Source: Sipunculus nudus
Lineage: Eukaryota > Annelida > Sipuncula > Golfingiida > Sipunculidae
Direction: 5' to 3'
NCBI GenBank assembly: GCA_026874595.1
Contig: CM049316.1
Location: forward strand, 4,602,339 to 4,666,338
Length of the DNA stretch: 64,000 nt
Part shown: positions 1-64,000 of the stretch, one piece after another
Position numbering within the stretch: the stretch's first letter is position 1
Layout: every line of letters begins with the position of its first letter
Made by a program: the position numbers and the translations under genes
The notes under the pieces: generated by a model
The model's input: only the letters and a program-made list of their open reading frames with translations
What the model was told of the DNA's origin: nothing
Databases searched by the model: none

Positions 1-2280
1 TGCTTGAAATTGTGAGAATTATTCTACTTCATACAGAAACTTTATAAAATCAAATAATTTATTTTGACTGCAAAAACCTGCAGAGATTAAAGAAATTAAC
101 TTCTCAATTTATAAAATGAGCACCAATTTACTTCATTTTTCAAATGTGTCTGTAACACTTGTTTAATATTTGATAGGTGTAGTTTCCTAAAAACCTTGAA
201 GGCAGACAATTATATATGTTGAAAAAGGCACATTATATTCCATTTTTTAGGTTAGTCACACCAAGGTTCCATAAAATATCAGCCAAAATATTTCAAAGCA
301 GTAGCCAAAACATGCATAACATCATCAAAAAGCCAAGTGGCCAAACAAATTTGATTTACTTTGTACTTGGCCCTGTATAAAAGTGTACTATTGTAAATGA
401 GAATCTGTCTAGCTAATGTGGAAAAAGGCTGTTACAAAACATATGGTGAATGACGGATACTTTAGTTTGGAACAGCTCACAGGTGAACTAAAAATGTCAT
501 TGCATTTTTCTGCTTTAGTATTATATCAACCAATGCCTAGGCCAGTGCAGTCAGTCAGAGCTGGGCCAGATGTAGGGACTGTTAGTAAGGTGCACAAGTC
601 ATTAATTATTTTTCGTTAGAGACCTCAGGATATTATGCCTCTGTGAACGCAATTATCACATTCACTTCTAAACTGGATTTCATGAAAGTCTGAGATAACA
701 TGGTGAGATTTATAGATCTAGGGAGTCAAATAATATGTCTGGAGCAGATACTGCCTGACGGAAGTGTTCTAGCAATGGTTGTTTTGGAAATGGAGCATGC
801 AGCGAAAGCCTACACCACAACAGGCCACTTGTTCACAAATATTTAAGTATTTATACTCTTTTTCTCTTGCCATGTTCACCCAATTAGAGAAAGTTTTCAT
901 TTTAAAGTTCACAAAATAAACTGAAAGGAAAAACACGAGTTAGTTACGAAGGTATCAAAATAGTTTTCTTCCAGAATGTTGTTGAATTCCATCTGATTTA
1001 AGGAGAAAAAAAAAAGAATACATAACCAAAATTTGTTCACAACATTTCAACCCCCTATATTGCAGACACAATTTAGTTACACGCAGAAAGAAATTCCATT
1101 TACTGACTGGATGATATTTATTTTATGAGCATTAAAAAAAATAAAACCAAGGGTAATAAAGACAGCTGTTTAAGTAGAGAAATTCCTGATCTGTAACATC
1201 ACAAAAAATAATAAAACAGAGAAATTTAAGGAATTCAATAATGAAACAATTCATTCAATCAAATGTTGGCATGCAAATCTAAAGGTTTTTTAAATTTTAA
1301 TTTGTAATATAAGATTTTCATGTATAATTCTAAAAGAATTCTGAAGACTGAAAAAGTAAGTGAAGCTGAATACAACAGTAGTTTTGTCTGTTTGATCCAA
1401 GCGATGTTTACAAACAAAATGTATCTTTTACAGAACTGTGAGTGTCTAAGAGTCATCCTTTTGATGTCAAGGTTAACATGAAGGGCTCCTACAACAATAT
1501 CCTCAATGTACATTATATTTATATACCATCTTCTATGATCATTTATTGTATAATAAGTAATAATAACAAGACTTTGAGATCCAGTGAAGCAGTCAGGGTA
1601 CTGAATTTTGGCAATAAAAGAAATGTTCATTGGAGAAATGATCAAATAATGTATGTGCATACTATCTATCAATACAGGGTAATTTATTACATCTTTAAGG
1701 TGCTAACATTTTTTTTTAACTTTCTACAGACTTAAATACAACATTATGATAAATTATCACTGAAGTGCCATGTTGAAGGATAATTAAATAGCATTTTAAA
1801 GTGATCTCTATTACAGGACAATTGTGGAACAAATGTGTGTTTTGATTTCACAGGAAGTATGCTGTCAATAAAAGTGTCTTCAATGACAGAGCTTGTAACA
1901 AACAGAGTATGATATAAAAAGCAAAAGGTAAATTGTCTGACTTTGCATTCAAAAAGATAATACAGCCATTTCAATTAAAATTGTGCAATTGTTTTCACTT
2001 TGCATTCCTGGTTATTCCAACCCAAAACCACTATATGTAACAGTAATCCATAACAAGTCATGTGGAGTTACATACTTTCAGAGATCACAATTTTTTGGAA
2101 TTCCACATGAAATATGTATCCTAAATAACATATGGCAACAGCCTTTCACTGGTTTACTGTCCATTATTTGATAAACCAGGCCACCATACATGAGCTTGCC
2201 TCCACTCCACCTGCCATTTTGACACAAACACAACAATGATGCTTTCAAATACACTGAGCCAAACAGTCAAAGTCTTCATG
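1..2280. other. AT-rich stretch, no gene recognised
   Basis: I found no exon that I can assign to a protein family on either strand. The longest open frame (minus strand, 1259-1672, 137 codons) is AT-biased, matches no family I know and has no splice context that supports it. The stretch could be 3' UTR, intron or intergenic DNA of a minus-strand gene to the left, but nothing here decides this. Confidence 0.5.
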
Positions 2281-2289
2281 AATGTCACA

Positions 2290-2385
2290 CTGACATTTCT
2301 CTGTTATGTGGCTTGGGGGTTATATATAAAGATCTCTCATCCCTTCACCTTGCACCCTCTGATTGGTTGCTTGGCAACCTTTGAA
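2290..2385 (-). promoter_or_regulatory. possible minus-strand promoter: RFX X-box, CCAAT and TATA
   Basis: Read on the minus strand, a near-palindromic X-box-like site (GTTGCCAAGCAAC, 2366-2378) overlaps by one base a CCAAT box (complement of ATTGG, 2362-2366). About 35 bp further on is a TATA-like run (2320-2330). This order and spacing fit a promoter firing leftwards near 2290. X-box sites are bound by RFX factors and are common in ciliary gene promoters. No coding exon is recognisable downstream; the first minus-strand ATG in a fair context (near 2215) opens only a 17-codon frame. Site matches are by eye. Confidence 0.3.
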
Positions 2386-2399
2386 TATGCTGAATCATT

Positions 2400-5270
2400 C
2401 CTGATTTTTTAAAATACTTAAGGTTTTTTTTTTTATTCAAATCAAGTATTTATTATTGCCTCTTGTTTCCATTCTCAATTATATTATTGTTATAAAAAAA
2501 GTTCATTCTGAGAGATATTTCTCCTAAATGCTTTCTTCCCAGGTGATACTAAGATGGATATTGTAAGGTAAATGAAAACGTTATGTTTGCTTACCATTTA
2601 CTATGATGTTGTTCCATTTTTGTGAATGGGGATGATTTAATCAAAAATTGAAATAATTAAAAAATTAAATGTAGACAATTTATCAAAAAGCACTTTTATA
2701 TTATAAAAATATAAATTTTCCATGATATGTGAAGAAAATTAGTATATTGGGGGGGGGGGGGGGAGCTTCTGTCCATAATTTGGATTGTCTCCCTTAAGCT
2801 TTCTTAACAAACAAGGCAAAATGCATTTCACTTTTTCTTGATAAATTCTCTATTTGAAAACATATCACAACTGCACATGGATTGGTGAGAAAGAGTACCT
2901 AAACTATGTCCTAATAAGGTTTATTATAAATATGCATATATCAACCATTTCTTGATACACGCTCAAATTTTGCAGTGCAAATATTCTCAGAATATGCAGG
3001 TTCGTTAAACCATTATAACCCAAAACCAATTAATCTAAATGAAAGGCCAGGTATGTGGTTAAGACCTTGAGCTCCAGACTCACGCCCTTAATAACACACT
3101 CATACTCATCAATTATCAAATTAAACAGGCATGGAAATAAATGTCTGTTATTACAAATATACAATGGTAAAGCCTGATGATCACGTGCTGCTGTGTGAAT
3201 GTACCAAAATAACACCAGTGCCAGGAGCACATAAAAAAACGTGCCAACCCTGACAGGAGACACGTGTCATAACCATAAAGTAAAGACAGATACAGAAAAT
3301 AAATACAGGGCTCAAAATTATACCCTGACAACCAGAATTTGCCTGCTCCCACTGGCCCACATTAATTTTTAAACATTTAAACCACAAAAAAAGAAAGATT
3401 AAGATTTACAGGTTTTTTCAATAAAAACATGAGGGTCATGTGATATATTTGGGAGTAAATTTTCCATTCTGCTTGACCTCACTGCCTTTAAGAACATTTA
3501 ACCAATTTTGAATATATATATATTTTTTTTATTTTACACAGCATTAATGTTACTGAGAGCATGGACCTTTGACACTTGCCATAACTGAAAGAAAATTGTC
3601 ACCAACAAAAACCATTTAAAGGTACCTAAATATTTGTAATAATTACTGTGTTATATCACATGAGTACTTAATACTGGCTGAATACTAAAGTTCCTGATTG
3701 CAGCAAAACTGTTCCATGACAGGTATTTAAATCTCCAATTTACCTGTTTTTAGTTGTTATTGTTGTGAGTGCAAGTAAACACAGTCCAGTTATGTATGTC
3801 ATCAGTCTGACTTAATTACTTAATGACATATTCATGCAACTGAATAAACAAATTACCTATAATCTATTGCATATTATAACTCTTGATTCTGTTATAAAGA
3901 GTTAACTTGGCAACCTCCCCAGCACATAATTAGACTTAACTAGTTATAAATCTACCAGTCCAATTTAACATCATTTCAAACTATGCTTTTATTTTGGCAG
4001 AGACAGCAGGAGACAAACGCAAGTATAAGTAATGGTTATTGGTATAAAGATTACTGGTAGGAATCAGTTAAAAATTTATATTCGATGATTTAAAGATAAA
4101 CAAGGGACCCATGGATCACAATGCTCAGCTGAATTTTTTAAATTTTTGCATATGCAAAATACTTATTTCTTTTGTTTTTTTTTAATATAAATTAACACCT
4201 GAAAAGCTAAGAGGAAATGGCTCTTTTATCTGGTGATAATTAAATACTAAATGTATGTTTGCCTAAAATAATAATGTGCACTTTAATGGACTATATCTGA
4301 TGATCAAATATCAAGTATCAGTATTTCAGCTATGTGACAGTAGCATGTGTTTAATATAACCATTCCACTAGGAATGTATGAACCCCTGTCAATTATAGAA
4401 AAAGGCTAAAAGAAGAGATTAGCTGAAGTATAATCATACACATTTAATTTATTAACTGAAAGCAAATGCTGTTAAAAAGTAAAATTTTTCATTTTCAAAT
4501 TAGCATAAACTAAATCTGATAAAAAGATATTGCACTGTAAACATGAAAATTGTGACATGGAACCATTTAATAAAGCAATAAGAAAAAAACATGATGGGCC
4601 TAAGAGTTATATGAAAGGAAACATTGAAAAACACAAAATGTGTAAAAGTAATTAATAATTCTAAAAACAGGTTAAACATATTGCTAAATGCCAATTCAAA
4701 ACATTTTAATCATGGCTTTAGTATATCATTTATAACACTGAACATATTATTGCTGACAGCTTTATACTTCAAATATAGATTGCAGAACACTTGCATTAAT
4801 TCTACACAGTGAGTTGATTCACAATTATAAACTGCATCATCATATATCCCTATTTTTTGTCAGATAATACCACATTAATATGCATACAAATGTATTTATT
4901 TTTTTACCACAAAAATTTATCTTATACGGAAACAATAAAAATCTAAGAAAACTTGATTCAGAATTCAGAATTCTTAATTGCACCTTTATTTATTCATCAT
5001 TTGGCTCAAATATTATCAATTTTTGCATAAGAATGGATTTAATTATATTTTAATTTGTTCAAATAATTAAAAAAAAAGAAAATTCATTTCTTTGAAAATG
5101 CTACATTACCACAACATATGGCATCTTCTGGATTGCTCCTTAAATTACTATTTTAAGAAAGTTTTGTATATTGGAGTTGAAAAAGCATTTCAATTAAGGA
5201 AATTCAGTTCAGACAATAACAATAACTGCATAACACTTGGTGGAGGGGGGGGGGTTGATATGAATAGTTG
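2400..5270. other. AT-rich stretch, no gene; one G15 run
   Basis: No exon is recognised on either strand. A run of 15 G lies at 2749-2763, one of seven long G or C runs in the window. Confidence 0.5.
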
Positions 5271-5274
5271 TACA

Positions 5275-5490
5275 CCTGTGACAGTGATCCATCACAAATC
5301 AGGTACCCTGGCACACCCAACCTCCAGTGACCAACAGTGGACTGTCTGCATCTTGACGATGCAAGCGAATATAATAGAGCCTCCAAAAAAATGCTGTTAC
5401 AGACGGATGACCAGACAGACAGAAGGGTCAGACAGACATTAATAAGATCATTGCTATAGCTAAGATAACTTATAGTCAGCTGAGCTAAAA
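5275..5490 (-). mobile_element. 5' end of a Helentron-like or related repeat
   Basis: On the minus strand this begins TAGCTCAGCTGACTATAAG, runs through pyrimidine-rich TCTGTCTGTC and CCGTCTG motifs, and then into unique-looking sequence. A short piece of the same beginning (TTTTAGCTCAGCTGACTAT) occurs again on the plus strand at 24,595-24,616, so it is a dispersed repeat. A conserved leader followed by GTCCGTC-like repeats resembles the start of the element at 46,024. The other end is not identifiable, and a G10 run (5245-5254) lies just outside. Confidence 0.4.
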
Positions 5491-5499
5491 ATGACTGAT

Positions 5500-6430
5500 G
5501 ATTGATTTTTGATTGATTATTTTATGTACCATCTATATACTAAGCTGAATTATGCCTATAGAATTATACCTAAAATATTGTGTACTGAATTCAGTCTGAT
5601 TTGTACATGTATGGCCAAGGTAATGGCCAGGATGTTAATACTTATTTGTTCCACATTATTAAGATTGAATGTTGTTCGTTGTTTTTCATCTTTCTTAGAT
5701 CTGTGACAGAGTAAGAATTTTTTATCATGATAATAGGACTTCTTTGGATGTACATAAATAATCATTTGTGATCAAATATACAAAATTGCAGTCAATTTAA
5801 TGGATTATAAAAGAAAATGACCAATCGTCAAATTATATAATCAATAAATTGCAAACCACTCAAACAAATCATAGTTCTTTTTCAGACTGATTTAATTTTA
5901 TGAAAAATACACAAATGGTAACATGTACACATGATGCAAGCTGTATGTTTGGGTTCTTGCGGAGGTTCATAATTCCTGATTCCTGGTCTAGATATAAATA
6001 TTTTGGTACAAGTCTAGAATTCAGGCTGCTGTTCTGGACACGTTAAGACACCACTCACACATGTGAAATGTTGTAATAATATATCCATAAAATAAATACT
6101 CCTTTGTAAGTTAATGGTATCCTATATCCTTCCCATGTACCTCTTACCCTGTTATAATGTACAATTTATCCTTCCTTCACGCAATTTAACATGCTGGTAT
6201 CCGTCATGATTCCTCCCTCTTGCTTGTTTACACCACTTGGCTTATGTGCACGTCCTGCCTACGTCATTCACATCCGTTGTCTTGCCCCCTCCAGGCATTT
6301 GTACGCACAAACACATCATGGATATATTTGGTGTATTTCAAGGGTTAGGGTTCAAAAATAAAATAGTGACTCATCCTTGTCCGCGCGTTGCGAGAGACGG
6401 AGTACGGTTTAGTGGCAGGCAGTTAACAAA
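5500..6430. other. no gene recognised; GC rises after 6200
   Basis: AT-rich to about 6200, then a more CpG-containing stretch. No exon is recognisable. Two adjacent TTAGGG-like units (about 6340-6351) are too few to be called an interstitial telomere. Confidence 0.45.
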
Positions 6431-6436
6431 CAGCTC

Positions 6437-6501
6437 AGGGTTAATTTTTTTAAGCTTTTGCGATGTCCGGACGACGCATACGCTTGACAAAAATTAACCC
6501 T
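6437..6501. repeat. 65-bp hairpin or miniature inverted repeat
   Basis: The left arm AGGGTTAATTTTTTTAAGC is nearly the reverse complement of the right arm GCTTGACAAAAATTAACCCT. The arms enclose about 26 bp rich in CpG. It could be the remnant of a small MITE or a hairpin-forming transcript; no flanking target duplication is obvious. Confidence 0.5.
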
Positions 6502-6562
6502 CATTTTAACAACTATGACCAATTCTGAAAAGTAGAGTTTAATATCCCCTCACACCCAACTC

Positions 6563-6635
6563 GTCTTGCATGGCGCAGTGGTAGCGCATAGGACTTGTTA
6601 ATCCATGATTGCAGGTTCGAGACCTGGTGGAGAGC
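6563..6635 (+). mobile_element. tRNA-derived (Asn-like) sequence, probable SINE head
   Basis: A good A box (TGGCGCAGTGG, from 6571) and B box (GGTTCGAGACC, from 6614) stand at tRNA spacing, and an anticodon-loop-like CTTGTTAA recalls tRNA-Asn(GTT) with one extra T. The anticodon and T stems have mismatches and the presumed acceptor strands do not pair, so this is not a working tRNA gene. A tRNA-derived SINE head is the best reading, though the body and tail are unclear. Confidence 0.55.
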
Positions 6636-7243
6636 TTCACAATTGCATATATTATGTGTACTAATAATTGCATTTCTCATTACAGGTTCGCCACTAGACG
6701 GAGACACAGATACATACGGCATACATACAAACAAGAGACTAGAAACCATAAACATAGACACCAGTAGTTTTATTCATTGACTCAAACTCAATGGCTGAAA
6801 CAGCAGCCTGAATTCTAGATGTGCTCCAATGGTTTATCGATCAACCTCCCCAAAGCTATTAAATAAAGAATAAGTCCATTTATAAACTCTGGGCAAGGAC
6901 TGTATGTCATTTGACAACATATAGCTCATACCTATTGCCAGTTATGGGGTTTAAAATCCTGATAACAATAAAATAACGTTGTACGTTGGTCCTGCCAACA
7001 AACGATCCATGTTGTGCAATAACCTGTCAATAAAATACATATAAACTACACACTGCAGTTACACATGTCACCGCGGAATTCCACCACACAGTGTGATAAA
7101 AAGTGCCAACCAGTCATTATACCACACTGATAGGGTATCGACCATTACCCTCAACTCGAATCCGTACCTCAAAGTCAATAATTTGAACAAAAATCGAATC
7201 CTTACAAGTTACGATATACATTTAATAAACGTCATATCTTACC

Positions 7244-7500
7244 TTGCGGTTACCCAGGTGAGGTTTTGCCTGGCTCACCTATATAGTAGTTCAGTCGACG
7301 TCAAGTGAGGACCCGCCTTCTTGAGCGTCACGCTTCACTGACTACCAGGTGCTCGTACGAGTGTCTATCTGTTTACACGCGTATTTTCACGTAGGGGAAA
7401 CCCCAGCCCTGCCTGGTACTTATTGTTTGGGTCGCATACGTCATAGGGGATTCCCCTTACATTCACCTATTCGGGTAGGTACAAGTGAGGGTATTTTGGA
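7244..7500 (-). promoter_or_regulatory. possible first exon/promoter of a minus-strand gene
   Basis: Reading leftwards, a CpG-containing block ends in CCGCAAG|GTAAGA at 7243/7242, a near-perfect splice donor, then falls back into AT-rich sequence. The block holds a GACGTC core and a TATA-like TATATAG. It has no long open frame, so it would be a non-coding first exon. No partner acceptor or coding exon was identified to the left. Confidence 0.3.
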
Positions 7501-7539
7501 AAACATGACAGACATTAACATTCTTGAATCATAATAAAT

Positions 7540-8990
7540 TAAAAGTGGAGATTAAAAAGTAAAACCTTTATTACCAGATGAAAGTTGTCTTTGTTTTTCC
7601 TAATCATATAAGAAGCAAAATTTTCCTAAAAGGGTTTGTCATATATAAGTTTTTTTTAAATTAGGTATGAAAATATTGAAATTATTTATTTCTCATTCAA
7701 GTATATTTCAGATAGAGTTTAAATAATGTCGATATCTTTTTTTATAACATGAACATACAACCGTCCAAGAAAATATCTCTTTATAGTGTTAATTTTATTT
7801 ACTTTTAAACAATATGTCATTTGCTGTTCATGAAATAATTTATTTATTTTTTTATTAATTTATAAAACGTTTTATTTAAGGAACACCTTTGAGAAAAATA
7901 TTCTTTCTTCTATGGTTTAAAGGACCAAATACCATAGACCAATTTTTTTAAAGGACAGTTAAATGACTGGGTGCAGTAACTGTAAAAGTCAAAGAACTCT
8001 GCGAGGGGTATATTTGATAACGCCAATCTTTGTATCCAGATGGCGCTGTGGACCCACTCCATATCGTCCACAAAACAACCTTTCCACTTTCAACTTATTC
8101 TAAAAATATTTAAATCATTAATGAAGTGAATGCATATTGTATTGTGAAAAGACAGATATCATAGCTAAGTTCATGTTTATCCTGGATTTTTCTCTTTACA
8201 CTTTTTTTCTGATCAGGCGCGGGGGCGTAGCAGCGACCTGTCATGACTTCTACTTCCTCGCAGAAGCCAGAATGAAAGACATATGACGTAAATACCGGTC
8301 ACTGTAGTAAATGTCACCGTGCCCCTGTCGTGTTTAGCATGCGTAATCGTGAAATAGGTCTATTAAAATATATTATGATATGATATTTTAATGCGATAAT
8401 ACGTACGTAATACAAGTATTTCATACAAAAGCATTTGTCGTGACTAACTTGTTTTAAAAAATCACTTAGAAGAATAAATAAATAAATTCATATAAAAAAT
8501 CGTATATACAAAATATTTGCCTACAGATTAGTTTTCCGCAAGGGATCGGTTTAGTTTCCGGATAGCTGACACGTATGTGCTTGTTAGAGTCCTTTTTGAT
8601 TAACCAGGGAACAATCGATAATTAGCTCCAGATTTCGTTATTTTGAATAGATATTGTGCTGTGTGATTACAATCTTTATTTATAGCATTCGCTTTCTTTT
8701 ATCTTTTATGGGAAATGGATTCAAAAGATGGCAAAGATTATTTTCCCAGCCGTATCAATAACCCTGTTAAGTAGCTTCTGTTCCTCAGAATTTGTATGCT
8801 TCCTCCCCACACAGTGACAGAGAGCGTCAAGACACTCTCTGTAACTGCTCTCGCCGGTAGGCCTAGACGTAATGTCCGTCCAGCAGAAGTATCATAGGAC
8901 ACAGAGGTCCATGAATGGACTAGCCTAGACCAAACCCTTTAAGACTTTGTAAAAAGTACAACCGCTGTTAGGGCTTCAAGTTTGATGATA
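7540..8990. other. no gene recognised
   Basis: Mostly AT-rich, with CpG-containing patches at about 8030-8330 and 8530-8580. A short hairpin (ACAGAGAG / CTCTCTGT, about 8810-8835) and one TAGGCCTA octamer (8858-8865) are the only structure seen. Confidence 0.45.
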
Positions 8991-8999
8991 TGTTGATAT

Positions 9000-10010
9000 A
9001 AAAAAAATAAAAGTAATCAATAATTCCCACAGCAGAACCATTAATGTATATGAAGGATCTCTGATCTTTTTACGTCTGAAGTCTTTGATCATCTCCTTGG
9101 TTTTCCCAACTGTCAACTCTTAGTTGTTTTCAGAGCACCACGTATATAGTTAGGTGTTCAATTTCTTGTCTGTTCGTTACCTTCTCGGATAAGCCTGGTA
9201 TACTGTTGTGTCATCTGCAAATATCACTATCATAAATCCATAAGATTTTTGCACACAGTCATATGTAATTAATGAATATAGTGTTGGTGAAAATACACAA
9301 CCTTGGGGTGCCCCAGTATTAAAAGACAGCTCTTTACAAATGTCATCACCGATCTTGACTATATATTTGTGGGCGATTCGATATAACAAGTCTATTATCC
9401 ATTTGCGCGTATTTGTATGCAGACTTCGTACCGTTAATTTAGGAATAAGCTTCTCAGGGAGAATTTTGTTAAATGCAGAACAAACAAAAATAAAATAAAA
9501 TTTTAGCATAAGTAGATTCCCGTATATCAAGATGTTTGAGGATATTATGTAGTGTTATCGAAACGACGTCATCCGTGAAACGGTTCCTGCGATAATCAAA
9601 CTGGGAAGGAGCAGAAGTATCCGATACGCTGCGTTTAAGATAATTTAAGACCAGTCTCGCAAAGCTCTTTATACTAACTGAAGGTAGAGCGACTGGTCGG
9701 TAATCGTTCAAGTATGATACGGAAGATTTCTTGGGAAATTTGATGATAACAGATCGTTTGAAGATGTCCGGTACTATATGCAACTTCGCTAAGACCAGTT
9801 GAAAAGTAGAGAGAACATTTTGGAAAATTCGTTTGCACAGGTTCTCAGATGACGCGGTAGAATCCCATCAGGACCAGCGGCATTGCGCACGTTTAAGCCA
9901 GCGAAAACCTCACTCTTTGTTTCCAAAGTTTCAATCACAAACGGGGTCGAGTCATCACAGCGAATCTTTGTATAGAGGGGGGTTTCACCCTGATCGAAAC
10001 GAGCATATAT
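9000..10010 (-). mobile_element. decayed L2/CR1-like LINE, reverse transcriptase fragment
   Basis: Three minus-strand frames together follow the order of a non-LTR reverse transcriptase. They read AAGPDGILPR (about 9862-9880), then NDYRPVAL, then TGAPQGCV (about 9301-9320), then FADDTTV (9210-9221), then the downstream WCSENN...KTKEM.KDFRRK and INGSAVG motifs reaching about 9000. This motif order is that of jockey-superfamily (L2/CR1-like) ORF2. The copy is 5' truncated, lacks the endonuclease, and has frameshifts and an in-frame stop. The first catalytic aspartate is missing: where the family has FVDYSSAFN this copy reads FVCSAFN at a frame break near 9480-9500. It is a dead copy; the assignment to L2/CR1 rather than a sister clade is by eye. 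Confidence 0.85.
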
Positions 10011-10049
10011 ATATAGCATACAAACACCTACAATGAACACGCGTATATA

Positions 10050-12150
10050 TACACAGTATAATTTTGAATATGTGCAAAGCTAAATAAATTAAGATAATAA
10101 CATAAGAAAACTATTTTAAATTATATGCAAAATGAGGCATGGTAACATGATCAATCACATGCGGTTCTTTAAGTTTAAATGTATATGTTTCATTTTACCG
10201 CTTAACTGCAAATTCCGAGCCATGGTTAATTTTAATTTTAGTATGTACAAGAATGGTCTTGAGAATTAGGGCCTTTTATAATCGATGAAATATACTAGAG
10301 CAGGAAAATGTGCGATCTGTTAATCATCATTATCTTGTTCAAGATATATACCGAACCTGGCAAAATCTGAAGACACCTTATACTGGTTTATATATTTCTG
10401 CCCACGGAAAGCTTGTATACGTTTGAAAAATTGATTCATTCAAACGAACAATGTAGGCCTGATTATATCCATTTTGTCATTGTGTCAGAAAAATTGACAT
10501 TCATGATATTTCCGAAAAAAAGGTATATTTTCACTTAACGCATCGCTAACACAGACCGATAAAAACTGAAACCCGAGCAAATAAAATCGTAAATTGATCA
10601 CACAGATTTAGTGAGTGCATGTCTTAATGTGCCGAATTCGCCAGCATTCCTTCCTCATGAGGCGCTCATTGTTTATTTCAATTATACGAGGATAAGTTAA
10701 TTATCCAAATTATCCTTTCATTTTGTTATTTCAGTCCAAAAATTATAGCTGTCTGTCAATTAAATTTATGATTCACATTCACACGTTCTTTTGTTATTGG
10801 TTACGTACATATTTTGAGGTTACATTTACATTTAACTTCTAACAATTTATACAGTTTAAGAACAATGTTAATGGAGCCTGTGTTGGTTGGAGAAAGGAAC
10901 CCTTTATATAGCTGGCTAACTGAGCTATAGAGCTCCCCATTCAAGTAACATATAAAATCTTGACTGGGGTAGCTTGATGTAAATTAATCAGGGATTGAAA
11001 TATATTGAAATTTCCACCTTTTCAACGCAAAGGCATTTATATATTGGTTTGCCTTTCCACAGAAAAAAGCCTTTCCGCTAAAGGTGCATCTTCCCGTCAT
11101 ATCGAACTTTCTGTCACAGTTCCCTGAGTGTAAACCTGATTCTGCCTACTTACATGTCATCCTACATGCATATTTGCGTCCAAAAGAATTGAATGTTTTC
11201 AATATAGCAACACTGTTATATCAGAAACACGATTGTATAGTGAAACAGGAACATTTAAAAGATAAGGTCCTAAAAGCCGTAGAGTATAAGAACTTCAAAA
11301 CATTTTTTTGTTATAAAAAAGTATAGGAAATATAAGGAACACAAGCACCTGTAAATTGTTTGGTTTTTGTGTCATGTGTGTAACTACTTATCAGCTACTA
11401 TAATGGGGAAAACATCTAGGTGTTCACCTTTCCAACGGACTGGTTCAAAATGAAAATTGCTTTTAACACATGTTTGCCTGTCTCAGAAAGGCGGAAAGGC
11501 GTTATTACGAGCCCTGATTAACAATACTTGATATGGTCTCCGAAAACTTTAAATAAAAGCTACAGACTTGTTATCAATTGCTTTAGCTTTAGAATTAAGC
11601 TTATATGTGCATGATATAAAACTAAATTAACAGAGTTTACAAAAAAAGAAATGGCACGCATTGTTAAATTATGACAAAAGTTAATTTAATGAAATTTGCA
11701 AAAAGTAATATATTGCATTTCTGTCAATAACTTAAACAATTTACAAATGGAGATATAATTTCTGGTATTGACTTGATCTTATAACTAAAATGCAGTTATA
11801 TTCAGGAAAATCTCTCCAGTTTCAACAGTTAAAATTTTAAGTGAGTAAATATCCTTCCTGTTGTTCTGAAAAAGTGCCCATCTTAAAGTCCGTAACGACT
11901 ATGAATTTCAGGCATGATTCCACCTTGTTGTTCTTTTTTTCAATGGTTTTGAAGACATTTACAAGAACTAATCAAGTCAGTTTTCTACAAATAATCCATG
12001 TTACAGCGACACATACGTCAATTAGACAATTAATTGAGATGGGATGCTTGTGCTACTTTCCCATGCATGCAATGATAAAGTTTTGTTGCTGGGGTCAAAA
12101 TTGTAAAGTTATTTTATTTCTACGCTCTTTATACACAGCGCTTTACCTAT
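10050..12150. other. AT-rich stretch, no gene recognised
   Basis: Open frames of 80 codons (11,084) and 103 codons (11,841) lack recognisable motifs, and their composition matches the surrounding DNA. I see no conserved exon. Confidence 0.45.
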
Positions 12151-12159
12151 AGGCCTACT

Positions 12160-12720
12160 ACCAATATCGAAAGCGCTGTTTGTTATGACCTCGTATCCTG
12201 AATTTCTACACCAGAGGGGAGCACTGTATTTTTGTCGAATCAGATGAGACCTTTTGCTGGAAGACACGGCCAAGCGAAGAATACACGGAGCCAATGTTGT
12301 TCATTTCGTTTTGAGTGACAGCTCATCACCCCAGTAACCGTCCGAACAGGCCACATGCACAGAGAGAGGCCGGTGAGCTGCAATTCAAACGAAACGTAAC
12401 AACAAAGGCTGCGTGCACACCTCGCTGGCTAGTTTCAGTTCTGCAGACAACAGATACATGGCTACGCTAACACAGTCATAATGTCATGATCGAATCGGTC
12501 GATGATGCGAGAATGCAGAGGGAGCAACTAAAATTCGACCAAAAACTGTCATCAAGGGGCGCTTGAAGCGCAGCTATGGGCGGAGCCAGGATGCCTGTCG
12601 AGTGTTTGTTCATTGGCATCTGGTTGGCTGCTTGTCACATCATACGCACTTTTTTTTCAGCGGACAACGAACCGCCATCTGGTGTCTAAATATATCATAA
12701 ACGGTCAAAGCAGGCAGCGT
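12160..12720. promoter_or_regulatory. CpG-containing promoter-like block (GC box, CCAAT)
   Basis: GC and CpG are raised relative to both flanks. A GC box (GGGCGG, 12,578-12,583) lies 30 bp from a reversed CCAAT box (ATTGG, 12,612-12,616). A minus-strand donor-like CCTATAG|GTAAAG lies just left, at about 12,145-12,151. Direction cannot be decided: it could serve a minus-strand transcript or be the distal promoter of SNX16. Confidence 0.35.
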
Positions 12721-13344
12721 GAAAATCAAGAGCTTCTTTAGATGCGCAAGATTTCCGCTGCCTCGGGAGCGTATTTTATTTCTTAAAATTTAACATTATT
12801 AAAAACTAAGCAAATGTTGGTATAGCGCTGCAGTGTATGCACATTCATTAAGTTTAAAATAGATAAACACATGACGAATTGACGCAACAAATTTCAGGGC
12901 ACTCCATCACGCCATTGTTGAGAAACATGAGCTTAAGCTCTCTTATGATTTTAAGGCTCAAAGACCTCAAATGGTGACATCTCGCAATTGGCATGTCGTA
13001 GCCTTGTTTAAAGAAAGTCTTTATGGGTAGTTGCACCTATTTTATTCCAACTCCGTGCTGATTTGAGTGCAAAGGTAAATGACGTTAGTTTTAATATTTC
13101 TGCTTCAGTGCTTTTTTTCTACAACAAGCCAACCGGCTTGTCATCTTAAAATATTACATTAAATTGAAACGAAATGAAGATTTTTTTTAATTGACATTTT
13201 ATGTGTCAATCTGAAAATGTACATTTATGTGTTTTCCGTCTTACTCTTATTACTCAGAGAGGTTCTTATATTAAGCCTCTGTGACGGATATATATGAGCA
13301 TGTTTTCTGCAAGCTGCTATAGTAAATACGGTAAATGCGCCATT

Positions 13345-13600
13345 TGTTAACAAACAGGAAAACCGTTTAACCGAAGTTATTTGCAAATATGCAGAGGTAG
13401 AAGGTCACTATAGTTGCAAAACGCCAGCGCAAAACTCATGTTTTGCCTGACTTGCCACCAGGTTTCCATGTTAAATATTTTTTGGGGGTATTTTTTGGCG
13501 GCCCCCCACATGTTATAAACACACGCGTATAAAACAAAACAATCAGCCTGTGTGTCGTGGGACAGGCGTTTTCTGGTATCTTTATATAAAGGTCCCAACA
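13345..13600 (+). repeat. dispersed repeat family R1, copy 1
   Basis: This aligns over about 250 bp with 44,851-45,141 and 59,285-59,597. Shared landmarks are AGAGGTAGAAGGTCAC, GTTGCAAAAC, TGACTTGC and a CCCCACATG.TATAAACA motif. It is the most diverged of the three and lacks the right terminus (GGCCCCTTTAA) seen in the other two. Confidence 0.65.
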
Positions 13601-13882
13601 GGAAAATGTTTTTAAACTACCAGAATTAGAGGTTAATGTACACTTAAAATTTCATGGATCATAAATTTATGTTACGATTGCTCTGTGTATTCAATATATG
13701 AGATATACCGGGAAAATGTAAAGCTCAAGAATTGAAATGTCATACATCTGTGATATTTGATTTACTTTCAATATAAACTTTGTTGATAAATATCCTTGAA
13801 CACATCTATTCTGACAAAAAATATATGAGTAAGTGAAGTAGATATATGATACCTTTATGTAGACTAGCTGATGTTGTCACTC

Positions 13883-13923
13883 TTGACACAAGCTTTTGGG
13901 GGTGCAGCCCCCTTCTTCAGGTG
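13883..13923. other. short TE-like hairpin fragment
   Basis: GGGGGTGCAGCCCCC folds into a 5-bp hairpin; its complement continues CTGAAGAAGGGGGC. Such CTGAAGAAGG / hairpin strings commonly mark retroelement fragments in animal genomes, possibly Penelope-like. The fragment is too short to classify. Confidence 0.3.
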
Positions 13924-14196
13924 TAAATGAAGCCTGGTAGTAGTTTCCTGGTGGGTTTTACTAGCTTATACTCATATATACAGACTAGCACGGCAATTAA
14001 AACCTTATATGACAAAAAATATAGTATTTTAATGTGTCCCAATGGTATTTTCTGTATTTTCAGATATTTTTAAATAGAAAGCAGTACCAAGTAAACCGAA
14101 GAAAAATGCGGGGGAAGAGTACAGTCAAGACAAAATCTGCGTGCTCTAGGGAAATGATTATTCCATTTCTGGGTAAAAGCATGTCATCTTTTGACT

Positions 14197-14550
14197 TAGG
14201 CCAAAAAAAAAAAAAAATAAATAAAAGGTATGGTTCTCAGGCACCGCCCGCATAAATTTTAAACCCCCGCATCAAAAATTTTTATTTTGATTTTCAATAG
14301 AAACTTACCAATTTTGAGCTGCAGCCGCCCGGACATTTCTTTCAAGAAGGTAAAATCATACAATTTCCTTTGTTATGTAGTGCTTTTACTTGTTTAGCAA
14401 AATAAATCTGTTATTATCATGCTTTTCCCTTGTCATTTGACATTTTTATCGAAACATACCAAAAAATTAAAAATAAAAAAACAGCTCGCCCGCATTGATT
14501 TCTGAAAAAAAAGTGCCTGAGAACCATATCTTTTTTCTTATTTTGGCCTT
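14197..14550. mobile_element. MITE with long imperfect terminal inverted repeats
   Basis: The inverted ends share TATGGTTCTCAGGCAC exactly (14,229-14,244 on plus; 14,513-14,528 inverted). Outside this the match continues imperfectly through an A-rich arm to AAGGCC-like ends (14,197 and 14,550), giving terminal repeats of about 45 bp around a 265-bp AT-rich centre. The centre has no open frame of note. The superfamily cannot be assigned without the target duplication. Confidence 0.65.
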
Positions 14551-14559
14551 ATTGTGGCA

Positions 14560-14868
14560 CGATCTCTCGGTGTCTATGGTGTGACCAGCAGATTAAGTCA
14601 GTCGTTTGATGCTGACATCTGGTGAGTGAATTTCGAAACAATATATCGGAATAAGTCGGGGATATTCGGCAGTCATCGTTCATGCAGCAGGGATTCCGGA
14701 AAGGGATTCCCCCCATGTCAGTCAAGTATGACCGTCATGTGGTGGACGAAACAACGCAACCACAGAGCGGCACACAGTGTTAAGTATTTTGATGGTGGAG
14801 TAAGGACTCCAGATCGGGAGTTTTGGCCCAGTGGATCTACTCTACTGGTTGATGATCGAGGGTTTTAG
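14560..14868 (+). other. candidate non-coding first exon of SNX16
   Basis: A CpG-containing block of raised GC ends at TTTTAG|GTAAGAG (donor at 14,869), a strong donor, after which the sequence becomes AT-rich. SNX16's start codon lies just after an acceptor at 30,601-30,603, so at least one upstream non-coding exon is expected on this strand. An 80-codon frame inside (14,626-14,868) shows no family motif and would be an upstream ORF. Other possible donors are at 23,397 and 29,768. Confidence 0.35.
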
Positions 14869-15431
14869 GTAAGAGTTTGATTTTCTCTCTAGAGCTAGAC
14901 TGAATAATGTTCTTTCTTTCAGTTTTACAGCTGTCCAAGTTTCTGATATCAGACGTACCACTACCAGATGTGATTACCAGACTCGCGATCCAGAGTAAAC
15001 CCCCCATTGTTTATCAGTGAAATGTGAGTGATATCATGCGAGAGACCTGCTTCTTGTGAAAATGGATATATTTTCTACGATTCTTTAGATTCCACTTTCC
15101 TCATAACTTGATGAGAGTGAACAGTACATGGAGTTAAATATAAATTTTTAGCATCTGTAATATTGATCTGTCTCCTGTGTCTGCTTTCCAGTTTTACTTA
15201 ATTATGATATTTTTGACTTTCTTATTAAGTTAAAGTAAGGGTGTTATTGTTCAGTTTATAATTCTTTTAAAAGAAGGTACATATATATCTGAGTATCTTT
15301 AACACTATCAGGTTGTTATATTAATACACATATAAATATATAATATCATTATGGCTGTGTATGAACATGTATTTTTTATTCCCTGCTTTCAAAAGTAGTT
15401 TCCCATTTCAGGAAAAAGACCTATATGTAAT

Positions 15432-15870
15432 CTTAAAGGGGCCCAATCACCTATGAAGCATGTTGAGTTAAAATAGCTTCTTTCCTTTAAAATGAATCAG
15501 TACCTGCCAAAATATTGCTTACTCCTGTAAATGGACGCGATCACAGGTGTCAACATAAACACAGCACGTGGGGCTGTGTCAACATGTGTCAACTAGGAGA
15601 TGCCCTGACTGACTTGGCCCAAAAAATGTAATACATGTTCTGGCTGGCTGAAACACAGTGTGTTGCCCCTTCTTAATCGGACCTCTGGTCACTCCACCTT
15701 GTTATGGTAAACAGACTGTGTTTACCAACACAAAGGGCTAAACAGTCATATGCGAGAAAATGAGACTTTGTGCTTGGATGGTTTTGCTGGGACACTCTTG
15801 TATAAAGCAGAACTGAACTGATAATGTGAAAGAATAGGAATAATATTGCTCCTGATTATGTCCCTTTAAG
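15432..15870. mobile_element. MITE with CTTAAAGGG terminal inverted repeats
   Basis: The element starts CTTAAAGGGGCCCAATCACC and ends GGTGATT-like GATTATGTCCCTTTAAG, so the outer 9 bp are perfect inverted repeats and the next bases match imperfectly. Its first 20 bp are almost the reverse complement of the right end of repeat family R1 at 59,578-59,597, which ties the two families together. It has no transposase frame. Confidence 0.6.
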
Positions 15871-16078
15871 ACTGATGACTATAAATAAGCAGAACTTTAT
15901 TTATTATCTCAAATATTTGATAATTTTGTGTATGTAATTTTTAATCAAAGGGTTTTCAATTAAAAAAAATAGGTGAGACTTTTTTTATAAGGGATAGGTC
16001 CATGGCACTGTCTGTTGAATGAGGATGAAGGTATCCATATGAAAAGAATTAAAATGTTGAACAGTTTGTACCTCTGGC

Positions 16079-16405
16079 ATTTTGTACTTGTTCCATTTTG
16101 TACTTGTTCCATTTTGTACTTGTTCCATTTTGTACCTCCACTGCTTTGTACCTCTTTACCTTGGTACCTATCTGTACCTAGCTATCAAAGGTATCATAGA
16201 AATCAAAGTCACACCTACTCCATCTCTGTGTCTCTTATTACACGTACGCTTTTGATGTGTAATAGACATTAAATATATTTCTTTTACTTGCATTAACTTC
16301 ACTGTCAAGGAAGTAGGTATGAAGTTGCAGGGGTACGAAGTGGAGAGGGTAGTAAAGGTACAAATTTGTAGGAGTATGGAGTTGTAAGGTATAAAGTGGG
16401 AATGG
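16079..16405. repeat. fold-back repeat with TTGTACC-rich arms
   Basis: The left arm starts with about three and a half copies of a 16-bp unit (CATTTTGTACTTGTTC), then CTTTGTACCTC and TTGGTACC motifs. The right arm (about 16,310-16,405) is a diverged inverted version rich in GGTA and GTACGAAGTGG. The arms could fold back across a 140-bp spacer. Confidence 0.45.
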
Positions 16406-16439
16406 TAGGAAGTGACCTGACTCCATAAAAATGATATGT

Positions 16440-16655
16440 TATTATTAAGCTTTCTGGATTTGAGGTTTTATATGCTCAGGGTTAGGAATAATCCAGAACT
16501 CATAAACTATCATTAAGACATTAGAGCCAATCTCTGAGGTTCTGTAACAAGATTTGACAACTATGTCACTAAGTGACCTGTGGGTTTCAAACCGGGGACC
16601 TTCAGCTTCGAAGTCCAACCCTTGAACCACTAGGCTATGTCCTACCAGTACCTAT
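16440..16655 (-). mobile_element. tRNA-derived SINE, minus strand
   Basis: On the minus strand the head has an A box (TAGCCTAGTGG) followed by a B box (GGTTTGAAACC) at tRNA spacing near 16,648-16,580. A body of about 130 bp runs to about 16,440. Stems are imperfect, so this is a SINE head, not a tRNA gene. No clear tail or target duplication was seen. Confidence 0.6.
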
Positions 16656-16659
16656 CTTG

Positions 16660-19600
16660 ATATACCAATTAAACTGAGCAGATTCCAGCACAGATTCATA
16701 ATTTGTTTATAAATGTGTATTTAGATGTCACTTGTCAGTAGCTTCTCTCTATCCTTCTGATATTTGTTTGCATAAATTGGCTACATTTTTTTTTTAATCC
16801 CTAAAATTTATTCTTCTTTGAGCAGAATAACCACATAGTCATACCAATGGTACATGTCCTCTTCACGTACAAGAAGTTATAAAGGATATAACACTTAATC
16901 ATGTAGCACATATATTTATATCTATATATATGTTGGGTACTAGGACACTTTAATAGGTGGAACACATTTTTATATGGTAGGCAAACATACAAATTTACAG
17001 GAATAATTAATAAATGTGTGAAAGTCTGCTTAAATATATTTCAGAATCCAGGCCTACATGTATGTTTACTCTAGCCCTGCTTTTAGACACAAGAACTTTG
17101 TTAGACCAGATTACTAGGACCCCAAGTCATTGAGTCCTACACAGGAGCTGTTTGTGTGGATTAATGTTATAGGTAGTTACTAAACAAATTTATCCAGTCG
17201 TATCACATCGGGAACTTCAATGATGCATAATTTTAGTCCAGGGCATGATTTCACTGGAACATAACTCAGAACTACATGGCTTTGTGCTGTGTACATCAAA
17301 GTTGCATTATTTTTCATGAAAATTATACACTCATGTTAAAGGTATGAATTTTATTGCAAGCATGTGCTCTGTGAAGCAGACCTTCACATGTCAACGGAGA
17401 GGATTGTTATTCTTGTTTATTTATGTTGTTAATTATTATGAATTTTTATTTTAAAATCCAGGTATATATCAGAGTCTCCTTCTTCAGTGTTCCCATGCTA
17501 AAATTAGATTTTCAGGCCTTAAAGTTGCACAGGGTCTGCTGCTCTGTCTCTGCTGGTCCCAAAGGCTTGTAAATTTTAAAATTTCCATAAAAATCTTAAA
17601 AACTTTAAAAGTCATATTGTATTATCCAAAAGGCTATTGCACCATTGCAAACCTTCATCAGATAGAAATAGATAGAAATAGAGCTTAGAAAAATTATTTC
17701 CCCCCCCCCCCCCTCTAAAAGTTTACTGCCATCCTGAAATTGCTTTAAATCATTTACATTTGACCACTGATCATGAGACACCTTGTCTGGCCCCATGCCA
17801 ACTATTACTTCGTACTGATGAATCTGAAGTGATTGAGTTACATGTATCCCTGGAGGCAAGTGCTATTAGTCCTTCATGGTTCACACTCACAGGTGATTTG
17901 CCCTAATTACTTTATACCAGTGGTTGAAAAAGGGGTTGATTATCACACACTGTGTGAATGTGATGACAAATAGACTGATGTCAATAGACGGGTAGTATTT
18001 GGTAGATGTATGGTACCTGGAGGGTAAAGACAAAAGTTCCTTATTCAGCAACCCACCCCCCCCCCTTTCCACCTGATTAGGGTTGAGATGGTTACATGGT
18101 TTGATGATAATCACAAAACATTCACAGAACATCTGCATACTTGTTTTAGGACAAAAGTTATTTGTGAAAATTGATCTTGAATCAGTTAACACCAAAACAA
18201 CGTGCATTCAAGGGCCTTGGGTCAGACTTTGTATTATTATTATGTCTAAGTTCTTCAAGATAAATAACTGATTCCTGACACAGCCATTCCCTGTCATTCA
18301 GGTTTACCCCAACGACATTAGATCTGACATTAGTTCAACTACAGAAATGAACTGACAAAAAGATTGTAAATTGTTTTAGCTTGGCTTATATATAATTTTA
18401 CTTAGGTAAAATGATTGGAAGAGATGGATGTTGCATTCAGTGGTGTCAGCAAATATTGTAGTTATATCGGCAGGTGCCTTGGTTCAGGGATTTACCTATT
18501 TGAGCTGTTATTGCTGTGATCAGATTAATCAATGTATTGTTATTATTGTAATAGAGGATCAGACCGAAGGCCAGACAGCTGATCTCAGTCACATGACCAG
18601 TGTAAGGTCAAGGTCAGATAGCATGCAGATACCAGGTGACTGCTGACCTTAAGTAAACATATCTTTTGTGAATTATTTTGTTCTCCACAGCCAAATATTA
18701 TTTTCGCAAGGTATGAAGAAAAATCCATATAAAATTTTAAAAATTAAAAAATATTTAAGGAATGAATGATGAAGCTGTGAAAATTATTATTTTTGCTCCA
18801 TTCCATTAAGAATAAACATGGTTATAATATATATAAATATATAAATATGTATATTTACAAAATGCCACAATGTATACATGAGCAGCTGTTTACATGTAAG
18901 TGCATGTGTATATGGTAATAAGGAGTTTGGTAATCCTGGATAAATATGTTTTGACTTTATGGATTTGCATATATGCAGATTAGGGAGTTGTATTAAAGCA
19001 TACAAAGGAAAACCAGGGGAGGTGTAAGAGCCATTAGTGGTGTTGGTCACTGAAGTGGTTTTATGGCTTAGTGCCTTTAAATATAAGTCAGTTTGTCAAA
19101 CATCCTGATTTGCTGTGCCTGCTAAGTCAAGTGGAGGCATGTGTATCAACATGTGTATCAACATGCCTGTGAGTTGACCAGTCAGGCTGACTCCCAAATG
19201 GTCAGTCACGTGGGTTGAACTCGATCACTGGGAAGATAAACAGGTATCAGTTATAAAATTATTAATGTTTTATGATCTTTGATATTTCAGTCAGTGTATG
19301 TTCTGGTATAATTACAAGTATGGACAATTATGGTGGTAATTTAGTATATCTTGGTGTGATTAGCATAGAACATATACATGATAGGTTCCTCACCAAGAGT
19401 TAGTGTGACACTGAATTCCCCATCACTCAATATTTTCATTATCACTGAGTGCTGCGGTCACTCAGGTCAGCAGCTTCAAACTAGCAGGTTTACCTCCTTC
19501 AAGAAGGTTAGGTTTCTCCACTTTTTGTTTGGTTGCTTGGTATGAACTGATTTCCATGAAACTTCGCAATGTGGAGAGGTTGGGCATGGATTCAGAGGTT

Positions 19601-21390
19601 GATGATACCAGTAGTCACTGTTAAATAATTATATTGAGTTTTTTTTTTGGTTTTGGATAAAAGGGTAGATCCAGTTGGATTGTTGTCTTATCATGGCAGA
19701 GGTTATCACTAAACTGGATGGCTTTCTGGTTTTCTAAGGATTTTTTTATTATTTCAACTTTGCCATTATACACTGAAGCTGATGTTAGTGTCCCATCAGT
19801 TTTCAAGTTAACTTTAATATATGGGAATGTCATTGTCTCAGCTGATTGACAGGTTCACATTAAATGAAAATCAGACACAAACTGACTCATTCATGTGTAT
19901 GTATATGCATGTATGGATCTGTATGTTTTCATTAGAACATTTCCTCATTTAGTCTTTATGTGTTAAGTGATGTATTACAATGTGTACATGTGTGTTTATT
20001 TGTGTAATGTTTTAATATTTTATATCTTGATTAAGGAACAGGGCAGATAAATTAATAGTTATTGGCATTTGTGACACTTTTGGTACAGTATCTGTGCAGA
20101 TTACATTTTCAGTCACAACCTAGGGGTTTGATGCTGGTAGGACAGAGGTTCTTGGCGATGTTTGGTGGTTACTGTACAGTGATAAAATCTTTCTACTCTG
20201 GTGACACAGGATCTGTGAGTATTCATCGCAGTGGGCAATTCCTGCATTTTCCAGCATAACTATGATAAAAAACACAGTGTGGTGTTATAAAGGCTTAAAG
20301 GTGAAAGGTTTAGATCATTTTTGCTAAAAACAAACTAATTGCCACTGCTCTGGAACTCTGCAACTAGTGGTCCTGTAGCAAGAAGGTTAGCATAGAAAGA
20401 GAGAGCGCTCCAACATCAAAATTTACCAGGAGTTTGTTGCCCTGGCCTATTGTCCTGACAGTGTTCCGCTATTATACTCTGGCCCCCTGTTTTTCTTGCG
20501 CCCCCTTAAGCCCAGCTGGGCGAATGCCCAGTCAGATCTGGCTTGTTCCTGTTATAGTAAACCTCCCTGAGATTTTACATACCAGGTTTGATTTTAAGGG
20601 TTATTAGAATCAACTGAAGTAAATTTTTATTTCTGCATTCAGTACTTGGAAGACACATTCCTGTAACTTATATAATGGGTAGCCAGACTGCAACTGCAAG
20701 TCGCATGACCGAGAAGTGATTCGTAAAAGAGACACATGGATTCATGAGACAGCATTTGAAAGAACATATCTCATAAGTTTAATTAGAGTTGTCAGTTTTT
20801 ATAGTTATCTGAAAATATTCTTAAAAAATAACTATTTTATTCCTAAAGGCATTGTCATTAGGTTGCCATTGCTGTTTGAATGATGCAAGAATCTTGTTGA
20901 ACAAACCAAAAATTGGGCTTTTAAACACAAGCCTCCAAGTGGGTGAATACAGGGGATGTGCCCATTGCTTCCCTAAATACTGTTCATCAAATTCTGGTGT
21001 TATTGAACATTTACACAAGGTATTTAGTTAAATTATGTAAAAATATTATAGTGGTGTAAGTATGCATACTATTGATGATAGCATCTATTGTCACTCTGTG
21101 TGTATCAGCTGTGATAGATTTGTTTTCATTTTGTAGAATAGATATTCTTCATTTCCTGACACAAACACTACTGATAGTGAGGAGCCTGTGGAAGAAGTTG
21201 CCAGTGCCCTTACACCAGCATCAATGCAAGTTGGGTTTCACTCCTAAACAAGGGAGTGCTCTCTCCTTCTATGTTACTCCTTGGTTGCAGGAAAAACTCA
21301 CAGGAAATAAAGTCACAGGAAATAGAGTTTTGGGTAGGAAATAAAGTCACAGGAAAGGAAATTCACAAAATAGGTTAAGAAAAAAAGCCT
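16660..21390. other. no gene recognised; possible SNX16 5' intron
   Basis: There are no conserved exons. C14 (17,700-17,713) and C10 (18,056-18,065) runs occur. A short direct repeat built on GAAATAAAGTCACAGGAAA (21,304-21,356) lies just before the minisatellite. Confidence 0.45.
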
Positions 21391-21404
21391 CAGGTTTGTC
21401 TAGG

Positions 21405-22740
21405 AAAAATGTCCTTGAATGTCATATCCAGTGGCATTTTGTCCTTTGATGTCATATCCTGTGGCATTTTGTCCTTTGATGTCAAATCCTGTGTAATTTT
21501 TTCCTTTGATGTCATATCATGTAACATTTTGTTCTTTGATGTCATATCATGTGACATTTTATCCTTTGATGTCATACCCGTTGGCATTTTGTCCTTTGAT
21601 GTCATATCATGTGACATTTTGTCCTTTGATGTCATATCATGTGACATTTTGTCCTTTGATATCATATCCTGTGGCATTTTGTCCTTTGATGTCAAATCTT
21701 GTGTAATTTTTTCCTTTGATGTCATATCATGTGACATTTTGTTCCTAGATGTCATATCATGAGACATTTTATCCTTTGATGTCATACCCTGTGGCATTTG
21801 TTCTTTGATGTCATATCATGTGACATTTTGTCCTTTGATGTCATATCCTGTGGCATTTTGTCCTTTGATATCATATCCTGTGGCATTTTGTCCTATGATG
21901 TCATACCCTGTTGCATTTTGTTCTTTGATGTCATATCATGTGACATTTTGTCCTTTGATGTCATATCCTGTGGCATTTTGTCACTGGATGTCATATCATG
22001 TGGCATTTAGTCCTTTGATGTCATATTCTGTGGCATTTTGTCCATGGATGTCATATTCTGTGTCATTTTGTCCATGGATGTCATATCATGTGGCATTTTG
22101 TGCTTTGATGTCATATCTTGTGTCATTTTGTCCTTTGATGTCATATCCTGTGACATTTTGTCCTTTGATGTCATATTCTGTGTCATTTTGTCCATGGATG
22201 TCATATACTGTGGCATTTTATCCATGGATGTCATATCATGTGTTATTTAGTCCTTTGATGTCATATCCTGTGGCATTTTGTCCTTTGATGTCATATTCTG
22301 TGTCATTTTGTCCATGGATGTCATACCCTGTGGCATTTTGTCCTTTGATGTCATTTCATGTGACATTTTGTGGTTTGATGTCATATTCTGTGTCATCTTG
22401 TCCATGGATGTCATATCATGTGGCATTTTGTCCTTTGATGTCATATCCTGTGGCATTTTGTCCTTTGATGTCATATGACTCATATCCTGTGGCATTTTGT
22501 CCATGGATGTCATATCCTGTGGCATTTTGTACTTTGATGTCATATCTTGTGACATTTTGTCCTTTGATGTCGCATCCTGTGGCCTTTTGTCCATTAATGT
22601 CATATCCTGTGGCCTTTTGTCCATTGATGTCATATCCTGTGGCCTTTTGTCCTTTGATGTCATATCCTGTGGCCTTTTGTCCGTTGATGTCATATTTGGT
22701 CACTGGACATCATATCCTGTAGAACTGTATCCTGTGATAC
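21405..22740. repeat. 30-bp minisatellite, about 44 copies
   Basis: The unit is GTCATATCCTGTGGCATTTT plus GTCCTTTGAT, repeated in register. A one-base deletion occurs near 21,797 and an 11-bp insertion near 22,482. Copies vary mainly at TCCTTTGAT versus TCCATGGAT and at CCTGTGGC versus CATGTGAC. Because 30 is a multiple of three and the unit lacks stops in four frames, long shadow frames arise on both strands (MSYPVAFCPL and DVISCGILSF on plus, MTSKDKMPQD and YDIKGQNATG on minus). The 305-codon plus frame is such a product. There is no upstream exon or domain, so I treat it as non-coding tandem DNA. Confidence 0.95.
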
Positions 22741-23039
22741 CAAATATTGTGGACTTATGTCTTGAAACTATTATATATTTAAGTGAACATACAACATGAC
22801 ATAGCCTGTGTTTGAAGCAATCCCTAAGCTGTAACATCACAACACAGGGGTTATGTTTAAAATATAAATAATTGTAAGTATTTGAATTTTACAATATTGA
22901 ATCATGCTTGAGAATTTAAATCTAGATGAAAATGAAGACACCCATTCTATTTACAGTAACTGACAAAAACCAGTCCCTTCATTAACTTATGAAAAATGTA
23001 CACACATGAGGACTGAGCTCTCTGAGTCTGTGTTATATA

Positions 23040-23396
23040 TTAATGAGTCTGTATATCACAGCACCATCACTATCATGTGATTTACACACAGTGTAGCTGG
23101 TGATGTGGCGGTGTTTGATGAAGATGAATGACCATCACTTACTGCTGATCATTATCAGGGCTGTGACAGACTGGGAGTCTGAGGTCAGCTGTAGGGGCTG
23201 TGTAAATATTACTGCCAGCCAGTGTGTACACACAGCCTGAACAGACTAGCAGTCCAGGGGCTGTCTGCTTCAGGACTGAGTGCTGGATAGTACTCTACTT
23301 GTGATTTAGTGATGTCTGAAGTCAGGTGTCTGTCATTGTATCTCTGTCTGTGGTGATGATAGAGACACCCCTGCCTGGTCCCAAGAAGAACAAACA
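23040..23396 (+). other. weak candidate alternative 5' exon
   Basis: GC is above the flanks and the stretch ends in ACA|GTGAGTG (donor at 23,397), a good donor. The last 41 bp could encode MIETPLPGPKKNK, but joining to the 30,604 acceptor gives a stop after five codons. If used, it would be non-coding or an upstream ORF. Confidence 0.2.
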
Positions 23397-23684
23397 GTGA
23401 GTGTTATGTGTCAGCTGTGGCCAATTACTTTGTCTTTTTTCAGGGCTCAATTACAACTTAAGATTTATGTTATTCTTGTCATATGATATCTTATTGAGTT
23501 ATTTATACAGTCAGTCAGGCCCTAAAAACTGCATCTGGTATGAGGTAGGGAGATGATGGAGAACACTGAAACCTAGCTGAACTAATAATGCTTTAAAAAT
23601 AAACAACATTTGTTCAGTCATGCATGGTATGTTACCAGCTGTTGATTCAGATTGGTGGACAGGAATGACATACATTTCAGACAC

Positions 23685-23815
23685 TGACTTTTCAGACTAG
23701 GGCATTTCAAACTAGGATGTTCTGGAGCAGGATGTTTCAGACAGGCAATATTGCATAGGTTGACTTTTTGTCCAGTTCAGTATGATCGTAGGGTTCCATA
23801 AACAGGAATATATTA
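23685..23815 (+). repeat. dispersed repeat family R2, plus copy
   Basis: It contains TTTTCAGACTAGG, GGATGTTTCAGACAGGC and GTAGGGTTCCATAAACA in order. The reverse complement of the same series lies at 35,467-35,580. Confidence 0.6.
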
Positions 23816-23819
23816 ATAG

Positions 23820-24985
23820 TGGATAGTGTTAAGTAATAGATTCATAGATTGTGGTCAAGGTGAAAAGCCTCATCTGAACACAAACAGAATTCTTGTTCTT
23901 TGACATGTTTTGTTGGCAGGTAAATTTAGAGATGGAAATAATGAGGCTGCACTCACTGCACCCGTCAGATTTTGATTGATGAAACAACAACATTCATCAA
24001 ACAATTTTCTGTTTTGATTTAATAAGATACACATCATGTACCTTTTTTTCCTATAGCTTTATATAGCCTTAACATCTATTGAATACTTAATGGTAGCACC
24101 TGATGCATGGAAAAGACTCACTTTAACAGTCTTATATGATTCTTTATTTGCAACATTACTATAGACAGCTTAATCTAGTATTAGAACTCTCCTAATCTTT
24201 GGCACATTTTCATACCTTTGACATGCTTCAAGGGACATGTAGTCCAAGTACAGGTGACAGTTCACAGGTTTTTATAGCAGCAGGTAGTCTTTGTATCCTT
24301 TGTTATTCATGCTCATGTGACAGTATATTAATGTTGTATTTTATGTCCCTGCTTTGATGTACACACACACTGACAGCTTCAAGGCTGTAACACCAGCTGT
24401 TATGTTACTTTGAGTGTTTCTTAATATATTTTGATCCACAAGATATTGATATCACAGAACTCTGTAGGTTTCATCACAGACTGGATCAGCAGTGAGTCAT
24501 GACGGAAACTTTAGTAAAAACTGTACTCTGCATACCGTTAAATTTATTAACTTTACTTTCTGTAGCACTGTACTATATGTGTACTTTTGACAGTTTTTTA
24601 GCTCAGCTGACTATCATCAATTGGTGTTTACTTTAAGAATTAAATAATCAGTTTCATTATTAGATTCAGTCATTTTTGTACTTTTTTTCATCTCTTGTTC
24701 ATACCTATGGACAGAAATACAATATAAATATTGTGGTAAGAACTGTAGTCAAACAAGGAAAGTCAATTTATATCCTACATCAGGTGTTGGTGCAGTAACA
24801 TATGAGAAGATTTCATTAACACATGGCCTACATAAATGATTAAATTATTAGGCTCATTATAATTTTCATCATGATGTTCATCATCTGGGAGGAAAACATT
24901 CAGTTTATGTTCCTATCAGCACAATGGTGTGATTGTTTTGTGGTAATCACTTTGAGTATCAAATTGAAAGGCAATAATCAATAAT
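23820..24985. other. no gene recognised
   Basis: No exon is recognised. A 22-bp fragment at 24,595-24,616 matches the start of the repeat at 5275-5490. Confidence 0.45.
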
Positions 24986-24989
24986 TGTG

Positions 24990-25200
24990 GAGCCTGGACA
25001 GTTGAGTGGTTATAAACTCAGCTCTCTCTTCTGACGACCTGGGTTTGATCCCAAATGTGGCTATGTGAGTGGGTTGTAATAACCTGCCAAAGGTAGGTGG
25101 TTTTATCTTCCTTTTCTCCTTTCCTTCATCCCTTCACTTACTGAATGCCACTGTCTGGGACATGGAGAGTGATTCATATCACTGGAAGATATCATGATTA
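24990..25200 (+). mobile_element. tRNA-derived SINE
   Basis: The head has an A-box-like TTGAGTGGTTATA and a B box GGTTTGATCCC (25,042-25,052). It is followed by a body with ACCTGCCAAAGGTAGGTGG and a pyrimidine-rich CTTCCTTTTCTCC segment, a body style seen in SINEs of many invertebrates. The 3' limit is approximate. Confidence 0.55.
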
Positions 25201-25354
25201 TTTGTGCAATTCATTTTAAATAATTCCAGTGAAAACTGTTTAAACTCAATGGAAGACATCTTAGTAATTCATATACCTAGTTAGAAGGACTAGTGGTTTG
25301 CCATATGGCCACTGAACCAGTGGTTTTTAAGAAATTTTTTGAGCCCTGTATTTT

Positions 25355-27075
25355 TATGCCCCCGCCACAAAGTGGCCGGGGCATATAGTTTTACCCATGT
25401 CCGTCATTCCGTCCTTCTGTCCTTCCGAAATAAAACAGTTGTACGGACTTTTTTTCGCAATGCCTGCAGATATTGGCCTGATTTTTGGTGTGTGGGCAGA
25501 TAATGACCAGTTACAGATCGAGTTCGCGTTTCGTCCCGGTTGACCTACTTTTGACCGTTTTACGGCTCCTAAACTTAGAATATTTCATGAAAAATATAAA
25601 TTTTCATGACAAATACACATGTACGGACTTTTTTTCGCAATGCCTGCAGATAGTGGCCTGATTTTTTAAGTGTATGTAGATAATGACCAGTTACAGATCG
25701 AGTTCGCGTTTCGTCCCAGTTGACCTACTTTTGACCGTATTACGGCTCCTTAACTTAGAAAATTTCATGAAAAATATAAATTTTCATGACAAATACACAT
25801 GTACAGATTTTTTTTCGCAATGCCTGCAGATATTGGCCTGATTTTTGGTGTGTGGGCAGATAATGACCACTTACAGATCGAGTTCGCGTTTCATCCCGGT
25901 TGACCTTTTTTTGACCCTTTTACAGCTCCTAAACTTAGAAAATTTCATGAAAAATAGAAATTTTCATGACAAATATACATGTACGGACTTTTTTTCGCAA
26001 TACCTGCAGATATTGGCCTGATTTTTGGTGTGTAGGCAGATAATGACCAGTTACAGATCGAGTTTCTTTTTCGTCCCAGTTGACCTACTTTTGATTGTTT
26101 AACGGCTCCTTAACTTAGAAAATTTCATGAAAAATATAAATTTTCATGACAAATACACATATACGGACTTTTTTTCGCAATGCCTGCAGATATTGGCCTG
26201 ATTTTTGGTGTGTGGGCAGATAATGAACAGTTACAGAACGAGTTGGCATTTCGTCCCAGTTGACCTACTTTTGACTGTTTTACGGCTCCTGAACATAGAA
26301 AATTTCATGAAAATATAAATTTTCATTACAAATACACATGTACTGACTTTTTATTGCAATACCTGCAGATATTGGCCTCATTTTTGGTGTGTGGGCAGAT
26401 AATGACCAGTTACAGATCAAGTTCATGTTTTGTCCCAGTTGACCTACTTTTGACTGTTTCACGGTGGTCTAACATAGAAAATTTAATAAAAAAGTGCACA
26501 TGTACGGACTTTTTTTCGCAATGCCTGCAGATATGGGCTTGATTTTTGGTGTGTAGGCAGATAATGACCAGTTACAGATCAAGTTCTTGTTTTGTCTCAG
26601 TTGACCTACTTTTGACCATTTGACTGCTCCTGAACATAGAAAGTTTCATGAAAAATAGAAATTTTCATAACAAATGCATATGTACCAACTTTTTTTCCCA
26701 ATGCCTGCAGATACCACCCTGATTTTTTATGTGTGGGCAGATAATGACAGTTGCAGATCGAGTTCGCGTTTCATCCCGGTTGACCTACTTTTCATTGTCT
26801 TATGGCTCCTAAACATAGAAAATTTCATGAAAGACAGAAATTTTTATGGAAAATGCACATGTATGGACTTTTTTTCACAGTGCCTGCAGATACTGGCCTG
26901 ATTTTTGGTGTGTTGCTTGATAATGACTCGTAACAGATTGAGTTTGCATTTTGCCCTTGTTGACCTACTTTTGACCATATGACACCTCCTGAACTTAAAA
27001 ATTTTTTTCAAAATTTAAACAAATGTTTCTAAATTGCCCCAGGCGGGGGCATTTGTGTCGTTCCGACACATCTAG
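25355..27075 (+). mobile_element. Helentron-like non-autonomous element A, nine 180-bp repeats
   Basis: The 5' end is a hairpin (ATGCCCCCGCCAC, AAA, GTGGCCGGGGCAT). The 3' end carries the inverse terminal motif GGCGGGGGCA (27,042-27,051), then a hairpin TGTGTCG-TTC-CGACACA and TCTAG followed by TTT. A 3' subterminal hairpin followed by CTRR (here CTAG) is the Helitron hallmark; short inverted ends plus a tandem core point to the Helentron-type (HINE) group. The core is nine units of about 180 bp beginning near 25,441, 25,621, 25,801, 25,981, 26,161, 26,340, 26,502, 26,682 and 26,861, the sixth shortened to 162 bp. There is no Rep/helicase frame, so it needs a partner in trans. Confidence 0.75.
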
Positions 27076-27079
27076 TTTG

Positions 27080-30000
27080 TAGTATGATATATATATGTGG
27101 TCAGTGCTTGTGTACTGCTGGACCAGGAAGTACACACAGCATCTTTGCTGTTACTAGTTCTGTGTACAGTGCTACTTTGAGCTGCTGTCAGTTGTAGCAG
27201 AGGAATATGCTGCTATGAGTGAAGCTGTGTATATGTTACCTCGGCTTTGCTTTGCTTGTCTGTGGTTTAAATTAGAATAGGTAGGAGCATATAGTTCACA
27301 GGACACCATATACCCATGTCTGAGGTCAGACAGGGAGAGGAAGCCATGACTGGCTCTACAGTAAATCTGCTTGTCATACTTGATTGGATACTTTGATAAA
27401 AAAGATTACATGGATACTTATTTGATAGTAAACTTGACATAAAAGGATTCTATGGCTGCTTGACAATATATTTAATGGAGCCTCATCATATGTTGTAAGA
27501 TTACATTAGGTTGTACAATTAAATCTACCATTTATGAGGAGTGCTTTCTCATAAGTTCTTATTAGTAAAGTGCAAAAAATATAAAACTGCATTTGTTAGA
27601 GAGCTTCAAGGACAACCACAGTGTAAAACTGCACCTTAGTGGATCAGTTTTATCAGTTTGGATATGTAGTGTTTGCTGAAACTGTGGTGTTAGTTGGAAG
27701 TTTATTCCAGATATAAGAACACCTGCAGGCTAGGCAAGTATTTGCTGCACTTATGATCCATTGTGATGCCAGCTGTATGTATATTTTATTGTTCTATAAC
27801 ACACAGCCACTAGCTGGGTCTGGGGACTGATGTATTAGATTTTAACCACCTCTGATTGTGTTTATACTCTGGCAGGGCACCGTGTACTGTGATGGATATT
27901 TGGGGGAAACAGTGACTCATGGGAAACCGCAATCAGCTTATAATCACACATAATTCCATGCCTGCCATTAATGTCTTCTTATCACTTTGTGTCATATATC
28001 CAGGGTTTGATATGAACAGTAATTCTGCCTGTCAAGAATTACCAACAGTTAGAGACATGCATTAGAGTATAGGAGATTCAGTTTGTTGTAGACATTGTTA
28101 TAAATAGGGCTTAGACAAATGTGATGTTAAGCTAAATCTATAGAAACATGGACATAAAAAAAATCATAAATGTATATCATTAAAATAAATTTTGGATATC
28201 TGCATACTTACTGCTGCACATAAATTTATGAGATGTGGGGGGGGGGGGGGACGAAGTGTAGATCTAATGATTATTAGCATCAGAGGATATGACCTGTACA
28301 AACTGGTTAAGTCATGGTTGTAGCTATCAGTTGTCCACATGAGACATGGATTTGATCGTCACACGGACAAAGGTCGGTGATGTAACAGGTAGGGAGGGTG
28401 TTAAACCTGTAAATGACTGGTCCTGAGTGAATATTCCACTCAGTATCCTTCACACACAGTATTCTGTTTGTGATCTGATGACCACCGTGGTGTTACATTC
28501 TCTCACTAATAGATCCCCTGGGGACCAGAGGAGGAAACCAGAGGAGCTGGGTGTGTATATTTATGGAAATCCCTGCGGTCAAACATTGGATGGCAGGGAT
28601 GGATCCAAAGTTGGGGGGGGGGGGCTTAGAAAATTGAACTCCTCCTTCACCTGAATAAATAACATTTTTTGCAGTGTTTTCGCCAGCGTCAAGGCTAAAA
28701 CCCCTTTCCTGATTTTATTGTTACCATCTTTTAGGGTAATTATTAGTTATGAGTACACAGTAAACCTTTCCCTTCCCAATATCCTTTGATGGGTCAACTG
28801 GTCTTTGTGGTACCCCTGGAGAGTGGTCTGTTCTTCATCAGATCATGTTCATGTAGAGAATGTTACAAAGCCCCAAGGGAGCCAAGATGTTCAGACCAAG
28901 AATAGATGAAAGGTGACAGTCAAGTACCATCTCTCAGGAAGCCTTGCTCTTTTATCACTCAACTGCAGCCAGAAGTTACGGTTTAAATAAATTTTGTAGT
29001 TTTAAAATACACATATCAATATCCATTGATAATTGTTGAATCTGATAACCAATACATACACTCATCCAGTGGCAAACCCTCGATCTTGGTGTGATTACTG
29101 TGATATCAGCAGTTTTAGATCATTATATATTGTCAGCCAGTATAGTACGATCTTGGTAGAATGTTTCTTTTGTCCTTTCTTTGAGCTGTATCTTTTGTTC
29201 GTTCTTTGAGCTGTGTCAAAGCACTTTGCTTCATAATCAGCTAGAGGATTTACTATTGTTACTACTTTTAGGCACTTTTGTTATACTAACGCTATGAATA
29301 ACAGATGTTCACACCTGGCTTGAGAAAACACCCCTTTCTCCATCATCAGCTTGCCCAAGACCTGTGATGATTTAAAGCTCAAATTCACTGGTCAGGTGTG
29401 ATCATCATACTTTAATTTGGCATTGTTACAATGGACTGTCATCATTTTACCTTGGCTTGCTCAGATGCTATTCTTACAATTAAATATTTGTCACTGAATG
29501 TATCATATTTTTTTGGCTCAGTAGCTTGCCCAAGGCCATATCACAAACTGGATATGGTATTTTAGCCAGAAGGTGAAGTATTTGTCTTTTTATGAATTTT
29601 AACTGTATGTAAACATACATCAGATCCAGATCTGTTGAGTACACTTCAACAGCTGGCCGTATGGTCCAGTGAGTGGCAGTGGTGATTCACGCTGTCATAG
29701 ACAGGTATCATTGATTGATTGTCCCTCAGTACCTGTGTATAACACACCTGGGTGCTACCTATGCAAGGTAAGGTATTAGTGAAGTGTATACCTGTCTTTG
29801 TATACAGAAGAATATATCACATATGACCTTGGCAGCAATTCGGGGAGAAATAAAAGCTTCCTGGATTGCAATCGCTGTGCCAGTTTGGTGAATATTGAGG
29901 AAGTTTTCAAGCAGCATATTATAGTGTAAAACTGGGTATATGTGTAACTTAGTATCTTTGTAGACTTATAATATGTATACTATACATAGACAGAAACATT

Positions 30001-30420
30001 TGTTATCAGCAGCATCATCAGGGTATGATAAGTATAATCCAGTTCTTATCTGATAAGGATGTATATGTGGCTGCAGAGCTGGTTGTTATCGTGTGATCTG
30101 TATATATTATCTGCCTATTTAAACTTATATTGATCATGTTTTATACCAGATATATATGCAGAGTCAACTCCTGGAAAATGATTGTCATATGGTTAAAGAA
30201 AAAGTTCTGGGTCTTTTTACATGCAAATAAAAACATGGGTAATTAAAAAAAAATCTATTATAATCAGTTATCAATATTAGACACTTGTGGAAAAAAAAAC
30301 TACAATATGAGTGGAGATAGGGAGTGGTAACATGACTGATATCTCTTTAATATAACCTTAGTTCAGATGAGCAGTGAGTATTGATTTTCAGGCAGATAAC
30401 TGTGATTTCTTTGTATTTAC
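27080..30420. other. no gene recognised; two long G runs
   Basis: No conserved exons. G14 (28,237-28,250) and G12 (28,613-28,624) occur. Sequence at 28,490-28,555 includes CCAGAGGAGGAAACCAG, possibly an inverted SINE-body fragment. A donor-like GCAAG|GTAAGG at 29,768 could end another 5' exon. Confidence 0.4.
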
Positions 30421-30422
30421 AG

Positions 30423-30608
30423 ATGTTGGTGCTGATTCAATTTTCAAGGGGCTGCGCTTATGATATCCATGTGAACACTTTATAAAAACTACAAGAACTT
30501 ATCGACAATGCTCAGTCATGAGAGAGCTGCCCTATCTTACATAGGGTTAAACTGGCCTCTTTGATGGGCTATTGAGTATTTATAAGTGGAGATATTCTTT
30601 CAGCAAAT
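30423..30608 (+). promoter_or_regulatory. SNX16: 5' UTR part of SNX16 exon, two possible acceptors
   Basis: Two acceptors could open the first coding exon: TATTTACAG ending at 30,422 and TTCTTTCAG ending at 30,603. The second leaves only five untranslated bases before the ATG. An in-frame TGA at 30,573-30,575 lies upstream of the ATG, so the protein cannot extend upstream without splicing. Confidence 0.55.
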
Positions 30609-31397
30609 ATGGATATTAGTGGTGGTATTGAGAGCTCTGCTCCTACTTTCAAACCCATTGAAGTACTGGCAAGCAGTACCCCTATACGAAATAATGACGT
30701 GGGTGCATTAGGCAATAATAACATTGAAGATATACACAGGGTGCCTCCTCTTGTGGATGTTGATGTGTGCAGACCTGAAGCTGATAATTATAATGGTGCT
30801 GATTTAAAAAAATACAGGGACACAGTGACAGAAGAAAAGACTGTGGATCCACCCTCAAAATGTGGGTGTACGCAACAAATGGTGGAAGAATTCAGGGACA
30901 GTCATAATAACATCAGATCCAAGAAAACACACCCATGTGCATGTAGTTGTAATGTTGATAGTGAAGTGTCACCATCGGAACAAAATGCTGATCTCCAGTG
31001 TACTTCAAACACAACTGATCAGGAAGAATTCTGTGATATCTCTGACATTGACATTGCTAGTGAAAACCCTCCCAGCCAAGTCAAAACTAATGTTAACCAG
31101 TCTAAAGTAACACAAACAGCATCTAGCTCTCATCCTCCGCATCATTCATCTCCAGCTACATCATCATCATCTTCATCATCTGCATCAACGATGTCCACCA
31201 TTGAAAAAAGAGGTGTGAGTCCTGATGGACCATCCAGGACAGAAAGCGAGGTGACAAACTCTGAGGCAGAAGCAGGGTCATTTAGGACTGCTGTCGGTGA
31301 TACTGAAACAACCAATACAGGAGTTATTAGTGCTAGTGAACGCGTGACTGCACCAATATTAGGATATGAGATCATGGAACAACGGGCCAGGTTTACA
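30609..31397 (+). CDS. SNX16: sorting nexin 16, coding exon 1 (N-terminus, start of PX domain)
   Basis: SNX16 is a PX-domain sorting nexin that binds PI3P on endosomes and guides endosome-to-lysosome and recycling traffic. The family match is clear: this exon ends ILGYEIMEQRARFT (residues 250-263), the conserved entry to the SNX16 PX domain, and the later exons continue it. The 249 residues before it are probably disordered: acidic and Ser/Thr rich, with a seven-serine run from a TCA/TCT triplet repeat near residue 185. Odd for the family is a cysteine group, C85xC87 and C110xCxC114. The vertebrate protein is about 344 residues; the model here gives about 511 (538 with exon 7), most of the excess being this N-terminus. 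The ATG sits in a fair context (AATATGG) just after an acceptor. The exon ends phase 0 at a GTAAGT donor (31,398); the following intron to 32,336 shows no other feature. Confidence 0.92.
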
Positions 31398-32336
31398 GTA
31401 AGTATGGTGTATTTTATGATGCGAAATCATGAAGCAGTTTGCCAGTTTTAAAAAAAGGATTATAAATAGGAATATAAGTTAGTTTTACCAGAAATATTAC
31501 AATTTGTATACAGCGATGGAAAACTACAGGCTTTGGCTATCCACCCTATTTACTGCCAGTATTGCAGCAGTATTGCCATACAGATGCTGCAATCATAATA
31601 TTTCTTGTGAATGAGTGTGGAAATGCCACAAAAGAATGTACAAATGAAAGTGTAAATCCCATCTCTATTGTAACTGCCTTAATTTCCTGTGTCTCACTTT
31701 GATGCCATTAACACAACCTGTGTGAGACATGATTGTATGAGGTCAGAAACTGATCAAATATGCAGGGAGAATCTTTTATGCAGAGGGTGATTTTAAAACA
31801 TCTTTAACAGTTGGTCTTGTTCAATTTAAATTACAACAGTCCTTTAGGCTTTGAGGCATTATAAAAATGACAGAAAGATTTGTTCCATCATTAGGATATT
31901 CAGTGCCATTTTTAGCCAAGTAAATCATGCCATTAATAATTAATAAATTTGCTTGTTTCACCGCAGCAAAATGCTGCTCCGCTTACTGTGATCTACCAAT
32001 GGACAGTCATTATTGTTAAAATGTTTAACATTAATACTGATTAGGTACCGGGTAGTTAATATGCTGAATACATGGATAGATTTCTGATTATCTGCAATCT
32101 GATAATCACAAATGTTGTAGCATGTCAACATTAAGGCTGGGGCAGATCACCACAAGATTTTGTGAGATTGAATATAAAGAGTGAAAGCGCCACCTTACCA
32201 CAAAAGTTCACAAGACATTATGATGCAATATTAAGGTTTTGCTATATATATTACCGTTAATCATGGGAGAATTTAATATACAATATTAATATTAATATTG
32301 TGGGATAAATGTTCAAATTATTATTTCTGTAAACAG

Positions 32337-32423
32337 GTGTTCAAGCTGCAAGTTCAGAAGGGTGACCTTGACAGCTGGTTTATTTTTCGACGTTACTCCG
32401 ACTTCCACAGGCTCAATGAACAG
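32337..32423 (+). CDS. SNX16: SNX16 coding exon 2 (PX domain, PI3P-binding arginine)
   Basis: This 29-codon exon runs from an AAACAG acceptor to a GTGCAA donor, phase 0 at both ends. It encodes strands beta-2/beta-3 of the PX domain, ending in FRRYSDFHRLNEQ. The RR(Y/F)xDF motif (residues 281-286 in this model) supplies the arginine that contacts the 3-phosphate of PI3P in PX domains. The match to SNX16 is continuous with exon 1 across the junction (ARFT|VFKLQV). The intron after it (to 32,964) shows no other feature. Confidence 0.95.
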
Positions 32424-32964
32424 GTGCAAACTCATTAACTGTATATGAATAATGTCTTCATATGCATGTGATGTCCTGCATAGTAATTTGGTAGTGTGTA
32501 TTCTCCCCAAGCAAGTTTACCAGTAGTTATTATTTATATTTTCTTTTACAAAATTTGATCAGTTAGACAGAGATTTATATAAATTGCTATCCAGTACAAA
32601 TACAGTGATTCACCTAATGAGTGAGCTGAACCCTTTTTTGTATAAAATAGAATTCATGGGGATTCACAGGAGATAGTGAGTCATACCTTAGTAATGAAAG
32701 AAATAATTTCCTGCTTGGTCAAAACTCCAAACAAGTTTCTGATGGTGTTGATGTTAGTCTCCAGAAATATTGATCTCTCTTGTTAATCTGTTTGATATAA
32801 TGTTGATGTATAATACACTTCATTTATTTTATACTTAGAGGAAGTATTTATACATAAAACACTGCATGATTCTGGCAGAGCCTTCTCACCTGTTCTCCAT
32901 TTTAATTAAATAAACAATTATTATTTATAATAATGAATACCCATAAGGTATCCTTATTTTTCAG

Positions 32965-33113
32965 CTGCGACTGTTGTTTCCAAGGTTTCGTTTGTCTTTA
33001 CCACCAAAGAAATGGTTCGGGGACAACTTTGACCGTGACTTTATTGAGGATCGGATGCTTGGTCTCCAGGCGTTTGTTAACAATGTTCTTGGTCATCCTG
33101 ATATCGTACAAAA
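32965..33113 (+). CDS. SNX16: SNX16 coding exon 3 (PX domain core)
   Basis: It follows a TTTTTCAG acceptor and ends in phase 2 at a GTAAGT donor. It encodes the PPK loop and following helices: [17 protein letters not shown], then [18 protein letters not shown]. The lysine after the two prolines (residue 307) and the arginine of EDR (residue 322) are PI3P-contacting positions in the family. Both are present, so the domain looks able to bind lipid. Intron 3 (33,114-34,294) carries three copies of an ACTCxxCACCGTTAC motif described separately. Confidence 0.95.
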
Positions 33114-33756
33114 GTAAGTGCTAGCGTGCAATTAACTGGGTAACAGGCCTGGTCCATTCAATAAATCCCTGTTCATTCAGAGAAACTGATAAAAATACTG
33201 GTACTCTGATACTTTCTAAGTAAGAAAATACTTGATATAATATGAAACAATGTTTAGATAAGTTATCCTCAAGTGCACTGTTATCGACACTGTGTAATTT
33301 TATCATTTAAAGGGATTGACAAATATACTTCTATAGTATCTGTACATTGAAGGTTTAATGGGTATTTCTACAAAAAATGTTGCATTTCATGTCCCGAAAC
33401 TATATTTGTTACTGAGAAATTAGCAAATGCTAAAAATGACATGAATAACCATTCAGATTGTTGCTAAAGATATAACCATTATTATGAGATAAAAATAATT
33501 TAAATCGGGGCAGAAATACATACAGAAAAAAAGCTGCAAATGTTAGTATTCCCTTAAATTTCCGTTGTCCCTTTCTCTCGGATCTTAAATTCAAAACAGC
33601 GTTTTTCTGTAACCACTGTTCCATTTATATAGATTTTGTTTTCCACGTTGTCACAGCGGTGAAAGTTTATTAAGATGATATTTTTGCTTGATTTTTCCTG
33701 ACTGTTTTGTTTTTAATACAAAAATTTGGATATAAAAAGTATGTCTCCCAAAATAT

Positions 33757-34118
33757 ACTCGGCACCGTTACCTGACCTTTTGACCTTGCAGCGCGTGAAC
33801 AGAAACCACTTTGCTGATGCAGGGAGCAGCGTTTATTAGAGTTCAGGAAATTTTGTACACATAATCCACAATTAAATTTAGTAACTGTCATATCAGTGTT
33901 CTCTGTTAATCATTAAAGGGTTAAAAATATCACTGTATGTTTATTTGGACTCGACACCGTTACACCTGCGAAAAATTAACCGTCACATATAACACTTCGA
34001 AAATGGCTTCCTCTTGTTGTTCATATAGTGATAACTCGTGCTCCCCTCTTAGGGACGGTATGGAAGTATTTTTTGTCCTGCATTTGACGTATAGATGAAA
34101 AAAACTCAGCACCGTTAC
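33757..34118 (+). repeat. three spaced copies of a 15-bp motif in SNX16 intron 3
   Basis: ACTCGGCACCGTTAC (33,757), ACTCGACACCGTTAC (33,949) and ACTCAGCACCGTTAC (34,104) differ at one or two bases and are 192 and 155 bp apart, with unrelated flanks. CCGTTA is the complement of the Myb core TAACGG. The motif might be regulatory or the remnant of a diverged repeat. Confidence 0.55.
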
Positions 34119-34294
34119 ATAGTTCATACCTACCTTCCTTCCTCACTCACTCCATTCCATATGTTTCATTGTAATGATTTTTGGATTTATAGACTTCTGT
34201 GAAAAAAATAAAGCCATTGAAATGAGCTTGCTTGGAAAGCATTTCATTCAGTATATACTCCAATGTATTTAATTGAAGTATTTCATGTTTTCAG

Positions 34295-34364
34295 CCCTCA
34301 TGTGAAAGAGTTTTTCTGCCTGGACACGCCACCTGGTCCACATGACAGCATGGAAGAAAGCAGG
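34295..34364 (+). CDS. SNX16: SNX16 coding exon 4 (end of PX domain)
   Basis: The exon enters in phase 2, completing an Asn codon with exon 3, and ends in phase 0 at a GTAAGT donor. It encodes PHVKEFFCLDTPPGPHDSME, the conserved C-terminal edge of the SNX16 PX domain; the [20 protein letters not shown] of vertebrates is the clear counterpart. The acceptor is GTTTTCAG. The following intron (34,365-36,095) holds a SINE and an R2 repeat. Confidence 0.95.
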
Positions 34365-34638
34365 GTAAGTGGTCAGTTTGTGTATTTGTTCCTCATACTG
34401 GTACATCTGTTTTATATTTAGGAATAAAGTCCACACAAAGAGGGAACACTGGTGAGAATGTGTTCTTAAGCTTTGTGTATGGCATAAAAAAAATTGAGTT
34501 TTTGTATTCTTAACAAAATCAATTTTATGAATACATCTAAAAGACAAAAAAAAATATAATTTAGTTTCTGGATACACCACCTGGTGGCAGCACTGACCAG
34601 ATATCTGAGGCTCGCCTGTTACTCTCATGATAACTTAC

Positions 34639-34959
34639 TGGCTTGTGTGGTCTAGGGGTAAAGCACAGGGCTCAAAGCCAGGGCATATCGAGTTCAAATC
34701 TCAGCTGAGGTGGTGAGATTTCTCACGGTTGGTCGATCACCCATGGTTAAGAGCTTTGCAGGCAGGCTTAATGCAGATACTGTGCCCAACAGTCATGTGT
34801 CACTTACGATTGAGTGTGCCTTTTGGAGGGTTCCTGGGTATTATAACCCAGCAGTCTGGATGACACATACACGGGACCCACAGCAGTGGTACACCTAGCC
34901 TGGTTGACACCAGGATTATCACATGTAAGCTGCTGTCTCTCAGTCCAAATAAAAAAAAA
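34639..34959 (+). mobile_element. tRNA-derived SINE in SNX16 intron 4
   Basis: The head has an A box (TGGTCTAGGGG) and B box (GAGTTCAAATCTC, 34,690-34,702). A body of about 240 bp ends in CAAATAAAAAAAAA, a typical SINE tail. It is inserted in sense orientation. The target duplication is not clear. It differs in sequence from the SINEs at 6.6, 16.5 and 25.0 kb, so several SINE families are present. Confidence 0.7.
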
Positions 34960-35466
34960 GCTGATGGTAAATTGATATGACAGTATTTTAGTGATAGTGA
35001 CTTTACTGACATATCTATAGCCATTGCTGACTTTATCTGGTCATACCAATACAAAAGGACCCTCTGATTTACAAATTGTATGTACTTTCTACACTTCATC
35101 CACATGATATTTAACTTTTTCTCTGGTAATCTGTCTAAACCTTGATGTCAATCAGGATTTGAGTACTTAGGAACTGTAGTTGGCATTTTGTTTTGAGAGG
35201 GTTTCCAATTTGTGAGCCTGTGAAAGGAAAATGTTCATGAAAATAAAACCTCCGTGAATTAGGTGATCATATTCACAGGTGAACATTCATTTATTTCTCC
35301 TTGGAATATAATGTACAATATCTGTTCCTGTAGTGATGCAAGGCAAAAGATAGATACTAGAAATATAAAAACAGCTTGTTCATGTTATATGTTAATCAAA
35401 GGTTGATATTAGAAATATTTTGAGATCTTATGTACTAAAAGGAACAGGAATTTCCACTTGTTCCAG

Positions 35467-35580
35467 TGTTTATGGAACCCTATGACACTGACACAGCCAA
35501 AATGTCCACCCATGCAAAAAGGCCTGTCTGAAACATCCAAGTACAAAATGTCATAGTCTGAAAAGTCCTAGTCTGAATGT
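35467..35580 (-). repeat. dispersed repeat family R2, minus copy
   Basis: The reverse complement carries the same ordered blocks as 23,685-23,815 (CAGACTAGGAC, GGATGTTTCAGACAGGC, GGGTTCCATAAACA). The two copies form an inverted pair 11.7 kb apart around SNX16 exon 1. Confidence 0.6.
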
Positions 35581-36095
35581 CCTGCATTTTAAAAAAATGG
35601 AACCCCTGAGAAACACTGAAAAACTTAAAATCATGAAAAATAAACCCTGTGAATATGAAACCAACCACAGTAAATCATATAAATAATTTCTCGTATGTCA
35701 TTAGTGATGTCATATATCACCTCACAAGAGGCTGCAGTCTATTGGAGAAGTCATATAGGAGAGGTGTAAGGATTACCATAAACCTTGGCTTTAATCTGTT
35801 CTATTGATGGTTTCTTAAAATGTTAGAATAGAAAATAATGCTTGATAAGCACTTTCTAGTTGGTTAAGTGCTTTGTAATGTTTAAAAAAAAAAACAAACC
35901 ACATTTTCTCAAACAGCTAGTTAAAACCAACCTAGGCTAAATAAAAAAATGTTTGAGAGACAAGTTCTGAGATTCTATTGAGATTTCAAGACCACTAGAA
36001 AATGTCTAACTTCAGTCATTTCAAAGTCTTAGAACTGGTTTATGACAGGACTGATACACCACCTGGTAGTTGAGTTTGGGCTGTTGTATTTCCAG

Positions 36096-36232
36096 GCCTT
36101 GTGTGAACACCTGGAAGATCAGGTTTATCATCTAAAGAAGGAAGTTAGAGATAGAGACAACAAAATTCATCATCTACAAGAGGAAGTAGCTCTCCATAAA
36201 CTGGAGATAGAAAACTTAAGGAAAGCTCTCAG
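36096..36232 (+). CDS. SNX16: SNX16 coding exon 5 (coiled coil)
   Basis: The exon opens in phase 0 after TATTTCCAG and closes in phase 2 at GTAAGT. It encodes ALCEHLEDQVYHLKKEVRDR and continues as a charged heptad-like helix to ENLRKALR. This is the coiled coil that follows the PX domain in SNX16 and mediates self-association in the vertebrate protein. The start ALCEHLE matches the vertebrate AFCETLE. Residues 366-410 in this model. Confidence 0.93.
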
Positions 36233-36541
36233 GTAAGTTACTCTGCATTAATTTTTGAGGCTGATCATTTATTTAGTAACCTGTAAAACAGAGCTTTAAA
36301 AAAGGTCCCTAAACCCAACTCTATTTGTAAGTGAAGTTTGGATCAACTTGATAATCATCAGTATTTGAAGAAACTTTATAATTTTATATGTTTTACAATT
36401 GAATCAAATGATATATGTTGGATTTTTAACAGAATTAAGTTATGATCATTATCATTGTGCGTAAACAATAAATTTATATAATATTAGAATGCAACATTCA
36501 GGAAATAAAAATGCAATGGGAAATTTGTATAATTATTTCAG

Positions 36542-36592
36542 ACAGAATCAGTCACACTCAGCCAGTCAGAGTTCATCTACTGTGTCTCTTAG
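36542..36592 (+). CDS. SNX16: SNX16 probable coding exon 6 (Ser/Gln-rich linker)
   Basis: It completes the Arg codon of exon 5 (acceptor TTATTTCAG) and encodes QNQSHSASQSSSTVSL, ending in phase 2 at a weak donor AG|GTTTGG. If the donor is not used, the frame runs on to FGNVHVFKTTPLTNNS and stops at 36,642-36,644. That would be a short isoform with a polyadenylation signal candidate at 37,104-37,109 (AATAAA). Family conservation is low here; the call rests on phase and position. Confidence 0.65.
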   Translation, partial: TESVTLSQSEFIYCVS

Positions 36593-37103
36593 GTTTGGAA
36601 ATGTTCATGTTTTCAAGACCACACCATTAACAAACAATAGCTAAGGAAACTCACCAATCTCACAAACTAAAAACCCCCACCCTCACATACTGAAACCTCC
36701 ACCCTCACAGACCCATTCTCCCTCCCCTATTTATGTTTTCATAAGAGCATGCTCTAACTTGAGTTATGTGCTTCATGGTGGATATTCTAATATGGATAAC
36801 ATTGACTTCTACAGCTCAATGTCACTACCTGTACTGTTATAAACCCTTATATTTTATACTTCTGTTAGCACTTGTGTGTGATTTAGAGACGCAAGAATTT
36901 AAGTTTTAGTATTAAAATATGTGCTTCTCTTTTGTTTTACTTCTTGTTCTTTAGAGGGTCACCTTTATTTTGAAGAATTTGTCATTGATTGGCAGTTTAA
37001 TATTTTGAAACATATTGCATGTAAGGTGTGAAATATGAAAGATTGAATACTATTTTATAATAACTCAGTTGCACAAGGATGTATACTTATGTAGAAAATG
37101 AAA

Positions 37104-37109
37104 AATAAA
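37104..37109 (+). terminator. SNX16: possible polyadenylation signal for the short SNX16 isoform
   Basis: AATAAA lies 460 bp downstream of the read-through stop of exon 6. It is a single hexamer in AT-rich DNA, so chance occurrence is likely. Confidence 0.25.
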
Positions 37110-37665
37110 AGGGGATTTGTCATCGTTTTATGCATGATTTGTGCAAATTGTATTATTATTGATGATAACTTTCATAATTGTCATTGAGACACCAGTTAAA
37201 TTGGATTAATGTTATTTTGGATAATTTGTTTTTCAAGACACTCATTAGGTGCCATATTGGAATCTTTTGAAATATTTTTGGTCACCCAAGAAGCCTCTTT
37301 TCTACATACAACTTATGTCTTGTATAAAACATATCCCTCAGAGTCTAATTTACCATCTAATGGGCCATGTTACATTTACTTCATTAGGATATGTTATACT
37401 TATATTCTTCCCTAAATATTATTGCTTATCTTTTTATATTAGCAATCATGCATGATTTTGATCTCATTAACAGTAATGGAAAGTGATGGACTAACTTAGT
37501 ATTAAGCTGGATTGGTTAATCAGGAGATTAATTTGCCTTTTATAAGGTTGGTGACTGAAAAAGGTGTATTTTTTCATAGCATAAGAACATTACCAGGTTA
37601 CATGGAGTAGGTGTGGGTGTAATGTTTTAGACGGTTAAGTGTGCTGCTTTTATGTTTTGTTTCAG

Positions 37666-37746
37666 AGGGGAGTGCACACACTATAGTATAGCCCATCCTA
37701 CTCAGCCCCACCTGGACCACGTAATTAACTCGGCCATCCTACACTT
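37666..37746 (+). CDS. SNX16: SNX16 possible cassette exon 7
   Basis: An 81-bp candidate lies between a good acceptor (TTTTGTTTCAG) and a GTAAGC donor. It enters and leaves in phase 2, so it can be included or skipped without changing frame. It would insert GECTHYSIAHPTQPHLDHVI and about seven more residues. If the donor is ignored, a TAA follows at 37,748-37,750, giving an alternative end. No family match supports the peptide. Confidence 0.4.
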
Positions 37747-38019
37747 GTAAGCAGCATCTGCTCGTAACGTGCATGTATCTGTCATGCATGGTTAGTGTCT
37801 TACCAGCTGTAATATACCATCGGTCTGTCCCATGGTCAAACATCAAAACATTTTGTAGTAAAAAAACCTTTTCCTCCCATTCAAGCTCTGGCACCATGTT
37901 TAATTGTCCGTTTTGAATCACTGATTATAAAGATCTAGGGATTTAACTGTAGAGACATTTGAAAGTATAGCAAATAGTATTTTGTCATGAGACATAAGGG
38001 CTGTATTTGTGATGGAGCA

Positions 38020-39475
38020 CCACAGTTGACAGAATGGTGCAGTAGTTTACAGAGCACTTCCTCAGTTTACAGAATGGTGCAGTAGTTGACAGAGCACTTC
38101 CTCAGTTGACAGAGTGGTGCAGTAGTTGACAGAGCACTTCCTCAGTTGACAGAGTGGTGCAGTAGTTGACAGAGCACAGCCTCAGTTGTTAGAGTAATGT
38201 AAAAGTTGACAGAGCACTTCCTCAATTGACAGAGTGGTGCAGTAGTTTACAGAGCACTTCCTCAGTTTACAGAGTGGTGCAGTAGTTGACAGAGCACTTC
38301 CTTAGTTTACAGAGTGGTGCAGTAGTTGACAGAGCTCAGCCTCAGTTGATAGAGTAATGTAATATTTGACAGAGCACTTCCTCAGTTGACAGAGTGTAGG
38401 AGTAGTTGACAGAGCACAGCCTCAGTTGATAGAGTGATGTAATAGTTGACAGAGCACTTCCTCAGTTGTCAGAACGGTGCAGTAGTTGACAGAGCACAGC
38501 CTCAGTTGACAGAGTGATGTAATAATTGACAGAGCACTTCCTCAGTTGTCAGAACAGTGCAGTAGTTGACAGAGCACAGCCTCAGTTGATAGAGTGATGT
38601 AATACTTGACAGAGCACTTCCTCAATTGACAGAGTGGTGCAGTAGTTGACAGAGCACAGCATCAGTTGATAGAGTGATGTAATACTTGACAGAGCACTTC
38701 CTCAATTGACAGAGTGGTGCAGTTGTTGACAGAGCACAGCATCAGTTGATAGAGTGATGTAATACTTGACAGAGCACTTCCTCAATTGACAGAATGGTGC
38801 AGTAGTTTACAGAGCACTTCCTTAGTTTACAGAGTGGTGCAGTAGTTGACAGAGCACTTCCTCAGTTGACAGAGTGGTGCAGTAGTTGACAGAGCACAGC
38901 CTCAGTTGATAGAGTAATGTAAAAGTTGACAGAGCACTTCCTCAATTGACAGAGTGGTGCAGTAGTTTACAGAGCACTTCCTCAGTTTATAGAGTGGTGC
39001 AGTAGTTGACAGAGCACTTCCTCAGTTTACAGAGTGGTGCAGTAGTTGACAGAGCTCAGCCTCAGTTGATAGAGTAATGTAATAGTTGACAGAGCACTTC
39101 CTCAATTGTCAGAACGGTGCAGTAGTTGACAGAGCACAGCCTCAGTTGACAGAGTGATGTAATACTTGACAGAGCACTTCCTCAGTTGTCAGAACAGTGC
39201 AGTAGTTGACAGAGCACAGCCTCAATTGATAGAGTGATGTAATACTTGACAGAGCACTTCCTCAATTGACAGAGTGGTGCAGTAGTTGACAGAGCACAGC
39301 ATCAGTTGATAGAGTGATGTGATACTTGACAGAGCACTTCCTCAATTGACAGAGTGGTGCAGTAGTTGACAGAGCATAACCTGTGTTGATAGAGTGATGT
39401 AAAAGTTGACAGAGCACCACCTCAGTTGACTGAATGATGTAATAGTTAAGAGAGCACCTCTGTTGACTGAACTCT
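38020..39475. repeat. 20-bp minisatellite with 40/80-bp higher-order units
   Basis: About 72 units built on TTGACAGAG. Four unit types recur: ..CACTTCCTCAG, ..TGGTGCAGTAG, ..CACAGCCTCAG and ..TGATGTAATA. They assemble into 40-bp and 80-bp higher-order units. A block of about 600 bp is duplicated within the array: 38,101-38,380 matches 38,821-39,100 at an offset of 720, rare variants such as GAGCTCAGC included. From 38,461 the offset is 640, because the second copy lacks one 80-bp unit. The array lies in the SNX16 intron after exon 7 and is non-coding. Confidence 0.95.
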
Positions 39476-39479
39476 GAGT

Positions 39480-40305
39480 AGCACATATATGTCTTGGCTG
39501 ATCTGACTAAAGAACTTTATTAGTTGACATATATACTGCTTTTTTGACAGAGCGCACTGTTCTTTTCATGAAGCATTCTGTTGACATATAAAATGTCATA
39601 TTATGATATCTGTTTCTATTGACAGAAGAGCATGTTTGTTGACAGCTCTTGGATTGTGTTGACATTTTAGTGTCTGTCAGTACTGACAAAGCAAATCTTT
39701 GTTGACAGAAGGCTTTGTTTGTTGACAGCTCTAGGACTGTGTTGATATTTTTTGTGTCTGTTAGTATTGACTGAGGAAATTGTTTGCTGACAGAGGACTT
39801 TGTTTTTTGACAGTTCTAGGACTGTGTTTCCATTTCAGTGTCTGTATGTATTGACAGAGTGATTCATTTGCTGACATAGATTGTTGTTTGGTGAAAGACC
39901 TAGGAATGTTTTAACATTTCAGCATCTGTTAGTATTGACAGAGAAAATTGTATGTTGACAGAGGACTTTGTTTGTTGACAGCTCTAGGACTGTGTTAACA
40001 TTTAAGTGTCTGTGAGTGTTGACAGAGCAAATCTTTGTTGACAGAGGTCTTTGTTTGTTGACAGATCAAGGACTGTGTTGACCATTTTGGCGTCTGTTAG
40101 TATTGAGAGAGGAAATTGTTTGTTGACAGAGGACTTCATATTGGCAGTTCAAGATATTTGTTGACATTGTCTCGTGACATTTCAGTGTGCACATTGATAT
40201 ACCAGTGTGTACATTGATTGATCGGTGTTTGTTGACAGAACAGTATTTCTGTTGACAAGTCAATCTATCTGAGACACGACTGTTTTGTTTGTGACCACAC
40301 TTCAT
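39480..40305. repeat. decayed ~82-bp tandem array sharing the TTGACAGA core
   Basis: At least six diverged units carry TTTGTTGACAGCTCTAGGAC, then GTGTTGACATTT, AGTGTCTGTTAGTATTGAC and AGAG.AAAT. They begin near 39,626, 39,718, 39,806, 39,888, 39,970 and 40,051. The shared TTGACAGA core suggests that the young 20-bp array next to it arose from this older one. Confidence 0.75.
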
Positions 40306-40639
40306 TGAAAAGGCAAATGTGTCCTATTGACACCAGCATTCATTCAGCATAAAAGCTATAGGTAATTCTCAGTTTGATTAAGGGAACTCAAAAATATCAG
40401 GTCCCAAGTCATGCATGGACATTTTCTGTAACATCAATAGCATGTGCACAGAATAAAGATATAGTTAAAAAATTTGCCTTTTTGTTTCTTTATGCATTAA
40501 CATTGACACTAAATGTTATTTTCCAAGCTTGTGTCTAGTTTCTGTATATCACATACGTATAATTTTCACATAATTTTAATGAGCTGCATAACATTGCTGT
40601 CTTTGTGAGTTTTGGTTAAGTATTAGTAATGAGTGTACA

Positions 40640-41290
40640 GCAACAATTTTCATAATTATAATTATTATTATTAAAAATGTTTAAAGCACCAAATGAATTA
40701 TAAAATGCTCTAAGGCACTTTACATTGTACTAGAAGGGATGAAATACAAATAAACCACAAACAATGGTTGCGTTAAATACTTTTCAAAATTATGATAACA
40801 AATTAAATAGTACTACAGTTAGAAAGAACACAAGATATAAAAGTATCAGTCAATAGCACTCAATCCCTCTGAAAGCTTCTCTGAATAAATGTCTTCATTT
40901 TTGATTTGACAATTGGCACAGTTTGCCTAGGTCTGATTTCCAGAGAAAGAGCATTCTATAATGAAAGTCCAGCGGCATTGAATGCTATGTCACCATACAA
41001 GGTTCAGTAGGTCATTGGCCGTGCTAATATGTAGCTGTCAGCTGACCAGTTATTTAAGTAACATGTAAATGTATATCATTTCCACTGTGAAAGGACATTT
41101 TGTGCAAGAGAAAAGACAATTTTATGTAACACTGCATTACTAGCCAAATGTATTTTTATGAAAGGTGCATTTTCTCTTGAAAAAGACAAATGTAGATACA
41201 GACATTTGATGGGTCTGTATTTATTCCTTAAGACTTCTTTTACTAGAGTTTCTTCTTTTTATCTGGGTTTATGATCTGTTGTTTCATTTT
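40640..41290 (-). mobile_element. relic resembling a non-LTR element 3' region
   Basis: On the minus strand (about 41,000-40,864) a frame reads NALSLEIRPRQTVPIVKSKM then KTFIQRSF. This resembles the C-terminal W/FNxLPxxIR...FKxxLKTHLF motif of many non-LTR ORF2 proteins. Plus-strand AAAGCACC...CTCTAAGGCACTTTACA also has a repeat-like look. It is heavily decayed, and the clade cannot be named. Confidence 0.4.
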
Positions 41291-41534
41291 CCAAGTGACA
41301 GACAGTAAGTATATTACAGCTGAGTAATTGATGGTTGATGTTTCTGAGGATTATTTTTCTGGGTTTGGTTTCTGTTAGTTTCCATGGGAACATGGTTTTG
41401 GTCCAGCTGATTATAGGTCCTGTTTTGCATATATAAATATGTATATTTATATGTTCTGGTTGGTGTTTTGAATTCTTGTGAGGTTACTGTAGTTTTTGCC
41501 TTTTGCATGAAAATTCAGATATGAAACCTTTATG

Positions 41535-41665
41535 TCAGACCAAGATCCTCATCTGGACCAATCTGGTCCAAACCAAAACCAACCTGGGTCTGGGCTGTAC
41601 TGAATCATGATCAGTATTTGGTCTAGACCACTTTCCAATTGGTCCAGATCAGGTTTTGGGCCTTG
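41535..41665. repeat. small inverted repeat rich in GGTCCAGA/TCTGGACC
   Basis: CATCTGGACCAATCTGG on the left pairs imperfectly with CCAATTGGTCCAGATC on the right, with further GGTCTAGACC and CCAAAACC blocks between them. It could be a fold-back remnant. Confidence 0.35.
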
Positions 41666-41699
41666 ACACACACACATACACACACTAATATGCATGTAT

Positions 41700-44470
41700 A
41701 GACATATGCTCCTGTTAACCATGTGCATGTTCCTTATATTATTAACATGACCATGTCATCAGATTAACCAGTTCATTAAAGCATGCCTTTGATTTTGTTG
41801 ATCTTGATTTTTTGTTTTACAAAAGGGAAAATGAAAAATAATAAATTACAGTTGAATATATCTTTAAATAGGGCATTTGTTCTTCTTCAGTGCCTGTTGA
41901 ACAAAAATGTTTCTCTCTTTCAAAACTTTAATTCAAAATCAATTAAAAAATCAGTTGAAGGATTCAGGATGGCCCCAAATGGAATCAAACATGGCTAAAT
42001 ATTTCAGATTCTGATGATGTGTGAACTGTGATCAAAAATGATGTAATGCTTGCTTCTTTCAAATTAAAACTTGTTAGCATTCATGTGGATTTACAGTATG
42101 TTCAGAAATAGATGCAGAAATGGGTTTATGGTCATTTTCACATGTAAACATTGATGAATGAAGAAAGAAACAGCATCTCATCATGTTAAATCAGAGAACA
42201 AACCTGATTTATTTTTTTAAAGAAATTTTTCTTTTTTTATCTCATCTTTTTGGTTGCATTATCTCTATTGACAGTTGTGTGTATTTAGAGAGAATTTTCA
42301 TTTTCCCTGACACATGCATTAAAGCTTCAGGTTGTAATTTTCTTGACAAACATGTTGAATGCATGATGTTCAGTTTATCAAGGCAGCATGTTGCATAAAA
42401 AGTCAGTTTCCTTACAGTTTCAGGATAATTTAAAAGTGATAAAACCTATTTTTAAGTATTTTATTTTTCAAAATGTTTGTCACCATTATGCTTACATATG
42501 TATGTCTGTATAGAACTCCAACCAAAGGGATGTTCATAAAAGTGATAACAGATATTAAAAATTAATAGATGATAATTTTAATTAATTATAGCAATAATAT
42601 GTTCAGTAATGATAATGAGACTACTTAATATTTGTCAGCATTTTATGCTTTTTTTAAGGCTTTATTAAGATGTTTAATGTAGCATGTATATACCTTACAT
42701 AGGACTGTTTTTGTCAGGATCTCATAAGGTTTATTATATAACACTTAAAATAAACTCCTTGAAAAGCCATACACTGTGATCATGGGATTGTTAAATATAT
42801 ATTCCCAAATATTTTCATTAATGCAGCATATTGATCGTATACTGTTCTGAAATTGCCACATGTGCTTTGAACAAAAATACATATAATATCCTTATAAAAT
42901 GGACCTCAGGGAGACATTTCACCTAAGTAATTTGCATTACAGATATTAATTGTTTGTGAAAATATAATCATGGTATTGAACTCACTGTATGGCAGTCATG
43001 ATTAACAAACATAATGGACAAGCGATTTGCTGTGGGAGCATAGTAATTGATGGAACTTAATAATTTGCAGTATAGGATAATCACCAGCACCGTCCAATTA
43101 AACATCCCCCCTTGTGATTCATTAATCATTGATTAGTTTCTATCTGTGATGGTGTAATTTGTCTGTTATTTGCCTGTCCTTAGCAGAAGATTCATCACAA
43201 TGGTGTTGTAAATTAAATCGGATGATTAGATAAATAGTGATTATACCTTGCCAGGTGTATGTTATAAATTAATAACATAATGATACTTTTTGCTATCTGA
43301 GTAGATAATATTGATATATCTGAAACAGACTTCCTTGATAGGCATTTCATGACTGTGATGTCATGTTCCACCCACACCCAGCCAGTTTCCCCTCATTCTG
43401 TCTGTGGTGTATGTTGGTGTTATGATGAAACTGTGAGGTATTGTCATCAGGATTGGTGTACACATAGTACATCTGGCACAGTAAATTTAAATGTTGCTTA
43501 TTTTACTAAATCATAATTTGAAATGACTCGTATAAATTATGTGTGATAATACAACACACACCTTATAAGATAAAAAAAATATATTGTTACATGATTTAAA
43601 TTCAGCATTACTTAAATAAGCCTGTTTTGTTCAACTATTAGATATTACAGAAATGATATAATACCATAATTTTGCTCATACAACAGCACATACAGATTTT
43701 AATGAATTTGCAACAAAATTGAAAATAAAAAATATAAAAGATGTGTGGATTGTGTTTAAAAATCTAAGGCCACCCAAATGTATTGTTTTATGGATTAATT
43801 TAAAATCATATATTTTGTCTGCATCTTGTTTCAGTGAAGTTGATTTTGTCAGTTCATGCTTTTAAAGTGATCAGTAATGAAGGGCTTGAGCATTGTGTAT
43901 TTGTACCTTAATGATGAATAACATTTATACTTTACTGTATTTTAAGAGTAAAATTAAAACATGAAATATTGGGAAAAAAGTACTGGTAATGAACTAGAAA
44001 TATTATGCTGGGAATAAGAGAATAAAACTTTGTAAAAAGGTTTGGAATGTTAAGGAGAAAAGTATCCAGTCTGGCAGTGAAAGAATTCTAGATTAAAAAA
44101 AAATATCTAATCTTGTGGGGTGAAACTCAGAATTCTAGAAAAAACTATAAAACCATACGATAAACTCTTTTCAGAAAAAAGTTAAAACCTTTCAAGAAAA
44201 CCTCCAATTTAAGAAAAGTACAAAATCTTGCTAGTAAAAGAATCAAGATTGAAAGACATGAATAATCCTGTAAGAAAAAAAGACTTAAAAGTGTAAATGA
44301 AGTACCAGAATCATCTTAAAGGTATAAATTGAGAGAACAAAATGTGCAGCTTTTAATCCGATGCATCAGATTCCAGTGGAAAATTATTACTTCACTTTTA
44401 AGAAACGGGCCTTAAGGATGTCTCGTGACAATCTTCCAATGCTGGTTTATTGTATCTTTTTACTTTTTCA
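41700..44470. other. SNX16 intron sequence, no feature
   Basis: AT-rich, with no exon, repeat array or transposon that I recognise. Confidence 0.5.
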
Positions 44471-44475
44471 CGCAG

Positions 44476-44631
44476 CATCGAGCGTTCTCTCAACATCAGC
44501 AGCACCGCATCAGGGACTTCTCCAAGTAAAAGTGAGAATTCTCTACCAGAGGGGGACCGGGCCACCTCCTCTGCCAACACCAGTGCTTCAACAGCAGCTG
44601 AAGCTGACCAGCATTGCTCGCTGACAGCAAG
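44476..44631 (+). CDS. SNX16: SNX16 probable coding exon 8 (low-complexity tail)
   Basis: The exon follows a TTTTTCACGCAG acceptor and stays in phase 2 at both ends. Joined to exon 6 it reads TVSL-S-IERSLNISSTASGTS and continues as a Ser/Thr/Ala-rich, probably disordered tail ending HCSLTA. The donor AAG|GTATCA is moderate. Without splicing the frame ends at 44,696-44,698. The unequal tail length of SNX16 proteins leaves little to compare, so the call rests on phase, splice sites and codon-like composition. Confidence 0.6.
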
Positions 44632-44850
44632 GTATCAGCATCTACAAATTTGTCCCACACTTTGGATAACTAGTTTAACTAGTCGGATATTCACCTAACT
44701 TTTCCGTAGAATTGATGTGAGCTCTGATTTACTCTGCACGCATATTAACAAATTGTTGGTAATTCCTGTTCAGAATATTTATTTTAATACATCTGTGATG
44801 AATGTACAAGCTTTTTAATTTACAAGCTGTCAGTATACAAGGTGCATGGA

Positions 44851-45141
44851 CAAATGTTCACAAACAGAAAAAATCATTTAACCTAAGGTGGTATGCTGCT
44901 TAATGTGCAGAAATAGAAAGGACACTAGTTGCAAAACCGCCTTTGCAAAACTCTGGTTCATCTGACTTGCTGCTAGATTCTCTTGTTGAATGTGTTTGGA
45001 TTATTTGGCACGTACCCCCCACATGATATAAACAAAATTAACAACCTGTGTGAGTTTGGATTGGTGGTTTCTGTCCTGTATTTATAAAATTTTTATATTG
45101 AAGGGATTACCTTTAATAGATCTGAAAATAGGCCCCTTTAA
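44851..45141 (+). repeat. dispersed repeat family R1, copy 2
   Basis: It begins near ACAAACAGAAAAAATCATTT and shares AACCTAAGGTGGTA, AGTTGCAAAAC and TGACTTGCTGC with copy 3. It ends GGCCCCTTTAA, the inverted end of the MITE at 15,432. It lies in the last SNX16 intron. Confidence 0.7.
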
Positions 45142-45541
45142 CAATTGTATTTTATTCAAACATTGTGCAATGTCAGGCTTTATGTTTAATCACTCAGTCC
45201 AAGCTATGTTCTGGGATTTATTGATTGATCCCTGTCACTTCAGTATCCAACTTGTCTCTGTTGAAAAACCCATCTTTATGGGTGATCAGTGCCATCTGGT
45301 GTCCAGTCTGTGGAATAATGTTTCACTGTAATGTCTAAGGGCTTACAATTCTTTCCTTATTATATGTTAAGTCTTGGAATTTTACAAAAATTATATCACA
45401 ATGATGTATTTACCAGTCAAAATTACAAGAGACCTTTTTAAATATTCAGAAAATTGAAAATATTATTTGCTGAGCAACACTTTATATCAAAATCAGGATG
45501 ATAGTAACTACAAGCAAAATTTAATGGGCTACATGCACTGC

Positions 45542-45543
<2 letters not shown>

Positions 45544-45615
<72 letters not shown>
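45544..45615. repeat. (TA)n microsatellite, about 36 units
   Basis: An uninterrupted TA run lies 62 bp upstream of the acceptor of the last SNX16 exon. Such runs are length-variable and can fold back in RNA. Confidence 0.95.
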
Positions 45616-45619
<4 letters not shown>

Positions 45620-45677
45620 TTAATTATTTATATATATTGTATATTATGATAGTTTAATATCTTTATTATATTTTCAG

Positions 45678-45774
45678 CTCTGATCTTGAGAAGAGTGCAG
45701 ACACTGTCGTTCTGTGTAAACCAGAGCCAGCGGTGAAGGGGGACCATCTCCCTCAGCCACTGACAGCAAGCTAG
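45678..45774 (+). CDS. SNX16: SNX16 probable last coding exon 9
   Basis: The exon follows TATTTTCAG, completes a Ser codon with exon 8 and encodes SDLEKSADTVVLCKPEPAVK then GDHLPQPLTAS, stop TAG at 45,772-45,774. Its end repeats the end of exon 8 (CTGACAGCAAG in both). It continues the acidic/polar tail expected after the SNX16 coiled coil, but the family is not conserved here. The 3' UTR is not defined: a Helentron-like element starts 250 bp downstream and the nearest canonical AATAAA I noticed is near 49,353. Confidence 0.6.
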
Positions 45775-46023
45775 GATTACTGTCACTGTTATACATTGTA
45801 TATAAAGTGGTATTTTAAAAATGTTGTTATGGACAGTTTATACCACTTACAAAATACAGTCTGTGATTTATGCAAGCTTGTCAAATTTTGTCAAATGTTC
45901 TGTCTCTCAAATCAAATATGTTTATGTAAAAACTATACATTGTGATGATGAAATCCCAGGTCATAAATTTAGCATAATATTAATTTATGTGACACATCAT
46001 TAATTGCACCATTTGTTTTTATT

Positions 46024-49000
46024 AGCGAACCTGTGAGCTTATGCGATGGTGCGGCGTCGTCCGTCGTGTGTCGTGCGTTGTGCGTCGTCTGTACGTTAAC
46101 CATAGCTATCTCAAAAACGGCAGGAGCTAGCATCACCAAATTTTTTGCAAATATTCAGTCATCCAAAAAAACTATATCACATTTTGTTTATTTTTTTCCT
46201 AACTGCATTTTCTTAGATTTTATAGGGAAAAAGCTAAAAAAACTTTAAAATCTTCTCCTCTGAAACTGTCCAGCCAAATTGTCCAATATTACACAGATAT
46301 GATCCCTGGAACAATCTTTCTCAAGTTTGTTCAAATGGTTCCAGTTTGGAGATTTTTGGCTGAGTAAAAGGAGGTTGAACTTTGTTAACTGTGCAAAAAA
46401 GCATATTAAAATTTAAATCTCAGAAACGGCTGGAGCTATCATCACCAAATTTTATGCCAATGTTGGTCACATGAGTCATATCTGAAATTGAGGTATTGGT
46501 GGCGCCACCTGCATCGGCCTTTTTTGTACGGGGTCATCAGTGCCCGTATCACACTGACAGCTAGAAATAACTTCTTTTCTGAAACGAAATGGCCAAATTG
46601 TTTAATATTGCACAGAAATGATCCTAGGGTAGTGCTTTCTGAAGTTTGTTCAAATGGTCTCAGTTCAGTGACTTTTGGCTAAGTTATGGGAAGCTGAATT
46701 TAGTCATATGCCATAACAGCCCATTTTAGCTAAGTGGCTACAAAAATCTTCTTCTCAAAAACCACTGGGCCAAATTCTTAAATCATACACATTAATTATC
46801 CTTAGATGTTGATAATTCAAGTTTGTTCAAATGGTCTCAGTTCAGTGACTTTTGGCTGAGTTATGGGGAGCTGAATTCAGTCATATGCCATAACAGCCAA
46901 TTTTAGCTAAGTGGCTACAAAAATCTTCTTCTCAACAACCACTGGGCCCAATTCTTAAATCTCACACATTAATTATCCTGAGATGTTGATAATTTCAAGT
47001 TTGTTCAAATGGTATTAGTTCAGTGACTTCTGGCTGAGTTATGGGAAGCTGAATTTAGTCATATGCCATAACAGTCCATGTTAGCTAAGTGGCTACAAAA
47101 ATCTTCTCAAAAACCACTGGGCAAAATTCTTAAATCTCACACATTAATTATCCTGAGATGTTGATAATTTCAAGTTTGTTCAAATGGTCTCAGTTCAGTG
47201 ACTTTTGGCTGAGTTATGGGAAGCTGAATTTAGTCATATGCCATAACAGCCAATTTTAGCTAATTGGCTACAAAAATCTTCTTCTCAACAACCACTGGGC
47301 CAAATTCTTAAATCTCACACATTAATTATCCTGAGATGTTGATAATTTCAAGTTTGTTCAAATGGTCTTAGTTCAGTGACTTCTGGCTGAGTTATGGGAA
47401 GCTGAATTTAGTCATATGCCATAACAGTCCATGTTAGCTAAGTGGCTACAAAAATCTTCTCAAAAACCACTGGGCAAAATTCTTAAATCATACACATTAA
47501 TTATCCTTAGATGTTGATAATTCAAGTTTGCTAAAATGGTTTTGATTCAGTGATTTTTGGCTGAGTAATGGGAAGCTGAACTTTGCCATTTTGTGTATTT
47601 TCCCATATGAGTTATAAACCTACAAAACGTTTTTCGACTGATGATGATACTGAGGCCAGTTTCATTATTATTTTGCAAGAATAATTCCCTGGATCATTCT
47701 TATAATAATTGTCTTTTATGGTTCCAAAAAATGAATTTGGCTGAATTATAAAGATTGAATTGAGTCATTTTACCAAATATGTTAGCTGTGTGAAGCAGAT
47801 ACATCTAGCCTAGCACCAGTTTATCAGCATCCATTACATCATGCCTCTAGACATTTAGATTTCAGGTTATCTATGGAAAATATTGACAAGAATGTTTTTA
47901 AAAGCTTTTAAAAAATGTAGATTTATGATATTACATATCATCTGTACACTAACTCATAATTTCTCAGGAATAGCAGGAGCTACCATCCCCAAATGTTATG
48001 CAATTGTCTGTCACATATCAAATGTTGATGGATTCATCTTATTTTTGCTATCTGCATTTACTTAGATTTTACAAGGAAAAAGCTGAAAAAAACTTGTAAA
48101 AGTCTTCTTCTTGTAAACAGTCCAGCCAAATTGTCCAAATTTTTACAGAAATGATCCCAGAGGCAAGCCCTCTCAAGTTTGTTCAAATGGTTTGTGTTGG
48201 ATAAATTTTAGTAGAGTTACATAACAGGCCAAAATTGTGTACGTTTCTTGAATAGGTTGAGAAACTGCCAACTGTTTCAGATTTGGCAACAGATCAAGAG
48301 TTCATTCAGTGCAGCCAAATATAGGTCAACAGTTCAGTCAGTGCAGCCAAGCACAAGGCATGTGATCACCTCATGGGCAGCATGTGATCATCTCATGGGT
48401 AGCATGTGATCACCTCATGAGTATCATGCGATCACCTCATGGGTGTCATGCCCCTCAGGGCTGCATATGGAGCCAATCTGTGAGCTTATGCAATTGTGTG
48501 GCTACTATTTCAGATTTGGCAAATGGCAAAAGGTCAGCCTGGATTTATTTATAGCTTTGGCAGACTGCCAACTGTTTCAGATTATGCAACAGGTCAAGAG
48601 TTCACTCAGTGCAGTAGCCTGAGCCAGTAATTTGTCACAGTACACTCAGGGCAACAGCCTTTCTCACCTAAGCCTGGTCAGCCCCGTGCATCAGACTCAA
48701 GGTAAGTTTGATTTATTGGCCTGATATTCTGACCTGACTATGTGTTTTTATGGCTTTCTCGTTCACAAGACAGGTGTCGCCATCTACAATGACTTTTGCA
48801 AAGTGTATTTGCCTGCTTAATTCTACAGAAGAATTTGATATATCAGCCTGAAATTGGGCATATGTGTACATGTCAAATAGCTTTGTTGTATACAAGACTG
48901 GTGGTGCCACCTACAATAATTTTTGTGTTGTGTGCACCCATGCCAGAATTTCAGCAGTGATGTTTGTGTATTGTTTCTTGTTCAAAATGTTTAGTACTTG

Positions 49001-49097
49001 CATTGTTCATATATATGAAAAGTAGTGGTTCAGCACTGAAGCGTTATACCTGGTGTATATCCATATGCACAGGTTCGCATTAGGCCTGTAGGCCTTG
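46024..49097 (+). mobile_element. Helentron-like non-autonomous element B with ~177-bp repeats
   Basis: The 5' motif AGCGAACCTGTG is inverted at the other end (CACAGGTTCGC, 49,068-49,078), followed by a hairpin AGGCCTGTAGGCCT (49,082-49,095) and a T run. The leader is CpG rich with GTCGTCCGTCG and GTGCGTCGTC repeats. The core holds five close copies of a 177-bp unit (CCACTGGGC landmarks near 46,762, 46,939, 47,114, 47,292 and 47,467). Units 2 and 4 resemble each other and units 3 and 5 do, so the working unit is a dimer of about 353 bp. Part of the leader recurs, diverged, at 47,940-48,230. No protein is encoded. The 3' end is less typical than in elements A and C (no CTAG). Confidence 0.65.
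48359..48450. repeat. 22-bp tandem repeat, about four copies
   Basis: The unit GCATGTGATCACCTCATGGG plus two bases is repeated inside element B, with a TGATCA palindrome in each complete unit. Confidence 0.8.
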
Positions 49098-49099
49098 TT

Positions 49100-50345
49100 T
49101 GGGATTTTTTTGGTAAACTTTACAGTTTAGATTTTAACGTCTTGTTACAACATACTGTTCATCATATGTCAGTGTTTTTCCATAGGTTTAACTGTAAAGT
49201 TAAGTCTTTGTCTTTTTATGGTTTTACTTTTTTGTGTGATGGTTAGCACTGTCTCAGGACTTTAACATTCTAGGCATTATCTATTCCTTTCATTTATTGG
49301 ACTAAGTCAGCTGGTCTAAAATATTCTAATCACCAATGATCAGTGGTGTTTTAATAAATACTCACTTTATTTATTTCAGCAGAAATAAGTATTAGTTTAT
49401 ATTCGACTCAACTGCTAAAATGTTCTTCTACTGGTAAAAATTATCTCTTGTGTTGAATTTCCATGGCAACAAAACCTATTTCCATAGATATGATTTTTAA
49501 ACCTTTGTGTCATTTACTCTTTATTTACCTGATTTGAAATATTTGTGATGTTAAAACTTTGATACCTTTATATTCCAGTTATTACCAGTACAGATGTAAA
49601 GCTCTGTGCTGTATGTCCCCTCCTCTCAAACCAAAGTCTCATATTTGCATCAGGAAAAAATATGACAAAAATCCATTTAACATCAGACTATTTTGAATAA
49701 GTTGTTGGTTTAATGATTAACCTTTTACATGGTGTATGTAGTTATGTGTGTCATACAAAGCAAATTATTTTAACATCCGATGTTACCCGGCATTTCTTTC
49801 TTCAGCTCATCATGTTTGAAACAAATGTTGCCCTCTGATGTCAAATAGATGTACTAAAACTCAAGGCTCGCACATACTACACTTAATGTTATCTCTGTAT
49901 TCCTCATTCTGTTGTCTCCACCATCTGTATAAATGTTTTGGTGTTATATTTCATACAAAATATAATAAATTCCTCAATAGCATAAAAGATAGGGAAAAAA
50001 ACTGTATGGTATACTGTATATTATCATGACTGCTGAGACATTAGGAATGTTAGGACATTGTCTTCTGTTTAGAAGTTTTACATCATTCACATCACATTTT
50101 ACATAATTGCCTCTCATTCTTGCATGTCCATGTATAAAACTTTAAATGGCTGGCCTGTTGGTCCACTCTTATGCTTGATCTCTAAACCCCATAGTTTTCA
50201 TCAAGATTACATGCATCAGCCGTTCATTCCCTCAGAAGCCACCTTTCTTATAATACAAAATTTATTTGCTAAATGTCAACACAAGTAGCTGTTGTAAATG
50301 TAAATGTAAAGACAGAAATAATTGCACTTAATCCCATTTTTAATT
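49100..50345. other. no gene recognised
   Basis: Unique-looking AT-rich DNA between elements B and C. AATAAA near 49,353 and near 49,967 could serve SNX16 transcripts that read through element B, which is speculative. Confidence 0.4.
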
Positions 50346-50351
50346 ATATTT

Positions 50352-50396
50352 GTATCCGCCAAAACAGAGTTTTGCGGATACTATGTTTTCAGCTGG

Positions 50397-50457
<61 letters not shown>

Positions 50458-52097
50458 GTAGGTGTCCGGAGAACTCCTCCGTAACCGCTGGGCGGAATTT
50501 TCCGAAACCCGGGATTATGTTCGGGTCACATGTGAACTGCTGCGCCCCGATTTTGTTTTGACCTCTGACCTTTCCTCTGCGCTCTGCGTCCGTTTGTGCG
50601 TCTGTTTCCACACATAAACCCACATATCTCGGGAACCGTTTGACCGATCAGGAAAATTTTTTTGCACAAATGTAGCCCTCGGAGAGCTTTATAACATACA
50701 CCAAAAATGGTGGCGCCACCTGCAACCATGTTTGCACAGTGTCCATCTGTTCGTCTGCCTTGGGTTAAAATCACTCATATCTCTGCAGTGACTTGACTAA
50801 TTCACCTGAAATTCGGCATGCGCAAACATCCTGGATAGCTTTTCTGATTTTATGACAGGTGGCGCCACCTACATTCACGTTGACGCTGCAGACATCCAAG
50901 CTCATATCTCGGGAACCGTTTGACCGATCAGGAAAATTCTTTTGCACAAATGTAGCCCTTGGAGAGCTTTATAACATACACCAAAAATGGTGGCGCCACC
51001 TGCAACCATGTTTGCACAGTGTCCATCTGTTCGTCTGCCTTGGGTTAAAATCACTCATATCTCTGCAGTGACTTGACTAATTCACCTGAAATTTGGCATG
51101 CGTATACATCCTGGATAGCTTATCTGATTTTATGACAGGTGGCGCCACCTACATTCACGTTGACGCTGCAGACATCCAAGCTCATATCTCGGGAACCGTT
51201 TGACCGATCAGGAAAATTCTTTTGCACAAATGTAGCCCTTGGAGAGCTTTATAACATACACCAAAAATGGTGCCGCTACCTGCAACCATGTTTGTACAGT
51301 GTCCATCTGTTTGTCTGCCTTGGGTTAAAATCACTCATATCTCTGCAGTGACTTGACTAATTCACCTGAAATTTGGCATGCGTATACATCCTGGATAGCT
51401 TTTCTGATTTTATGACAGGTGGCGCCACCTACATTCATGTTTACGCTGCAGACATCCAAGCTCATATCTCAGGAACCGTTTGATTGATCAGGAAAATTTT
51501 TTTGCACAAATGTAGCCCTTGGAGAGCTTTATAACATACACAAAAATGGTGGCGCCACCTGCAACCATGTTTGCACAGTGTCCAGCTGTTCGTCTGCCTT
51601 GGGTTAAAATCACTCATATCTCTGCAGTGGTTTGACTAATTCACCTGAAATTCTGCATGCTTATACATCCTGGATAGCTTTTCTGATTTTATGACAGGTG
51701 GCGCCACCTACAATCAAGTTTACGCTGCAGACATCCAAGCTCATATCTAGGGAACCGTTTGACCAATTGGGCCAAAATTTTGCATGTGTATAGTTCTCAC
51801 AAAGCTCTTTATCATACGCTAAACTGGTGGCGCCACCTGCAACCCTTTTTTGCACAGCGTCCATCTGTTTGTCTGCCAAGGGCAAAAATCACTCATATAC
51901 AATATAGTGGTTTGACTTATCTGCCTTAAATTTTGCATATGTATACAACTTGGACGGCTTTCTGGATTTTTTGGTAGGTAGCGCAACCTACATACACAAT
52001 TTGGCTGCAGACATCCATGCTGATATGCAACACTTCACCCGTTCCACTCTGATTTAGGCGGATACAAGTAGTCGCTTGTCGACTACCCGTATTCTAG
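50352..52097 (+). mobile_element. Helentron-like non-autonomous element C with 280-bp repeats
   Basis: The 5' end is a near-perfect hairpin (GTATCCGCCAAAAC, AGA, GTTTTGCGGATAC). The 3' end carries the inverse motif GGCGGATAC, a hairpin GTAGTCG-CTTGT-CGACTAC, then CCGTATTCTAG followed by TTT. CTAG after a 3' hairpin fits the Helitron end rule. A (GCC)n run lies near the 5' end. The core has about five units of 280 bp (starts near 50,623, 50,903, 51,183, 51,463 and 51,742), each made of two related halves of about 140 bp centred on a palindrome GGTGGCGCCACC. Two near-identical 70-codon frames (50,859 and 51,139) are by-products of the repeat. No enzyme is encoded. Confidence 0.78.
50397..50457. 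repeat. (GCC)n trinucleotide run, about 20 units
   Basis: A perfect run inside the 5' part of element C. It makes artificial poly-Ala, poly-Pro and (reverse) poly-Gly frames. A microsatellite near the 5' end is common in Helentron-type elements. Confidence 0.95.
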
Positions 52098-52099
52098 TT

Positions 52100-55000
52100 T
52101 CTCTCATCTTTTCATACACTTCCACAACATCATTAGTTCAATAAATTAAAAAATAAAAAAATAACAGTACAGAGACATCATGTGCATAGATTTTCAGATA
52201 AACTAATTGATATAGTGTCAGACATTAGTGAAAATATAACCTCTGTACAACTTTATTTCTGAATGAAGTTTATGTCCTCCTTATTACTTATTTATAACTC
52301 TACAGACATCATAACTATGGTACATTTGATGTATATTTATCCTGCGCCTGTTATAATTATTTATTGTTTAATGTTTATTATCAGAAGATGAAAGTGTAAG
52401 AAAAGTCTATATTTATACACAAGAGTCATCTTGTTCTCCTGTGTAGGTTTTTTTTTATTACAGTACCAGTGCTGTCACTGTTAGGCATGCCCACCAAAGC
52501 TGGTGTTGAGCACTGAATATGCATGGAATGATAGGAGTTTATCATGTTATAAAGTGTAAAGTATCATGTATATTTATGTATGGTCATAGTAGACAGTATG
52601 AAAATAATACTTTTTCCTGTTGTCAGGTGTAGATTACTGTTTATGTAATCATAGTATAAAAATAATATTTAACTCTTTTCAGGTTTTAGTTTCACAATAA
52701 TATTATATCCATATGTAATAAAACGAGAGTGCCATCAATACAGAGGTTTCCTAATGCAATAAAGTTATACAGATAAGTCTCTTGTTCATGTACAGCTTGA
52801 AAGCAGCTGTTTGTTTATATCTTCAGAATGTCATCATAGCAATGGATACTCCAATATGAGTGGGTAATTAATGCTTATTGAGTACTCAAGTCCAATTGTT
52901 CCTACCCATTTCAGCACTGCATAGCTGTATTTAGAAAGCAGGACTGTTATATCTGGTGACATTTTATAATCGTGAGTGCCTTGCCTGTTACAAGACTAGT
53001 TGTTTGATATCTTGTTGTTTATAACACAGACTGTGATGTTGGTTGACTTGATCTCAGAAGAGAATTAATGTCCACAGTGTATTGAATAATGAACAGTCCA
53101 TCTGCTGTTATGATTTTAATGTTACAGAAATGAATGTATGTCAGATTATTGCATAATGATTAAGATCAGTGTTAGATGAGGTTTTCTTTATGGTAAGTCA
53201 CTGATGTAGTAGGGAAGTAATTTTGTTGCTGATTGTCTTCTTCTATAAAATGTTTGTAACATCACTTGTTCAGGAAGTATTGTATCTGGCACTTGTTCAG
53301 GAAGTATTGTATCTGGCACTTAAGCTTGCCAGATGACTGTTTAAATGTTTCCTTGGTATCATGGGTATCAAGCAATATGACATTTAGCATGAGTAATTCA
53401 TTGATATGTACATATACTGATTAAAAAGTATTCACTCAACCGGATAGGATAAAATTAAACATATTTGTCCTCCCATCATAGAGTATAATTTTGTATATGA
53501 AGATGAAATGTATTATTCCTTGATGCAAACACACACACTTTACACACAAACACACACATACATACACATGCATGGATAAATATCTTCATTATTTGTACAA
53601 GATTTGAAAGCTCAGAAATCTTCATTGTCAGATGAGAACAACAGTCAAAATGCATGGACATTGTGATATTCTACATAGAAACTGTTATAATACAGTAACC
53701 TTGCTTAGGTCCTCTTTTGTCATTGACATTGAAACACATAAATCATTGAAATTGCAAAGCAGCTGGAAACAAAGCACTTGGATAGAGCAAGAATAACTTT
53801 AACAACAGAATTTTTAAATCTTATCAGTGTTTGCTGTTTTTGCTCTAGTCAATTTTGTCAGAATCGATTTAATATCATCAAGATACTATTAAGATTTTGT
53901 GTAAACTGTAATCCTTTTATTTATTTTAATAAAATGTAAGACTGCCAAGTGCTAATTTATTTTATGTGTTAGATGAATAAATGTAACAAACCTCTCTTTA
54001 CTCTAAAAGTGATTTTCCAGTAGAAAGTTAAAACACTTATTTAATTCTAATTGACAAAATCTACTCTGCTATGAAACCTATGTCAAAAATACTTCAAAAC
54101 AGCAGATGATCGTAACATGCAGTGGGCATTCCAATATGCATGTTACATGTCATCAGCATCATCATTTACATATATATAGTCATTGTGTCTCAGTTAGGAA
54201 ACATGGAACTATATTTATATCATCACATTTTCATTAGATATTTAAATAAAATGATTAAGTAGTATAGGTAGTTATAAGGGTTTTTTCTTTTATATATACA
54301 TCATAGTAAGAAATCACATTTAGATCATGACAGATTAAGGAACAGGTCTATGTTGTTTTTAAATGTCTTTTACAAGTTTATGGATCTACACATTTTATTA
54401 GCATGTTCGTTTTTTTTCTTCAGTGTACTCACAAGAGAGTATAAAGGCTTTACCAGACTAGTGGTGAAAGCATTAACACTTCTGTATACAATTTAAGATT
54501 AAAAACAAGGCAATTTGGTCACACTGTCAGCAAAGCAAAATCACCTTTGTAATGGTTATGGTGAGTAGTTATTTCATCAAGTAGTGAATGTTGTGATTGT
54601 CTGTGGTGGTTCCTAACAGCTGTCACATTATGAATCAATGTATGTTAACATTTATGTAACAGTTGCTTTTATATAGTATTTATGTTCTAGGCCAAATTTC
54701 AACACTTGTACATTTATAGGAAATGTTCAAACATATTATACATTAAAAAACATGTAGGCCCCTATGTACCATTAGATATCATGGTATCACATGTAATTGC
54801 TCCTGTTTGACAAAACACTCCATGTTGACAGTGAACTTTGACACTTGCTTCTGATTAGGATTAGATCGTTTATATTTTCTGTGTGATTTGTGACGTTTCA
54901 TGCTGGAAGTGTGATAATTGACAGTTTTGAAGTTTTTGGTTCAGGTGACATGTAATACTGAATCATTAGAAAGAGTCCAATTTTGGCAGTTACTGAAAGC

Positions 55001-55435
55001 AAGTGTATATGCTCATTTAAAAATCTGTTTATGACTGAGAAAAATATTTTGAGAAATAAAGGTTACAATATAAAAATTAGATATTATTATTTATTTATTT
55101 TTTTTTGCTCATAACAATCCTGACGTTCAGGTGTTCACAGGCAGAAAGCCATTGAAGTATACCTTTCCCTCCACACTAGCGACATCTGTATGCAACGAAT
55201 GAAACAGTTTTCGAGTCCTTTTCTTTATGATAAAATAAATATTTTGCTATAATTAAAAATGATAAATGTTTGGCAGCTTGGCTTGTGTAAAATTTCAATT
55301 CACACACACACAAAAAATGGAAATTTTGACTAAAACCCCCACACACACTGATAAAGTTTCACTGTTTCTGGCTTATGTATGTGAAGGTCTGCTTGTAGAA
55401 CATCTGCTTGTAGTCTCCCTCCGGTCGTTTTCGTT
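52100..55435. other. no gene recognised
   Basis: AT-rich. AATAAA candidates occur near 52,732 and 52,758, and a perfect 27-bp tandem duplication (CACTTGTTCAGGAAGTATTG.., 53,263-53,316). No conserved exon on either strand. Confidence 0.45.
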
Positions 55436-55499
55436 ACATGTTATGTATTGGCTGACATGAGGCAGCAGCGCCTTGCGCCTACGGTGAATAACCATAACA

Positions 55500-55700
55500 T
55501 CACACCAGGAAAGAAGGCGGGCGATCTACCCGTGGAGACAAAGTACGTGGATTTGACGAGGTGCTGGAATGACACATGAAAGGGGCGACAGTCCTTGAAA
55601 TGGTGACCTATCTAATCCAATGTCACGTAGACGCAATTTATACATGACAGTGCGAGGCGGGTCACACCTGAAATAGACAGTCATAATTATGTGAAATAAA
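55500..55700 (-). other. unrecognised exon-like stretch
   Basis: On the minus strand an acceptor-like TGTCTATTTCAG is followed by an open frame CDPPRTVMYKLRLRDIGLD, richer in CpG than its surroundings, ending at a TAG about 135 bp further on. I do not recognise the peptide and see no partner exon. It could be a terminal exon, a non-coding exon or a repeat remnant. Confidence 0.2.
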
Positions 55701-55739
55701 CAATAAATCACTTAGCCCCACGTGCTTGAAAACCCAGCT

Positions 55740-56940
55740 ATTAGACTGTATCGTTACCTTCAAAGTATAGGGAGAAAATCCACCGAATGGTCATTGTACG
55801 TTTAATCAAGAAGATTTCTGTAATCTCCTTGGTATAAGTGATGACGAACATGAGACGTGTTAAAACTATATATGTACATGAAACAAGTACAGTTTCCAAT
55901 GACTTTCATATACAACAACCTTCAGCACCTTTAAGATTTATTCCATGCCTACGCGTGGCAAATCTCAGAAGGCTGATGTTCAACTAGATTCAAAGCTGCA
56001 ATCTATAAGCCTATATATACATGTTGACATAATCCAAATAGACTGAAGCAGTACTTTATTCCGCGGGAACCACGTGGGAACAAATACTTGAAAATCTTTC
56101 AGCCTCTGTGCACGGTGTGAGAGAAATCCCTCAAGTCGACTTTCCATCATGTAACCAATTAAAATCACGGTGTCCGTCACCGTATGTGTTCATTTACTTA
56201 TATGTAACCACAGGAGCAATTTTCACGTATCTAGGTTCAACGCACAAGTTTAATTCCCGGCAAAATTACGTCGGTCCAGCGTTCTTTTTTTGGGAAAGTC
56301 CGTTTTACAAATGTGCTCGCTTTACCACTGGAAAGTTTTGTTAATAAATAAAAAACAAAAAAAACTTTAAACTTTACAATGGCAAATACCACAAAGCAAT
56401 AAACATTTTGAGCAATGGAATATAACAAATCGGAACGTTTTCCCGCGTTTGAATCGATTGTTACACGGACACCCCTGTAAAAAAGTATCAGCGAACTTGA
56501 CATCCAATCCCAGCGCCACCTGTCGACCAGCTAGTTAATTATTTTTACACGTTTTTTTTAAAGAGGAAACATAGGCCTCAGTCAATGTGAGCATCTCGAG
56601 CCCCGACTCAACTTTTTCGTCCGTCCGTTCGTTCATTAACCGGTGGTTTATTGAAATAACCAAAGCCCAAAACACCGCCTGGGAAAAAAACATGCAGATG
56701 TATTTGTATAAACCAGTCTGGTCGTCAGAAGGGACTAAATTGGTAGAATCATTGGAACAATTATAGGCCTATACATACATCTGTACATTCATGAACCTCA
56801 TGACAAATATATATTCTCTATAATACTTTCTATAATTTCTTTCGTTTTATAAAGAATATACATTATTTTTGCAGCAGGATAAAAATTAGAGTTAAACGTG
56901 AAACACTGATGTTGCTCAGATGTTGCTGAAGAATATAGAG
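55740..56940. other. no gene recognised; CpG-containing
   Basis: CpG is more frequent here than in the rest of the intergenic DNA (about 56,000-56,650). No exon is identified. Confidence 0.35.
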
Positions 56941-56949
56941 AAAATTAAT

Positions 56950-57055
56950 ACATGAAGTTACTCTCGCCTGACGCCGCGAGAGAATAAAATACATGTACTC
57001 TTTAAGCTATGGAGATAACTCTAGCCTGACACCGCGAGACAATAGGCGGTTAAGG
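56950..57055. repeat. duplicated hairpin motif CTCTCGCCTGACGCCGCGAG
   Basis: The first copy can fold (CTCTCGC / GCGAGAG, 8-nt loop). A second copy about 55 bp downstream (CTCTAGCCTGACACCGCGAGAC) has the same loop but a weakened stem. Confidence 0.6.
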
Positions 57056-57059
57056 CACA

Positions 57060-58375
57060 CAATAGCAATAGCTGATGGGTTTATCTAATTGCAATGAGTG
57101 CTCGGCTGACACGCAAGGTTCCCGGAGCTGGAATTTCCAGTTTGGTATTAACTCTTTGCTCTAGCTAATGCAAAACTCTCAAATATTAATTCTCTTATTT
57201 TCCAATAAGCGTGTATTCATCGAAAATGTAAATTTTAAATAACATTGTAATTGTAATATGTTAAATATAAAAAAAAAGTTAGATATAATATAATATACGC
57301 GATTCATGTAATTAATAATGATTATATTTGATAATTTTAGCACAAAATTTAAAAATCAACCATTTAAACTGAGATTACTTTGGTCCTTAAATAATAATTA
57401 ACATCGAATTCATTTCCTTTCCAGCCTGTACACTGATACATGTCTGCATGGCCAAATTGTTTTATTTTGTAGGCTATTAATTTGGCCTACCTGCGCCCAC
57501 GAAGTCGGCAGAGGTCAATTAAGTAGCCGCCCCCCTTTTTTTGTTGTCCACACGACATCTAAAAATTCTCGAAGACTTTCAGTGCAATTGCATGGTATAG
57601 GCGAAAGCTACATTATGGAGCGGACGTTTCAGATTCAACTCGCCTTAGCCTATTATCCATATGGATCCGTGCAGTCCCTGGTATACATCCCTTGTTATTA
57701 CATATATACCTGTACTGTAAGCTACTTGTAGTTTTTTACTGTTTCCTGTTCCAAGTCAATATCTGCAAATTTTAAAATTAATTTAATAGATATTGTAGAT
57801 TGAAAAGCCATTCGCCATGCATGAAAGATAGGCCTATTAATTGTTAACCATACAATTTATATTTTTGTGTCGAATTTGAACCATTTATGGGCGTTTTCAG
57901 ACAAATTTTCATTTAATATCATCATCAAAAGCACTCAATTCATTTTTGAAGGATTTGCCTAGAAACGTCAATACTTTTTTTGGGGGGGGGGGGGGGGGGG
58001 GGGGGTCGTGTTGTTCTAATTTTGAGTGCATCATGCAGAATATACGGATCAGAATGTTGTCTAGATATAATTATATGTAGGCCTACTCTCCAAGTGAATT
58101 CCAATGGAATGTGTTGTGAAAATAAGATCTAAAATATTTTGCTTAAAACGATGTACATAGTTATTATAGTGGCTGTTTACAAAAAAAATATTCTAAATAT
58201 AAAATAATATGGCCTCCTTGCAAAGGACATTAGTGGCGATAACAATTTAAAAGCTCAGACATTTCTTCGATTCATTTTTTTTTAAATATATGAATGAAAT
58301 ACACGAAGCATCCACACATAAAGCTCTTTATACACGTTAGACCTCTACAGTAAAATATTGTTTTATTCTTTCATC
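57060..58375. other. no gene recognised; G24 run
   Basis: Contains the longest homopolymer of the window, G24 at 57,982-58,005, and two TAGGCCTA octamers (57,829 and 58,078). Confidence 0.45.
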
Positions 58376-58379
58376 CATT

Positions 58380-58657
58380 AACAAGCCGGCCAGCTGAACA
58401 GAGAGACACGCGGTGATCGAACCCAGGTCGAATCTACTCGATTTCGATCGTGACATATTTTTCCACTGCTCGTGTCTGTCAAAGGTCGAGCATGCGTGAT
58501 GAGTCAGAGAAACAGTTCCGGTTTGTGTCAACATGGAAGCTGTCTTGTCTGAAGTGTCAACTCTCAAAAATTAAAATGTAGGATGTACTTTTCAAGATAA
58601 CACTCCCTTGGTCTATCCAAGAATACAAGATAAGTGATCTTTAATTTTCAAACAACC
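58380..58657 (+). promoter_or_regulatory. TRAPPC8: TRAPPC8 promoter and 5' UTR region
   Basis: CpG-containing sequence directly upstream of the TRAPPC8 start. It holds an AP-1-type site (TGAGTCA, about 58,500) and an ETS-type TTCCGG (about 58,516). A short upstream ORF (58,533-58,574, 13 codons, MEAVLSEVSTLKN) would lie in the leader if transcription starts before it. No TATA box is evident. The transcription start is not determined. Confidence 0.5.
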
Positions 58658-58814
58658 ATGGCTCAGTGCAAACAGACTGCCCAGGAGTTTGTACAGAGCG
58701 CTTTTGCGCCAATGGTTGCTGTTTTGTGCAGCCACGATGCCCACCAGTTGTGTCAAAAGAACAACTTGTCGTTCGTGGAGTTGGTCCAGCCATTCTGCCG
58801 ACTGAGTACGGAAG
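58658..58814 (+). CDS. TRAPPC8: TRAPPC8, first coding exon (partial gene)
   Basis: TRAPPC8 (Trs85 in yeast) is a subunit of the TRAPPIII complex, which activates Rab1 and tethers vesicles in ER-Golgi traffic and autophagy. The 52 complete codons begin MAQCKQTAQEFVQSAFAP and contain CSHDAHQLC and NNLSFVELVQPFCRLSTE. They follow the vertebrate N-terminus (MAQC.QS.QE, LSF.ELL.PF.RL.SE) over its full length. The ATG is in a strong context (CAACCATGG) and an in-frame TAA lies at 58,631-58,633, fixing the start. The exon ends in phase 1 at a GTAAGC donor (58,815). The vertebrate protein is about 1,400 residues; I found no second exon before 64,000, so intron 1 exceeds 5 kb. Confidence 0.93.
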
Positions 58815-59284
58815 GTAAGCTAATGAAACATTTGAACCAGTTCCGTCAGATTCTGATCAGTTCATCCTGGAATGGCCTGTGGTTTTTGTGTGTCCTGTGG
58901 TTTAGTTAGTCTGGTCTCTCTGCCACGCCTCCCCGCAGACTGGGCTTGGCTTGTCACGAGATCAAAACAAAAACATTGAGGGGTGGTTTCACTTTTTTCT
59001 CCCATCTGCCCGCACGAGAAGGAATGTTAGAATCTTGTAATTATGCTTCATTAATATTTATATGCTACCAGTATTGGCCTTTGGGGAGAAAATGGCATAA
59101 AGACAATACAATACGTCAATATCACAAGCCTGTTGGATAAATTGTTATCACTGATTTGAAAACGAACATATGTGAGATCTGGCTTCCTCTCTGTATATTT
59201 TAATGATCTAAGGATAATTTTGGTTGTAAAAAGTTCTTATAACACCTTTGGAAGGATGCATGAACTTGTTTATCAAAAACATGT

Positions 59285-59597
59285 TTGCAAACACAGCAAT
59301 GTTGACAAATATGGAAAAAAACCTAAGGTGGTAGGTTGCATATATGAAGAGGTAGAAAGGTCACTTGTTGCAAAACACCATTTGCAGAGCTCTGGCTTAT
59401 CTGACTTGCTGCCAGATGCCCTTGTTGAATTTGTTTTGATAATTTTGGCGGGCCCCGACATATTATAAACACAGTGATATCAACAAAACAAGCAGCTGGT
59501 GTGCGGTGATATTCACGTTTTCTTGCCTTTATTATAAAAAGTTTCAAGGGATTACCTTTTGTTAATAAAGGTCAGATAGGTGATTTGGCCCCTTTAA
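59285..59597 (+). repeat. dispersed repeat family R1, copy 3
   Basis: The best preserved copy: AACCTAAGGTGGTAGG, GAGGTAGAAAGGTCACTTG, GTTGCAAAACACC, TTATCTGACTTGCTGCC, then AAGGGATTACCTTTTG and the terminus AGGTGATTTGGCCCCTTTAA. It lies in TRAPPC8 intron 1. No matching left terminus was found, so this may be a one-ended or deleted MITE. Confidence 0.75.
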
Positions 59598-59599
59598 TG

Positions 59600-62217
59600 T
59601 TTCAAAATTAAATGTAATTTATATAAATGTCACATATAATATTTCATGATCATTTAACAATAAAATTGCAAAATGTACCTTTAAGGTTATGAGTTGACAA
59701 ATTCTAACATAACATAAAATATGTTTTCTAAAGTCAAAAGCAGTTGTGATAACCATTATAGAAATGATTTCAGTTCATCATATTGGAAAATTTAAAAATG
59801 TCACAACTAATTTTTAAAATCAGTCCTGGGATTATATTGTCTAAGTTGTCAATTTCTGCCTGCTAAAAGTTCACACTATGGTAACAGACTCTTTGAGACA
59901 TTGACCAGGAGTTCTTGGTGGCCATTCACGGTGGGGGACTTGATTCAACTGTACAGTTAATTTTCTTTTTATAACCTCTGTATTTCATTTAGTATGAAAA
60001 TGCTTAATGTGTAATACTATCTGGCTGAAAAGGGGAGGGGGAATTGAAGTGAAATGCTGCCAGGCTAATTTCTTAGAAATTCATTGGCCTCATGGCATTA
60101 TTTGTAATCTTATATCCATATGTTGTAAATCATAAATAACTAAACTATCTTTTAATCAGTGAAATACTAGTCCAATGAATCAGTATAAACCATTGTCTTA
60201 ATTAATAGATAATTGAATTATTAAGAAACTTTACCCAGGAGCTGGAGATATGCAGGCAGTAAGTTCAAGTTTCATTTACTCATTAAATATTTTTAAACAA
60301 CTATCCAGAATATGAGCAGAATGATAAGTACCATAGATACGCATTTTGTGGCCGCATGTTGTATTATGGCCGCACCCCATGTTCGTAAAATACCTTCCAG
60401 GAAATTTCTCTAGAGTAAAAATACTTCAAACATTGCTTAAAGCCGCATCAAATTTTCGTTGCATTTTGTTGCCGGGCAGTATATGGAAACTCAAACTCTC
60501 CTGCATGCAGATGTCCAGTAAGGCATGACCGTTTTGAGAAAAGTAAGTATGTGTAACTCTGCGGGTGTTGTCTGGCTTTGTTTGTATAATTTGTTGACCA
60601 ACATGATCTACTCAATTAAAATTGCTGACACTTTGTTTGTTTTCTGATAAACATCCATGACGGGGTCAATCGGGGGTAAGATGTCAACTTACATCACTGA
60701 TGCATCACTGAACATAGGAGCTAGGGTGTACCGGGCATAGGGAGGCCGGTGCTCTGGCTCATTAAACATCAATTGAACATCAAAGTAAATGATGGGCCAA
60801 CGGTACTCCTTTTGATGATGTACTTAGAAACAAAGGGCATACATAGAAACCTTTCAGTGAAAGTTGTGTACAACATCAGCTATATAAGCATGAACAAAAT
60901 TGTAGGTTCCCCATTAGCCCTTCAATCTGTGACACGTCAGGAAAAAATCGTGACACGTAGGTAAAATCTAACATTTCTACACCTTTTCCCCCCTTTGTAA
61001 TGTTTACTTAGATTGTTTTGGTAGTCCTGGTAAGGCGCATATCACTTCATGTTGCCAATCTAGGGTAATCCCCGTCACATTGCATTATGGTAATCCAGTG
61101 TCAAAACGATGTCAGATGTCTTTTTTATTATCTTAAGACATAAACAAAAATTCTCAAATTTGAGTAACTAAAGTTTATTGAACATTATTTAAATTTATTT
61201 TGTTCGAAGCATATTCTGAAAGTTGTCAAAGCACAATTTTTATTGAGCAGCAAGTCCGACAGCCGCCATCTTTAAAATTGATGACATTGCACATCCTTCA
61301 TAACAGGCAACATAAACAATGTAAATGTCTTAATGTAGAATTATGTATATATATGTATATACTCTGAAAATATATCAGTTGTGATGTATATACGTAGGTG
61401 AATTGTAATTATATTTAATACATGAGGTCATGTATATATGTAGATAAGTTAATCCATTTGTTAAATGGAAAGATAGAGTGATGGGCTTTATATTGTAAAA
61501 ATGTTGATTATTTTAATTTTCGGAATGGATAACAATGTGTTATTAATAAAACTGTGCAGATTTTTTTTTTCGTTTTTGTTCATTTGCATCAGTCATGTAT
61601 AAAAACCGTTAAAGTATGGCTTTACATGTCCCATATTTAAGGTCATGGTAAAGTTATTAAAAGAAAAATATACAATCAATATTGGTACATTATACACGTC
61701 CAATGTAATATTGGCACCAGCTCATGTTTTCCACTTGCTTAAAAATGAGTAAAACATACATTTATATGTCCCATATTTAATGACATCTGAAATTTATGCA
61801 AAGAAAATATGATCATACTGCATCTTCCTTTTTCGTCAGCCAATTAAATGAATTACCATTCGTCACGATCGTCCTCTTCATTCAAACAAACATTTCACTT
61901 ACTTTGATGATCCCTGAAAAGCTAACTTATATAAAACTAAAAAAAATCAAAACATACACATAACAGTTTTTTTCATTCACTATTCACTATTCAATAAATT
62001 GACATTTGACCTTAGATCTGACGCGCATATATTTCCGCCATTACCAGTCACGCGGTGAAAATAATCATGTCCTATGAATGAATGGCTCTTATAAGTAACA
62101 GATATATATCTACTGTTAAAGGAACATTAGAGATTTTTTAAATGAATTTTATTAAATAAAAAGATAGCAATAAATAAAATTACTGAACAATTATACAATT
62201 TCTGCTAAAGTGCATTG
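59600..62217. other. TRAPPC8 intron 1, no further gene
   Basis: No exon is recognised. A YY1-like CCGCCATCTT (61,263-61,272) and a direct repeat around ATGTCCCATATTTAA (61,627 and 61,769) are the only marks. Confidence 0.45.
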
Positions 62218-62225
62218 TTAGGAAG

Positions 62226-63797
62226 CAGGGTTGGGTTTTAGGCTGCCCGAAACCTGTTTTCGGCAGGGCAGAGCCTAAAACCTGCCTTTAACTGCCTAAA
62301 ATAGGTTATAACCTGCCTAAAACTGTCTTTAACTGCCTAAAACCTTACATACCCTCACCTATGACTTGCAGTTAACTATGTTATATGTTCCACAGCTAAA
62401 TGCATTAAAGAAATATGCTCAACAAATTTAAAGTGAGGAACTCTTTATTCAAACTAAATAAATTAAACCATGATAAAAAAACAAAAGCAACAAATGAATA
62501 CAACACTACTTCAGGTGTTCCATATGAACACATTTCTCTGACAGTTTTAGATTGTATCCCTAAATCATGTTTTGAGGTCTCTCACCTCCATTACTGCCAA
62601 TTTATAAAAGAATGCTCATACAGTAAGCTTATAACCAGATACTTTGATACAGCATTTTGATCACAATCAAGGGATTAAATTTTGTTATTTATGCGAAACA
62701 AGTTTTCCCGAATTTTTAAAGTTGTTCCATTTACACTGATAAATAGTACTTTATACTAGTGTATGTTTTGTATGCCTGTAGCTTCAAATAGCAAAGAGCA
62801 AACAGATTGATCTTTTAAATTATAACAGATCTTTTATGCTAGCCAAAAGCTAAAAATATGATAATATCTTACATTAACTGATAATGAACAAGAATATCCA
62901 CTGGTTGTTTACTCCCTTAGCTAGGTCATTCTTTTAAGATTTTGTGCAAATATTTATTATCTAGATATAATGATGGATATGCTCTGTTAACTGTATAATG
63001 AGATTGTGAAAATGGAATCCTCATGAAACACTATAATAAGTATAAAACTGAAAAATGTGAAGATATATAGCAGTGAATATGCTGCAAACCATAGAATATG
63101 CATAATCACTTTTGGGCTGTTCAACCTAAAGGGCTGAGAAACCTACATGTCATGGTCAGGGGCCCTTACTGCATCACTCAGTAAAAAGTTTGACTCAAGA
63201 ACACTTCAGGGCAAGGGCTTTGATTGCATCATCCTAGTCATGTATGAAAGTTCACATTAACATCTACTAAGACACAGCAGTAGGACTTATGACCATTGGG
63301 TCTAATGACCCAATCATCCTGATAAATAGTAAATAGCTGGTCTAATCAAGCATGGCCTCTGCCTCTAATACCCTGCTTTACAATAGGCATACTGGAGGCT
63401 CTATTGCACCATTCCAGGTAGCGGGGCACTCATCAGGAAACCAAAAGGGTCCTGATAAAAACATTACCTTGGCCATTGAAACAAAGTGCCACACAAACAT
63501 GGTTTCATGCTCAAGAAACCTATGTATACAGGCCGTTTGAAGACTGCATGATGCCAGCCAACAGACACAATGCATTACTTATACCTGAAACCTTCCAGAA
63601 GCCAAGCAAAGCCTTGTGACTGTGTCACCCAAGCCAGTTAGGTAGTTTTATAGATCTTTAAGTCAAACTTTAAACAAATATTGGTTTTAGGCACTTTTGA
63701 TGCCTAAAACATGCCTAAAACCTGTTTTAGGCGGGGCAGTTTTAACCAGGTTATAACCTATGGTTAAAACCTTCCTGCCTAAAACTTGCCAACCCTG
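62226..63797. mobile_element. non-autonomous hAT-type DNA transposon
   Basis: The ends are inverted: CAGGGTTGG...TTTTAGGC on the left and GCCTAAAAC...CCAACCCTG on the right. The element is flanked by a perfect 8-bp target duplication, TTAGGAAG (62,218-62,225 and 63,798-63,805). An 8-bp duplication with CAGGG-type ends identifies the hAT superfamily. Many short subterminal repeats (GCCTAAAAC, in both orientations) crowd the outer 120 bp of each end, as expected of hAT transposase-binding sites. The 1,572-bp element has no transposase frame and must be mobilised in trans. It sits in TRAPPC8 intron 1. The intact duplication suggests fairly recent insertion. Confidence 0.92.
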
Positions 63798-63805
63798 TTA
63801 GGAAG

Positions 63806-64000
63806 GCATTCACTCCGTGCCTGTAATTCTCCCAATTATCGCCCACGCGCGTCAGGTACTGGTCGACTGTCATAGACTATATCAACCAAGCCTGGGTTTT
63901 ATAGCTGCATCCCTTCCCCAGAAAAAATTGTAAGGATTGTTGATTGCAAGACTCACATAATGGCAGCAGCTGCAAAACATGTATCTACGATATATGCATG
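63806..64000. other. TRAPPC8 intron 1, nothing seen
   Basis: Ordinary sequence with slightly more CpG; no feature recognised before the window edge. Confidence 0.4.

Follow-up and report, generated by a model that had tools for sequence, protein, structure and literature searches.

Three elements with a common end architecture

The window analysed in this study, a stretch of 64,000 nucleotides (C11:4,602,339-4,666,338) of a 1.43-Gb assembly in 153 contigs, carries three elements on the plus strand, named here A (25,356-27,075; 1,720 bp), B (46,024-49,097; 3,074 bp) and C (50,352-52,097; 1,746 bp), with edges determined from 13, 13 and 17 copies, respectively. No open frame of at least 130 aa overlaps any of them in the window, and their core sequences are mutually unrelated. 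The original prediction had placed the starts at 25,355, 46,024 and 50,352 on the plus strand, which the 43 paired copies show to be accurate within one base, and its description of a terminal motif, its inverse, a hairpin and a T-rich flank holds for each element, the perfect inverted repeats between 5' and 3' ends measuring 11, 11 and 9 bp in A, B and C and the hairpin of B being weak when taken alone.

Element A (HINE family A) sits in a T run. Its 5' end (25,356-25,384) folds as DNA into a hairpin (-12.3 kcal/mol, z -4.30) formed by a subTIR arm (25,356-25,366) mismatched at arm position 8, a loop of 3 nt and an inverted repeat up to 25,384, and the 11-bp subTIR, ATGCCCCCGCC, is perfectly matched between 5' and 3' ends. 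The tandem core, determined as in all three elements with Tandem Repeats Finder (TRF), consists of 8.8 units of 180 bp (25,440-27,004). The 3' end (27,042-27,075) comprises the subTIR (27,042-27,052), a hairpin (27,054-27,070; stem of 7 bp, loop of 3, z -3.81) and CTAG (27,072-27,075), immediately followed by host TTT. Single-base variants aside, family A copies read ATGCCCCCGCC ... ATCTAG, and 13 of them range from 1,193 to 2,602 bp in length.

In element B (HINE family B), the 11-bp 5' subTIR, GCGAACCTGTG (46,025-46,035), matches the 3' subTIR perfectly, and no local inverted repeat was found at the 5' end, where the DNA fold is not significant (z +0.54). Downstream of this subTIR lies a CGTC-rich microsatellite-like stretch (46,054-46,089; TRF), and the tandem core contains 5.3 units of 178 bp (46,642-47,580). 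The 3' end (49,068-49,097) is composed of the subTIR (49,068-49,078), a hairpin (49,082-49,095) and CTTG (49,094-49,097), with host TTT next; the hairpin, with a stem of only 5 bp and a loop of 4, is not significant by itself (z -1.52) and is identical in 12 other B copies. The family reads AGCGAACCTGTG ... GGCCTTG apart from single-base variants, with lengths of 2,349-3,127 bp in 13 copies.

Element C (HINE family C) begins with a hairpin (50,352-50,381; DNA fold -10.8 kcal/mol, z -7.88) whose subTIR arm (50,352-50,360) carries a single-base bulge at arm position 8/9 and whose loop is of 3 nt; the 9-bp subTIR, GTATCCGCC, is perfect. A (CGC)n microsatellite (50,398-50,457; TRF) separates the 5' end from a core of 5.0 units of 280 bp (50,623-52,026), and the 3' end (52,057-52,097) includes the subTIR (52,057-52,065), a hairpin (52,068-52,086; stem of 7 bp, loop of 5, z -2.34) and CTAG (52,094-52,097) before host TTT. 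Copies of this family read GTATCCGCC ... TTCTAG, single-base variants aside, with an ATAG terminus in one copy and lengths of 1,113-2,009 bp in 17 copies.

The 3' repeats of A, B and C end 23, 19 and 32 bases inside the 3' edge, respectively. The CTAG termini predicted for A and C were seen, B ending in CTTG, and the expectation of tandem cores with differing units agrees with the 180, 178 (177 in the prediction) and 280 bp obtained with TRF. All five families for which a 3' end was seen (A, B, C and the families E and F described below) terminate in CT(A/T)G, hereafter CTWG, followed by T, save single-copy variants. A scan of the window for the whole architecture returned two sites on the plus strand (A and C) and none on the minus strand, missing B because its hairpin overlaps its CTTG, and the same scan on 20 first-order Markov sequences returned three sites. 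Copies with differing flanks are a better proof of reality than this chance scan, and the existence of three elements with a common end architecture is confirmed.

Copies, insertion sites and tandem cores

Five end queries, four of which carried flank, each gave at least 40 strong matches in the whole genome (the best 40 of 1,910-3,902 candidates, the window included), and the matches other than the window mostly stop near one place, namely approximately 27,078 for the A 3' query, 46,019 for the B 5' query (inside the T run preceding 46,024), 49,100 for the B 3' query and 52,100 for the C 3' query. End patterns searched on both strands with no mismatch matched the genome 2,824 times for the A 5' hairpin (loop and base opposite position 8 free), 25,390 times for the F 5' hairpin (freed in the same way), 5,406 times for the C 5' hairpin (loop free) and 3,662 times for the B 3' end, whose two free bases are TG (CTTG) among the matches listed, with one exception (CTTA). 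The reversed-pattern controls for A, B, C and F gave 0 matches each. With single end patterns of four families matching 2,824 to 25,390 times, the genome is rich in HINEs.

Twelve further loci were fetched for each of the families A, B and C, plus five C loop variants, and the two ends could be paired in all 12 A loci, all 12 B loci and all but one of the 17 C loci. Including the window, the paired copies amount to 13 A, 13 B and 17 C (n = 43); the loop variant L074, which has no paired 3' end, was left out of the copy table. The thousands of pattern matches and the 43 copies with paired ends provide the genome-wide copies that the original prediction had proposed to collect, the paired ones in a sample that favours intact copies because the loci were mostly best-scoring matches. 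The possibility that one C 5' end precedes differing cores was rejected for the five loop variants fetched, which are all older C copies and have the 280-bp core.

The flanks all differ among the 43 paired copies, and TT precedes the 5' end and follows the 3' end in every one of them. On the 5' side, five or more consecutive T border 12/13 A and 11/13 B copies, and C copies have TT or longer there. For the comparison with empty sites, the joined flanks (up to 100 bp per side) were aligned with the window and the fetched sequence, yielding 65 junction-spanning alignments. Among the alignments listed, at least 6 of the 43 copies have clear paralogous empty sites (identity of 80% or more across 149 bp or more): A_L009 (in L072), B_L017 (in the window, at 14.4-14.5 kb), B_L020 (in L011, and also in the window over 144 bp), C_L033 (in L018), C_L035 (inside another C element) and C_L075 (in L073). 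Apart from T residues, no target duplication was found at these clear empty sites, in agreement with the predicted insertion between T residues. At B_L020, 5 + 3 T flank the insert, against 8 and 7 T at its two empty sites. The empty sites of C_L033 and of the weaker-matching B_L024 lack the T run seen beside the insert, so that part of the terminal T may be carried along by the element, as reported in the text of PMC4067079.

Counting as full any unit that reaches 80% of the reference, the copies hold 3-14 units in A (13 copies), 1-5 in B (13 copies) and 1-6 in C (17 copies), which substantiates the suggestion that unit number varies between copies. Of the young C copies (12 fetched loci and the window, n = 13), all but one have five full units. 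The nearest relative of a C unit is the unit at the same position in another copy in 62 of 80 cases and a unit of its own copy in 8 of 80, indicating that the arrays are mainly copied whole and that length change is occasional. The corresponding values are 28/82 and 15/82 in A, where unit positions are disturbed partly because a piece of another family, G, is inserted, and 4/34 and 7/34 in B; unit turnover is greater in A and B than in C. The proposed independent expansion of the cores therefore stands between families, and within C it gives way to arrays copied whole (62/80). Tandem-core HINEs are already known as vehicles that disperse satellite-like DNA across animal genomes.

Helentron proteins and the 3' end of family F

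The Helitron_like_N profile has at least 143 matches in the genome (195 candidates, 150 of them scored) and no match in 14 control genomes; seven of the matches lie within open frames of more than 2,000 aa. According to Pfam, the L037 protein combines Rep, PIF1, endonuclease/exonuclease/phosphatase, OTU and DUF6570 domains, the L038 protein has Rep, PIF1, endonuclease/exonuclease/phosphatase family and DUF6570 domains, and the main frame of the L041 protein has Rep, PIF1 and DUF6570, with an endonuclease-like stretch recognised by eye beyond the scanned frame. The motif RGSPHxH occurs in five of five Rep loci, and RGSPH with S is given as the Helentron signature in Rep in the text of PMC4067079. 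Several groups of Helentron proteins are present in the genome. Tandem repeats lie just past the Rep frame in some Rep elements, with units of approximately 330 bp in L044-L046.

The expected autonomous relatives sharing the ends of A, B or C did not materialise in the sequence compared: blastn of the A, B and C ends against five 10-kb Rep loci, their 3' extensions and boundary pieces of other Rep loci (in one set of boundary pieces, three joined pieces and one further piece) detected no such element, and a 3' end match was obtained for family F only. L040 contains only a nested B fragment. L037 and a near-identical copy are alike over approximately 24 kb, with arrays of family E, which was found beside the L037 protein, nested within, and no Helentron end was identified in these common 24 kb.

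The 3' end match involves the element that encodes the L041 protein. This autonomous-type element, the one for which a 3' end could be defined, is 99.2% identical over 382 bases to L085, on another chromosome, and the two diverge exactly where GCGCCGTGACCCATGGGTCCCT(T/A)G meets T: identity stops after TCAGCTGAGCGCCGTGACCCATGGGTCCCT(T/A)G, followed by TTT in L041 and TG in L085. A third copy, L084, lies 209 kb from L041 and remains 98.8% alike beyond the L041/L085 break, so it is a duplicate of the L041 region. The 27-base L041-type 3' end occurs 9,935 times in the genome with up to one mismatch (control 0). Among five such loci that were fetched, L092 is 85% like the Helentron over approximately 650 bases to the end, and the other four resemble it at the 3' end over the last 39-67 bases only. 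Two of the five have, upstream and in the same orientation, a 5' end in which TTTTT is directly followed by AGCTCAGCTGACTnTAAGTCATCTGAGCTATAG, i.e., that of family F, whose 5' end is a T run and then AGCTCAGCTGACT. The window itself holds a degenerate F copy on the minus strand (4,101-5,486, with the 5' end at 5,486 and the 3' end at 4,101), detected by end search (93.9% over 33 bases and 87.5% over 32 bases). The 3' termini are CTTG or CTAG in F and its Helentron, and CTAG or CTTG in E.

The F 5' end was not found within 15.9 kb upstream of the L041 3' end, and two other L041-type copies match at 97-98% to the far edge of the fetched sequence, which gives the element a minimum length of 15.9 kb with its 5' end beyond, and the link between F and this Helentron rests on the 3' end. 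Nonetheless, the common 3' end provides a concrete partner candidate for a HINE family with approximately 10,000 3' ends, and an exact 3' sequence common to the L041-type element and its own HINE family fits each family having its own partner. No report of this link was found in the text of the literature searched.

Proposed transposition, possible end recognition and described relatives

Considering the insertion at T residues without visible duplication, the unrelated cores and, in the same genome, Helentron-type proteins, one of them in an element whose 3' end is common to a HINE family, A, B and C are very probably (at roughly 0.92) three mutually unrelated HINE families, i.e., non-autonomous Helentrons moved by a rolling-circle process, which upholds the class to which they had originally been assigned. 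The 9-bp subTIR of C, the lack of a 5' inverted repeat in B, the two empty sites with no T run (C_L033 and B_L024) and the Rep loci compared, in which no autonomous relative with the ends of A, B or C was found, count against this reading. Nicking, peeling and termination, as well as which Helentron mobilises A, B and C, are what we infer. A Helentron Rep/helicase/endonuclease protein acting in trans would nick the border between T and A or between T and G to the left of the 5' subTIR; one strand would be peeled off in the 5' to 3' direction until replication halts at the 3' subTIR, the hairpin and the CTWG end before T, and the peeled strand would be joined into a T run with no target duplication. 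The tandem core would be a passenger copied whole at each transposition, its unit number shifting occasionally.

Cut-and-paste MITEs, bounded by terminal inverted repeats and duplicating a TA or TT target, would also present many copies, short inverted repeats and no long open frame; the TT flanking each side might be taken for a duplication of 2 bp, and the empty sites of C_L033 and B_L024 lack the T run. However, the 3' repeat lies 19-32 bases inside the edge with a hairpin after it, the ends are of the rolling-circle style (CTWG before T), the length of the T run is kept at B_L020, and no duplication beyond T residues is seen at the empty sites listed, which makes this explanation very unlikely. 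Still less likely are canonical Helitrons (5'-TC, 3'-CTRR, insertion between A and T), even though A and C end in CTAG before T after a hairpin and intermediate forms are described in the texts of three sources: proto-Helentron-Pi, with 5'-TT, 3'-CTAG and insertion between A and T (PMC4067079), the lepidopteran Hel-2, with 5'-TC, 3'-CTAG and a 5' inverted repeat (PMC4344730), and oyster elements combining Helitron and Helentron features (PMC7992393). Against such an assignment, the 5' ends are T followed by A or G rather than TC, the borders are TT in 43 of 43 copies, B ends in CTTG, and the Helentron form of the motif, with S, is present in five of five Rep loci. The proposal that the satellite array is the dispersed unit, spreading by its own recombination with incidental common ends, accounts for tandem cores of variable number, but copy similarity ends at the element ends and not at the array ends, and the same-index relationship of 62 of 80 C units shows that arrays move with the element, leaving this the least probable explanation, to the point of being extremely unlikely.

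The original prediction also held that one machinery recognises structure rather than sequence. The DNA folds of the A and F 5' ends have an identical dot-bracket (7 pairs, a 1x1 mismatch at position 8, 5 pairs and a loop of 3), the C fold is close (8 pairs, a bulge of one base assigned to position 8 or 9, 5 pairs and a loop of 3), and that of family E, assessed by eye, is similar (7 pairs, a bulge, 7 pairs and a loop of 3). A lone unpaired base near arm position 8 is common to the 5' hairpins of A, C, E and F, and the 3' repeat pairs perfectly there. The base opposite arm position 8 is G in 0 of 13 A and 0 of 10 F copies, the corresponding 3' base is G in 11/12 A and 11/11 F copies, and C hairpins are bulged in 17/17 matched. 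By eye, no pairing base was found opposite position 8 among approximately 100 listed F and A copies (of 25,390 and 2,824, respectively), and such within-family listings are dependent evidence because the copies of a family stem from a small number of masters. Hairpins located after TTT, with at least 11 pairs and at most one defect anywhere, were also sought in 347 kb of sequence comprising the window and the fetched loci. This gave 51 matches, many of which repeat one hairpin at a one-base shift, compared with 2 in the reversed sequence; no perfect hairpin is among the 51, in what is an unfair sample of the genome because the sequence was fetched for holding these families. Counter to a position-8 rule, B has no 5' hairpin, the single defect of family G, whose 5' end lies inside 9 of the 12 fetched A loci, is elsewhere (a 3' bulge, with a loop of 6), and two E variants have the defect one or two positions away.

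The shared 5' hairpin shape favours partly structural recognition and, together with the CTWG ends before T, supports that side of the claim, short of proving one machinery; B without a 5' hairpin, the several Helentron groups and the exact 3' match between a Helentron and family F may speak against a single one. Taken as a whole, the idea that Helentron ends are recognised mainly by shape and that the lone defect is functional is tentative and, in our judgement, rather unlikely. It would have the 5' end read as a hairpin of approximately 7 bp, an unpaired base near position 8, 5-7 further bp and a 3-nt loop, and the 3' end as a hairpin terminating in CTWG before T. As the 5' arm pairs perfectly across the defect with the distant 3' subTIR and not with its own neighbouring repeat, the 5' repeat would be unable to mimic the 3' end and stop replication at the outset. 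If this idea were true, families of unrelated letters could use common machinery, and new families could arise through letter swaps under a fixed shape. A single defect that recurs in otherwise unrelated 5' hairpins suggests a simple rule, open to testing, for telling the ends apart. The ends of Drosophila INE-1 and of the oyster elements may show the same defect, which is given no evidential weight here. A literature text search for the end sequences of oyster-type and Drosophila elements returned nothing useful, and in the text of the publications searched no discussion was found of a position-8 regularity, or of a bulge or mismatch in HINE hairpins. The text of PMC2374699 describes the 5' repeat of DINE-1 as 'partial and/or interrupted'.

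A, B and C are new as members, and the architecture itself is already in print. The closest descriptions include that of Cg_HINE from the Pacific oyster (PMC7492417), whose text reports a 5' subTIR, an inverted repeat, a microsatellite, a satellite-like core of 140-180-bp units, a 3' subTIR and a palindrome, T-rich insertion without duplication and, in group 3, the coexistence within one genome of families unrelated both as such and in their cores. The likeness is one of description, and the 280-bp unit of C and the missing inverted repeat of B differ from it. According to the same text, its authors could link none of the oyster HINEs to an autonomous Helentron; here, family F is tied to one at the 3' end, unlike A, B and C. 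DINE-1/INE-1 of Drosophila (PMC2374699), also compared by description, is alike in its 13-bp subTIRs, the partial or interrupted inverted repeat by the 5' subTIR, a microsatellite (GTCY), variable central repeats, a 3' hairpin and TT insertion, and D. willistoni has three DINE-1 types with differing subTIRs and cores; the text describes DINE-1 as having no CTRR-like termini, in contrast to CTAG in A and C and CTTG in B. That structure is kept while sequence changes was already argued there by Yang and Barbash in 2008.

HINE-Mo of the mite Metaseiulus and the Helentrons described with it (PMC4067079) likewise have palindromic subTIRs, a 3' palindrome and TT insertion, and the autonomous Helentrons have a Rep/helicase/endonuclease partner protein with the RGSPH motif. 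According to that text, HINE-Mo elements are deletion derivatives of a partner that was found, whereas here the relationship extends to the 3' end only and concerns family F. The same source uses 11 bp as the subTIR family definition, and the 9 bp of C are shorter than the published subTIRs of 11-15 bp. Across the texts of PMC2374699, PMC4067079 and PMC7492417 together, structure over sequence and differing subTIRs with differing cores are in print. Besides, by description in PMC7492417, the bivalve element Pearl has short arrays of approximately 160-bp repeats inside HINE-type ends, and the bivalve elements DTC84 and MgE have a comparable architecture.

Composite HINE copies and a second 5' end inside element B

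The 5' end of family G (AGCCCTCAGC...), a further family of non-autonomous Helentrons (HINEs) in the S. nudus genome, was located within the tandem core of nine of the 12 fetched genomic loci of family A (L001-L006 and L009-L011). These loci represent a composite A subfamily, whose multiplication continued after the insertion of G into A. Unlike them, the copy of A found in the window does not carry the family G 5' end in its core. Additionally, the end search revealed a degenerate extra B 5' end within element B (window 48,471-48,502; 84% over 32 bp), and B looks as if it had been assembled from two B-like pieces.

Surroundings of the Helentron protein genes

In the region covered by loci L037 and L042 (C11:50,371,000-50,388,800), elements of the HINE family E with 148-bp cores are arranged head to tail downstream of a Helentron protein gene. 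In this array, where a unit of approximately 1.9 kb is repeated, one E 3' end joins the next E 5' end without a gap. Besides, approximately 24 kb surrounding a Helentron protein gene are shared between C7:31,565,575-31,589,515 and C11:50,374,841-50,398,999, with 98-100% identity in all parts compared, and a third site, on C17, showed 98% identity to this region over the 1.7 kb sampled. These regions may belong to a giant element, or they may have arisen by segmental duplication.

Minisatellites and other features of the window

Three long minisatellites were detected by the tandem-repeat search, with units of 30 bp (42 copies; window 21,410-22,695), 80 bp (18 copies; 38,018-39,471) and 84 bp (six copies; 39,619-40,136), and the end search located none of the ends of families A, B, C, E, and F at these arrays. 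Parts of the 30-bp minisatellite are open in one frame per strand. At window 24,600-24,614, 15 bases following a T run match the 5' end of the HINE family F perfectly and the likeness goes no further, which could represent either a truncated F end or a chance match.

Between A and B, an open frame of 291 amino acids (window 30,576-31,451, plus strand) had no match in Pfam and may be a host-gene exon. Another open frame (window 9,469-9,867, minus strand), with a weak match to reverse transcriptase (RVT_1, E = 0.00068, below the Pfam cut-off), is probably an old retroelement fragment.
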